Source: Bacteroidales bacterium
GTDB lineage: Bacteria; Bacteroidota; Bacteroidia; Bacteroidales; FEN-979
Direction: 5' to 3'
Assembly: GCA_030681475.1 (NCBI GenBank)
Contig: JAUXWT010000101.1
Span: 1-45,565, forward strand
Length of the DNA: 45,565 bases
Part shown: piece after piece, positions 1-45,565 of the stretch
How the letters are laid out: every line of letters starts with the position of its first letter
How positions within the stretch are numbered: position 1 is the stretch's first letter
Made by a program: the position numbers and the translations under genes
The notes under the pieces: model-generated
The model's input: the letters and a program-made list of their open reading frames with translations, nothing else
Databases searched by the model: none
Told to the model about the DNA's origin: nothing

Positions 1-854
1 TCGATAGAAATATTGGAGGCGCCATTGTTGCGGTTCATCAGCCGGATAAAGTTTTCCTTAGGGGTGGTGAAGATCAGGTTTTCTCCGGCCATTGATGGCA
101 GCGGGGTCAAGGTAAGGTTCGTGCCCTCAAGCATGGTTTTCATGCCATCGTAATTCGTGTCGGTACCATGAAGGTCACGGCGTTTCTTGTGATAAGCAGC
201 AAACCATTTGCGCGACAGGAAGATGTTCATCGCCATATCCTTGTACAAATCGCCTACCTGGTCCCCGAACGACTCCAGTTGATCAAACACATTGTCAACG
301 GTGAGCGCATCCAGGGTGATGAAATTCATGTTCGATCCCCCGGCGGTGTGCTTATTCTTCAAAATGGTGACAAAGCCGTCCATCGAAAGGCCCAGCGCCT
401 GAGCTGTACCTTCGACCGGCGGAACATAATGTCCCTTACCGATGAGTGCCAGTTCGCGGTTATCCATCACTTTTGGCATGATCAGTTGTTCGATAATATA
501 GCGGGTGATCGGCCATACCTTACGGTCAATCGACTCATCACCCATAAACCCGAGCCATGAATCCATGATCTCATCGGGATAGAATGAAAGGTCGATCTTG
601 TGCCGGCGCTGCAAGATCTCAACGGGAGTGAATGCAGCTTTCCCTTTCGGGGTCCAGCCTTCCTGGAATCCCTGAACGAGATCGGAGATCACGGCCTTTG
701 ATGCGCGGTAAACCAAATCCTGCGACTGTTTGGTGGTCATGAAGGTTTCGGAGTAGGTGGGCTGGGTCAAAAGCCGCAGAATATCTTTCTGGTTCGTTCC
801 TACGTACGTCCCGAATGCGGCTTTAAGTTGGGCTAATGAAATTGTTTCGGCCAT
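1..854 (-). CDS. Phage major capsid protein (partial, C-terminus off the left edge)
   Basis: Reading the minus strand from an ATG at 854 gives an open frame of about 284 codons that reaches the window edge with no stop, so the C-terminus is missing. The product starts MAETISLAQLKAAFGTYVG and contains YSETFMTTKQSQDLVYRASK and RKWFAAYHKKRRD. Size, mixed alpha/beta composition and position 24 bases after an S49-type prohead protease suggest the major capsid (head) protein, which would form the icosahedral shell. I infer this mainly from synteny and overall character; no catalytic motif exists to confirm it. An alternative is another abundant structural protein of the head module. There is no Shine-Dalgarno site, as is usual here. 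Confidence 0.6.
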   Translation of the reverse strand, partial: MAETISLAQLKAAFGTYVGTNQKDILRLLTQPTYSETFMTTKQSQDLVYRASKAVISDLVQGFQEGWTPKGKAAFTPVEILQRRHKIDLSFYPDEIMDSWLGFMGDESIDRKVWPITRYIIEQLIMPKVMDNRELALIGKGHYVPPVEGTAQALGLSMDGFVTILKNKHTAGGSNMNFITLDALTVDNVFDQLESFGDQVGDLYKDMAMNIFLSRKWFAAYHKKRRDLHGTDTNYDGMKTMLEGTNLTLTPLPSMAGENLIFTTPKENFIRLMNRNNGASNISI

Positions 855-878
855 TGATACAATTATTAAGTGTTAAAA

Positions 879-2105
879 TTATGAGCAGAATTCATCTGCG
901 ATTTTGTCGTGTGCATACACAGGTTCATCGGCGATGATTTCAATTTTGTCTGCATCTTTTGCAGCAACGATCTGCGTGGCGGCATCCTGCTGCTTTAGAG
1001 CCTCCAGTTCGGCAAGGGTCATCTGAAATGCAAATTTCTCTGCGGCAAGCTGCTCTTTTAGCTCCTCATTTTGAATGGTCACAGAGCCGAGCTGGTCGTT
1101 GATCTGTTGAACCCGATCATCGGTCAGCTCCTGTGAATCCAGGGCCAGCGGGTCTATCTTGAAAAAGCTTTGAATGGTTTTCCAGGTTTCTTTGATCTTC
1201 ATGTTATTTGGATTATTGGTTTGCGTTTCAATGGAAAGAATGGTGTTCACCGGAGCCAGGGCCGTAGCTATCGAAATGGCATATTCCAGTGATCCGATCT
1301 CATCGATCAGCCCCAAGGCAATTGCCTCAGGGGCGAAGTACATCTTGCCGGTTAGGGTGGAATCATCCACGGCAGGCCGATTGGCTTTGATAGAGGATAA
1401 GAATTTACTGTTGATCACATCCAGAACATTCTTCTGGTAGGATTCATACTTGCCATCCAGTACCTGGTTAAAGTCGGAATTCTTATCCACCGAAAGGCTG
1501 GCATAGATTTCATGGAACTTGACTCCCTGGGCTTCCAGTGCCGGCTGAAGGTCTTCCACCATCAGCATGGTTCCGATGGATCCGATACGGTCAAGGTCAG
1601 AGCTGGCGATGATCTTTGATGCCCCGGAAATGATCCAGTAAGCTGCACTTGCAGCCATACCTTCTATATAGGCCACAATCGGTGTTGCGGAATTACAAAT
1701 TGCCTCAGCCAACATATCGGTGCCGGTCACCTGGCCACCGGGGCTGTCCACAACCAGGAGAATACTTTTAATGTTTGGATTTTGATCAGCCGATTTTACA
1801 TCGGTTAAGATTGAGTGTGACCCACGGGGGCCGCAAGGCTGATCGTATTTGAGAATTTCCGATCTGATTGGAATAATGGCAACAGAACCTTCAGGGATGT
1901 TGGTATCTGAAAAACCGAACCGCTGGGGTTGATCCCCCATAGCGCCGATCACATAGGAGCGGTTCCGTTCCCGGGCAATAGAAGAATCAACATCAGAGAA
2001 ATTTTCCCCTTTAAGCATCGAGAGCAAAATCGAAGCATAAGCGGTTGATCTCTCTTTGGAGATCAACCATGCGCCTGAAAGTATTTCTGCTAAGATGGGA
2101 TTCAT
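879..2105 (-). CDS. S49/SppA-like prohead protease with C-terminal scaffold-like coiled coil
   Basis: This is a ClpP-fold serine peptidase of family S49, the type that cleaves scaffold and capsid precursors in tailed phages. The oxyanion segment VDSPGGQ lies near residues 120-126, the nucleophile Ser153 is in GMAASAAYW, and a characteristic RIGSIG follows. After about residue 300 the protein becomes a charged heptad-like helix (roughly 320-385), resembling an internal scaffold as in lambda gpC/Nu3-type proteins. I use the ATG at 2105; the frame extends to a TTG at 2129, which would add eight residues. It lies directly upstream of the capsid gene. SppA of the host is the alternative, but no signal anchor is present and all neighbours look phage-derived. 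Confidence 0.85.
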   Translation of the reverse strand: MNPILAEILSGAWLISKERSTAYASILLSMLKGENFSDVDSSIARERNRSYVIGAMGDQPQRFGFSDTNIPEGSVAIIPIRSEILKYDQPCGPRGSHSILTDVKSADQNPNIKSILLVVDSPGGQVTGTDMLAEAICNSATPIVAYIEGMAASAAYWIISGASKIIASSDLDRIGSIGTMLMVEDLQPALEAQGVKFHEIYASLSVDKNSDFNQVLDGKYESYQKNVLDVINSKFLSSIKANRPAVDDSTLTGKMYFAPEAIALGLIDEIGSLEYAISIATALAPVNTILSIETQTNNPNNMKIKETWKTIQSFFKIDPLALDSQELTDDRVQQINDQLGSVTIQNEELKEQLAAEKFAFQMTLAELEALKQQDAATQIVAAKDADKIEIIADEPVYAHDKIADEFCS

Positions 2106-2179
2106 TGTACCCTTTTTATGAGGATACAATATTATAATGGTATGGCGGCCAGATAAAGGACTTAAAATGAAGTCTACGC

Positions 2180-2668
2180 CTATGGCATGAATGGTGTGCC
2201 GGATGATTCACCATAGGCAGCAGGCGCTGAAAATTCTGCGGTAAACACAACTTCCCATCCGTTAAACCCTTCAGCACTATTAGGTTTCAGCAATTTGCCC
2301 AGCTTTTTCATTGGAGCATCCATTGATCCAATGAACCGGCACACTCCGTTTTTATCAAGAAGTTTAAAAATCAGGTTACGGTTGTTAAGATCACGCAGAG
2401 CAATCTCGACTTCTGCACGATCCTTTGGGATAAGCATTTTTAACTGGCAGGTATATTTTATACCGGCAGGGGTGTCTTCTTCCTTGACTTCAAGATGGAT
2501 CGTCTCCGGGGTGGCATAAAGATATTTCCATCTTTTGTCGCTCTTCAATGTAATTGAACCAGCCAGGGTTGTTAAGTCGACCGTATAAGCGGCGACATCT
2601 TCCCAAAAAATATATTGAACCGGGTTGATCCCTCCAATATTTCCTGAATTGTGTTTTAAAACTGTCAT
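2180..2668 (-). CDS. Conserved phage structural protein of unknown function
   Basis: The 162-residue product starts MTVLKHNSGNIGGINPVQYI and ends SSGTPFMP. It has beta-rich segments such as SITLKSDKRWKYLYATPE and GWEVVFTAEFSAPAAYGE, no membrane segment and no signal peptide. It is followed by the prohead protease and preceded by two other small proteins in the same direction, so it is probably part of the head or tail module. The beta-rich, cysteine-poor composition would suit a tail-tube or decoration protein, but I cannot assign it to a named family. The ATG at 2668 follows the previous gene by 12 bases, which indicates one transcript. Confidence 0.6.
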   Translation of the reverse strand: MTVLKHNSGNIGGINPVQYIFWEDVAAYTVDLTTLAGSITLKSDKRWKYLYATPETIHLEVKEEDTPAGIKYTCQLKMLIPKDRAEVEIALRDLNNRNLIFKLLDKNGVCRFIGSMDAPMKKLGKLLKPNSAEGFNGWEVVFTAEFSAPAAYGESSGTPFMP

Positions 2669-2680
2669 AACGCAAAAATT

Positions 2681-3244
2681 TTAGATTATAAAAAATAGGT
2701 GTCCGATCATCATCTGTTTGTTGGCAGCAATTCCAGATTTAAGACTCTTTTTTCGGCCCCGGTAATATGCTTTTGAAATCATGTCGAATGTAACATCATC
2801 GTAGTTGATGTTCATATCGGCGCAGAACTGCAAAATAACCTTTTTGATACTCCCCTTGGCGGTATGCTGCTCTCTGAGGTACCTGACTTTGTCATCGGCA
2901 AAAACCCGGAAGTGAAGCCGAAAGTGAGCTTCAATAATATTTTGAATGTTAATCTGGTTCCTTTCTGAAATCCACGCTGTATTGCGCCTGGTCTCAAGCG
3001 ACCGGTAATTAACAATGCGAAACGTAAACAGCTCGCGATCTATGCCTGGCAGTATTGGCTTGGCTTCCATCGGGCGAATCTCGATGAAAGGTGCAACAAG
3101 CCTTCCCAGGTATGACCTTGATGTAGCAACAAGCAGTGGCGATTCAAATACATTCCCTTCTAACTTCATAACGTAGCGGATGTAATCCTGGAGCGCAGGT
3201 TTAAGCCTGATGGTAATTGTTGGTCGTTCTTCTGTCAGATCCAT
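2681..3244 (-). CDS. Hypothetical phage protein
   Basis: The 187-residue protein starts MDLTEERPTITIRLKPALQD and is rich in Arg and Lys, especially near the C-terminus (YYRGRKKSLKSG). The N-terminal segment TITIRLKPALQDYIRYVMK looks like a strand-helix unit found in small DNA-binding or regulatory proteins, but no clear HTH is visible. It sits 15 bases downstream of the 86-residue gene and 12 bases upstream of the 162-residue gene, which points to an operon. I do not recognise the family. A structural or morphogenetic role is suggested only by its position. Confidence 0.55.
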   Translation of the reverse strand: MDLTEERPTITIRLKPALQDYIRYVMKLEGNVFESPLLVATSRSYLGRLVAPFIEIRPMEAKPILPGIDRELFTFRIVNYRSLETRRNTAWISERNQINIQNIIEAHFRLHFRVFADDKVRYLREQHTAKGSIKKVILQFCADMNINYDDVTFDMISKAYYRGRKKSLKSGIAANKQMMIGHLFFII

Positions 3245-3259
3245 ATTGGCGAAAATAGT

Positions 3260-3520
3260 TTAGTTGCTACATGTTGTAAAGGCCAACGGATCCTCCTGGA
3301 CGAATACCCGGCCAACGGCAATGAAAGGAATGAGGTTTTTAGAGTACAAATTAATGCTGACGGTGCATATCTGATAATAATCTTCCTTTATACACCATTT
3401 AATCAAAAACTGCATCCCCAATTTACGCTTACCATTGTCTGTAAAATCATCCAGTGTTGCCAGGCGGAACCCTACCGGCAATTTGTCATGATACTCCCAT
3501 CCGTTGCTATCAATTTTCAT
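3260..3520 (-). CDS. Hypothetical small phage protein
   Basis: This 86-residue product starts MKIDSNGWEYHDKLPVGFRL and contains LGMQFLIKWCIKEDYYQICT, with no recognised motif. It is the first gene of the four-gene set running toward the protease. Its start lies just after an A/T tract, and the unusual repeat region 3555-3829 sits immediately upstream, so any promoter for the structural genes is probably there. The function is unknown. Confidence 0.5.
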   Translation of the reverse strand: MKIDSNGWEYHDKLPVGFRLATLDDFTDNGKRKLGMQFLIKWCIKEDYYQICTVSINLYSKNLIPFIAVGRVFVQEDPLAFTTCSN

Positions 3521-3861
3521 TTTTTTTTCTTAGTTTGGGTAAGGGGTCATATACGCGCCCAACCGCCCAACCGCCCAACAAAGGCATTAAAATAGTGTTA
3601 AATCATTGATAATGAAATACAATTGTTTTACTTGTGCCTGCCATGGAGCGTTGGGCTGATTTTCCCATCCCAACAGAGCCATAAAAACTTTGAACATGAT
3701 CCCAACCAATCCCAACAAGTCCCAACAAAAAAATATCATTCAAACGATAAGTAGAAAACATAAAATACTGATATATAAGATTATAATATTTTGTTATCAT
3801 GTTTGTTGGGCGGTTGGGCGGTTGGGCGCAACTTGGCTGTCAGGAATTTCCATGTGAATTT
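3521..3861. other. Origin-like intergenic region with CCCAAC repeats and AT-rich stretch
   Basis: No convincing gene lies here. CCCAAC occurs on the plus strand at 3558, 3566, 3574, 3669, 3701, 3711 and 3721, and GTTGGG at 3650, 3805, 3813 and 3821. Three of the copies (3701, 3711, 3721) are spaced exactly 10 bp apart. Between 3727 and 3802 the DNA is almost all A/T. Iterons plus an AT-rich element beside the primase-helicase gene resemble a phage or plasmid origin, but operator function for the structural operon is equally possible. Confidence 0.45.
3555..3829. repeat. 28-bp perfect inverted repeat made of 8-bp tandem units
   Basis: The left arm 3555-3582 and the right arm 3802-3829 are exact reverse complements, separated by 219 bases. 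Each arm contains three tandem copies of an octamer: CGCCCAAC at 3556-3579 and GTTGGGCG at 3805-3828. The GC-rich arms contrast sharply with the AT-rich centre. The repeat could extrude as a cruciform, form a long RNA hairpin, or mark recombination or replication protein sites. Confidence 0.9.
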
Positions 3862-6800
3862 TCAGAAAGGCATCTCTGTTTGCTCATTTTCCGTTTCTGC
3901 CAAAATAGCAGGTTCGGCTTTTTCCGCTGGAACCGGATCAGGTGTTTTAAACCTTTCAAGGTCGATTCCCATCGCCTCAATGATTTTATATTTAAGGGCA
4001 ATACAACTTGTGTTACGCTCGGCTTTTTCAATAATACGCTGATTGATCCCGCTCGACGGATCAGTTCTCCAGGATTCAACCTGGTATAGAAAACGATGGC
4101 TGTTTACCTGGCCAATATAGGCCGGATGATCTTTTAAGTACATCCGCAGGGCATTGATTTTTAAACTCTCTCCAGGGTGCATTTTCTGGTAAATTTGAAT
4201 CACATCGTTAACAATCAGGAACAACACAGGCCCTGGGCCGCCATCCATGGGGATAGTTTCCTTTTCCGTTTTGGATTTGATAATTGTTACACTGGACTCG
4301 GTGGAGATGTCAAACTCCCTTCCACTAATGATTTGTCCCTGCGCATACAACATGCTGATCGTATCGAAGAATACCGATAATCGGTTGCTGGTACTCAACT
4401 CTTCGCTTTGGCGGTTGATCTGCCGTTTGGCATCTTCATAAAACTCATCGTAGGTGAACGGGAGCGGAAGCTCCTTTACATGGTCAGTCCACATTTTGGC
4501 CATGGCAATAAACAAACTCACGGTATTGATAATACGCGTTTGATAAGTGCCGCCTTCCTTTTGAATATCGCTCTTTACCTGCTTCTGTGCATCACGCATG
4601 TATGCGGCAAAGTGCTTCTGCACGACCGGGCGATGTTTTATGATCTCCATTGCGATATTGCTCAGCCCGTCACGCTCGCGGTCTTTGAGGTCTTTATAAT
4701 TGACAACTTCTTCATTGGTCCAATCATCTTTTTTCGGAACATGCTTTTGAACTACCCGGTTGCCCAGGGCGCCATCGTCACGCTCTGGTCCTTCCTGACC
4801 CAACAAAAGAGGGCAGCCGTTTATTTTCGACACATCGATATCCTTGCTGGTAGCATCCTTGCGCTTCTGCTTCCCTTCATTGTCATACACCGCAGCCTTT
4901 AACCCCTGGAACTTTACATCAGAAATCTGGGCATCGTTATACTCGTCGAATATCACCGGGATATCGCGAAAACGTTCAAGGCTGGTAAAAAATGCAGCAT
5001 CTGTGCCAGAGTTCAGGTTGAACAGAGGTGCGCCATACATGAATGGCGCCCTGATACTTTCTGCAATTTTAGATTTGCCGGATTCGGTAGGCCCTATAAA
5101 AAACAGTGCGGTAAAAAAACGCTCGATCGGAAAGATAATACTGCGGTTGGCCGAAAGGATTGCAAATAAAAGCGCCCACATTCCATTATCATTATATGTG
5201 TATACTTTGTACATCAACTCCGACCATTCTATCCATGATGTTCGGTGATCCGGCTTGAAAACCAAGAACCGGTCATACTCATACCGGTCGTTGTCGGCAC
5301 GCTGATCCTTATATATTTTGCTGAATGCAGGAGAGTAGTAGGTTGAGTTTTTAAACTTTACAAGCCCGAGTTCATCAACATGGGTAAATGCATTACCTGT
5401 AATGATGCCATTTGCAAAAGCAAAGAACCCTTCAGGTTGCCATCCGAATGTCGAAAGTTCAATGGTTTTTGGGAATAGAAGGGCGATGCTTTCAAGAATT
5501 TTCTCATGATGAAACGGTTTACCATTGGTGAAGATATAGCCCCCGTTGTTCCACAGGAATTTTTTGAATTGCTGCAATTCAACCATGTCGCCGCTCTTGA
5601 ACTCAACGTATTCTGCCGTGTTAAGTTCGGAATGGAAAAGCTCTACAATTCGTTTATTCTTTATCGGATCGCTATCATATACCTGAAACAGGGGTTTCAT
5701 GAAGAAATTACCAACCTTTATCAGTGTGTTATCAAGCGTTCGGAATACGTAAAATATATTGTTGCCGGTTTTGTTTTGAGCAGCGAAGAACCCGTACCGC
5801 TGGAAAAAACCCTGATCGACATATTCAGGCAGGTGGGCGATATCGAAAACATATTGCTGTTCATCAATGATCACATGCTCCTGCCGCTGAATTGCAAGGC
5901 TTTTCCGTTTCTCAACAAACGGGCGTAAAACCTTGGAAAATGAAGCTTGGGTAAGCCCAAACTTTTTTGCAATCTCATTGGTTTTAATGTGGATAATAGT
6001 ATTGTCGAGTTTTGACAAGAATTCGGCGATCATCTCCACGAACTTTTTAGAGCGTTTTGTGTCGGGGTGTCGGAATAACTGATAGGTTAAGCCATTAACA
6101 TAAAAGTCCAAAAAATCGATGTAAACAACAGATTTGGGTTCTTCATCGGTCTCGTCTACAGAACAATCCTCTCGCACTTCAACACGCATTCCCTGCTCGG
6201 TGAGCATTCGTCCGGATTCGGCCAGTGGAGACTCAACATCCTTTTCATCAACAATAAGAGATAACCCTTCAATTTTGATATTCCTGGTCAGTTTGGCCAG
6301 GCGAAAAATATCATCTTTCTTCAGCGGGCCATCCGGCAGGCTGATGGTATTTTCTTTTCCTTCGGCATGGTATGTAACCACCATGGATGGGCCGGCAAGC
6401 AGGATTGCGCAGCCGGTTTCTGTAATCATTTCCTCGGAAGCCTCAAGAGCAAAGAATCCCTTTTCCGCTTTCTCAGGATTTGGAAGTTGTTTTTTGAGAT
6501 TCCGATTGAGGTCTTCCAATTTGACGTCAAGTTTTTTGGCAATGTCCCCGATCAGGTAACCGCGAGACTCTTCATCACCGATAAGGGATATCTGGGAAAC
6601 AAGTTCTTTGACCAGTTTGGCTTTTTGAATTGGATCTTTGTCAACGGCCTCCTGAACCATTTCGATGCGGAAGGAAACGATATCCTTCCGATTGTCTTCA
6701 ATGAAAGCTTTGAGGGTTTCTGCGCCATGTTTCAAGACATATGAATCCGGGTCATCGCCCTCGGGCAGTACAACCAGGTAAACATCAAGGCCCATCTGCA

Positions 6801-7755
6801 AGGGGATTTTGATATTGGCAATGCTGGCCTTGATCCCTGCCGGATCACCATCATAAACGATCGTCAGGCAATTTGTGAACGATTGTATCATCTTTATCTG
6901 ATCCTCGCTCAGTGCGGTCCCTGAACCGGCTACAACGTTCCTGATCCCTGCCAGGTGCCAACTGATCAGGTCAGTCTGGCCTTCTACCAGCAGGCATTCA
7001 TTATCCTTCATGATCTCTTTTTTGGACTGGAATAGTCCATACAGAAATTTGCTCTTTTTGAATACCTCAGTTTCGGCACTGTTTAGATATTTTGGCTTAT
7101 CCTTCTCAGCCGAAAGAAGCCTGCCGGTGAAACCGATCACCCTTCCGGAGCGGTCGAAAAAAGGGAATATAATCCGGCGAACAAAAGCATCGTAATAATG
7201 TCCCTGTTCGTTTTTTTTGATCAGACCGGCGCAGAGTAACAGATCATCTGAATAACCTGCCGTGTGGGCTGACTTCAACAGATCATTGCCAGATAAAGAA
7301 TATCCAATCCCGAATATCCCGATGGCTTTGTCAAGTTCACGCTTTTGAAGATATTCCAGGGCGGGAGCATTCTTGGGCAGGTTTTTGAAAAAATAATCCT
7401 GTGCCCATTTCAGGGTGGCAAAGATACCATCACGGTGTTTTTCGGTATCGCTGTACAGGGCATCAGATTCATTCGATTGAACAGGAATATTATAATGGCC
7501 GGCAATGTAGGTAAGTGCCTCGGTGTAGCTCATTGCTTCGTGCTCCTTGAGAAACTCAATGGCATCACCTGATCTGCCGCACCCGAAACATTTATATGAT
7601 CCCTTGGCAGGGTTCACCATGAAGCTGGGTGTTTTTTCAGTATGAAATGGGCAACAAGCAGTGTAGTTAACACCTTTTTTTTTCAGCGTGATAAAATCGC
7701 CAAGGATGTCAGCGATTTGAGTAGCAGCTTTTATTTCTTCTGAGTTCGATATCAT
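3862..7755 (-). CDS. Phage primase-helicase (CHC2 zinc finger, TOPRIM primase, P-loop helicase)
   Basis: This 1297-residue protein should prime and unwind phage DNA. It starts with a DnaG-type CHC2 zinc ribbon (C35, H38, C56, C59) and the DnaG core segment FPFFDRSGRVIGFTGR. A TOPRIM site follows, with Glu259 in VEGQTD and D302/D304 in YDGDPAG. A long middle region leads to an ATPase domain with Walker A GPTESGKSK near residue 886 and Walker B VIFDEYND near 933. The ATPase resembles phage/P4-like superfamily 3 helicases rather than DnaB. The C-terminal tail is Pro/Glu rich. It is much longer than host DnaG (about 600-650 residues) and ends beside the repeat region 3555-3829. I used the ATG at 7755; the next in-frame ATG lies well inside the zinc ribbon. 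Confidence 0.9.
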   Translation of the reverse strand: MISNSEEIKAATQIADILGDFITLKKKGVNYTACCPFHTEKTPSFMVNPAKGSYKCFGCGRSGDAIEFLKEHEAMSYTEALTYIAGHYNIPVQSNESDALYSDTEKHRDGIFATLKWAQDYFFKNLPKNAPALEYLQKRELDKAIGIFGIGYSLSGNDLLKSAHTAGYSDDLLLCAGLIKKNEQGHYYDAFVRRIIFPFFDRSGRVIGFTGRLLSAEKDKPKYLNSAETEVFKKSKFLYGLFQSKKEIMKDNECLLVEGQTDLISWHLAGIRNVVAGSGTALSEDQIKMIQSFTNCLTIVYDGDPAGIKASIANIKIPLQMGLDVYLVVLPEGDDPDSYVLKHGAETLKAFIEDNRKDIVSFRIEMVQEAVDKDPIQKAKLVKELVSQISLIGDEESRGYLIGDIAKKLDVKLEDLNRNLKKQLPNPEKAEKGFFALEASEEMITETGCAILLAGPSMVVTYHAEGKENTISLPDGPLKKDDIFRLAKLTRNIKIEGLSLIVDEKDVESPLAESGRMLTEQGMRVEVREDCSVDETDEEPKSVVYIDFLDFYVNGLTYQLFRHPDTKRSKKFVEMIAEFLSKLDNTIIHIKTNEIAKKFGLTQASFSKVLRPFVEKRKSLAIQRQEHVIIDEQQYVFDIAHLPEYVDQGFFQRYGFFAAQNKTGNNIFYVFRTLDNTLIKVGNFFMKPLFQVYDSDPIKNKRIVELFHSELNTAEYVEFKSGDMVELQQFKKFLWNNGGYIFTNGKPFHHEKILESIALLFPKTIELSTFGWQPEGFFAFANGIITGNAFTHVDELGLVKFKNSTYYSPAFSKIYKDQRADNDRYEYDRFLVFKPDHRTSWIEWSELMYKVYTYNDNGMWALLFAILSANRSIIFPIERFFTALFFIGPTESGKSKIAESIRAPFMYGAPLFNLNSGTDAAFFTSLERFRDIPVIFDEYNDAQISDVKFQGLKAAVYDNEGKQKRKDATSKDIDVSKINGCPLLLGQEGPERDDGALGNRVVQKHVPKKDDWTNEEVVNYKDLKDRERDGLSNIAMEIIKHRPVVQKHFAAYMRDAQKQVKSDIQKEGGTYQTRIINTVSLFIAMAKMWTDHVKELPLPFTYDEFYEDAKRQINRQSEELSTSNRLSVFFDTISMLYAQGQIISGREFDISTESSVTIIKSKTEKETIPMDGGPGPVLFLIVNDVIQIYQKMHPGESLKINALRMYLKDHPAYIGQVNSHRFLYQVESWRTDPSSGINQRIIEKAERNTSCIALKYKIIEAMGIDLERFKTPDPVPAEKAEPAILAETENEQTEMPF

Positions 7756-7896
7756 GCTGATTTCATTTTTTAGTGAGATTAGTTTATTGGTGATGGGGAA
7801 CTTTCATTAGATGTTGTACCTACCTACTTCCATCATAGATTTCTACTTGTAATCCGGGATGACTGATTTGATTTACTAACTGAGCAATATAGAATG

Positions 7897-8118
7897 TCAG
7901 TCAGAGGAATAGGTTTCTGCTCTAATGGCAGTTTGTAATTCTATGATTCGATCATAATACTTATCGGCTGCTGAATCGTCAAAACATAGTCCTGGCATCG
8001 GGTCATGATGTTGAACTTCAACCAGGCGTCCATAAAAGGCTATGGATTCGCTAAGATTAGCCAGGGCGATATCAATCAATGCAAGATCGGGCTTGGACAT
8101 ATTTGAGAATGTCTTCAT
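7897..8118 (-). CDS. Small hypothetical protein
   Basis: The 73-residue ORF begins MKTFSNMSKPDLALIDIALA and contains two likely helices (residues 9-32 and 53-68). It has no motif I recognise. It lies between the excisionase-like gene and the primase-helicase in the same direction, with normal codon use. It could be an accessory replication or regulatory protein of the element. Downstream, 7756-7896 holds no further gene I can support. Confidence 0.45.
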   Translation of the reverse strand: MKTFSNMSKPDLALIDIALANLSESIAFYGRLVEVQHHDPMPGLCFDDSAADKYYDRIIELQTAIRAETYSSD

Positions 8119-8191
8119 GAAATTATATGATTAAGTTGTCCTATTCTTTGGAACGGTACTCCACCAGGACTGTATATTCCCCCCGACTGGG

Positions 8192-8374
8192 TTACCGGCA
8201 CTTTCGCAGGTCTTCCATTACCTCAGTCTCAAAATAGAAAAGTTTGCCACCCAGCTTATATGAGCGGACCATCCCTGATTTACTATATCTGTGAAGTGCA
8301 GGTCGGCTAACTCCTATAATTTTGCAAACATATTTGGCCGTAACTGGTTTCTCGATTCTTAACGTTTTGTCCAT
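8192..8374 (-). CDS. Excisionase-like helix-turn-helix DNA-binding protein
   Basis: This 60-residue protein is a compact winged HTH of the MerR/excisionase (HTH_17) type. YVCKIIGVSRPALHRYSKSG forms the two recognition helices, SYKLGGKLFYFE the wing, and EVMEDLRK the final helix. Such proteins in Bacteroidota mobile elements bend DNA at attachment sites or control early genes. It is the rightmost gene of the phage block and faces inward, as expected next to an element end. An upstream TACTTTTG (minus strand, 8407-8400) fits the Bacteroidota -7 element. No integrase is visible in the window. Confidence 0.75.
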   Translation of the reverse strand: MDKTLRIEKPVTAKYVCKIIGVSRPALHRYSKSGMVRSYKLGGKLFYFETEVMEDLRKCR

Positions 8375-8460
8375 GATTAGTTGTTTAAATTACATGCGGC
8401 AAAAGTAGACAACCAAAAATTACAAAACCGATAAAGTTATTAACAACTACTTGAATATGA

Positions 8461-8510
8461 ACTAATTAATACTAATTAATACAGAATAATACAAAAAAAT
8501 ACCGGGATTA
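8461..8510 (+). repeat. Degenerate 10-bp phased AT-rich repeats
   Basis: The stretch reads as five decamers that all start AC. The first two are identical (ACTAATTAAT), followed by ACAGAATAAT, ACAAAAAAAT and ACCGGGATTA. Helically phased A/T tracts like these usually curve DNA. They lie upstream of the excisionase-like gene. Confidence 0.5.
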
Positions 8511-8624
8511 ACAAATAATAAATTTTGAGGTATCCCCAGGGGTCCCCGATATTATCTTTTTACCCGGAAATGGATTGTTGTTTTGCTATCTGAAAAGATG
8601 ATTTTCGATAAGAAATAATAATTC

Positions 8625-8650
8625 AAAATTAGCGACGGCTAATTTTTTTT
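8625..8650. terminator. Hairpin with T-tract, possible bidirectional terminator
   Basis: A 9-bp stem (AAAATTAGC 8625-8633 with GCTAATTTT 8638-8646) encloses loop GACG and is followed by more T on the plus strand. The stem is AT-rich, so termination would be weak. It would insulate the phage block from the genes to the right. Confidence 0.35.
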
Positions 8651-8884
8651 ATAAAACTATTTCAGGTAGCTTCAGATTTTTTGAAAGGGAATTAACGTAA
8701 TTTTGCAAGGGGTTACAAGCCATTATTTAGCTTGTCATTTGTTTACAAATTAGGCGTGTACGATTTGAATACGTGTCAGTAAAGTTGACAGTATTTAGGC
8801 ACTACCCTCTAAAACATTAGTAAATACTACCTATCCAGAAGCCATGTTAGCCCCTCCAAGGGTAAAGACCTTTTCAGGAATTTT

Positions 8885-10532
8885 ATGACCAAGGATGAAC
8901 GGCCATGCATTGTTTTCGAACAGGGAAATTATGATCCTTCCACACTTGATTCAATATTCAAAATTGATACCTTAAGCAAATCGCCGATGATGATCGTTCT
9001 TTTCGGAGATACCATCCGTCCTTACCTGCCAACAGATACACTCACAAAATACCCGGCCTGGTATTCGGATTATCTGTATAACCCGCAAGGTCAGGCCATC
9101 GACTCGTCCCTCGTTTCACCGGATGGGATGCTACGCCGAAAAGACTATATCTATTACGGTACGCCTTTCGAAATCCTCGAACGGTATGAACTGGCCAGGT
9201 ATATCACGCCCTATGGCAACAATCTTAACCTTGGAAATGGATGGACTTGGGTATTCGATCTCACAGATTACGCTCCGTTATTGCACGATTCCGTGCACCT
9301 GACAGCAGGAAACTGGCAGGAACTGCTTGATATGAAGTTCAGGATGATCGACGGGGTACCACCCAGGGATGTCCTTGGTTTAAAAAATATTTATACCGGA
9401 ACACATGGCTATGCCAACGAATCCCAACATAACCTTCCTCCGGTCACAGTTAAGATAGATACAAATGTGCGCAACGCCCGCCTTAAAATGCGTATAACCG
9501 GTCACGGGTTTGGAGGCACCCTGAACTGTTCAGAGTTTTGCGCCCGAACCAATGAATTGAAAATCAATGGAAGCCATGCATTTAATCATCTTGTATGGCG
9601 GGATGATTGTGGACTCAATCCCCTTTATCCCCAGGGAGGAACATGGTTGTACGACCGGGCTGAATGGTGCCCGGGGGCAGAAGTACGGACCAAAAATTTT
9701 GAACTATCACACCTCGTTGTTCCGGGTGATTCAATGACCATAGATTACGATCTCCAGCCAGGCTATACCTGGAATGGCCAGGGTAGCTGGCCCTACTACG
9801 CCATTGAGTCGCAACTCATCACATACGGTAACCCAAACCTCAGGCTGGATGCGGCCAAATGGAGGCAAGGATGAGTTTCCTGGCAATGATGAAATGCATG
9901 CTTCCTTCATCATTCCACCAACTTATGAAAACCAGCTCGTATTCAAGTTCAAATCAATCCATATGGCCAATTCACTGTCGTGGATTTTAACCGACCAGGA
10001 TGGCAACTTGGTTTATCAGAATGGCCCTTTGGACTACAATACGGTCTATACAGATACATTCAACCTGTCGAAAGGCTGTTACAGGCTTATTCTCCGAAAC
10101 GCGGAAGGAGAAGGCCTCAACTACTGGGCGAATATGCCTCCTTATGGCAATGGAACGGCGGGATATGCACAACTTAAAACCATGTCGGGGCAAATGATCA
10201 AATCTTTCCAGGGGGATTTTGGCCGTGAGATCGCCCAAAGTTTCACCGTGGGGATGACTATTGATGTGCCGGAACTGTATCCTGGCGGCTATATCAACAT
10301 CTACCCGAATCCGACATCCGGCAGGTTCGAAATATCGCTTATCCATGATCACCCACAAGAGGTAACCGTCAGGGTTCACGATGCACTGGGAAACAGGGTT
10401 GACCATGGTGTTTTTTCTGTTTCAGGGCAATCAATACTTCCGATGGACATCACATCAAGCCCTGCAGGTATATACTTCGTAACTGTCATCACCGAAACCG
10501 GGACAACCATCAGGAAAATTGTGAAATATTAA
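8885..10532 (+). pseudogene. PNGase F-like T9SS-secreted peptide-N-glycosidase, 5'-truncated and frameshifted
   Basis: The frame 8885-9874 encodes the eight-stranded PNGase F jelly-roll region: GHGFGGTLNCSEFCARTN, GGTWLYDRAEWCPGAEV and IDYDLQPGYTW are typical of the family, which removes N-glycans from glycoproteins by cleaving the Asn-GlcNAc amide. The frame then stops, and the protein continues in another frame to 10532 with a beta-sandwich and a T9SS sorting domain (IYPNPTSGRF ... AGIYFVTVITETG). The frame change lies near 9840-9874. The start also lacks the signal peptide and N-terminal domain needed for a T9SS cargo, and an in-frame stop lies at 8810-8812. I infer a dead gene that lost its 5' end, perhaps through the adjacent element. 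A sequencing indel could explain the frameshift but not the missing N-terminus. Confidence 0.8.
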
Positions 10533-10568
10533 GTCGCGACAGCCTCTTTTTTTTAATAAAAATTTTCA

Positions 10569-10576
10569 TATGTTTG
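10569..10576 (+). promoter_or_regulatory. Possible -7 element for the beta-barrel gene
   Basis: TATGTTTG matches the Bacteroidota -7 consensus TAnnTTTG and lies 27 bases before the ATG at 10604. No clear TTG is found at the -33 position. Confidence 0.35.
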
Positions 10577-10603
10577 CAACCCCTAATTTAAAACTCATTC
10601 CAC

Positions 10604-11362
10604 ATGAAAAAGACGATCTCTGCCTTGATTATTGCCTTTCTATTTTCTTCTGTGTCACTTATGGCACAAAAACAATTGTACTTTGGGCTTGCAGGAACCG
10701 GCCTCAGTTCCATTGTCACCAACCAGAACAATTATGGACTCTGGTTTGAAATGGATTATAAAGTCACATTTGGAGGGTCTGGTAATGTGACCGCCGGGTT
10801 TGACTTTAACAAACATGCGGGACTCAAACTGGAGATCGGATTTGCCAAACTGGGTCAGAAATATGCTGATCATACAAAAGGTCCAAACGATTCGGTTTAC
10901 TCTGATTATACCAGAAACGTTAAACTTAACTACCTGCAGATCCCACTTTTGTTTAAATACAGGACGGGTGGTGAAGTCGTACGGTTCTATTTGATGGCCG
11001 GCCCACAGTTTAATTTTTTACTTTCTGCCACACAGCAGTATTTGAAGGATGATGAAATTTTCGATATAAAAGATTATAAACCGGAAAATTGGGATAAAAT
11101 GTCCATTCAAATCGGTCAGGAAAAGATAACAGAAAGATACAGTTCATTAGACATTATGGGCCGGCTTGATCTTGGTACAGATATCCAGGTTGCATCAAAC
11201 CTCTTTCTGAATGTTGGGTTGACCCTGGCCTATGGACTGCTTGACATCAATGGCGCCGACTGGCATATCAAGGATCATACCGGAAACTACAATCCATCTC
11301 ATAACATTTACGGCGGGCTGAATTTCGGGATCAACTATGTTTTACCGTTGGGTTCGAAATAA
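10604..11362 (+). CDS. Outer-membrane beta-barrel protein (PorT/OMP_b-brl-like)
   Basis: The 252-residue protein has a Sec signal peptide ending SVSLMAQ (about residue 22). It then shows alternating amphipathic strands typical of small Bacteroidota outer-membrane barrels: HAGLKLEIGFAKLGQKY, LNYLQIPLLFKYRTGG, RFYLMAGPQFNFLLSA, LFLNVGLTLAYGLLDI, and a closing NIYGGLNFGINYVL. Strand pairs fit an 8- to 10-strand porin-family barrel. The specific role is unknown; relatives are annotated PorT-like or 'outer membrane beta-barrel protein'. It is monocistronic, starting 71 bases after the broken PNGase gene and convergent with the acyl-CoA dehydrogenase (26-base gap). Confidence 0.8.
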   Translation: MKKTISALIIAFLFSSVSLMAQKQLYFGLAGTGLSSIVTNQNNYGLWFEMDYKVTFGGSGNVTAGFDFNKHAGLKLEIGFAKLGQKYADHTKGPNDSVYSDYTRNVKLNYLQIPLLFKYRTGGEVVRFYLMAGPQFNFLLSATQQYLKDDEIFDIKDYKPENWDKMSIQIGQEKITERYSSLDIMGRLDLGTDIQVASNLFLNVGLTLAYGLLDINGADWHIKDHTGNYNPSHNIYGGLNFGINYVLPLGSK

Positions 11363-11388
11363 ATATCCTTCGCCACGAAAACACAATT

Positions 11389-12936
11389 TTATTTTAAGAT
11401 AAACCACGAACTGCCATCATCGTAGTCATCAACGATTGCTGGAGTTGACTTAACGTTAAACGAGCCAAGCAACCCGGAGATCTCATGCCGTATCTCAATG
11501 ATCGCATTTTCCACAAGATCTTGTCTGAAGCCCTTGGACCCCAAAGCAATCAACATTTCAGCAGAAATGATTCTGCTGGTTATTTGACCCAGTTCAACCA
11601 ACTTCCTCTGTGGCAGTTGGTTGATCAAATCGAACTGCAATAATTCCTTAAACTCTTTCGCGGCATGTTCAGTATGCCTGTAATGGCTGAAAAAGTTGAA
11701 GAGATTGTGCTCCCTGACTTTTTTCATTCTTTTCACCAAACCCTCGGCAACCTGGGTATATAACATGTCATTTGATCCTTCAAAAATTTGAAACGGGCGG
11801 CTGTCAACGATTCCACGGCCACCGATGTGACTGAACCGGTAGGCCTTGGCTCCAGCAAGTTGAACAAGTGATTGAGCAGCTTCCTGCATGAGGTCTGTAA
11901 CGAAGCTTTTGATCGAATTGGCCACCATCCCGCTTGTTGATAAATCGTGTTCCAGACCAGCCTTGTGACTGCTATAGGCACACATGGCCGAAGCAATGGT
12001 GTATGATGCCTGGATCCGTGCAAGACGCTGCTGTACCTGATCGAACCGGATCAGCCTCTGCCCTCCCACCAATCTATGGCGGCAATGGTCAAACGCTTCA
12101 TCCATCATCCTTTGAATAAACCCAAGGGCCATACCCGGGAAATGAAGTCGGCTCCGGTGAAGCAGATCAAGTAAAAGATTAATGCCGGTGGTTTTTGGTA
12201 TCAGGCGATTTGATACAGGAACTGTGACATCTATCTTGTTCCTTCCGTAAGGGATCTGATGAAGGCCTAGGCTGTCGAAAAGCTCCTCTACAACGATATG
12301 CTGTCCGGGTTTGGCGACATCACAGATAAAGAAATCAATATCACGCTTCAGTTTGCCGCTTGCTGTTCTTTCACGGGCGGTAAGCAACCAGTAATTCGCT
12401 GCACCTGTGAGTCCTGCCCAATGTTTTGTTCCACGGATATGAAAACTTTCTCCCTGGCATGAAAACATCGTTTGCATGTTGAGCGCATCCGAGCCGAAGT
12501 CGGGCTCGGTGATCATCAGTCCGCCCATGTTCCGATTTGTCATAAACGCTTTGAAAACAGGTACTTTAACATCTTCTTTCGCGTATTTTGCCACAGGTTG
12601 AATAAAGAGCCCCGAATTTATCCCGAGTGTGAGGGAGAGTGCCAACGATTCATAAGAAGCAGCAGAAAGCATTGCCAGTATCTCATCAACCCGTCCTCCT
12701 CTTCCGCCATACTCCTGTGGAATACAGACTGAGAGAGGGTTTAGCGCCATGACATCCTGAAGAACGCCTGACGGGATACCCCGTGGCAGAAATGAACGGT
12801 CTGTCTGCCCCTGTTCTCCAAACACGATTTTCATGCGGTAAATCAATTCTGAAATAAATTCCGGGAAGGGCATCAATTCCGGCTTTCCTCGCGAATCAAT
12901 GAATTTCTCTGCAGATGAATTGTTTTCTTTGGTCAT
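11389..12936 (-). CDS. Acyl-CoA dehydrogenase family protein
   Basis: This FAD enzyme would introduce a trans-2 double bond into an acyl-CoA thioester. Visible marks are the N-terminal helical domain (about residues 25-130), the flavin loop MITEPDFGSDALNMQT, the beta domain with GTKHWAGLTGAANYW, and the C-terminal helices with the likely catalytic base Glu386 in FQIFEGSND (same position as the Glu of the QIYEGT motif in medium-chain enzymes). A roughly 100-residue C-terminal extension follows, giving 515 residues against about 380 for the common type. The substrate cannot be told. No electron-transfer flavoprotein gene lies nearby. It is probably transcribed alone; TAATTTTG (minus, 13056-13049) could be its -7 element. 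Confidence 0.9.
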   Translation of the reverse strand: MTKENNSSAEKFIDSRGKPELMPFPEFISELIYRMKIVFGEQGQTDRSFLPRGIPSGVLQDVMALNPLSVCIPQEYGGRGGRVDEILAMLSAASYESLALSLTLGINSGLFIQPVAKYAKEDVKVPVFKAFMTNRNMGGLMITEPDFGSDALNMQTMFSCQGESFHIRGTKHWAGLTGAANYWLLTARERTASGKLKRDIDFFICDVAKPGQHIVVEELFDSLGLHQIPYGRNKIDVTVPVSNRLIPKTTGINLLLDLLHRSRLHFPGMALGFIQRMMDEAFDHCRHRLVGGQRLIRFDQVQQRLARIQASYTIASAMCAYSSHKAGLEHDLSTSGMVANSIKSFVTDLMQEAAQSLVQLAGAKAYRFSHIGGRGIVDSRPFQIFEGSNDMLYTQVAEGLVKRMKKVREHNLFNFFSHYRHTEHAAKEFKELLQFDLINQLPQRKLVELGQITSRIISAEMLIALGSKGFRQDLVENAIIEIRHEISGLLGSFNVKSTPAIVDDYDDGSSWFILK

Positions 12937-13253
12937 TATCTGGTGGCCAATTATTTAGATCGCATGACCTTTATGGGTTTCATGGTTGGTAAATTCTGAA
13001 ACAATGATTCTTTGATTTTTGATTACGTTTCTGCGCTCAATCAAGTCACAAAATTAATAAACTTCTTTGAATGAATCACACGCTTGATCAATTCCGGTAA
13101 TTCCTTGTTGACCTTGTCTTCAAAATTGGCCATTGAATAAAATAACAAACAGGGCAATTGTTTTTTTTCTATTTTTACTCAATTGAAATATTCCTTATCA
13201 CCTGTCTGAATTATCATAATTTCACTTATATAACAGCTAAGCAGTAGGGTTCT
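12937..13253. other. Intergenic, no gene seen
   Basis: This divergent spacer separates the acyl-CoA dehydrogenase from the broken kinase. It is AT-rich, with no RNA gene or convincing ORF that I can support. It must hold the promoter of the acyl-CoA dehydrogenase and any promoter of the kinase run. Confidence 0.4.
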
Positions 13254-13346
13254 ATGTCTTTAAAAAACCAGTTTCTTATCATTTCCGGGATCCAATTCGG
13301 ATTGATATTCGGATGGGGGATTATGACAATTAACCTTTTGATATGA
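13254..13346 (+). pseudogene. N-terminal remnant of a membrane sensor kinase
   Basis: A 30-codon frame starts MSLKNQFLIISGIQFG and continues as a hydrophobic helix before a TGA. A Lys-flanked N-terminus followed by a membrane span is the usual start of a sensor kinase. Five bases downstream, the next frame begins in the middle of a PAS domain. I read the two as ends of one gene joined by a deletion near 13341. Confidence 0.35.
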
Positions 13347-13350
13347 AAAT

Positions 13351-14091
13351 ATGCAAGAACTTTTGGCTATTGACATAAAATCACAATTATACTTCTCAGA
13401 AGAGGATCGTGAAAGCAAAGAATTGGAAGATTTGCTCGAAGAAACTGCCGTTTTTCGTCTCCGGAAAAAAGATGGCTCAGAAATATGGGTCGAAGATCAT
13501 GGGCGACATGTGCTTGATCAGGAAGGGAATATTATTGACCATGAAGGGGTTTTGAGAGACGTGACCAGGCGCGTATTAATCGAAAGCGAAATTCGTAAGC
13601 TGAATGAATCACTGGAAGAGCGTGTAGCAGAACGGACCAAGCAACCCGAAACTATCAATAAGGAACTTGCATTTCATCTCCAGGAAATTGAACAATTGTC
13701 CCATGGAGTGAAAAGCAACGCCAGTATAACCGTTCATGAACTTCCAATGATATTCGGATATGCGACAGAATTGAGGCTATTGTTCCAAAACCTTATTGAT
13801 AATGGGATTAAATTCCAGAAAAAGGGACTACCTCCGGAGATAATAATTTCGGCCGAAAACATTGGAAAAGAATGGGTCTTTTCTGTTAAAGATAATGGAA
13901 TTGGCATCGATAAAAAAGGTCAAGAAAAAATCTTCATCTTTTTTAAACGGATGCACAACCGTGATGAATATAAGGGTTCAGGAATTGGTCTTTCTCATTG
14001 TAAAAAAATAGCTGAAGTACATGGGGGTAAACTTTGGGTGGAATCCACTAAAAACGAGGGAGCCACATTTAAATTTTCGATACCTGTTTAA
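13351..14091 (+). pseudogene. Degenerate histidine kinase lacking its phospho-acceptor domain
   Basis: The 246-residue frame begins mid-PAS (MQELLAIDIKSQLYFSEED ... GVLRDVTRR). A short coiled coil follows (LNESLEERVAERTKQ), then EIEQ, and only 12 residues later VHELP and an intact HATPase domain: N-box LLFQNLIDNGIKF, G1 DNGIGID, G2 GSGIGL. In the close paralogue at 18212-19384 the same two landmarks are 96 residues apart and enclose the H-box with His181. So about 84 residues, including the phosphorylated histidine and the dimerisation helices, are missing in frame. The N-terminal PAS half is also gone. It could bind ATP but not autophosphorylate in the normal way. It may be decaying, or it may be a retained decoy; the frame is otherwise intact. 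Confidence 0.75.
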
Positions 14092-14113
14092 TATGTTAGT
14101 TTGCAAATATAAA

Positions 14114-17100
14114 ATGGGACTCATGAAATTTACACTGACCCTGGTATTTCTTTGTCTTATTTATTTGATCCCCGGAAATTCATGGCTTAAAGCCCAAAGC
14201 TTTGGCCGGCTTAATCAAGACGATGGATTATCGCAAGGTTATATCAATGCAATTATACAAGATCAAACAGGGTTTTTGTGGTTTGGTACAGGCGACGGAC
14301 TTAACCGCTACGATGGGTACACTTTTAAAGTTTACTATCATGACCCAAACGATAGTTCATCTTTAAGCAATAATCAAATCACGGCCTTGGCCGTGGCGCC
14401 TGACAGTTGTATTTGGGCCGGTACTTGTAATGGGCTGAACAGGTATGATCCGAAAACCAATAAGTTCACGCGGTATAAATTACACTCCCCAAATTCGACG
14501 ATCGCAGTGAACCAATGCCTGTCAGTGGATCAGGAAGGATTAGTCTGGTTTTCGAATTTTGATGATCCTTATCTGATTTGCTTTGATCCGGTTTCCGAAA
14601 AAACCGAATTCTTCTCCCTCTATTTGGATACGAAGTTAATAAAAACAGTCAGTGAGACGAAACGGGGAACTCTAAAACTTTTCGCAACCTCCATTGTTAT
14701 CAATCACATGGGTTCTATTTGGATAGGAACCTCTCACGGAACCCTTCTTCATTTTGATAAAAAACATAAAAAGATAAGCTATACGATGCTTGTGGCTGAC
14801 AATGACCATGTTCTTTCCATTGTTGAACGCGACAGCCTTCATCTATATGTTGCTACAGGTAACCGGGGATGCTATATTGTAGATCACAAAAATAAAACTT
14901 CGACCCCTTTGTTAGAGCTCCATAATCCCTTGCTCAAGAATCTTCTTAATGGAATATACACATTGATCCTCGATGACAAAAACAACCTAATAATTGGCAC
15001 TAAACGAAAGGGATTATTTAGATTTGACCCGGGAAAGAAAATAGTAACTCAGGAGTTTTTCCCTTCACCTGCTGACAACAAAATAATTGAAAAAGGGGTA
15101 TATTCACTGTTTGTTGACAAAAGCGGAATCCTATGGTGCGGAACCAATGGTTACGGAATTTATTATTTATCCCCTTATCTGGACAAGTTTAAAACTATAG
15201 ACCAGAAGATACGTTTCAACAAAACCCAGCTCTTTGATAATGGCATCGAAATTAATGCGAATATTTCTCATGCTGGCGCCACCACATCCCTAAGTTTTCA
15301 AAGTATCAGGGGGATTTATGCAAATGATGATATGATCCTTGCGGGCGGGTATAATGGATTGGACAGGATTGATCGCAAAACCGGATCAATTACTAATATT
15401 GATCGGGAAATTATTCCATATGTTATTATACCGGACTATAATGAACCAGACAAGTTTGTTTGGATAGGTACCGAAAACTACTGGAAAACCTTATTCAGGA
15501 TGAATATCCAAACCAATCAGTTGATTATACAACCATTGGATTGCGATTATATTTTTTCAATTTACGCTGATAAAGATCACACCCTCTGGATCGGAACCAG
15601 TACCCAACTGATCAAATATAATATAAAAAGTGGCGCTGCCGAAAGATATAACCACGATCCATTTAATTCAACAAGTTTGCAGGCCGGCGCTGTGAAAACC
15701 ATTATCAGAGATCATGAGGGAATTTTGTGGATCGGTACCACGCTGGGGGGGGTATCATGTTTCGACGAAAGTGAAAAGCGATTTAAACGCTATCAGTATG
15801 AGGAAAATAATACCAACAGCCTGAATAACAACATGGTATTATGTATGCACGCCGATTCCGCCAACAGAATATGGATTGCTACAGGTGGTGGCGGGGTGAA
15901 TATGTTGGACTATGACCGGAAAAAAATTATCCATTTTACGACAAGCGATGGATTGCCAAATAATTTTATCTATGCCATTCTTGAAGATGACCAGAAAATG
16001 CTGTGGTTTAGTACCAATAACGGCATTTTCAAATTAAATCCTGAATCATTATCAGTTAAAATCTATTCGGCCGAAGACGGTTTACAGGGTAATGAGTTCA
16101 ATTCAGGATCATATTTCAAGGATAAACATGGTGAACTATTTTTCGGCGGTATTAATGGTTTTTCCAGTTTCAGGCCTGAGAAAGTAACAGACAACCCATA
16201 TAAACCAATGATCGTCCTTACTTCTGTTAAGGAGGTGAATGAAACGGTAACCTACAATCTCCCTTACCATGCCATTAAAGAGTTAACATTCGCTTACGAT
16301 AATAAAGTAATTACACTTGGTTTTTCAGCATTGAGTTTTGTTAAGCCATCTCAAAACGAATATGCCTACAAACTCACCGGTGCAGGCGACGAATGGATCA
16401 ACAACGGAAGAAACCGTGAAATATCGTTTCATTCCTTAAAACCGGGACGATATCAACTTGAAATAAAAGCCTCCAATAATGATGGGGTATGGTGTGACTC
16501 TTCGCTCCTCTTAACGCTTGTCATCACTCCGCCTTTCTGGAATACCTGGTGGTTTTATCTTTGTACTTTCCTGTTTGTCATTGCAGTTGTGCTATTGTAT
16601 ACCCGTTACAGAATGTATTCGATAAAACGATTTAACAGGTCACTCACCTTGCAGATACAGGCACGCACCTTAGAAATACTCCAGCAGAAACAAGAAATAG
16701 AGGGACAAAAGGAAACCCTTGAAGTGATTAATGCAGAACTCCAGATTGCAAAAGAAAATGCTGAACTTGCAAACCGCGCAAAGAGTGAATTCCTGACCAA
16801 TATCAGTCATGAAATCAGAACTCCGTTAAACGCGGTTATTGGATTCAGTGAAATTCTCCGAAGTGAGGTCGCAGAAGAAAAACAGAGAACCTATCTGGAT
16901 GCGATTAAAATAGCCGGGAACAGCTTGCTGCGACTGATAACTGATATCCTAGACCTATCAAAGATTGAATCAGGGAAATTTGAGGTCCAAAATCAAACCG
17001 TCAACCTGGTTAAAACCTTGAAGGAGGTTAGCGCCATTTTTAAGCAAAATGTTGAAGATAAAAACTTGCGGCTTCTTGTCGAAATCGAAAAGGATTTCCC

Positions 17101-18211
17101 ACAGCATGTTTTGATCGATGAGATAAGGATGCGCCAAATTTTACTGAATCTTATCGGTAACTCAGTGAAATTTACCAAACGGGGTTATATCAGATTAGGA
17201 TTAAAAAAAGGATTATGTAATAGTCACCATCCGAACAGGATCAACATCATTATCACTGTGGAAGACAGTGGCATTGGAATTCCCGAGAGTGAACTGGAAG
17301 GCATTTTTGAATCGTTCCATCAGAAATCCGGACAAAGCAACCGTGAATATGGCGGAACAGGACTCGGACTGGCCATCAGTAAAAAACTTGTAGAAATGAT
17401 GAACGGAAGAATCGTGGTGAAAAGCAGTCCCGGACTCGGAAGCATTTTTTCTCTGGAGTTTTTCGATATTTCATTACCTGTCAGGGATTCACTCTCGGAA
17501 GAACAACCTGAATTCGATTTCACACTTTATAAATTCTCCCCCCATCGGATTCTTATTGTCGGTGAAGATGAAACAACACGACTTCTTCTCTCAGATAGCC
17601 TGTCAAAAGTTGGACTCTTCAGTACAATTGCAGTATCGGCTCAGGAAGCGCTGAAGAAAATCAATGAAATACCGCCCGATCTCATTCTCATAGATCTCTT
17701 AGGCGAGGAGGGTGAAGGAATCGAATTTATAAACAAATTAAAAGAAAATCCTAAAACATCCGCAATTCCCATCATTGTTATGACCGCTGATACTTTTTTG
17801 AGCGCCGATATGATCATTCCATTTAATGCGATAATTTTTAAACCACTGGATTTCAACACCCTGATGATGGAGTTATCCCGCTTCATTCCAAATGAGGGTG
17901 ATCAAAAAAGTTCATGGTCGGCCAAACGCGAAATGGCCATAGATCCGGTTCTGGTCATCGACCCTGAATTGGCGGCTTATATTGACATTCAATTAGCGCC
18001 ACTGTTTGATCAGCTGGATCGTGCTCTGATCATTGAAAATGTGAAAAAGATCGCCTCTGTTTTACAGTCGTCCGGGAATAAATTTGACAGTACTTTACTC
18101 ATAAATTTAGGAGAAGAGCTTGACAGAAACGTGGCAGGATTCGATATTCTGAAGATAAAGGAAAATTTGGCAACGATCTCAGAAATGATCCTTACCAGTA
18201 AAAAGAAATAG
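14114..18211 (+). CDS. Propeller-type hybrid sensor histidine kinase with C-terminal receiver
   Basis: The architecture is that of Bacteroidota hybrid two-component systems. A signal peptide (MKFTLTLVFLCLIYLIPGNS) is followed by two seven-bladed periplasmic propellers built of Reg_prop repeats such as GFLWFGTGDGLNRYDGYTF, then a Y_Y_Y domain (EYAYKLTGAGDEWINNGRNR), a membrane span near residues 810-830, and a coiled coil. Next come HisKA with His in NISHEIRTPLN (about 899), HATPase (LLNLIGNSVKF, EDSGIGIP, GGTGLGL), and a receiver with Asp in LILIDLLGEEG. No AraC-type HTH follows, unlike classical HTCS; the last 100 residues are helical without an Hpt histidine motif. The start could be 14093, 14114 or 14123; the signal peptide favours the last two. 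The stop abuts the next start directly. Confidence 0.9.
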   Translation: MGLMKFTLTLVFLCLIYLIPGNSWLKAQSFGRLNQDDGLSQGYINAIIQDQTGFLWFGTGDGLNRYDGYTFKVYYHDPNDSSSLSNNQITALAVAPDSCIWAGTCNGLNRYDPKTNKFTRYKLHSPNSTIAVNQCLSVDQEGLVWFSNFDDPYLICFDPVSEKTEFFSLYLDTKLIKTVSETKRGTLKLFATSIVINHMGSIWIGTSHGTLLHFDKKHKKISYTMLVADNDHVLSIVERDSLHLYVATGNRGCYIVDHKNKTSTPLLELHNPLLKNLLNGIYTLILDDKNNLIIGTKRKGLFRFDPGKKIVTQEFFPSPADNKIIEKGVYSLFVDKSGILWCGTNGYGIYYLSPYLDKFKTIDQKIRFNKTQLFDNGIEINANISHAGATTSLSFQSIRGIYANDDMILAGGYNGLDRIDRKTGSITNIDREIIPYVIIPDYNEPDKFVWIGTENYWKTLFRMNIQTNQLIIQPLDCDYIFSIYADKDHTLWIGTSTQLIKYNIKSGAAERYNHDPFNSTSLQAGAVKTIIRDHEGILWIGTTLGGVSCFDESEKRFKRYQYEENNTNSLNNNMVLCMHADSANRIWIATGGGGVNMLDYDRKKIIHFTTSDGLPNNFIYAILEDDQKMLWFSTNNGIFKLNPESLSVKIYSAEDGLQGNEFNSGSYFKDKHGELFFGGINGFSSFRPEKVTDNPYKPMIVLTSVKEVNETVTYNLPYHAIKELTFAYDNKVITLGFSALSFVKPSQNEYAYKLTGAGDEWINNGRNREISFHSLKPGRYQLEIKASNNDGVWCDSSLLLTLVITPPFWNTWWFYLCTFLFVIAVVLLYTRYRMYSIKRFNRSLTLQIQARTLEILQQKQEIEGQKETLEVINAELQIAKENAELANRAKSEFLTNISHEIRTPLNAVIGFSEILRSEVAEEKQRTYLDAIKIAGNSLLRLITDILDLSKIESGKFEVQNQTVNLVKTLKEVSAIFKQNVEDKNLRLLVEIEKDFPQHVLIDEIRMRQILLNLIGNSVKFTKRGYIRLGLKKGLCNSHHPNRINIIITVEDSGIGIPESELEGIFESFHQKSGQSNREYGGTGLGLAISKKLVEMMNGRIVVKSSPGLGSIFSLEFFDISLPVRDSLSEEQPEFDFTLYKFSPHRILIVGEDETTRLLLSDSLSKVGLFSTIAVSAQEALKKINEIPPDLILIDLLGEEGEGIEFINKLKENPKTSAIPIIVMTADTFLSADMIIPFNAIIFKPLDFNTLMMELSRFIPNEGDQKSSWSAKREMAIDPVLVIDPELAAYIDIQLAPLFDQLDRALIIENVKKIASVLQSSGNKFDSTLLINLGEELDRNVAGFDILKIKENLATISEMILTSKKK

Positions 18212-19384
18212 ATGGAAACACCTGATAATCACCTGGTTTTAATTGTGGATGATAACCTGCAAAATATCCAATTGCTGGCAACAATTATCAGTAATTGTGG
18301 TTATACTCCGGGAATTGCCATGAGTGGAAAGCAGGTTTTTGATTTTCTGGAAGAAAATATCCCGTCAATAATCCTCCTGGACATAATGATGCCCGAAATG
18401 GATGGATATGAAGTATGCCGGACGCTCAAAAAGAAGGGAAAATATCGCGATATCCCTGTTATCTTTGTTACGGCAAAAAATGAGAAAGAAGACATTATTA
18501 AAGGCTTTGAATCAGGAGGGGTGGATTATATTACCAAACCGTTCAATACACAGGAACTAACGATGCGACTTACAACACACATCGATTTGAAACAAAGCCA
18601 CGACAAGCTTTTCCATCTTAACAATGAAATAAACAAACTGAATGAGACCCTTGAAAAACGGGTTGATGAACGCACCAAACAACTCGAAACTACGAATAAA
18701 GAACTTTCCTTTCATCTGAAAGAAATAGAACAATTTACCTATATTACTTCACATGACCTTCAAGAACCGTTGCGTACACTGATCAACTTCACCAAACTTA
18801 TTAAGGAAGAGTACTCCGGAAAGTTGGATGACGATGGAAATAAATACATCGAATTTATCTCCAGTTCAGCCACCAGGATGAGTGCACTTGTAAAAGGATT
18901 ACTCGACTACTCATTATTGGGTCACGGGAGTGTGTTAACGGTTGTTGATTGCAATGAAATTATTGATACAATTAAGTCCGAAATGGCCGGTGATATTCAA
19001 GCAAGCCATACAAATATAATCGTGCATAAGCTCCCAGCGATCATGGGCTATGCAGATGAATTAAAACTTCTGTTCGAAAACCTTATTGCCAATGCAATAA
19101 AATTCCATAAAAAGGAGATCGTACCTGAAATAAAAATCTCTTCTGAATTCTCCGGAAATGAATGGATCTTTAAAATATCAGACAATGGTTTAGGCATAAA
19201 CGAAAAAGATAAGGAGAAGATTTTCATAATTTTCAAGCGCATGTTTAACCGGAATGAATATGATGGAATAGGAATCGGTTTGGCGCAATGTAAAAAAATC
19301 GTCGAATTACACGGAGGTAAAATTTGGGTTGAATCGACCCCCGGTAAAGGAAGTATCTTTATTTTTACAATTCCCAAACACTAA
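18212..19384 (+). CDS. Receiver-histidine kinase (REC-HisKA-HATPase) cytoplasmic protein
   Basis: A full receiver domain comes first: acidic pair in LIVDDN, phospho-acceptor Asp57 in LLDIMMPEMDG, Lys109 in ITKPF. A coiled coil leads to a kinase core with His181 in SHDLQEPLR, N-box LLFENLIANAIKF, G1 SDNGLGIN and G2 GIGIGL. There is no membrane segment, so it acts in the cytoplasm, probably taking a phosphoryl group or signal from the upstream hybrid kinase. The ATG follows the previous stop without any gap, and the downstream receiver starts 6 bases after its stop, so the three genes are very likely co-translated. Its kinase core is a close paralogue of the truncated one at 13351-14091. Confidence 0.9.
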   Translation: METPDNHLVLIVDDNLQNIQLLATIISNCGYTPGIAMSGKQVFDFLEENIPSIILLDIMMPEMDGYEVCRTLKKKGKYRDIPVIFVTAKNEKEDIIKGFESGGVDYITKPFNTQELTMRLTTHIDLKQSHDKLFHLNNEINKLNETLEKRVDERTKQLETTNKELSFHLKEIEQFTYITSHDLQEPLRTLINFTKLIKEEYSGKLDDDGNKYIEFISSSATRMSALVKGLLDYSLLGHGSVLTVVDCNEIIDTIKSEMAGDIQASHTNIIVHKLPAIMGYADELKLLFENLIANAIKFHKKEIVPEIKISSEFSGNEWIFKISDNGLGINEKDKEKIFIIFKRMFNRNEYDGIGIGLAQCKKIVELHGGKIWVESTPGKGSIFIFTIPKH

Positions 19385-19390
19385 CCTGGA

Positions 19391-19816
19391 ATGAAGGAAA
19401 AACTAAATTGCGTTCTGCTCGTGGATGATAATGATTCTGACAATTTTATCCACAAAAGGGTTCTTGACAAGGCAGGTATTGCACACCACGTTGAAATTGT
19501 CATGAATGGACAGGAAGCACTCGATTTCCTGACGTCAAAAAAGATAACCGGGGCATCTGCAGATGAATGCTGTAAGCCAGACCTGGTTTTACTGGATATA
19601 AATATGCCCTTGATGGATGGGTGGGAGTTACTTGAAGAACTTGGTAAACAAGAGGATTTTAAAAAACAAAATATAGTCTTTATAATACTTACAACTTCTT
19701 TAAATCCATCTGACAGGTTGAAGGCAGACCGGATTCTTGGTAGCGATTGCTTTCATTTCAAACCGCTAACAACAAATATGATCACGGACATAATACAAAA
19801 ACACTTTCCTGAATGA
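19391..19816 (+). CDS. Single-domain response regulator (CheY/Rcp1-like)
   Basis: The 141-residue protein is a lone receiver: acidic pair in LLVDDNDSDN, phospho-acceptor Asp69 in LVLLDINMPLMDG, switch Thr in FIILTTS, and Lys in HFKPLTTN. The extra loop between beta-2 and beta-3 (SKKITGASADECCKPD) is typical of the Rcp1-like group that partners phytochrome-type and HisKA kinases. With no output domain it should act by protein contact or as a phosphate shuttle for the kinases upstream. Its TGA overlaps the ATG of the DUF1338 gene (ATGA at 19813-19816), which couples signalling genes to a metabolic gene. Confidence 0.92.
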   Translation: MKEKLNCVLLVDDNDSDNFIHKRVLDKAGIAHHVEIVMNGQEALDFLTSKKITGASADECCKPDLVLLDINMPLMDGWELLEELGKQEDFKKQNIVFIILTTSLNPSDRLKADRILGSDCFHFKPLTTNMITDIIQKHFPE

Positions 19817-20619
19817 CACACAACGAAATATTTAACCGGCTTTGGATCGAATATACACATCAGAATCCGTTCACAAAAAAGGTATATGATCTGTTCATTA
19901 CCGAAGGAGAAAAGGTCATCAACGATCACATTGCCTTCCGTACCTTCCGGCATCCCTCAATCAATATCGATAAATTGTCAAGGGTCTTCGTTGAAAATGG
20001 TTATGAATACACTGGTGATTATCATTTTGAAGTGAAAAAATTATATGCCAAACATTTTGAACATCGAACCGAAAAGGAGGCGCCACGGGTATTCATCAGC
20101 GAACTGGTTACACCGGAGTTCAGTCCGTTTCTGCAGCAGACTGTGAACGACTGGATTGACAAGATCCCTGTCGGGCTGACCAACTCTGATGAACTGATCT
20201 ATGCCGGGAATACTTCCGGGATCCCATCATTTGCTACCTATGAAAAGTTGCGTTTGGAATCAGAATATGCAGCATGGCTTTATGTGAACGGTTTCTGTGC
20301 GAACCATTTTACTGTGAGTGTGAACCATTTACAGAAATCCGACACCCTCCAAAAAGTCAACACACTGTTAAAATCGAATGGGTTTATCCTGAATGATGCA
20401 GGAGGTGAGATCCAGGGAACTCCGGATGAGCTGCTTGAACAGTCAAGTATCCGGGCAGGGATGGTAAAATACACTTTTACCGAAGGAGAAAAAGAGATCC
20501 CAGGCTGCTATTATGAATTTGCGAAACGCTATCCTGACCGTGATGGGAAACTTTACAGCGGGTTCATTGCCAAATCGGCTGACAAGATATTCGAATCCAC
20601 AAATTTCTATACGAGGTGA
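19813..20619 (+). CDS. DUF1338 protein, 2-oxoadipate dioxygenase/decarboxylase (HglS)-like
   Basis: DUF1338 enzymes (HglS/YdcJ) are Fe(II)-dependent VOC-fold proteins; the Pseudomonas member converts 2-oxoadipate to D-2-hydroxyglutarate in lysine breakdown. Here the expected metal ligands appear to be His39 in NDHIAFRTF, His165 in CANHFTVSVNHL and Glu235 in GCYYEFAKR, with Arg43 as the substrate-binding Arg. The protein has 268 residues, much shorter than the roughly 450-residue proteobacterial enzyme, but this short form is usual in Bacteroidota. It overlaps the receiver gene by four bases and is followed after 25 bases by a dehydrogenase that could use its product. Assignment to the family is secure; the exact substrate is inferred. 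Confidence 0.8.
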   Translation: MTHNEIFNRLWIEYTHQNPFTKKVYDLFITEGEKVINDHIAFRTFRHPSINIDKLSRVFVENGYEYTGDYHFEVKKLYAKHFEHRTEKEAPRVFISELVTPEFSPFLQQTVNDWIDKIPVGLTNSDELIYAGNTSGIPSFATYEKLRLESEYAAWLYVNGFCANHFTVSVNHLQKSDTLQKVNTLLKSNGFILNDAGGEIQGTPDELLEQSSIRAGMVKYTFTEGEKEIPGCYYEFAKRYPDRDGKLYSGFIAKSADKIFESTNFYTR

Positions 20620-20644
20620 TATCCATATTCAAACAAACTTTCGG

Positions 20645-23641
20645 ATGCCCCCACCTTACCCAGAAAACATAAATCTTGCAGAATTACGGTCCGGTTTCGA
20701 CGGTGAAATTTACACGGATTATGCCCAGCGTCTGCTTTATGCAACCGATGCCTCCGCTTATCGCGAGATCCCGATGGGCGTTGCCCGTCCGAAAAATGCC
20801 TACGACATCAGGAAACTGATAAACTTCGCCAATGAACTAAAGGTACCGTTAATTCCACGTGCAGCCGGAACTTCGCTGGCCGGACAGGTGGTAGGTTCAG
20901 GATTGGTGGTGGATGTATCCCGCTATATGACAAAGATTCTTGAGATCAATACCGCTGCACATTGGGTTCGCGTAGAACCTGGCGTGATCCTGGATGAACT
21001 GAACAAAGAGGTTGAAAAATACGGTCTTTTCTTTGGTCCCGAAACCAGTACTTCCAGCCGTTGCATGATCGGTGGAATGGTCGGAAATAATTCATGCGGA
21101 GCGCATTCCATCCTCTATGGCAGCACACGCGACCACGTGATTTCAGTCAAAGGTTTCCTGAGCGATGGATCTGAAGTGGAATTCAAGGATCTTAAGGTAA
21201 GTGAATTCATTGAAAAATGTTCGGGACAAACCCTTGAGAACAATATCTACCGGCAAATCAATACGATCCTTTCCGATCCTGCTACTCAGGAGAACATCCG
21301 CAGGGAGTATCCCGATCCGTCAATCCACCGGAGGAATACCGGCTATGCACTTGATCTGCTACTTGAGACGGATCCCTTCATGCCTGGTCACCCGTTCACC
21401 CGTTCACCCGTTCACCCATTTAACTTATCCAAACTCATCTCAGGCTCCGAAGGTACCCTGTTGTTCATGACAGAGATCAAACTCAACCTGGTTCCGCTTC
21501 CTCCGAAAGAGAAAGCATTGATCTGCGTTCACTGCCATACCATCGCCGATGCGCTGAAGGCGAACCTTATAGCCCTGAAATACGAGCCAGGGTCGGTGGA
21601 ATTAATGGACAAGGCGATCATGGATTGCACCCGCGACAACATCACCCAGCGACAGAACCGGTTTTTCATTGAAGGCGACCCGGAAGCCATCCTGATTATT
21701 GAGTTTGCACGTGATACACAAGCTGAGATTATGGATATTTGTTTGCCACTCGAGGCAGAGATTCGTAAAGCAGGGCTGGGTTATCATTTTCCGGTCATAT
21801 TTCCACCGGATGTAAAAAAGGTATGGGACCTTCGAAAGGCTGGACTGGGGGTGCTTTCAAACTATCCCGGCGACCGCAAGCCGGTTCCTGTGATTGAAGA
21901 CACTGCGGTAAGTCCCGCTGCCCTCCCGGAATACATCCTGGAATTCAACCAGATGCTTTCGCGGCTGGATCTCGATTGTGTTTATTACGCTCATGTTGGT
22001 TCCGGGGAATTGCATCTCCGTCCGGTGCTCAACCTCAAAGACCCGGCGGATGTTGAACTCTTCTATACGGTTGCTCTCGAAACTGCCAAACTCGTAAAAA
22101 AATTCAATGGGTCACTTTCCGGCGAGCACGGCGATGGAAGGCTGCGCGGAGAATTTATCCCGCTGATGCTGGGCGAGAAAAACTACAAACTATTTAAGGA
22201 GATCAAGGATCTATGGGATCCAAATCATATTTTCAACCCCAACAAGATCGTTGATACGCCGAAGATGAATACAAGTCTTCGGTTCGAGCCGGGTAAACCC
22301 GTGCGTGATATTCCTACTGTATTTGACTTTTCAAAAAGCCATGGCATCCAGAGGGCTGCCGAGCAATGCAACGGCTCTGGCGACTGCCGCAATACTGTCC
22401 TTACCGGCAGGTATATGTGCCCGTCATACATGGCCGTGAAGGATGAAAATACCACGACCCGGGCACGCGCCAACATCCTCAGGGAGTTTCTTACCAATTC
22501 GACAAAATCGAATCCTTTTGACCACAAAGAGATTTACGAAGTGATGGATCTTTGTCTTTCATGCAAAGCATGCAAATCGGAATGTCCTTCAAATGTCGAT
22601 ATAGCTAAACTGAAGGCTGAATTCCTTCAACAATGGTACGATGCCAACGGAGTCCCGCTAAGGTCCCGGTTTATTGCAAACATCACCGGGATCAACCAAC
22701 TTGGAAGCATCGCTCCTGCCCTCTTTAATCTCTTTCTGAAAAACAATTTCACATCCGGGATTACGAAAAAAATTCTTGGATTTGCACCTGAACGAACTAT
22801 TCCTCTTCTGTATTCAACAACACTTCGTGCAGTGGCCGCTAAAAACCTTGCAAATGGTAAGCTTATCCCTCCGGCAACTGAATCAGCGACTCAGCCGCGA
22901 ACGGTCTATTTATTTGCCGATGAATTCACCAATTTCAATGATGTGGCGATCGGAATAAAAGCCATCAAACTCCTGAACGCACTCGGTTTCAACGTGATAA
23001 TCCCTGATCATGGAGAGAGTGGGCGAACATGGTTGTCGAAAGGTCTCATAAGGAAGGCAAAGTCCCTGGCAAATGATAATGTAAAGAAGTTAAAAGATAT
23101 CATCACTGACGATACACCCCTGATCGGCATTGAACCATCAGCTATTCTTACTTTCCGCGATGAATATCCCGAATTGGTGGATGCACAATTGAAAGAGGCT
23201 TCGGTAAATTTGGCCAGGAATGTTTTCATGTTTGATGAATTTATGGTACGGCATGATAATGTTCATCAGTTGTCAGGACGCTTTACAGTAAATCATTTGG
23301 AGGTAAAGCTGCATGGCCATTGCCATCAGAAAGCGCTTGCATCGGTTGAATCAACAAAAAAGATGCTGTCGATCCCCGTCAATTACAAGGTTGAGGAGAT
23401 CAAATCGGGTTGCTGCGGTATGGCCGGCTCATTTGGCTATGAGAAAGAACACTACGATGTATCAATGAAAGTCGGAGAACTCGTATTGTTTCCGGAAATT
23501 CGAAAGACAGCAAAAGAGGTAATCATCGCTGCTCCCGGAACATCCTGCCGCCACCAGATCATGGATGGCACCGGGAGGAAGGCGGTACATCCGGTTGAGG
23601 TGATGTATGAAGCCTTGTTAGGTAGCGAGGTAGCGAAGTAG
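20645..23641 (+). CDS. FAD-linked oxidase/Fe-S dehydrogenase (YdiJ-like D-2-hydroxyglutarate dehydrogenase)
   Basis: The 998-residue protein has an FAD_binding_4 domain (PLIPRAAGTSLAGQVVG), a FAD-oxidase C domain with the active-site run HVGSGELHLRPVLN and SGEHGDGRLRGEF, a [4Fe-4S] ferredoxin region (CLSCKACKSECPSN), and a C-terminal CCG-type domain (SGCCGMAGSFGYE). This matches YdiJ-type enzymes that oxidise D-2-hydroxyglutarate to 2-oxoglutarate and pass electrons to quinone or other carriers; D-lactate is the main alternative. I chose the ATG at 20645, just past the upstream stop; an earlier in-frame ATG at 20513 would overlap DUF1338 by 107 bases. Residues 248-259 and the last six residues are encoded by 8-bp tandem repeats. 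Confidence 0.85.
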   Translation: MPPPYPENINLAELRSGFDGEIYTDYAQRLLYATDASAYREIPMGVARPKNAYDIRKLINFANELKVPLIPRAAGTSLAGQVVGSGLVVDVSRYMTKILEINTAAHWVRVEPGVILDELNKEVEKYGLFFGPETSTSSRCMIGGMVGNNSCGAHSILYGSTRDHVISVKGFLSDGSEVEFKDLKVSEFIEKCSGQTLENNIYRQINTILSDPATQENIRREYPDPSIHRRNTGYALDLLLETDPFMPGHPFTRSPVHPFNLSKLISGSEGTLLFMTEIKLNLVPLPPKEKALICVHCHTIADALKANLIALKYEPGSVELMDKAIMDCTRDNITQRQNRFFIEGDPEAILIIEFARDTQAEIMDICLPLEAEIRKAGLGYHFPVIFPPDVKKVWDLRKAGLGVLSNYPGDRKPVPVIEDTAVSPAALPEYILEFNQMLSRLDLDCVYYAHVGSGELHLRPVLNLKDPADVELFYTVALETAKLVKKFNGSLSGEHGDGRLRGEFIPLMLGEKNYKLFKEIKDLWDPNHIFNPNKIVDTPKMNTSLRFEPGKPVRDIPTVFDFSKSHGIQRAAEQCNGSGDCRNTVLTGRYMCPSYMAVKDENTTTRARANILREFLTNSTKSNPFDHKEIYEVMDLCLSCKACKSECPSNVDIAKLKAEFLQQWYDANGVPLRSRFIANITGINQLGSIAPALFNLFLKNNFTSGITKKILGFAPERTIPLLYSTTLRAVAAKNLANGKLIPPATESATQPRTVYLFADEFTNFNDVAIGIKAIKLLNALGFNVIIPDHGESGRTWLSKGLIRKAKSLANDNVKKLKDIITDDTPLIGIEPSAILTFRDEYPELVDAQLKEASVNLARNVFMFDEFMVRHDNVHQLSGRFTVNHLEVKLHGHCHQKALASVESTKKMLSIPVNYKVEEIKSGCCGMAGSFGYEKEHYDVSMKVGELVLFPEIRKTAKEVIIAAPGTSCRHQIMDGTGRKAVHPVEVMYEALLGSEVAK
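21387..21418 (+). repeat. 8-bp tandem repeat (TTCACCCG) inside a coding sequence
   Basis: The units are GTCACCCG, TTCACCCG, TTCACCCG and TTCACCCA. They encode HPFTRSPVHPF within the dehydrogenase, just before the conserved NLSKLISGSEGTL segment. The unit length of 8 means the encoded peptide repeats only every 24 bases. Confidence 0.9.
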
Positions 23642-23653
23642 CGAGGGAGCGAA
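23622..23653 (+). repeat. 8-bp tandem repeat (GTAGCGAR) across a stop codon
   Basis: The units are GTAGCGAG, GTAGCGAA, GTAGCGAG and GGAGCGAA. The dehydrogenase stop TAG (23639-23641) lies in the third unit, so the array also encodes the C-terminal GSEVAK. Confidence 0.9.
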
Positions 23654-23662
23654 GTGTAGGGA

Positions 23663-23694
23663 TTTGCGGATTTTTGCTTTTATTTGTATCTTTG
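23663..23694 (+). promoter_or_regulatory. Bacteroidota housekeeping promoter (TTTG-N20-TATCTTTG)
   Basis: TTTG at 23663-23666 and TATCTTTG at 23687-23694 are separated by 20 bases, matching the -33/-7 pair used by the primary sigma factor in this phylum. It lies 29 bases before the ATG of the choice-of-anchor-L protein, and 21 bases past the stop of the previous gene, so the surface-protein gene is a separate unit. Confidence 0.65.
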
Positions 23695-23723
23695 AGGTAG
23701 CCATATAATCAATAAAAGTTATT

Positions 23724-26114
23724 ATGTTAAAATATATCAAGGCATTTCTGATCAGTCTTATAATCGGGTATTGCATGATACTGCCGGGTCACATGCATGC
23801 CCAGTTGATGGTCGTCCAGGGGGCAGCCATGAATCTGACGCCTCAGCAACTGGTTCAGAACTATCTGGTTGGCGCCGGGATTACGGTGAGTAATGTTACA
23901 TTCAACGGCACTTCAACAACGATTACTTCCGACCAGGTTGGAAAGTTCGCTACCGCCGGTGTTGCTGCTTCCCAACTGGGTTTGGCAGGCGGCATTCTCA
24001 TGACAACCGGGAAAGCCAGCATTGCAATAGGACCAAACAATTTACCCGGAGCAGGTTTCCAGGTCAGTGGTCCCGGCGACCCGGATCTGAATATCCTGGC
24101 AGGTTCAAATACGTTTGACAAGGCGGTGATTGAATTTGATTTTATACCTCAGAATGACACGGTAAGGTTTCGTTATGTGTTTGGCTCCGAGGAATTTTTC
24201 GAATATTGCAATCAGTACAACGATGCCTTTGGTTTTTTCCTGAGCGGGCCGGGGATCAATGGCACCTTTTCGAATAACAGTGTTAATATCGCCCGTATGC
24301 CGAATTCGATTAATAATTATGTAACGATCAATAACATCTGCGCCAACACCCAATCAAGGTGGAATAATGCGGGTGGTCAATACTACCAGTACGATGGTCT
24401 TACCTATGTTTACACGGCATGGTATGTCGTTCAACCCTGTACTACCTATCATATCAAACTTGCCATCGGTGATGCGGTGGATAAAGCCTTCGATTCCGGC
24501 GTTTTTCTTGAACAGAACAGCTTCAGCAGCCCGGGAGTGAACATGGTCAACAATAATACAATACCTCAGCTTGGTAATAAAGCCGTTGAAGGATGCAATG
24601 ATGTTGCCATTAATTTCAGGCTGATGGCAAACCTGAACTATCCGTATACCGTTCATTACACGATCGGCGGAACCGCCGTCAACGGCGTCGATTATACCCA
24701 GATTAACGATTATGTAACATTCCCACCCAATGTTGACAGTGTGAATGTTATCATACATCCCATCCAGGACAATATTCCTGAAGGGGTACAATCAGTGATC
24801 ATCACGCTGAACCAGATTTCCTGCGACGGAATCATCAAGGCGGATACTGTTTATATTGATGACTATATTCCGATGACCATCGAGCCAAACGCCGATACCA
24901 GTTTGTGTTTCGGCGGTAGCATTGAGCTGAAAGCCAACACAACAGGAGGCATCATGCCGTTAACCTACCAATGGAATATCCCGGGTACCGACAGCACCGT
25001 CATAATTATACCGCCGGTCGGCAGCAATGTATATACAGTTAAAGTCACCGATGTATGTACTCACTACGTATATGATACAGCAGCAGTTCTCGTTCATCCT
25101 GTTCCGGTGGCGAACGCCGGTATTAATATTGTCATCGCCAATGGAACAAGCACGACCTTGCATGGAACTGCAAGTGGAGGATATGGCAACTACGGTTATG
25201 CCTGGACATCAAATCCTCCCGGGTTTAACTCGACCCTTCCGGAGCCTTCAACCGGCAATATGAGCAATACCATCATATATATTCTTAGGGTTACAGATCT
25301 GGCCAGCGGCTGCGTGAGTTTGCCATCGCAGGTGATCGTGACGGTTGAAGGTGGCCCGCTCTCGATAAACCCCGTTTCAGAGCCCAACGCGGTATGCCTG
25401 GGCGATACGGCACAACTTTACGCCTTGTCGGGAGGAGGATCAGGTCTCTATACTTATTCCTGGAGTTCTACACCTGCCGGTTTTACGTCATCAACGGCGA
25501 ATCCATTAGTTGCCCCCACCGTATCAACGAATTACAGTCTTACGGTCAACGATGGCTTTAACCAGCTTACCGGCGCCACAAACGTAGTAGTTTACCCCTT
25601 GCCCGAAATATACCTTGGGCCTGCCGATTCCACAGTATGCATTTATGACACAGTGCGGCTCGATGCAGGAAATCCGGGTTCAACCTACCTTTGGTCAACA
25701 GGTTCAAAAAGCCGCTACCTGACCACCTCAACAACAGGGATCGGATTTGATGTGCAAAGCTACCATGTAGTAGTAACGAATCAGAATGGATGTAAGAACA
25801 AAGCCAGTATAAAAATTACCTTTTCTTTCAATGACTGTGTCGGAATTGAGGAACATTCACGTAATTTAAACTTTTCAATTTATCCTAATCCTGCCCATGG
25901 ATCATTCCGATTGATTATCCGCAACCCAGGCAATGCTGTGAGTATAGAACTGATTAACATGGTCGGATCAAAAATGCTGACCGGTTCACTCAACAGGAGT
26001 GATCACCCTGCGATGGAAAAAGAATTTGATGTTTCTTCCCTTCCGAGAGGCGTCTATATTTTACGGGTCCGGGGCCAGAAGTTTACAGGTGCAGTGAAAC
26101 TGGTGCTCCGTTAA
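23724..26114 (+). CDS. Choice-of-anchor L domain T9SS surface protein
   Basis: The 796-residue product has a signal peptide (about residues 1-27, ending PGHMHAQ). A choice-of-anchor L domain follows (GGILMTTGKASIA ... VFGSEEFFEYCNQYNDAFGFFLSGP), then a Calx-beta-like section (VHYTIGGTAVNGVDYTQIND) and at least two PKD/Ig-like repeats (LTYQWNIPGTDSTVI, YAWTSNPPGFNSTLP, YSWSSTPAGFTSST). A T9SS type A sorting domain ends it (FSIYPNPAHGSF ... RGVYILRVRGQKFTG). It should be exported by Sec and the T9SS and attached to the cell surface or released. It is probably an adhesin or matrix protein; no catalytic site is visible. It is monocistronic, with its own promoter. Confidence 0.9.
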   Translation: MLKYIKAFLISLIIGYCMILPGHMHAQLMVVQGAAMNLTPQQLVQNYLVGAGITVSNVTFNGTSTTITSDQVGKFATAGVAASQLGLAGGILMTTGKASIAIGPNNLPGAGFQVSGPGDPDLNILAGSNTFDKAVIEFDFIPQNDTVRFRYVFGSEEFFEYCNQYNDAFGFFLSGPGINGTFSNNSVNIARMPNSINNYVTINNICANTQSRWNNAGGQYYQYDGLTYVYTAWYVVQPCTTYHIKLAIGDAVDKAFDSGVFLEQNSFSSPGVNMVNNNTIPQLGNKAVEGCNDVAINFRLMANLNYPYTVHYTIGGTAVNGVDYTQINDYVTFPPNVDSVNVIIHPIQDNIPEGVQSVIITLNQISCDGIIKADTVYIDDYIPMTIEPNADTSLCFGGSIELKANTTGGIMPLTYQWNIPGTDSTVIIIPPVGSNVYTVKVTDVCTHYVYDTAAVLVHPVPVANAGINIVIANGTSTTLHGTASGGYGNYGYAWTSNPPGFNSTLPEPSTGNMSNTIIYILRVTDLASGCVSLPSQVIVTVEGGPLSINPVSEPNAVCLGDTAQLYALSGGGSGLYTYSWSSTPAGFTSSTANPLVAPTVSTNYSLTVNDGFNQLTGATNVVVYPLPEIYLGPADSTVCIYDTVRLDAGNPGSTYLWSTGSKSRYLTTSTTGIGFDVQSYHVVVTNQNGCKNKASIKITFSFNDCVGIEEHSRNLNFSIYPNPAHGSFRLIIRNPGNAVSIELINMVGSKMLTGSLNRSDHPAMEKEFDVSSLPRGVYILRVRGQKFTGAVKLVLR

Positions 26115-26346
26115 GGCGGCAAACCACTCGGTATCTCCTCCGTGAATTCTCATTGGTTTTCCTCATTTTCTGTTTTCCGCACTTTTTGAGAAGGCACTCT
26201 GAGTCCCTGAATTTTTGTTGATGTCGGTTTTAAAAACTGGTGTCCCGATCAAATATTTGTGCATGTATTTTAAAGAAAAATGCCTGTACCCTACTTCATT
26301 GGTGCTATTTTCTGTGGTTGTTGCACAATAGAATTGTGTTTTGTTA

Positions 26347-26480
26347 CACGAAGTAAAAAGAAGGTCGCACGAAGTTACACGAAGAAAATTAAGATGTTAT
26401 GGAATTTGATCGGGTTCAAAAAAAATCATTGGCTTTTATAACCTTCGTGGATCTTCGTGAATTCTTCGTGGAGCTTCGTG
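26347..26480. repeat. Helically phased CACGAAG / CTTCGTG repeat cluster
   Basis: CACGAAG occurs at 26347, 26368 and 26378; after about 58 bases, CTTCGTG occurs at 26443, 26453, 26464 and 26474. Spacing within each group is 10, 11 or 21 bases. The two groups are inverted to each other and could form a large imperfect hairpin or a protein-binding array. Confidence 0.8.
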
Positions 26481-26548
26481 AAAGAAACTGAACAACATTT
26501 TATTGCCATACGGTCTCATTAGGGTGTCCCAATGCTGAAAACAGGAGT

Positions 26549-26625
26549 AAAAACAACTTGTACCTGACCTTCCCGGATCCTGCTTAAACAATCAGGCAGG
26601 AAACCCTGAAAAATCAAGTACAAGT
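26549..26625 (-). terminator. Branched hairpin terminator of the GEVED protein gene
   Basis: On the minus strand a 12-bp stem (arms 26625-26614 and 26567-26556, one G-U pair) encloses 46 bases that contain a second small stem (CCTGC/GCAGG). It is followed by GTTTTT. It lies 32 bases beyond the GEVED gene stop. Confidence 0.5.
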
Positions 26626-26656
26626 CTCTATTCAAACAGAAACAACAAGTACCACC

Positions 26657-29600
26657 CTAATCCTTGATGATCTTTGTCAGTCCCATCTCTCCCTCTTCGT
26701 TCATAATGCGGATCAGATAGATGCCATGCAGTTTGCCTGACAAATCAAAAATCTGTTGTTTTACACCATACATCTCCTTCTTAAGGATTCTTTCACCCAT
26801 GATACTGTATATCTCAACAGAAACTTTAGAGGTTTCCGCCGGACCGCTTAATTCGAGGGTGAAAGTACCGGTTGTCGGATTAGGATAAACCTTATAGAAC
26901 GATTTGTCATTGGCAGGCCGGATCCCTGTCAATTCACCGCTCATCGCTGACTGTACCGGTGGTAAACCCGTACTGCAGCAAAATTCACCTGTTGTGGTTA
27001 TTTTAGCCTTCAGCCACGATCCGATCATTCCCCTTGTTCCCGGCATCATCCTGATGTTCTGACCGGCAATCAACTGCGCTCTCCCGCCATTCTGAACGAC
27101 AAATGTTGTTCCGTTGCCGGCTGTCGTGATACGTATTGTGGCATTGTAACAGTTGCTTTGGCCTGCGGGTATAGTAATATTGTTCAGCGGCAAGATCTCA
27201 ACCAGAGGATTAACTTGAGTTACAGTAACCGCCACGCTCGAGCTGACATTGAATACGCCATCGAATGCCTCAACATAATAGGTGGTGTTCACAGTAGGAT
27301 AATCAACCGGATTCTGCTCAAATGAACTGAACCCTGCCGGTACGGAAGTCCAGGTGAAAGCCACTCCTTCAGCGCCTCCAACATCTGCATGCAAATCAAC
27401 GGCATCCCCGCTGCAGACCGTACCGGGAATAGCAGATGCTGTCACCTGTAAACCAATGATATCGGTCAGCGCTGATAATCCGTTCGGAGTGAATAACCCA
27501 TTGTAGCTAGGATAGGTAAAGTCGTAAATGACATCCACCGGGTTCGCATCACCTTTGATGATGGAACACAATTTCCAATAGATAGGCTCTCCGATCACGA
27601 AACCATCCTTGACTTGAGTAGCCGGATTATCGCCATAGGCGATCATCAACTGGTCGTTGGCGCCATTGAACTCTGAAAGTCCCGCACACACCCGGCTTCC
27701 ACTGGCATCCTGGTAAAACACACCAAGCACGTCACCAGGAACAAGGTGCGGCAGGTCATGCGGAATGGTGATATAATGTTTGATGTTGGTATGTATTGGC
27801 CACCAGTAAGGACAGGCATGAACCTGGTAGTCCTCCACCTCCCCGTTCATGGCAAGACCAAAATAGTTTAAGCCTCCTACAGTATTAAATCTGAACCTGG
27901 TATAGGTTTTTCCCTGAAGCGCAGTCGTAGGAATGCTGAATGTAAGGTTGTTGACTCCGGCTGCCAAAGGCTGGTTTGTGAAGATCTGCTCTCCCGGATC
28001 CGCCCAATCTCCATCTTTGTTAAAGTCCATCCATGCATTCAGAAAACCGGTTATAGAAGCAGTTACCTGAACAGTTGCAGGCAATCCCACGTACATTTTT
28101 CCGACAAATACCACGCCGTCCTCATCATCACTGGTTGCCCAGTCATCACCCAACGCAGGGGTATTTGGTTGTCCATTAGTTTCGGCATCAATCAGGGCGC
28201 CCATCCGTATATTGGAATAGAGAAAATGACGCGCTCCATTGCTCGAAAGCAAAGTGGGATAGCTAAATCCGACCGGGGGCATGTCAGGGGCATCGCCAAA
28301 ATCAAGTTCTTCTCCCTGAGTGCATTCTTCAAGGAAAACAGGGTAATCCTCCACTTCACCATCGGCGACCAGACCGTCATAACTTATTGGCGTACTGGCA
28401 GTCCGGAACCTGAACCGTGCGTACGACTGTCCGATTGTAGCTGTTGCAGGGATCAGGAATGTAAACGGATTTGCACCTGCGGATACAGGCTGAGTGATAA
28501 AGATATGTTCACCAGGGTCTGCCCAGTCTCCATCTACATTATAGTCGATCCAGGCATCCAGAAATCCGTTGGTGGACACCTGAACATTGATGGTCAGACT
28601 TGTTCCGATCATAACCACAGCCGGGATATTGACTCCATCCTCATCATCAACGCCCAGAATGTCATCGCCATCAGCCGGAATGGTTGGCTGCCCGTCAAGT
28701 TCCGTGTCGAAAAGTACGCCCATATTAACACCTGCAACAAAACTGTGCCGTGCTCCATTGCTGATAAGCAGAGTAGGATAATCCAGAAGGTTTGTCGGCA
28801 CATCAGGTGCATCGCCAAAATCGAGCTCAAGGTGTGGAGGACAGTTTATTACATTCAGGCAAAAGACACCGGCCGTATCAAGGCAGCCGAATGCTGTTTG
28901 GACCACAACTGAAATCTGATGGTTTCCAAGTACGCCTGTAGTAAATATCAGGTTTTCCCCTGTCCCGATCGGCGACCCATAATTTCCATTGTCGTACCAG
29001 GTAATGTTTGGATAGGCGCTGGGGTATGTGTTGAAAGGAGGAAGTGCATTCAGTGGTAGCGGGATGTAAAGGCGTAAAGTATCCGTATCACAAATGGTGT
29101 CGCAACCACGCGGAAACAGGCTCAGGTCAGGTTTTGGGAATATCATTGCTGCAAACGCAGTAGCCGAACACCCTGTCATTTTATTGGTAATGGTTAACCC
29201 GTAATTACCTGCCACTGAAACGGTTATAGATGTGGTTGTTTTTCCGTTGCTCCACTGGTAATTATACAGCGATGGATTTGCAGGCGGGGTCAACGGCGTC
29301 AGGATATATGGCGTACCTTCACAACCGGCTTGAAAACTAAATGTCAGATCCGGAATTTCGTAAAAAGTAACGCACAGGGTATCCCGGTTTTCACAACCGG
29401 TAACAATATCGGTGACCTTTACTATAAACCGGACAGTGTATGGTAAGGTGCAAGGCAACGTCAGGTTAACATTTGTATAAAAAGCGCCGTTGCTGTTGTT
29501 GGGGCTGAATGTTGCACCAGCCGGAATGCTTGACCATGAATAGATATAGTTGGGATTGTAAAAGGCTGAAAGATCGAACGATACCGGGCTGCACGGAACT

Positions 29601-32437
29601 GCGCAAACGGTGCCCTCACCGGTGATTTTCGCGGTGGGTACCGGTTTCTCATAGATGAAAATATGATTCGAAGCATTGGTACACCCAAAAACATTGGAAA
29701 CAACCACCCAGTGATCACCATATTGATTCGCATTGTAAGTAGTGTTGGTTGCTCCTGAAATTAGTGTACCATCCCTATACCATTGATAGGAACTCTGCCC
29801 ACTGCATGCCGTAAGAATCACAAAACTACCGGGACAATACATCGTATCCGAGGCAGTGATTGTGCATGTTGGCGTTGGATTAACAGTAACCGGAAGCACT
29901 TTTGTAGCAACACAGGTTCCAAGCGTTGCCGTCAGTGTAACATTGTAAACACCAGCTAACAAATAAGTATTTTGCGTTGGTGATTGGAACGATGTGGAAC
30001 CATCGCCAAATGCCCATTGGTAAGTAAATCCGGGGTCAGATGTATTGGGCAGCACTTGTGTTGCCGTGAATGTAACCGGTTGGTTTTCGCATACCGGGTT
30101 TGGATTTATGGTAAAGTTTATCGCACAATTGATTGGGTTTGGCGGGTTTCCACCACCACCGCAGTTGCCGATGAGAACCTGGCAATTGGCTGACACAGAA
30201 CACAATCCGTTTGATACCACTACGGTATAAACGAATGAACCACCGGCCGGAGGATATGCTCCGGGGGTATAAGTGGCATTGGTTGCGCCAACGATGATCC
30301 CACCAGGCCCATACCACTGATATGTTGCATAAACATTGGGAACACTCAGGTTAAAACCAGCCGGTGGTAATGCCGGTAAACAATAAATAAACTGTCCGTT
30401 GCTGGCACTGATAACGGGTTTGACAGGGGGATTTAAAATTGTGACATTGACAGAGGCGGAACCACCACAATGAGATGCCATCACTGTTACCGTTGTTGGC
30501 GGTCCTTGCCAGCGGATATTTACACTGTTGGTGCCTTGTCCTGAGATGATTGAACCCCTGTTTCCGGGTGTTACAGTCCACTGTATTGGAGTAGGCCCGG
30601 TTGCAGAAAAGGTGGTTATTGCATCAACGCAAACAGAAGTGGGAACCGAAGGGGTAATTACAGGCGGTCCGTAAGCATTCACAACAAGGGTCTGTGGCAA
30701 GGATGAACAGAACACGCCCGGGCTGATCTCAATCTGTTGAACAACCTGGATGGTCCATGTCGGCCCTCCGGTTAGTTTAATGATCGCGGTACTTTGATCA
30801 GGGCCAAACTGGGTTTGAACCGTACCTGTTCCGGCCACAACTGACCAGGAAAATGGACTTCCGGTAGTGTTGGAGGTAATGGTGTATACTAAATTTTTTC
30901 CAGGGCAAACCAATGTAGGACCTGAAATTGGACCCAGAATAGGCACTGCAACCACTTTTACGATCTTAATGGCGTTCACATTACAATAAACACCGGCGAC
31001 AGTAGGAGTTGCTGTGATGATATAGGTTCCTGGAGTTGTCCAGGTGATTGTCTTGGAACTTGATGCTCCCGGAGGAACGATTGCAGTAGCCGGTGATACG
31101 CTCCAGGTGGCGTTTCCACCGCTGCCAAAATAGGTTTCAGAGGATCCCTGACATACAACCTCCGGTCCGAAAATTGAGAACACAGGAAGCACGTTGACCG
31201 TAAAAATACTGGATCCGCTGCATCCGGCCAGTGGATTGTTATAGTTACATTGAATCTGGTATGTTCCTGCCTGGTTGAAGGTCAAATTCACATTGGCCAC
31301 ATTCCTGTCTGCTTCATTAAAAGTATAAGAACCCGGTGGCGCCGTGGTGCTCCAATTGTAATAGGTGCCTGGCATGGAAGGCAGGAAAAAACTGCCCGAT
31401 GACCCTACACAAATCGGATTTGGTCCACTGATGGGCAGATTCGGGTATAAGACCGGGACGGGCAGGGTGGTCGTACCCGGACAAGGCGCTGCAGCACACC
31501 CGGGCACAGAAAGCGAAACTGTCGTCGGGACTGTATATATCAGATTCCACTTGACTTTAATGCAACTGGTCCCGGCGCCTGAGATAATGACTCCGCCCGT
31601 AACAGACCAGTTATATGTTCCGCAAATCTGTGATGTGCAAAAAGACGAGGTATCGCCCGGACATACCGTTCCGTGACAACAGGTCACATCAATGACAGGC
31701 CCGGAACCTGCAAGCACCTGGATGACCATTGAGGCAGTATCTGAACAGCCACAAGGAACTCTTTGGTCGGGAGTTTGCTTTGGAGGACCCATATCCGTCG
31801 CAGTCAGAATTACGGTGTAAAATCCAGGTAATGTATAAACATGCGGAGGCGGAGTTGCAGCCGTGGATGTGGTACCATCACCAAAATCCCACAGATAAGC
31901 GCCACCTCCTGTGGAAGTGTTTGTAAAATTCACAGGACTGCCGGCGCACACAGGGTTGGGAACCGCTGTAAAATTTGCTTGTGGGCCATCAACCAGACAT
32001 ATTTGCTGCGTAATTGAATCATGACAACCTCCACCATCAATCACAACAGTGATATATCCGGTAGAACCAGAACCCCATAAAATCGTTATTGGGTTGCTTG
32101 TGGCTGAAACAGGCGTTCCTCCTGTTATTGTCCAGGTATAGGTATATGGCGCGGTGTTGGGATAGACAGTATAGGTGTGTGCCGTTAATTTGCAGGCAGC
32201 TATCGCGTGTCCCTGACCACCAATTCCAGCAGTACCGCATGCATAATCGGATGTACAGATTTCAACTGCATCCTTCAACTTAAAATCTGGACAGCAAACC
32301 GGCTGTGCTATTGATTCATAGGCAATTAATGAGAACAGGAAGGTAAAAGACAGAATAAAAGCCCGATACACTTTTCCTGACATTAAATAAGACTCGAAAC
32401 CCAAATGGTTTCTGCCAATTGTATTTTTACGCTCCAT
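26657..32437 (-). CDS. Giant PKD/GEVED T9SS surface protein
   Basis: The 1926-residue protein starts with an extended basic segment and a signal peptide ending ESIAQ. A Cys-rich start (PVCCPDFKLKDAVEICTSDY) and many PKD/Ig-like repeats follow (AYLWDFGDGTTSTA; FTYQWAFGDGSTSFQ). Two GEVED domains come next (LDFGDAPDVPTNLLDYPTLL near 1205 and LDFGDAPDMPPVGFSYPTLL near 1375, each with DDEDGV and GEVEDY). After them come an Ig-like section, a 3-coathanger-stack-like domain (GGRAQLIAGQNIRMMPG) and a T9SS sorting domain (YKVYPNPTTGTF). It is probably an adhesin or extracellular matrix protein. I take the ATG at 32437 because a perfect AGGAGG lies 6 bases upstream; the ATG at 32383 would give a more ordinary signal peptide. 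Confidence 0.9.
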   Translation of the reverse strand: MERKNTIGRNHLGFESYLMSGKVYRAFILSFTFLFSLIAYESIAQPVCCPDFKLKDAVEICTSDYACGTAGIGGQGHAIAACKLTAHTYTVYPNTAPYTYTWTITGGTPVSATSNPITILWGSGSTGYITVVIDGGGCHDSITQQICLVDGPQANFTAVPNPVCAGSPVNFTNTSTGGGAYLWDFGDGTTSTAATPPPHVYTLPGFYTVILTATDMGPPKQTPDQRVPCGCSDTASMVIQVLAGSGPVIDVTCCHGTVCPGDTSSFCTSQICGTYNWSVTGGVIISGAGTSCIKVKWNLIYTVPTTVSLSVPGCAAAPCPGTTTLPVPVLYPNLPISGPNPICVGSSGSFFLPSMPGTYYNWSTTAPPGSYTFNEADRNVANVNLTFNQAGTYQIQCNYNNPLAGCSGSSIFTVNVLPVFSIFGPEVVCQGSSETYFGSGGNATWSVSPATAIVPPGASSSKTITWTTPGTYIITATPTVAGVYCNVNAIKIVKVVAVPILGPISGPTLVCPGKNLVYTITSNTTGSPFSWSVVAGTGTVQTQFGPDQSTAIIKLTGGPTWTIQVVQQIEISPGVFCSSLPQTLVVNAYGPPVITPSVPTSVCVDAITTFSATGPTPIQWTVTPGNRGSIISGQGTNSVNIRWQGPPTTVTVMASHCGGSASVNVTILNPPVKPVISASNGQFIYCLPALPPAGFNLSVPNVYATYQWYGPGGIIVGATNATYTPGAYPPAGGSFVYTVVVSNGLCSVSANCQVLIGNCGGGGNPPNPINCAINFTINPNPVCENQPVTFTATQVLPNTSDPGFTYQWAFGDGSTSFQSPTQNTYLLAGVYNVTLTATLGTCVATKVLPVTVNPTPTCTITASDTMYCPGSFVILTACSGQSSYQWYRDGTLISGATNTTYNANQYGDHWVVVSNVFGCTNASNHIFIYEKPVPTAKITGEGTVCAVPCSPVSFDLSAFYNPNYIYSWSSIPAGATFSPNNSNGAFYTNVNLTLPCTLPYTVRFIVKVTDIVTGCENRDTLCVTFYEIPDLTFSFQAGCEGTPYILTPLTPPANPSLYNYQWSNGKTTTSITVSVAGNYGLTITNKMTGCSATAFAAMIFPKPDLSLFPRGCDTICDTDTLRLYIPLPLNALPPFNTYPSAYPNITWYDNGNYGSPIGTGENLIFTTGVLGNHQISVVVQTAFGCLDTAGVFCLNVINCPPHLELDFGDAPDVPTNLLDYPTLLISNGARHSFVAGVNMGVLFDTELDGQPTIPADGDDILGVDDEDGVNIPAVVMIGTSLTINVQVSTNGFLDAWIDYNVDGDWADPGEHIFITQPVSAGANPFTFLIPATATIGQSYARFRFRTASTPISYDGLVADGEVEDYPVFLEECTQGEELDFGDAPDMPPVGFSYPTLLSSNGARHFLYSNIRMGALIDAETNGQPNTPALGDDWATSDDEDGVVFVGKMYVGLPATVQVTASITGFLNAWMDFNKDGDWADPGEQIFTNQPLAAGVNNLTFSIPTTALQGKTYTRFRFNTVGGLNYFGLAMNGEVEDYQVHACPYWWPIHTNIKHYITIPHDLPHLVPGDVLGVFYQDASGSRVCAGLSEFNGANDQLMIAYGDNPATQVKDGFVIGEPIYWKLCSIIKGDANPVDVIYDFTYPSYNGLFTPNGLSALTDIIGLQVTASAIPGTVCSGDAVDLHADVGGAEGVAFTWTSVPAGFSSFEQNPVDYPTVNTTYYVEAFDGVFNVSSSVAVTVTQVNPLVEILPLNNITIPAGQSNCYNATIRITTAGNGTTFVVQNGGRAQLIAGQNIRMMPGTRGMIGSWLKAKITTTGEFCCSTGLPPVQSAMSGELTGIRPANDKSFYKVYPNPTTGTFTLELSGPAETSKVSVEIYSIMGERILKKEMYGVKQQIFDLSGKLHGIYLIRIMNEEGEMGLTKIIKD

Positions 32438-32731
32438 ATAAATCCTCCTGTTGTTTAAACCGCCAAAGCGGTATTATTAAGATTAGGTTAATTTCTTCCG
32501 GCACAAGAAAGCGAAGCAAGTGATGGGGGTTGGTTTCATGTCAAGAAGTTGAAACATATAAAGATATTATTCAAATCATTGGCAAAGATATATTGATTTA
32601 GTCTAAATTGAATTTTTATTTAACATTTTTTAACTATGTTATTAATAAGTGAAAGACTACCTCACAAACGCGAAACAGCCTTACACTTGTTAATAACCAT
32701 GAAACACAATAACTCTGTGAGATTTAACCCA
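32438..32731. other. Intergenic, leader of the GEVED gene
   Basis: No gene is seen in this AT-rich spacer between two minus-strand surface-protein genes. TATCTTTG on the minus strand (32590-32583) matches the -7 element, but no TTG lies at the -33 position. CTCACA (32661) and TGTGAG (32716) form a loose inverted pair after the upstream gene. Confidence 0.35.
32444..32449 (-). promoter_or_regulatory. Strong Shine-Dalgarno site of the GEVED gene
   Basis: AGGAGG is read on the minus strand 6 bases before the ATG at 32437. Such sites are rare in this phylum, and this one decides the start. Confidence 0.7.
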
Positions 32732-35539
32732 TTATAATTTCACAAGTTTCACTGTTTCAGCATGGTTCCCGGTGATCACGTGAATGAAGTAAATACCGGC
32801 GTTCATGCCTTTTAGGGAGAACTCGTGCTTCCTTTCACCGCGCATTTTCATACTTTCAACACGGACACCGCTCATGTCAAATATCTCCACTGATGTGATC
32901 TCGGTCGGATCATTGACGGTAAGTTCAACAGTAAATGACTGGTGTGCCGGATTTGGATAAACCCTCACGAATGGAGTAGAACCAATCTCTTTAACAATCT
33001 CCTGCTCACCAGTCAGTGTTCCAGGATTTTCGAGCGGAGGCTGTGGAGGATCCGGGCAATATTGTCCGTTTTCAGTAATATAACCATGCAGAGTACCACC
33101 AGGTGAAACTGTTACACCTTCGTGAAAATGGATGGATTGTCCTGCAATCAGAGTTACATTTCCTCCTGGAGGCACAAGAAACGGGCCTTCGCCACCAACG
33201 ATGATAGTTCCTGTTGCATCAAAGCATTGGGGTTGGGATGGATCTATGATCATATTGCTAAGTAAAATGTCAGGAAGCACAGTCGGGCCACTTGCATGGA
33301 ATACTGTTGTCTCATTGTCATCAGGTGTCCACGCGCTCCCGCCATTGAAACTCAGTTCAGTCCAGATATCAAAAAAACTGTCTATTTGGAAGCCGCCTGG
33401 AACTTCCTTCATTCTAAGCAACCCGGTCGAAAGGGCAGTTGGGTCAATACTCTCCCTCAACATGACCCCAGGTGGCAAAGTACCACCCTGAAGTGATAGT
33501 GAGATAATCTCAGTTTCAAAATACATCAACCCGGCAGAATCAAGGGTGTGATCCACCCGCATTAACATCTGGCATGGAGCCGTGTTTTGCTGGAACGTCA
33601 GCCCAAAATCAACAGAGAAATCAAAGGTCGCCATACTCGTAAAAGGAAGAACTGTAAATGAACCGAGAGGTGGTGGTGGTACATTGTTACTATACCCGCC
33701 CAGTGATAAGTTCGTTATCTGGTATTGATCATCGCCATAAGATATCCTCGCATCCTGCACAATTTTATGGCTTGTTCCACCGGGTAAATTGTTGGTTGTT
33801 TGCTTGCTTTTTACTACCGGACATTCAACGATGAACATAACATTGTTGCTTGCCCCAACAGCTTTCGACAAGGCTCCTCCCCAGGTTGAGGTATTCTTAT
33901 TGTAGGTTGCATTTTCATCAACAGTACCCCCCGGTTGGGTCTGGTCCTTGTCATGGGTGATCACGAGGGAATATTTGCCATTGCCATGATCTGTAATCCC
34001 TGTGACTGCAACACAATGGCCTTTACCACCCCCGCCGATCCAGTCAACCATCAGTTCAACATCCTGTCCGTTCTTGATCTCCTTGGCAACATCACCGATT
34101 TGACTACCCTTGAATTTTCGGGTGGTGATGGGTAGTTTTTTTGCCTTACAATACTTTTTCTTGTTGCGGTAAATGGTATTTTTCACGGTTCCGTTTGCCG
34201 GTGTGGTACCAAAGGCATTGGCAAGCGCCGGGATCGAAATATCAGCTGGTTTCATTCCCAGCCCATTCTGTGCATTCAGCCATTGAAGCGAATTGGACAC
34301 ACCAGTCGGTACACAAAAATTTGGAGGACTCTCCTGGTTTGGAAAATTCTTATGCATTTTAGGGTTAGGATTCGCTGCCAGTCCACCTACTTGCGGTCCA
34401 GCAGGTCCTGGTCCTCCTCCCGGCCCACCTCCGACAAGCCCAGTGTTAATACGTACCCAATCCGCTGAAACAGGTGAAGTTGACAGATTTGACGGCTGGC
34501 CAAAGATGGTCGGTGTAATGGTAAGTGAATGTGTCAGCAAACTGACCGGAATACCTGAAGTACCGAGATCGAACCAAAACCGCTGGGTTTGCTGGATACC
34601 TGTTCCCCGTGTTGAAAGGACTGGCATATTTTGAATAGCCCATGTTGTGCCAATGGTAAGATTAAGATACATGATTTGATCAGTTCCTATGAAAGCAACA
34701 TCTGCAACACCCCATGCCGAATTAGTGGTAATCGTTCCATCATAACTGAAATTCAACTGCCTGAACTGGCTTACCGGGGGTTCAAACATCTCAAAAACAC
34801 ATTCAGCGCCCGAATCATCATCCCCGAATTCTACAAAAGTATCGGTGGGCTGACCTCTGAAACTCAATCCCCATACACCAGGACTGACCTCTGCCAGATT
34901 CACCTCTGTCAGTCCCCACGTGAGCAATTGAGTGCGGGCATTATTTAATATAGCGAAAGGCGACATTCCCGGCGTGGTCAGAACAGTAGCAACACAAGTC
35001 GAAGTTCCTATGTATATTTTTCCGGGTCCAGTTCCATTAACCGACACACCACTTGCCGATGAGGAACAAGTATAAAGTGGTGCAGTTGCTCCCCAGAACC
35101 AATCCCACCAGCCTGGTTGCAGGTCATCCTCGATCTTGTCTTTCTCACCTGTGGCATCGGGACCGAATTTAAAAAATACCCTTTGCCCGGGATGTACAGA
35201 ATTCAAAACCTCCACCTGGTCACCAGTTGCAGTCGCAGTAAAAACTCCTGCACAGGAGGCGTTTATTTTTGCCGCGATCAAAGTCGCTTTTTGAGCGGCA
35301 GTGGAGCCTGCAGGGATATTCACCTTGATTGGCGCACAATTATCGGTAAAGGATTTTAACCCTATGGTAAAAATGCCCCCTGCCGTCGGTGGCTGGCAGG
35401 TGAATGTGGAGCCGATCACGCTGCTGCTAAAAAACAACAATACCACGATGGCTATACACCCCTTTTTAAATCGATTTATAAACGGATGTCTGAGATTTCT
35501 GAAACAAGAAAACTCAATACTTTTAAATAAATTTTTCAT
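32732..35539 (-). CDS. T9SS surface protein with papain-like (C39-type) cysteine peptidase domain
   Basis: This 935-residue protein has a long basic N-terminus and a hydrophobic signal (CIAIVVLLFFSSSVIGS). A beta-rich N-terminal half follows, then a Gly/Pro linker (GGGPGGGPGPAGPQ, about 370-384) and a segment with the layout of a papain-like peptidase: Cys409 in NFCVPTGVSNSLQWLN, His508 in GKGHCVAVTGITDHG, and an acid in SLVITHDKDQ (D530/D532). A further beta domain, a 3-coathanger-stack-like domain (GGNVTLIAGQSIHFHEG) and a T9SS sorting domain (VRVYPNPAHQSF) complete it. It may be a secreted peptidase or a bacteriocin/peptide-processing enzyme; substrate unknown. AAAGGAGG sits 5 bases before the ATG. 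Confidence 0.8.
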   Translation of the reverse strand: MKNLFKSIEFSCFRNLRHPFINRFKKGCIAIVVLLFFSSSVIGSTFTCQPPTAGGIFTIGLKSFTDNCAPIKVNIPAGSTAAQKATLIAAKINASCAGVFTATATGDQVEVLNSVHPGQRVFFKFGPDATGEKDKIEDDLQPGWWDWFWGATAPLYTCSSSASGVSVNGTGPGKIYIGTSTCVATVLTTPGMSPFAILNNARTQLLTWGLTEVNLAEVSPGVWGLSFRGQPTDTFVEFGDDDSGAECVFEMFEPPVSQFRQLNFSYDGTITTNSAWGVADVAFIGTDQIMYLNLTIGTTWAIQNMPVLSTRGTGIQQTQRFWFDLGTSGIPVSLLTHSLTITPTIFGQPSNLSTSPVSADWVRINTGLVGGGPGGGPGPAGPQVGGLAANPNPKMHKNFPNQESPPNFCVPTGVSNSLQWLNAQNGLGMKPADISIPALANAFGTTPANGTVKNTIYRNKKKYCKAKKLPITTRKFKGSQIGDVAKEIKNGQDVELMVDWIGGGGKGHCVAVTGITDHGNGKYSLVITHDKDQTQPGGTVDENATYNKNTSTWGGALSKAVGASNNVMFIVECPVVKSKQTTNNLPGGTSHKIVQDARISYGDDQYQITNLSLGGYSNNVPPPPLGSFTVLPFTSMATFDFSVDFGLTFQQNTAPCQMLMRVDHTLDSAGLMYFETEIISLSLQGGTLPPGVMLRESIDPTALSTGLLRMKEVPGGFQIDSFFDIWTELSFNGGSAWTPDDNETTVFHASGPTVLPDILLSNMIIDPSQPQCFDATGTIIVGGEGPFLVPPGGNVTLIAGQSIHFHEGVTVSPGGTLHGYITENGQYCPDPPQPPLENPGTLTGEQEIVKEIGSTPFVRVYPNPAHQSFTVELTVNDPTEITSVEIFDMSGVRVESMKMRGERKHEFSLKGMNAGIYFIHVITGNHAETVKLVKL

Positions 35540-35544
35540 ATATT

Positions 35545-35552
35545 CCTCCTTT
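35545..35552 (-). promoter_or_regulatory. Strong Shine-Dalgarno site of the peptidase-domain protein
   Basis: AAAGGAGG on the minus strand, with 5 bases to the ATG at 35539. Very similar to the leader of the neighbouring GEVED gene. Confidence 0.7.
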
Positions 35553-35682
35553 GGTTGATTTTATATTGATTTAACATGCTGTATATCAAGTATATCATTT
35601 AAACCCCAATGATTGTATAATGAGTATGTTATTGCTAATTAATTATTATGGTATTTTATTACCTTTGTACCTGAATAGAAAA

Positions 35683-35713
35683 CAAATATACATTATATAT
35701 ATCTCAAGGGCAA
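35683..35713 (-). promoter_or_regulatory. Promoter of the peptidase-domain protein gene
   Basis: On the minus strand TTG (35713-35711) is followed after 20 bases by TATATTTG (35690-35683), the -33/-7 form of this phylum. The leader would be about 135 bases long. The region is divergent from the Crp/Fnr gene. Confidence 0.5.
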
Positions 35714-35782
35714 GGATCACTGGGAGATATATATCTGGGTTTATCAGGGAATATTTCTTCCTAAAGGCGGAAAAATAACTGA

Positions 35783-35815
35783 TTGTTTACGTAACAAAAT
35801 TTATTTATACCTTTG
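35783..35815 (+). promoter_or_regulatory. Possible promoter of the Crp/Fnr gene
   Basis: TTG (35783-35785) and TACCTTTG (35808-35815) are 22 bases apart, slightly wide for the consensus, and lie 40 bases before the ATG at 35856. A second TACCTTTG is at 35660-35667. Confidence 0.4.
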
Positions 35816-35855
35816 AAATGTCCTATTGAACCAGTTCAGCATTTTTACCAGCCAT

Positions 35856-36557
35856 ATGGATACGAATTGTCAAAATCCTGAAAGACATTGTATTGGATGC
35901 GAATTTAAGTCACCTTTATTCTACTTTTTAACCACCGATGAGCTCAACCTGGTTGAAAAAAACAAGATCACAGTCCATTTCAAAAAAGGTGAAACGATCC
36001 GTAAACAGGGTACCTATATGTCGCATGTGATCTCTGTGAATTCAGGGCTGGCAAAACTATATCTGGAAGGAATAGAACAACGCAATGCCATCATCCGGAT
36101 CGTTAAACCTACAAATTTCATTGGCGGACCGGGCATTTATCTTGATCAGCGACATCATTTCACCATTACGGCCCTGATGGACACGACAATTTGTTTTATC
36201 GATGTCGCAGTCTTCACTGATATTATTGACAAAAACAAAATCTTTGCCCATGAATTCATGAAAGATTTCAGTAAAAATATCCTGTCGGTTTATAACAGGC
36301 TGTTGATCCTCACACAAAAGCAGATGCCTGGCCGGATGGCTGATACGCTCCTTTACCTGTTCGATGAGATATTTGAATCAAATAGTTTCAGTATGCACCT
36401 TTCCAGGCAGGATATTTCAGAATTATCGGGGATGTCGAAAGATAGCGCCATAAAAATTTTGCGCGAATTTCAACACGATGGAATAATTCACCTCACTGAA
36501 AACCAAATGAAACTTCTTGATCCTGAAAAATTAAACATGATCAGCAAGACGGGATAG
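35856..36557 (+). CDS. Crp/Fnr family transcriptional regulator with N-terminal cysteines
   Basis: The 233-residue protein has an N-terminal cyclic-nucleotide-binding-like beta-roll (KITVHFKKGETIRKQGTYMSHVI, NFIGGPGIYLDQRHHFT), a dimer helix and a C-terminal HTH (MHLSRQDISELSGMSKDSAIKILREF). Before the roll lies a Cys set, C5, C12 and C15 (CX6CX2C), close to but not the same as the FNR iron-sulfur pattern. It may sense oxygen, NO or redox state. The beta-roll lacks an obvious cAMP-binding RxS motif. It is divergent from the peptidase-domain gene, a possible target. I use the ATG at 35856; a TTG at 35826 would add ten residues. Its stop touches an octamer array. Confidence 0.85.
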   Translation: MDTNCQNPERHCIGCEFKSPLFYFLTTDELNLVEKNKITVHFKKGETIRKQGTYMSHVISVNSGLAKLYLEGIEQRNAIIRIVKPTNFIGGPGIYLDQRHHFTITALMDTTICFIDVAVFTDIIDKNKIFAHEFMKDFSKNILSVYNRLLILTQKQMPGRMADTLLYLFDEIFESNSFSMHLSRQDISELSGMSKDSAIKILREFQHDGIIHLTENQMKLLDPEKLNMISKTG

Positions 36558-36595
36558 TTTCGCTATTTCACCATTTCACTATTTCACTATTTAAA
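36556..36595 (+). repeat. 8-bp tandem repeat (TATTTCAC) between convergent genes
   Basis: The units are AGTTTCGC, TATTTCAC, CATTTCAC, TATTTCAC and TATTTAAA. The array fills the whole gap between the Crp/Fnr and propeller-lipoprotein genes, and both stop codons (TAG at 36555-36557 plus; TAG at 36589-36587 minus) overlap its ends. Confidence 0.9.
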
Positions 36596-37672
36596 TAATA
36601 CCCCATTTGGCGCAACACCCACCACATATTGTTTAATAAAACTTCCTTGCGGAGAATATCTGCGGAGTATTCCGGGAGTCGTAAAATCAGTAGCATCAAG
36701 CGTGTATATTTCGCCATTTACAGGATTCACATTGAAACCATAGAAAAATTTGCTGCCATCAACCAAAGGAGAAGAAGGAGTATTGGCCGCAGTTATATCC
36801 ATGGCATATATTCCAGCATAACCGAATCCGCCACCATAATATATGAATGATTTGTCCTTGCTGATGTCAATGTGTTGTGGGTGCTGGGTGGCAGAAATGA
36901 TAAAATCTCCTGTTTTCTGAAAGGTCTGTCCCGACAGTCTCACTAATTTTGAGGGAGTTTCCAGAATGATGTTGAATGCTGAGTCGTATTTTATATAGCC
37001 ATAACAGATCACCCAAACATCGTTGTTCTTGTCAATTGTCATTTCTTTCGGATTGTCGCCAACCACCACTGTCTGAACCACCTTATCGATCACAGGGTCG
37101 ATCACGGAAATTGTTGAATCACGTCCGTAAGCCCCGCCATTGCATACCAGGATGTTCCCGTTAATCAGAATTGCATGTTCGGGTCCAGTCCCCACATCGA
37201 TGGTTCTGAGAACCGTATTGGTTCCGAGATCGGCAACCTTCACAACCCCGTTTTCACCCCATTGTGTTATATAACCTTTGCCATTGAAAGCGGTCATGTA
37301 CCGTGGTGAACTTAGTCCGGTGATATACCCTGCTTCCTGAAAATCATAACCGTTTGCAACAGCAATAGTGTCGGAAAGGTTTAAAACCATATATACTTTA
37401 TTGTTTACAAGATACATTGACTGAAGCAATTGACCGAGAGGATGTTTGTTTACAGTGGCGAAAACAGACTTTCTGACACTATCACCGTTAAAATCATAAA
37501 AGCTGACAGACGCATTGGTCTGACCAAACGTACCTTCATTGGAGATAAAGGCACCGTTTGAAAACGGCCCCGCAGGGTTATAGACAATATCATCATTCTT
37601 TTTACAGCCAACAATTAAGGTAAACAAGATGATGGTCCATGTAAAAAGATTCAGTTTTGTTTTCATGATCAT
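36587..37672 (-). CDS. Surface lipoprotein beta-propeller (DUF5074/YncE-like, possibly BtuG-related)
   Basis: The 361-residue protein has a lipoprotein signal (IILFTLIVGCKK, acylated Cys23) followed by an acidic-rich linker, which suits surface export in this phylum. The rest is a YVTN/YncE-type seven-bladed propeller, for example YITQWGENGVVKVADLGTNT, GRDSTISVIDPVIDKVVQT and GEIYTLDATDFTTPGILRR. In Bacteroides, related propeller lipoproteins such as BtuG capture corrinoids next to a BtuB transporter; no transporter gene lies beside this one, so ligand binding is only a suggestion. It converges with the Crp/Fnr gene, and its last codons lie in the octamer array. Confidence 0.75.
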   Translation of the reverse strand: MIMKTKLNLFTWTIILFTLIVGCKKNDDIVYNPAGPFSNGAFISNEGTFGQTNASVSFYDFNGDSVRKSVFATVNKHPLGQLLQSMYLVNNKVYMVLNLSDTIAVANGYDFQEAGYITGLSSPRYMTAFNGKGYITQWGENGVVKVADLGTNTVLRTIDVGTGPEHAILINGNILVCNGGAYGRDSTISVIDPVIDKVVQTVVVGDNPKEMTIDKNNDVWVICYGYIKYDSAFNIILETPSKLVRLSGQTFQKTGDFIISATQHPQHIDISKDKSFIYYGGGFGYAGIYAMDITAANTPSSPLVDGSKFFYGFNVNPVNGEIYTLDATDFTTPGILRRYSPQGSFIKQYVVGVAPNGVLFK

Positions 37673-37771
37673 TATTCAGGTTAATGGGTAATTGTATTGC
37701 TCAGAAATCTGTAAATTGCCGGTGGCAGGTCTTCTTTCCTACAGCAAAATTATAAAAAAAAATGAAACGAT

Positions 37772-38560
37772 TCAGATATCCCTGATAATTCCCTCCTCAG
37801 CAGGGTAGGTTTCAGGGAAGACCGACCTGGCTTCAGCCAGTAAGGGTCCAATATCCTCATACCTGGCTGAAAAATGACCGATAAGCAATTTCCTGACTTT
37901 CGCTTTTAAGGCAATTGTGGCCGCTTCCATGGCCGTGGAATGGAATTTATCTGCTGCTGCTGCAGACATGTTCTGCATAAAGGTTGCCTCATGGTAAAGC
38001 AGTCCGGTTTCCTGAACATAAGGAATTATTTTTTCGGTGTACCCTGTATCGCTGCAATAAGCATAGGAGCGTGCTTCGGGAATCCGGCGGGGCGGTTTTT
38101 TCTCACGAAATACAAATCCGCAGGCAGGCATGCTATGCCGCAATGGGAAACTGTGTACCGTAAGCCTTTCCTCTTCGAAGATCAGTGTGTACTGATCCAT
38201 GTGCAGTGGATGAAATAACATAGGATAGTTGAGGGTGGTTTGGGAAACCTCCATCTGGATATTTATGATCTCTAGCAGCATGGCTGGGGCATGCACATGC
38301 AGTTCCTCTTTTCTTCCCAACAGGTGCATCGAATTAAGCAGGCCGATAAGGCCAAAAAAATGATCTCCGTGTAGATGACTGATGAACACATGTTTGATCC
38401 GTCGGAAAGAAAGATGATACCTTCGCAACTGAAACTGGGTTCCTTCCCCGCAGTCAATTAAAAAGTAGCGCTCATTTGCATTGAGCAAATGAGCGCTTAG
38501 GTTTCTGTTGTTTGCCGGAACGGCTGCATTGCTTCCCAGCACCGTCAATGAAAAGGTCAT
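37772..38560 (-). CDS. rnz: Ribonuclease Z (short form)
   Basis: This metallo-beta-lactamase nuclease cuts the 3' trailer from tRNA precursors lacking encoded CCA. The zinc site is complete: SHLHGDH, a distal His in FPLRHSMPACGF, SDTGY, and GHFSARY. At 262 residues it is about 40 shorter than usual Bacteroidota RNase Z (roughly 300-305): the stretch between FREKKPPRRI and SYAYCSDTGY, normally holding a loop of some 40 residues near the active site, is only a few residues here. It begins 3 bases after the rpsA stop, so the two genes form one unit. Confidence 0.88.
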   Translation of the reverse strand: MTFSLTVLGSNAAVPANNRNLSAHLLNANERYFLIDCGEGTQFQLRRYHLSFRRIKHVFISHLHGDHFFGLIGLLNSMHLLGRKEELHVHAPAMLLEIINIQMEVSQTTLNYPMLFHPLHMDQYTLIFEEERLTVHSFPLRHSMPACGFVFREKKPPRRIPEARSYAYCSDTGYTEKIIPYVQETGLLYHEATFMQNMSAAAADKFHSTAMEAATIALKAKVRKLLIGHFSARYEDIGPLLAEARSVFPETYPAEEGIIRDI

Positions 38561-38563
38561 GGT

Positions 38564-40855
38564 TTATTCTTCCACAACATTTTCTTCTCCTTCAGGCTCT
38601 GCAACAGGTTTTACATCTGCCTTTGCGGTCTTGGTATCACGAGCCAGATTTTCAGCCTTAACCATATCAGCTTTTAGGTTGGCAAGAGCGTCAATATCTC
38701 CGAGGGTTGTTTTTTCCAGGTTGTCCTTGAGTTTTTTAACTGCCTTTTTGGTATCGCTCTCTTTTTTCAGTCCTGACTTGGTCTCCTTATTCCGTTCAGC
38801 ATTTACAACATCCTGATGGATTTTGCTATGGCTGAGAATGATCTTCTTGTTTTCTTTCGAAAATTCGATCACTTTAAAATCCATGGCATCTTCTTCCTTC
38901 GCCATGCTGTTATCTTCCTTGCCAAGGTGGCGGAGTGGGGCAAAGCCTTCTACACCATATGGTAGCGCTATTATTGCTCCTTTGTCGTTCATGCTGACAA
39001 TTGTGCCATGATGAACGGAACCAACGGCAAAAACATTTTCGAATACATCCCATGGATTTTCTTCGAGTTGTTTGTGACCAAGGCTAAGCCGGCGGTTTTC
39101 AACATCAACATCAAGCACCATCACTTCAATGGTTTCTCCGATTTTTGTAAACTCGGCCGGATGTTTGATCTTTTTCGACCAGCTCAGGTCGGAAATGTGG
39201 ATTAGTCCATCAACGCCCTCTTCCAGTTCTACAAAAATCCCAAAATTCGTAAAGTTGCGGACAGTGGCAGAATGTGTTGACCGGAGTGGGTATTTTTCCT
39301 TAATGTTAGTCCATGGATCAGGAATCAACTGTTTGATACCCATTGACATCTTACGCTCTTCGCGGTCGAGGGTGAGGATAACGGCTTCCAACTCCTGCCC
39401 TACTTTCAGGAAATCGTGGGCAGTGCGCAGGTGTTGAGACCACGACATTTCACTGACATGGATAAGTCCTTCAACACCGGTATTGATTTCAACAAATGCG
39501 CCATAGTCGGCAATGACAACCACTTTACCCTTTACTTTGTCGCCAATCTTTAGCTCCTGATCCAATGAATCCCATGGATGAGGTGTCAATTGCTTGAGTC
39601 CAAGAGCAATACGCTTCTTGTTTTCATCGAAATCGAGAATAACCACTTTGATTTTCTGATCGAGTTTAACGATCTCTTCAGGATGGTTGATACGTCCCCA
39701 ACTGAGGTCGGTAATATGTACCAGCCCGTCGACTCCGCCGAGATCAACAAATACACCATAGCTGGTGATATTTTTGACGGTGCCTTCGAGAATCTGACCT
39801 TTCTCAAGTTTCTTGATGATCTCTGCCTTCTGAGCTTCGAGTTCGTCTTCGATCAGGGCTTTGTGTGATACAACCACGTTCTTGTATTCATGGTTGATTT
39901 TCACGACCTTGAATTCCATTACTTTATCTACAAACACATCGTAATCGCGGATGGGTTTAACATCGATTTGTGACCCGGGCAGGAATGCCTCGATACCGAA
40001 AATATCAACGATCAGTCCGCCCTTGGTACGTGATTTCACATAACCCTTGATTATTTCCTGTTTTTCGTATGCATCGTTGATCCGCTCCCATGATTTAAGT
40101 ATTCGTGCTTTTTTGTGCGAGAGCAACAATTGGCCGCTGACATCTTCCTGGTTTTCGATGTAAACTTCAATTTTATCACCGACTTTCAATTCAGGATTGT
40201 AGCGGAATTCATTCATCTGGATCACTCCATCGCTTTTAAAGCCAATATTGACGATGACTTCCCGGTTGGTCATGGTGACGACTGTACCTTCGATCACTTC
40301 ATGATCCTGAATTGCCCGGAGGGTTTGATCATAGGCATCTTCCAGTTTAGTACGTTCTTCGCTGGTATAAATCTCATGTTTTTTTCCAATGGAATCCCAA
40401 TCGAATTCGGGGGGAGCCACTGGTGCGACTGTTTTCTTTTTAGTTGATTTTACCGCTTCAGCAACAGGTTCTGTAACCACTTCTGCTTCAGGTTCAACCA
40501 CTGTTTCAGCAACCGGTTCTGCAATTACTTCTGCAACCGGTTCTGCAACTGGTTCTGCAACTGGTTCTGCAACCGGTTCTGCAACCGGTTCTGCAACCGG
40601 TTCTGCAACTACTTCTGCAACTGGTTCTGCAACTGGTTCTGCAATTGCCTCAGCAACGGGTTCTGCAACTGGTTCTGCAATTGCCTCTTCAACTTGTTCC
40701 ACAACTGCCTCGGCAACTTCCCCTGCATCGGCTGTGATTGCTTTTTCATCTACAGCATCTTCACTTCCAGGTGTTTCGGGTTCTGCACCTACAGTTTGTT
40801 CTTCAATGGGTTCAGCATTCTGCTCCATTTTTTCATTGGTTTCTTCAGGAGTCAT
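38564..40855 (-). CDS. rpsA: 30S ribosomal protein S1 with long repetitive N-terminal extension
   Basis: Six S1 RNA-binding domains start near residue 188, among them EGTVVTMTNREVIVNIGFKS, GYVKSRTKGGLIVDIFG, GTVKNITSYGVFVDLGGVDG and ATVRNFTNFGIFVELEEGVD. S1 brings mRNA to the small subunit, which matters where Shine-Dalgarno sites are rare. Before the domains is an acidic extension, and residues 61-134 consist of twelve EPVA tetrapeptides with a few variants. This raises the length to 763 residues against about 600 in relatives. The last 80 residues are Lys/Glu rich and likely disordered. A canonical promoter lies upstream and rnz follows. Confidence 0.95.
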   Translation of the reverse strand: MTPEETNEKMEQNAEPIEEQTVGAEPETPGSEDAVDEKAITADAGEVAEAVVEQVEEAIAEPVAEPVAEAIAEPVAEPVAEVVAEPVAEPVAEPVAEPVAEPVAEPVAEVIAEPVAETVVEPEAEVVTEPVAEAVKSTKKKTVAPVAPPEFDWDSIGKKHEIYTSEERTKLEDAYDQTLRAIQDHEVIEGTVVTMTNREVIVNIGFKSDGVIQMNEFRYNPELKVGDKIEVYIENQEDVSGQLLLSHKKARILKSWERINDAYEKQEIIKGYVKSRTKGGLIVDIFGIEAFLPGSQIDVKPIRDYDVFVDKVMEFKVVKINHEYKNVVVSHKALIEDELEAQKAEIIKKLEKGQILEGTVKNITSYGVFVDLGGVDGLVHITDLSWGRINHPEEIVKLDQKIKVVILDFDENKKRIALGLKQLTPHPWDSLDQELKIGDKVKGKVVVIADYGAFVEINTGVEGLIHVSEMSWSQHLRTAHDFLKVGQELEAVILTLDREERKMSMGIKQLIPDPWTNIKEKYPLRSTHSATVRNFTNFGIFVELEEGVDGLIHISDLSWSKKIKHPAEFTKIGETIEVMVLDVDVENRRLSLGHKQLEENPWDVFENVFAVGSVHHGTIVSMNDKGAIIALPYGVEGFAPLRHLGKEDNSMAKEEDAMDFKVIEFSKENKKIILSHSKIHQDVVNAERNKETKSGLKKESDTKKAVKKLKDNLEKTTLGDIDALANLKADMVKAENLARDTKTAKADVKPVAEPEGEENVVEE
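40454..40675 (-). repeat. 12-bp coding tandem repeats for EPVA in rpsA
   Basis: Twelve-base units encoding Glu-Pro-Val-Ala recur, with third-position drift between GGTTCTGCAACC and GGTTCTGCAACT on the plus strand. Six occur in unbroken tandem. They are in frame, so expansion or contraction changes protein length without a frameshift. Confidence 0.9.
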
Positions 40856-40965
40856 TCATTTTTGCTTTGTGGCAGCGAAATTTCGCCACCGGGTTTAACA
40901 TTTGGTTAACTGACAGGGATTTGTATAAAGAACATCCACCATTTCGACCCTTGGAAAATGGGGTG

Positions 40966-40996
40966 CAAAGATAGGCAGAATTATTTTAAAGGACAA
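40966..40996 (-). promoter_or_regulatory. Promoter of rpsA-rnz
   Basis: On the minus strand TTG (40996-40994) and TATCTTTG (40973-40966) are 20 bases apart, the consensus spacing. The -7 element lies 110 bases before the rpsA ATG. Confidence 0.65.
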
Positions 40997-41066
40997 GCCA
41001 TATTTCTGAATTTCGATTTACCTTGGACTTTTTAGCGTATCCTATTTTATTTCAAAAAAAAGTCAT

Positions 41067-41074
41067 ATATTTGC
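41067..41074 (+). promoter_or_regulatory. -7 element of rplS
   Basis: TATATTTG matches TAnnTTTG, 40 bases before the rplS ATG. No TTG is visible at the right distance upstream. Confidence 0.45.
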
Positions 41075-41114
41075 AAACTTTTTAGTGCGTAACTGATATA
41101 ATTACACGAGAGCC

Positions 41115-41471
41115 ATGAACAAAGCGGAAACAATGAAATTTGTCGAAGAGACAGTGATTCAGAAAATTGAAATGCCTTCCTTCAAAGCCGGGGACACCAT
41201 CACAGTTCATTACAAGATCAAAGAAGGAAACAAAGAACGTATTCAGACATTCCAGGGCGTGGTTTTGCAGCGTGCGGGCAAAGGTTTGAACACAACCTTT
41301 ACCGTCAGAAAAATATCTGGGAATATAGGCGTTGAGCGTATTTTTCCTTGCACATCGCCTTTTATCAACAAGATCGATGTCAACAAGCGTGGTGTAGTGC
41401 GCAGAGCGCGAATTTATTACCTTCGCGGTTTGCAGGGTAAGAAGGCCCGTATTAAAGAAGAACGGATTTAG
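41115..41471 (+). CDS. rplS: 50S ribosomal protein L19
   Basis: The 118-residue protein carries the family signature [21 protein letters not shown] and [18 protein letters not shown], with the basic C-terminus [21 protein letters not shown]19 sits at the 30S-50S interface. Length is normal. It appears monocistronic: its own -7 element lies upstream and a strong terminator starts 19 bases after the stop. It is divergent from rpsA. Confidence 0.97.
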
Positions 41472-41490
41472 ATCATCGTTTCAAGTCATA

Positions 41491-41519
41491 AAAAAACCCC
41501 GCTATCAGCGGGGTTTTTT
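41491..41519. terminator. Strong bidirectional intrinsic terminator
   Basis: A 13-bp stem (41491-41503 with 41507-41519, loop ATC) consists of a GC core CCCCGCT/AGCGGGG flanked by A6 and T6. It serves rplS on the plus strand and the small gene ending at 41522 on the minus strand. Confidence 0.95.
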
Positions 41520-41521
41520 AT

Positions 41522-41716
41522 TCAGTTCATCACCAGGTTTATGTAGCCGGTTTCAGTTGTTTCGAGTACAGCAAGGGCTTTCGAGTAATTCAGCAGGTTA
41601 CGGATCACAGATTCACTGGGAGAAACTACCCTACGTCTCCTTCTGCTATCAGCAGCAGGATCGTTAAACTTTGATCGAATTGGGTTTGACGAATAAAATG
41701 TAGCAGTTCGCTTCAT
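41522..41716 (-). CDS. Small conserved Bacteroidota protein
   Basis: The 64-residue product begins MKRTATFYSSNPIRSKFNDP and has a basic RRRRR patch. It ends with RNLLNYSKALAVLETTETGY, a tail that recalls small conserved proteins of this phylum (NYSKAL ... Val/Leu-Asn end). It follows the sigma-factor gene by about 107 bases in the same direction and is closed by the strong terminator at 41491-41519, which supports a real transcript. The function is unknown; a link to the sigma factor is only positional. Confidence 0.6.
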   Translation of the reverse strand: MKRTATFYSSNPIRSKFNDPAADSRRRRRVVSPSESVIRNLLNYSKALAVLETTETGYINLVMN

Positions 41717-41823
41717 AGGCTGAATTTTTATTTTTTAATTTATTCATACCTAAAAAACGGGATATTATTCTCAATATTTTATCGGTTGAAAAATAAAATT
41801 ACACTTTTTCTCTGTCTCACGAT

Positions 41824-42408
41824 TCAGGCGGTAAGGATCACATTTTTCTCCTTAACCAATTTACGCAGATTGATCAGGGCGTAGCGCATCCTTCCCAGGG
41901 CTGTATTGATGCTTACGTTAGTGACTTCCGCAATATCCTTGAAACTCATGTCGCCATAATGACGCATAACCAGAACCTCTTTTTGTTCCTTGGGTAGATA
42001 TTCGATCAGTTTTTTTACATCCTGATGTATCTGCTCAGTGATGAGATGATCTTCAACCGATTCAACCGGGATCCTTACCCGGTCAAAGATATCATAATCA
42101 TCGTTGTTCTCAATGATCGGAATGCGTTTTGCCTTCCGGAAATAATCGATGATGAGGTTATGGGCGATACGCATCACCCATTGGATGAATTTACCCTCCT
42201 CCTTATATTGTCCTGAACGAAAAGTGTTGATCACTTTTATAAATGTATCCTGAAACAAATCTTCGGCCATCTCTTTATCCTTAACAATCATAAGGATATA
42301 AGCAAATACACGGTTTTTATGGCGACGGATGATTAGTTCAAGGGCCGATTCCTGACCGGCAAGATATTTGCCAATCAACTCCTGATCACTAATGACATGG
42401 GCTTGCAT
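41824..42408 (-). CDS. ECF-type RNA polymerase sigma factor
   Basis: The 194-residue protein has sigma region 2 (RHKNRVFAYILMIVKDKEMA with DLFQDTFIKV and the DNA-contact end RIAHNLIIDYFRK) and region 4 (LPKEQKEVLVMRHYGDMSFK with the HTH IAEVTNVSINTALGRMRYA). It lacks regions 1 and 3, so it is a sigma-70-family ECF factor. No anti-sigma gene is adjacent, and it has a consensus housekeeping promoter (42538-42567) and a full Shine-Dalgarno site, which suggests steady, strong expression rather than autoregulation by an anti-sigma partner. Confidence 0.93.
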   Translation of the reverse strand: MQAHVISDQELIGKYLAGQESALELIIRRHKNRVFAYILMIVKDKEMAEDLFQDTFIKVINTFRSGQYKEEGKFIQWVMRIAHNLIIDYFRKAKRIPIIENNDDYDIFDRVRIPVESVEDHLITEQIHQDVKKLIEYLPKEQKEVLVMRHYGDMSFKDIAEVTNVSINTALGRMRYALINLRKLVKEKNVILTA

Positions 42409-42412
42409 GGGA

Positions 42413-42420
42413 CCTCCTTT
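42413..42420 (-). promoter_or_regulatory. Strong Shine-Dalgarno site of the sigma factor
   Basis: AAAGGAGG (followed by T) lies 4 bases before the ATG at 42408 on the minus strand, an unusually good anti-16S match for this phylum. Confidence 0.7.
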
Positions 42421-42537
42421 TATAAGTAAAAAAGAGTAGAAGTCTAGTCGATAGTGTCCCTCCTATTGTTACGCGCAGGGGGTTTGGAGCTGCACGGATT
42501 AATAACTGATACGGGATTTTCCCGTGTTTGGTTGCAG

Positions 42538-42567
42538 CAAAAGTAAATAAAAAAAATCAATATGCAA
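42538..42567 (-). promoter_or_regulatory. Promoter of the sigma-factor gene
   Basis: On the minus strand TTG (42567-42565) and TACTTTTG (42545-42538) are 19 bases apart. On the plus strand TAATTTTG (42578-42585) could be the -7 element of uvrA, so the two promoters would be back to back. Confidence 0.6.
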
Positions 42568-42613
42568 GTATTCTTTATAATTTTGCAAAATATATGCAGG
42601 AAAGCAGACATTA

Positions 42614-45466
42614 ATGAATATAGACATACTCGACCCCAGGGAGTTCATCATCATCAAAGGCGCACGGGTCAACAATCTCAAAAATATAAGCCTTGCCATA
42701 CCACGCAACAAGTTCGTCGTAATAACCGGGTTATCAGGATCAGGAAAATCATCACTGGCTTTTGATACGTTATATGCCGACGGTCAGCGGCGCTATGTGG
42801 AAAGCCTGAGTTCCTATGCCCGGCAGTTCCTTGGAAGAATGAGCAAACCCGACGTGGATTACATCAAAGGCATTTCACCGGCAGTGGCCATCGAACAAAA
42901 GGTGAACACATCAAACCCCAGGTCAACCGTTGGAACCTCCACCGAAATTTATGAATACCTGAAATTACTGTTCGCGCGCATTGGCAAAACATACTCCCCT
43001 GTTACCGGTAATCTGGTAAAACGTAATTCAGTGACAGAGGTGGTCGATAAAATCATGGCGCACCCGGAGAATACCATGATCAATATTTTTGCTCCGTTGG
43101 ACCTGGCATCAAAAAATGGCGATCTGGCCGCGAAATGCACCGTACTGGAGCAACAGGGATTTACCAGGGTTATGCTGGACAGCGAAATAATCCGTTTGGA
43201 TGAGATGAAGGAGGTCAAGAAAGGAAAATTCAAAGAACTGTTTGTCCTGGTTGACCGTTTTTCCGTTGTCACTGATGACGATGAGTTACCCGGGCGTATT
43301 GCAGATTCGGTGCAAACAGCCTATTTTGAAGGTCATGGATCCTGCATGGTGGAAATTTCAGGAACGAACGTAAAGCGAATGACTTTTTCAAACCTTTTCG
43401 AAGCCGATGGGATCAGTTTTGAAGAGCCTTCAGAAAACCTGTTCAGTTTCAACAATCCTTTCGGCGCCTGCAAAACCTGCGAAGGATTTGGAAGTGTAAT
43501 CGGAATTGATGAAGACCTCGTAATCCCCGACAAACGACTTTCGGTTTATGAGAATGCCATTGCCTGCTGGCGTAGCGAAAAGATGAGTGAATGGCAGTCT
43601 GAATTACTGATTCATGCCTACCGGTTTGATTTTCCGATCCATAAACCTGTACGGGAACTTACGCCTGAACAAAAGAAATTACTCTGGACCGGCAATTCAT
43701 TTTTTAAAGGCCTGAACAGGTTCTTTGAATTTGTTGAAAGCCAGAATTTCAAGGTACAGTACCGGGTGATGATGTCGCGTTATCGCGGTAAAACGGTATG
43801 CCCGGAATGTAATGGCACGAGGTTACGCAAAGATGCTTCCTATGTAAAGATCAACGGTAAATCGATCATGGACATGGTGTTATTGCCGATCAGCGAACTG
43901 ACCAGATTTTGCTCGGGCCTCGATCTTAATGATTATGAGGTGACAGTTTCACGGCGATTGCTGACCGAGATCAACAACCGGCTTGAAGTGCTGAATGACG
44001 TCGGACTCGGTTACCTGACACTCAACCGGTTGTCTGCCTCACTGTCGGGGGGAGAATCGCAACGCATCAACCTCTCAACGGCACTCGGCAGCAACCTTGT
44101 GGGTTCCATGTATATACTCGACGAACCCAGCATAGGGCTTCATCCCCGCGACACGCAGCGGCTGATCAAGGTACTGGTTAGGCTGCGTGATCTTGGTAAC
44201 ACCGTGATCGTGGTTGAGCATGATGAAGATATCATCCGGGCAGCCGACCAAATCATTGATATAGGCCCCATGGCCGGTCATCAGGGCGGTGAAATCGTGT
44301 TTCAGGGTGATTTCAGAACATTGCATGCTGATACGAAAAGTCTTACCGGACAGTACCTGAACCACCTCCGGCGGATCGAAATCCCGTTAAAACGTCGGAA
44401 ATGGATCGAGTTCATTGAAATCGATGGATGCCGGGAAAACAACCTGAAAAACATCAATGTCAAAATTCCACTTCATGTTTTTTCAGTTATTACCGGTGTA
44501 AGCGGCTCAGGGAAGACATCACTGGTAAAACGGATTCTCTATCCGGCCCTGAAGAAAATCCATGGGGGTTACGGCGAAAAGACCGGAAAATTTAACCGGC
44601 TTAATGGCGATTATTCAAAAATCGGGTCGGTTGAAATGGTTGACCAGAACCCTATCGGTCGTTCTTCGCGTTCAAATCCCGCTACGTACATCAAAGCATT
44701 TGACGAAATTCGTGACCTGTACGCGGATCAACAACTTGCCCGGGTTCGTAACTACAAACCTGGGTATTTTTCCTTCAACATTCCCGGTGGACGGTGTGAT
44801 GACTGTGAAGGTGAAGGCGTTGTTAAAATTGAAATGCAATTCATGGCCGATCTGTTCCTTCCTTGCGAGAGTTGCCAGGGAAAACGATTCAAGGACGAGG
44901 TGCTGGATGTAAAATATTGCGAAAAAACGATTGTTGATATCCTCAACATGACCGTTGACGAAGCGATGGAGTTTTTTCAACAGGATCACAAAGGAACAGC
45001 ACACGAAAAACGGATCCTGGCCAGGTTAAAGCCATTGCAGGATGTCGGATTGGGCTACCTGAGGCTGGGTCAATCCTCGAGCACCTTGTCGGGAGGTGAA
45101 GCCCAGCGCATCAAGCTTGCATTTTTTCTCTCCAAAGGCATCAGTGAAAAACCGACCCTGTTTATTTTTGATGAGCCTACCACGGGCCTTCATGTTCACG
45201 ATATCCATAAGTTACTGATCGCATTCGAATCGCTGCTCAACAACGGCCACAGCATACTTGTGATCGAGCATAATCAGGAGGTGATCAAATGTGCCGATTG
45301 GGTGATCGACCTGGGCAAAGAGGGTGGCGATGAGGGCGGGTATGTTGTTTTTGAAGGAACTCCGGAGGAACTTGTTCAGGTTGATGGCTCTTATACAGGG
45401 TATTATCTGAAAGAAAATTTGAAGATTGAGTCCACTCCGAAAAGTCGGAGGGCCTGTTTGGGTTAA
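42614..45466 (+). CDS. uvrA: Excinuclease ABC subunit A
   Basis: UvrA is the damage-sensing ATPase of nucleotide excision repair and acts as a dimer with UvrB. The 950-residue protein has two ABC modules: Walker A GLSGSGKSS (residues 39-47) and GVSGSGKTS (about 627), signatures LSGGESQRINLS and LSGGEAQRIKLA, and Walker B YILDEPSIGLHP and FIFDEPTTGLH. Zinc-binding pairs CKTC and CPEC flank the insertion, and CDDC with CESC form the zinc module of the second half. UvrA1 hallmarks YVESLSSYARQFLGRM and the UvrB-binding region are present. Length and start are normal. The gene stands alone, divergent from the sigma factor. Confidence 0.97.
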   Translation: MNIDILDPREFIIIKGARVNNLKNISLAIPRNKFVVITGLSGSGKSSLAFDTLYADGQRRYVESLSSYARQFLGRMSKPDVDYIKGISPAVAIEQKVNTSNPRSTVGTSTEIYEYLKLLFARIGKTYSPVTGNLVKRNSVTEVVDKIMAHPENTMINIFAPLDLASKNGDLAAKCTVLEQQGFTRVMLDSEIIRLDEMKEVKKGKFKELFVLVDRFSVVTDDDELPGRIADSVQTAYFEGHGSCMVEISGTNVKRMTFSNLFEADGISFEEPSENLFSFNNPFGACKTCEGFGSVIGIDEDLVIPDKRLSVYENAIACWRSEKMSEWQSELLIHAYRFDFPIHKPVRELTPEQKKLLWTGNSFFKGLNRFFEFVESQNFKVQYRVMMSRYRGKTVCPECNGTRLRKDASYVKINGKSIMDMVLLPISELTRFCSGLDLNDYEVTVSRRLLTEINNRLEVLNDVGLGYLTLNRLSASLSGGESQRINLSTALGSNLVGSMYILDEPSIGLHPRDTQRLIKVLVRLRDLGNTVIVVEHDEDIIRAADQIIDIGPMAGHQGGEIVFQGDFRTLHADTKSLTGQYLNHLRRIEIPLKRRKWIEFIEIDGCRENNLKNINVKIPLHVFSVITGVSGSGKTSLVKRILYPALKKIHGGYGEKTGKFNRLNGDYSKIGSVEMVDQNPIGRSSRSNPATYIKAFDEIRDLYADQQLARVRNYKPGYFSFNIPGGRCDDCEGEGVVKIEMQFMADLFLPCESCQGKRFKDEVLDVKYCEKTIVDILNMTVDEAMEFFQQDHKGTAHEKRILARLKPLQDVGLGYLRLGQSSSTLSGGEAQRIKLAFFLSKGISEKPTLFIFDEPTTGLHVHDIHKLLIAFESLLNNGHSILVIEHNQEVIKCADWVIDLGKEGGDEGGYVVFEGTPEELVQVDGSYTGYYLKENLKIESTPKSRRACLG

Positions 45467-45565
45467 TTGATTTATAATAGTAGTTAAACGTATTCATTTT
45501 TGACGTAGTTATAAACAAATGATTGTCAATAACTTAATTTGTTTTTGTCGTTTTTTAACGGTAGA
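45467..45565. other. AT-rich end of window
   Basis: About 100 bases after uvrA hold no supported gene or clear hairpin. Confidence 0.4.

Follow-up and report, generated by a model that had tools for sequence, protein, structure and literature searches.

Short 7–8-bp tandem arrays in a Bacteroidales genome and their probable kinship with the inverted ends of S23p-encoding cassettes

The short tandem arrays in a 45,565-nt stretch of the genome of a lake bacterium of the order Bacteroidales (the window) probably belong to a lineage-wide class of arrays with 7- or 8-bp units, which are either the ends of cassettes encoding the 23S-rRNA-intervening-sequence protein (IVP; S23p, PF05635) or gene-less equivalents of such ends. 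This membership is an inference, since no IVP gene accompanies the arrays of the window. In its clearest complete form, the element would be a cassette of about 0.5 kb that consists of an array, a gene for the four-helix-bundle IVP and the reverse complement of the array, with a unit of its own in each copy, common to both ends. Judging from three cyanobacterial plasmid sites, array, gene and inverted array would be present or absent as one between host genes. In RNA, the two arrays are predicted to form a long stem whose loop contains the gene, like the intervening sequences of rRNA genes. The arrays would later vary in copy number and accumulate single-base changes while retaining the period of 7 or 8; most of them, including those of the window, would be gene-less ends or gene-less versions of such elements, amplified through slippage. 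One inverted pair of the window, 3556/3805, may be a separate case, an iteron-like cluster next to a mobile-element primase.

Short tandem arrays in the window

All five arrays described in the sequence-only reading were recovered with TRF and by direct inspection of the sequence. They are listed here together with the associated features.

3556..3579, plus strand: CGCCCAAC x3, forming the left arm of an inverted pair (TRF and sequence)
3650..3729, no strand: CCCAAC copies between the arms, including the 10-bp ATCCCAACAA x3 at 3699-3729
3805..3828, minus strand: CGCCCAAC x3, right arm of the inverted pair, after a 225-bp gap with no IVP gene inside
20513..23641, plus strand: FAD-linked oxidase / Fe-S protein gene (Pfam FAD_binding_4, FAD-oxidase_C, Fer4_17)
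21387..21418, plus strand: TTCACCCG x4, in-gene and in frame (TRF: TCACCCGT x3.8, 21388-21417)
23620..23655, plus strand: GTAGCGAR array, equal to TTCGCTAC on the minus strand (TRF: AGGTAGCG x4.1, 88% match, 23620-23652)
26343..26384, no strand: array of 10-bp TTCGTG-type units, forming the left arm of a relic
26443..26482, no strand: inverted array of 10-bp CTTCGTGGAT-type units, the right arm of that relic
36556..36595, plus strand: TTTCRCYA array (TRF: TTTCACTA x4.4, 88%, 36558-36592), spacer of convergent genes

The oxidase gene has two arrays, at an internal loop and at the 3' end: the array at 21388 sits inside the 1042-codon ORF, and the one at 23620 includes the TAG stop codon. The array at 36558 occupies the whole spacer between two convergent ORFs, the Crp-type and DUF5074 genes, whereas the nearest long ORF is 282 bp from the 3556-3579 array and 33 bp from the 3805-3828 array. 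The earlier claim that all copies lie in or touch gene ends is true for the 23620 and 36558 arrays but not for those at 21388, 3556 and 3805. Rfam gave no match to a known structured RNA in the window at gathering scores.

The units were also said to differ in sequence from place to place. Several units do occur, but three of the five arrays, at 21387, 23622 (minus-strand reading) and 36556, share a single dispersed octamer, TTCRCYNN, in variant forms. This octamer has 237 overlapping matches (144 + 93) in the genome, compared to 2 + 1 for the reversed-pattern control, and among 60 genomes drawn across the order, this one included, it has any match in 7 and none in the other 53.

Period, abundance and placement of the arrays

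The period was examined over 393,449 bases, made up of the window and 20 further stretches of this genome. At a minimum of 2.75 copies, exact arrays numbered 12 at period 7 and 11 at period 8, compared to 0-2 at each of the other periods from 2 to 20 and 0-0.1 per period in Markov-shuffled controls. When mismatches were tolerated, the counts were 12 and 14, against none in shuffled sequence. The peak at 7 and 8 is sharp and is accompanied by the multiples of these periods. The arrays noticed in the window are thus real, far above chance and scattered across the genome well beyond five sites; the predicted excess at 8 bp is there and is matched by one at 7, so units of both lengths occur rather than octamers alone, and an octamer-only mechanism was rejected. 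The 26 near-clade loci (492,791 b) contained 31 arrays of period 7 and 25 of period 8, and the 54 more distant loci (870,506 b) contained 8 and 1, respectively; the cut was set at about 67% identity, with the short locus L094 (69%, 3,300 b) staying in the distant set.

The arrays are dispersed, with 119 of 153 not lying wholly within an ORF. Of these 119, 53 have a stop codon no more than 10 bp away, compared to 23% of random non-coding placements, whereas overlap with the stop codon proper is barely raised (31 of 119 versus 18.9%). Neighbouring arrays form 11 inverted, 4 direct and 29 unrelated pairs. Some of the inverted pairs speak against an origin as cassette ends: only two of the 11 hold an IVP gene, those inspected in L010, L116 and L183 surround other genes, and one in L008 surrounds an ORF without a Pfam match. 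Others are gene-less, with arms about 20 bp apart (L116 5471/5638 and L135 18427/18480).

IVP genes bordered by inverted arrays

The first interpretation had named a mobile-type element among the possible sources of a fixed octamer. A link to such an element is supported insofar as IVP cassettes have arrays of this type as their inverted ends. IVP genes are bordered by 7-8-bp arrays in inverted orientation, and the unit is private to each IVP copy and common to its two sides. Complementary flanks (within 220 bp) were found at 6 of the 10 IVP genes of this genome and 22 of 28 in the family (29 fetched, one dropped for a short flank), compared to 3 of 200 control ORFs; for a tandem array on either side, the corresponding counts were 7 of 10, 26 of 28 and 21 of 200. 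The arms matched within one copy (score at least 22) in 60% of own and 75% of family copies, and between copies in 4.4% of own and 9.8% of family pairs. An unselected scan of 1270 ORFs yielded eight with complementary flanks scoring at least 24, four of which are PF05635 by Pfam. Predicted RNA folds of two cassettes place the arrays in a stem that closes the structure, with z values of -10.6 and -7.7.

The association is incomplete. None of the 10 PF05635 matches of the genome is on the window's contig (C100), where the only inverted 8-bp pair, 3556/3805, is gene-less; two own IVP copies (L263, L266) have no arrays and a third (L264) has a single arm. Across 43 family genomes, IVP copies and octamer counts are correlated (Spearman 0.43, p 0.004, kinship ignored), but G091, with the highest octamer count (762), has 4 IVP genes, and G007, with zero matches, has 7. 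Among other Bacteroidota, 14 of 30 IVP genes have complementary flanks and 5 of 30 a strong array. A search for IVP-less sites among the fetched family loci gave three BLAST candidates, the two inspected being too diverged for base-exact borders.

Cassettes on cyanobacterial plasmids

Base-level comparison was possible on cyanobacterial plasmids, for which 16 of 27 records were fetched and 15 IVP genes analysed. At 10 of the 15 genes, the flanks are more complementary than in any of 60 shuffles, and the same number reach a flank score of at least 20, compared to 3 of 48 other ORFs. At three sites (L339, L336, L337), neither the array nor the gene nor the inverted array is present in five related plasmids, which come from four strains. 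The extra segments measure 477-518 bp, and their borders coincide with the arrays or lie no more than about 10 bp away; at the five IVP-less sites, 10-42 bp differ, and no target-site duplication beside the inverted ends was apparent by eye. All 15 annotated genes have protein genes on both sides rather than lying within rRNA genes, a placement that rests on the neighbours because the plasmid tables list no RNA genes. In L337 and L343, the IVP gene is on the strand opposite to both neighbours.

Alternatively, arrays or array hairpins might be older than the gene, with IVP genes entering pre-existing inverted arrays. The gene-less inverted pairs of L116 and L135 fit this order of events, as does the IVP-less L358, which has a gene-less heptamer array in the cassette slot. 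By eye, however, none of the five IVP-less relatives of the three filled sites (L352, L353, L355, L356, L357) has an array there, and we regard this explanation as improbable. Two further relatives, L358 and L359, carry other sequence where L345 and L340 carry the cassette, which weighs against reading the arrays as cassette ends.

Array change at orthologous sites and reuse of units

At orthologous sites, close species differ in copy number and more distant ones have other units. Between L062 and L129, the copy number of two shared units differs in matched stretches that are 92-96% identical, the behaviour expected of slippage-type microsatellites, where the copy number of one unit varies among close relatives. 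At the internal loop of the oxidase, the orthologues have other 7/8-bp arrays or none, and the loop of this conserved enzyme contains quite different repeat-built inserts in different species. None of the six aligned orthologous Crp-type/DUF5074 spacers has such an array, as judged by eye. One orthologue pair resembles a 7/8 conversion, with CCCGTCA in G017 and CCCGTTCA in the window.

Plain slippage would account for the arrays as microsatellites that arise by chance duplication anywhere and grow by slipped-strand mispairing, IVP cassettes having merely acquired some of them; the period of 7-8 would then reflect a polymerase footprint and mismatch repair that ignores larger loops. The L062/L129 difference fits, and so does the footprint hypothesis for heptamers quoted in the part of PMC4692102 drawn on here. 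With a MutS_I match in 40 of the 43 family genomes, small loops should be corrected, mismatch repair being described in the relevant part of PMC4060949 as efficient for loops of 1-3; loss of mismatch repair as the cause was rejected on the same count. Furthermore, arrays greatly outnumber IVP genes: with 1-22 IVP genes per family genome versus 56-165 arrays per Mb in six sampled genomes, most arrays are gene-less and may be independent microsatellites. Yet periods 5 and 6 ought to escape repair as well and are nearly empty. This gives some force to the earlier argument that slippage alone would produce varied unit lengths, an argument weakened by the copy-number changes among close relatives.

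Slippage also leaves the matched inverted arms around IVP genes and their joint absence in relatives unaccounted for, and the units are not independent of each other. Sharing is about 5-fold above letter-shuffled expectation for 7-mers (12.0% versus 2.5% of pairs) and about 7-fold for 8-mers (8.3% versus 1.1%). For pairs on different contigs and periods 7 and 8 only, units are alike in 73 of 351 pairs within genomes versus 134 of 1137 between genomes, a difference reached by 5 of 1000 label permutations. We therefore consider plain slippage rather unlikely as the whole explanation, although as the means by which gene-less ends or copies would multiply it is part of the favoured one. Tandem copies of the TTCACCCG unit seen in the window are also present at IVP loci of two congeners (L287, L294). 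Conversion between 7-mers and 8-mers by one base was unsupported: 6 of 27 distinct 8-mers are one deletion away from an observed 7-mer, and shuffles average 4.0, with 83 of 500 reaching 6.

Reuse of units within a genome would also be expected if a reverse transcriptase or other enzyme copied an 8-nt template into many sites in a telomerase-like manner, as had been suggested, and 26 of the 43 family genomes have an RVT_1 (PF00078) match. The other 17 have none, including the octamer-richest G091, where a reverse transcriptase may have been missed, this genome being 97% complete. Reverse transcriptase counts do not track octamer counts (Spearman 0.09, p 0.58), so this enzyme was rejected as the driver, and heptamers, as frequent as octamers, coexist with many distinct units within one genome. 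A templated origin is very improbable. Counts of the Y1 transposase, another candidate driver, likewise failed to track octamers (Spearman 0.20, p 0.20).

The 3556/3805 pair and a 10-bp relic

For the 3556/3805 pair only, there is a nearly even chance that it represents an iteron- or operator-like CCCAAC cluster of the mobile-element-like block 879-7755. Eleven of the window's 31 CCCAAC matches fall within 269 bp (3558-3826), on either strand and spaced at 8 and 10 bp, beside genes for a DnaG-type primase and an S49 peptidase; clustered copies of a putative core site thus appear to lie beside a replication gene at 3556-3828, as expected of iterons. Two tandem copies of CGCCCAAC are found nowhere else in the genome. 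The period and the inverted layout, however, also fit a gene-less pair like the others.

The relic at 26343/26443 has fuller copies that contain a piece of a PF13366/GxxExxY gene. Like IVP genes, GxxExxY copies or pieces in this genome have complementary flanks, at 6 of 10, and some of these flanks are built of TTCGTG-type units. Unlike the IVP cassettes, they involve another protein and, in the TTCGTG-type cases, 10-bp units, and a strong array on either side is present at just 4 of 10.

Relation to known repeats and intervening sequences

Short heptamer and octamer repeats of several phyla are already known as genomic repeats and are unexplained. The heptamers of cyanobacteria go by the name STRR (Mazel 1990). 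The heptamers of cyanobacteria and Xanthomonas (GGGAATC, GGGGAYT), as far as described in the sections of PMC4692102 used here, resemble the present arrays in being short tandem units, dispersed, near stop codons and in part paired in inverted orientation, and apparently also in being mostly intergenic. Here, in contrast, units are of 7 and 8 bp, with many per genome, the five arrays of the window being 8-bp. Units such as TTTCGCTA have no G-run, so quadruplex formation cannot be general. The paper states that an association with mobile elements was generally not found, and a search of its text gave no mention of S23, four helix or intervening sequence. In the P6b stem of the Nostoc tRNA-Leu intron, according to the passages of PMC4476775 considered, heptamers of one class have repeatedly given way to those of another at an orthologous site, much as here, except that the intron involves two unit classes whereas we observe many units and a protein gene.

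Other close counterparts are the intervening sequences of 23S rRNA genes that carry an S23p ORF. The protein family is the same (PF05635), and in both cases the inverted ends are predicted to be capable of pairing into a stem that encloses the ORF. The portion of PMC4990558 consulted describes three tandem heptamers just upstream of the S23p gene, with their number variable among strains, and excision of the intervening sequence from RNA by RNase III. The plasmid cassettes differ in lying between protein genes and in having a predicted stem made of tandem arrays, each copy with its own private unit.

A broader proposal, which we offer tentatively and hold to be doubtful, is that the heptamers and octamers of several phyla are footprints of one class of small mobile S23p-encoding intervening sequences, in which the two ends would be maintained as a matching pair even though the unit is exchanged from one copy to the next. 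A ring of S23p on the periodic stem would set the 7-8-bp period and move gene-less arrays in trans. The cassettes lend themselves to study through their fixed layout, borders readable against IVP-less relatives and the solved structures of the S23p family (2gsc, 2rld), and they follow an unusual rule whereby the two ends of each copy have the same private unit. The arrays reshape proteins as well, as in the inserts at one loop of the conserved oxidase. If the proposal is true, the origin of heptamer-type repeats and the nature of S23p intervening sequences would become one testable system.

Tandem arrays with 7- or 8-bp units

The five short arrays of the sequence-only reading were confirmed, with positions good to a base or two. 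They are listed here with the other repeats of the window and a mobile-element-like block.

879-7755, block resembling a mobile element, encoding an S49 peptidase and a large DnaG-type primase
3556 and 3805, inverted pair of arrays
21387, tandem array
23622, tandem array
26166-26556, dispersed repeat or relic framed by 10-bp TTCGTG-type arrays in inverted orientation (26343 and 26443), also found at loci L211-L216
36556, tandem array
40457-40718, coding 12-bp tandem array (AEPVAEPV-type repeats) close to where a ribosomal S1-like protein gene, named by eye, begins

In 393,449 bases of the same genome (the window plus 20 stretches), exact arrays with 2.75 or more copies numbered 12 at period 7 and 11 at period 8, compared with 0-2 at each other period from 2 to 20 and almost none in shuffled sequence; with mismatches allowed, the counts were 12 and 14. 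The excess is real and sharp, but the unit, read earlier as a constant 8 bp, is 7 or 8 bp. For periods 7 and 8, respectively, closer relatives (26 loci, 492,791 bases) contained 31 and 25 arrays, and more distant ones (54 loci, 870,506 bases) 8 and 1. The arrays lie chiefly outside ORFs, defined by length alone (119 of 153 not wholly coding), and 53 of the 119 are within 10 bp of a stop codon (control, 23%).

Unit identity and reuse

The description of the units as differing by site holds only in part, the arrays at 21387, 36556 and 23622 (minus strand) being variants of a degenerate octamer, TTCRCYNN. When searched as three consecutive copies, this pattern gave 144 + 93 overlapping matches in the genome, against 2 + 1 for the reversed-pattern control. 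In a sample of 60 genomes from across the order, 7 matched the pattern, this genome among them, as did 38 of 43 family genomes (1-762 matches each); the reversed control also matched in some family genomes, with a maximum of 50. Tandem CGCCCAAC occurs in this genome at 3556 and 3805 only.

Among arrays of periods 7 and 8 on different contigs, a common unit (at most one mismatch) was found in 73 of 351 same-genome pairs and 134 of 1137 between-genome pairs, a difference attained in 5 of 1000 label permutations. Sharing was about 5- and 7-fold above that of letter-shuffled units.

Orthologous sites

The TTCACCCG array is located within a FAD-linked oxidase gene. Motifs flanking this oxidase loop were found in 77 of 84 loci examined, 48 of them with one standard spacing. 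Twelve loci, including the window, have a loop stretch with a best period of 7, 8 or 14 unmatched by 300 shuffles; eight further loci inspected at this loop have no such stretch. The comparison of orthologous sites proposed in the earlier reading showed mostly different units at this loop (by eye, CGGGACA with an inverted partner, AAATGCA plus TCAGTCAT, CTCATGG, ATTCAAC, CACCACGG and others), with common units only in relatives L062 and L129, which are 92-96% identical in matched stretches. At a second loop, L062 and L129 share two units but differ in their copy numbers. These comparisons therefore indicate fast copy-number change, with unit replacement over longer spans. In L056 (3157-3380), the oxidase loop contains a heptamer array and then the inverted counterpart of that array, by eye an in-frame hairpin.

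At the oxidase 3' end, the stop codon of the window falls within an array, and L073 and L124 carry the same unit there. The 36556 array was missing from all six aligned orthologous spacers.

Cassettes of inverted arrays around IVP genes

Among neighbouring arrays, 11 related pairs were inverted and 4 direct; 29 neighbours were unrelated. The inverted pairs in L008 and L021 surround a gene for the 23S-rRNA-intervening-sequence protein (IVP; S23p, PF05635), and the other inverted pairs examined enclose non-PF05635 genes. The genome encodes 10 IVP genes, and the 43 family genomes 1-22 each. Flanks complementary to each other within 220 bp were found for 6 of 10 IVP genes in this genome, 22 of 28 in the family and 3 of 200 control ORFs, the controls still including any IVP genes. 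A tandem array on either side was detected for 7 of 10, 26 of 28 and 21 of 200, respectively. The units of this genome's copies include AGGGTGAC, TAAGTTT, AAGGGGAC, TGATTTGA and AAGTGAC; two copies lack arrays and one has a single arm. The arms of a copy match one another, and matches to arms of other copies are rare. An unpreselected scan of 1270 ORFs identified eight with strongly complementary flanks: four PF05635 genes, an aldo/keto reductase, an aconitase, a RecQ-type helicase and a PKD-domain protein. Among 30 IVP genes from other Bacteroidota, complementary flanks were seen in 14 but a strong array in only 5.

None of the five window arrays has an IVP gene beside it. Because TTCACCCG is also tandem at the IVP loci of two congeners (L287 and L294), one window array is tied by sequence to cassette ends. 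There are far more arrays (56-165 per Mb across the six genomes sampled) than IVP genes. Across 43 genomes, the correlation between octamer and IVP counts is no more than moderate (Spearman 0.43, p 0.004, uncorrected for kinship). The 3556/3805 pair sits amid 11 CCCAAC sites, adjoining the DnaG-type primase, and this cluster may be an iteron-like region. Fuller copies of the TTCGTG-type relic contain part of a GxxExxY (PF13366) gene, and complementary flanks occur at 6 of this genome's 10 PF13366 copies or pieces; PF13366 is a second family with a layout similar to that of the IVP cassettes.

Filled and IVP-less sites in cyanobacterial plasmids

A protein search across plasmids returned 27 records, 26 cyanobacterial by name; 16 were taken and 15 analysed. 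Complementary flanks were present for 10 IVP genes and absent for 5, the complementary flanks having mostly 7- or 8-bp units (such as AGGGTGT, AGTAGGG, AGGGAAC, GCAGAGGA, AAAAGCT). A score of 20 was reached at 10 of 15 IVP genes and at 3 of 48 other ORFs; among the latter, two adjoin the cassette of plasmid locus L345.

IVP-less relatives were located for five plasmid loci; one retrieved relative turned out to be filled. At three loci, array, gene and inverted array are jointly missing from five related plasmids of four strains. The extra segment of the filled loci spans 477-518 bp, its edges coinciding with the arrays or lying no more than about 10 bp from them, and the IVP-less plasmids hold 10-42 bp of different sequence in its place. 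At the remaining two loci, the relative's slot holds other sequence, once with a different gene-less heptamer array.

In type I-D CRISPR loci of Anabaena 90 and Pseudanabaena galeata (L340, L345), an IVP cassette occupies the cas6-cas4 gap. In that gap Pseudanabaena ABRG5-3 (L358) has a heptamer array with no gene, and Dolichospermum (L359) has a different sequence of 273 bp. In Nostoc plasmid L337, a cassette lies between nrdB and nrdA on the opposite strand; Calothrix NIES-4105 has the nrdB-nrdA pair without it.

Likeness to rRNA intervening sequences

In predicted RNA folds of two cassettes (z -10.6 and -7.7), the arrays form a closing stem and the gene occupies the loop. One source describes rRNA intervening sequences with S23p as having a stem-loop layout and being excised by RNase III, and one of them as carrying three tandem heptamers, in strain-variable number, upstream of the S23p gene (PMC4990558). 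The cassettes resemble these elements in the PF05635 protein and in the position of the gene in the loop of an inverted-end stem. The closest solved structures by sequence were 2gsc and 2rld. For Xanthomonas and Nostoc heptamers, an association with mobile elements was generally not found, according to PMC4692102, the text of which contains no mention of S23, four helix or intervening sequence. We infer that the cassettes probably act as intervening sequences and move, and that arrays without a gene may either derive from them or rely on their machinery.
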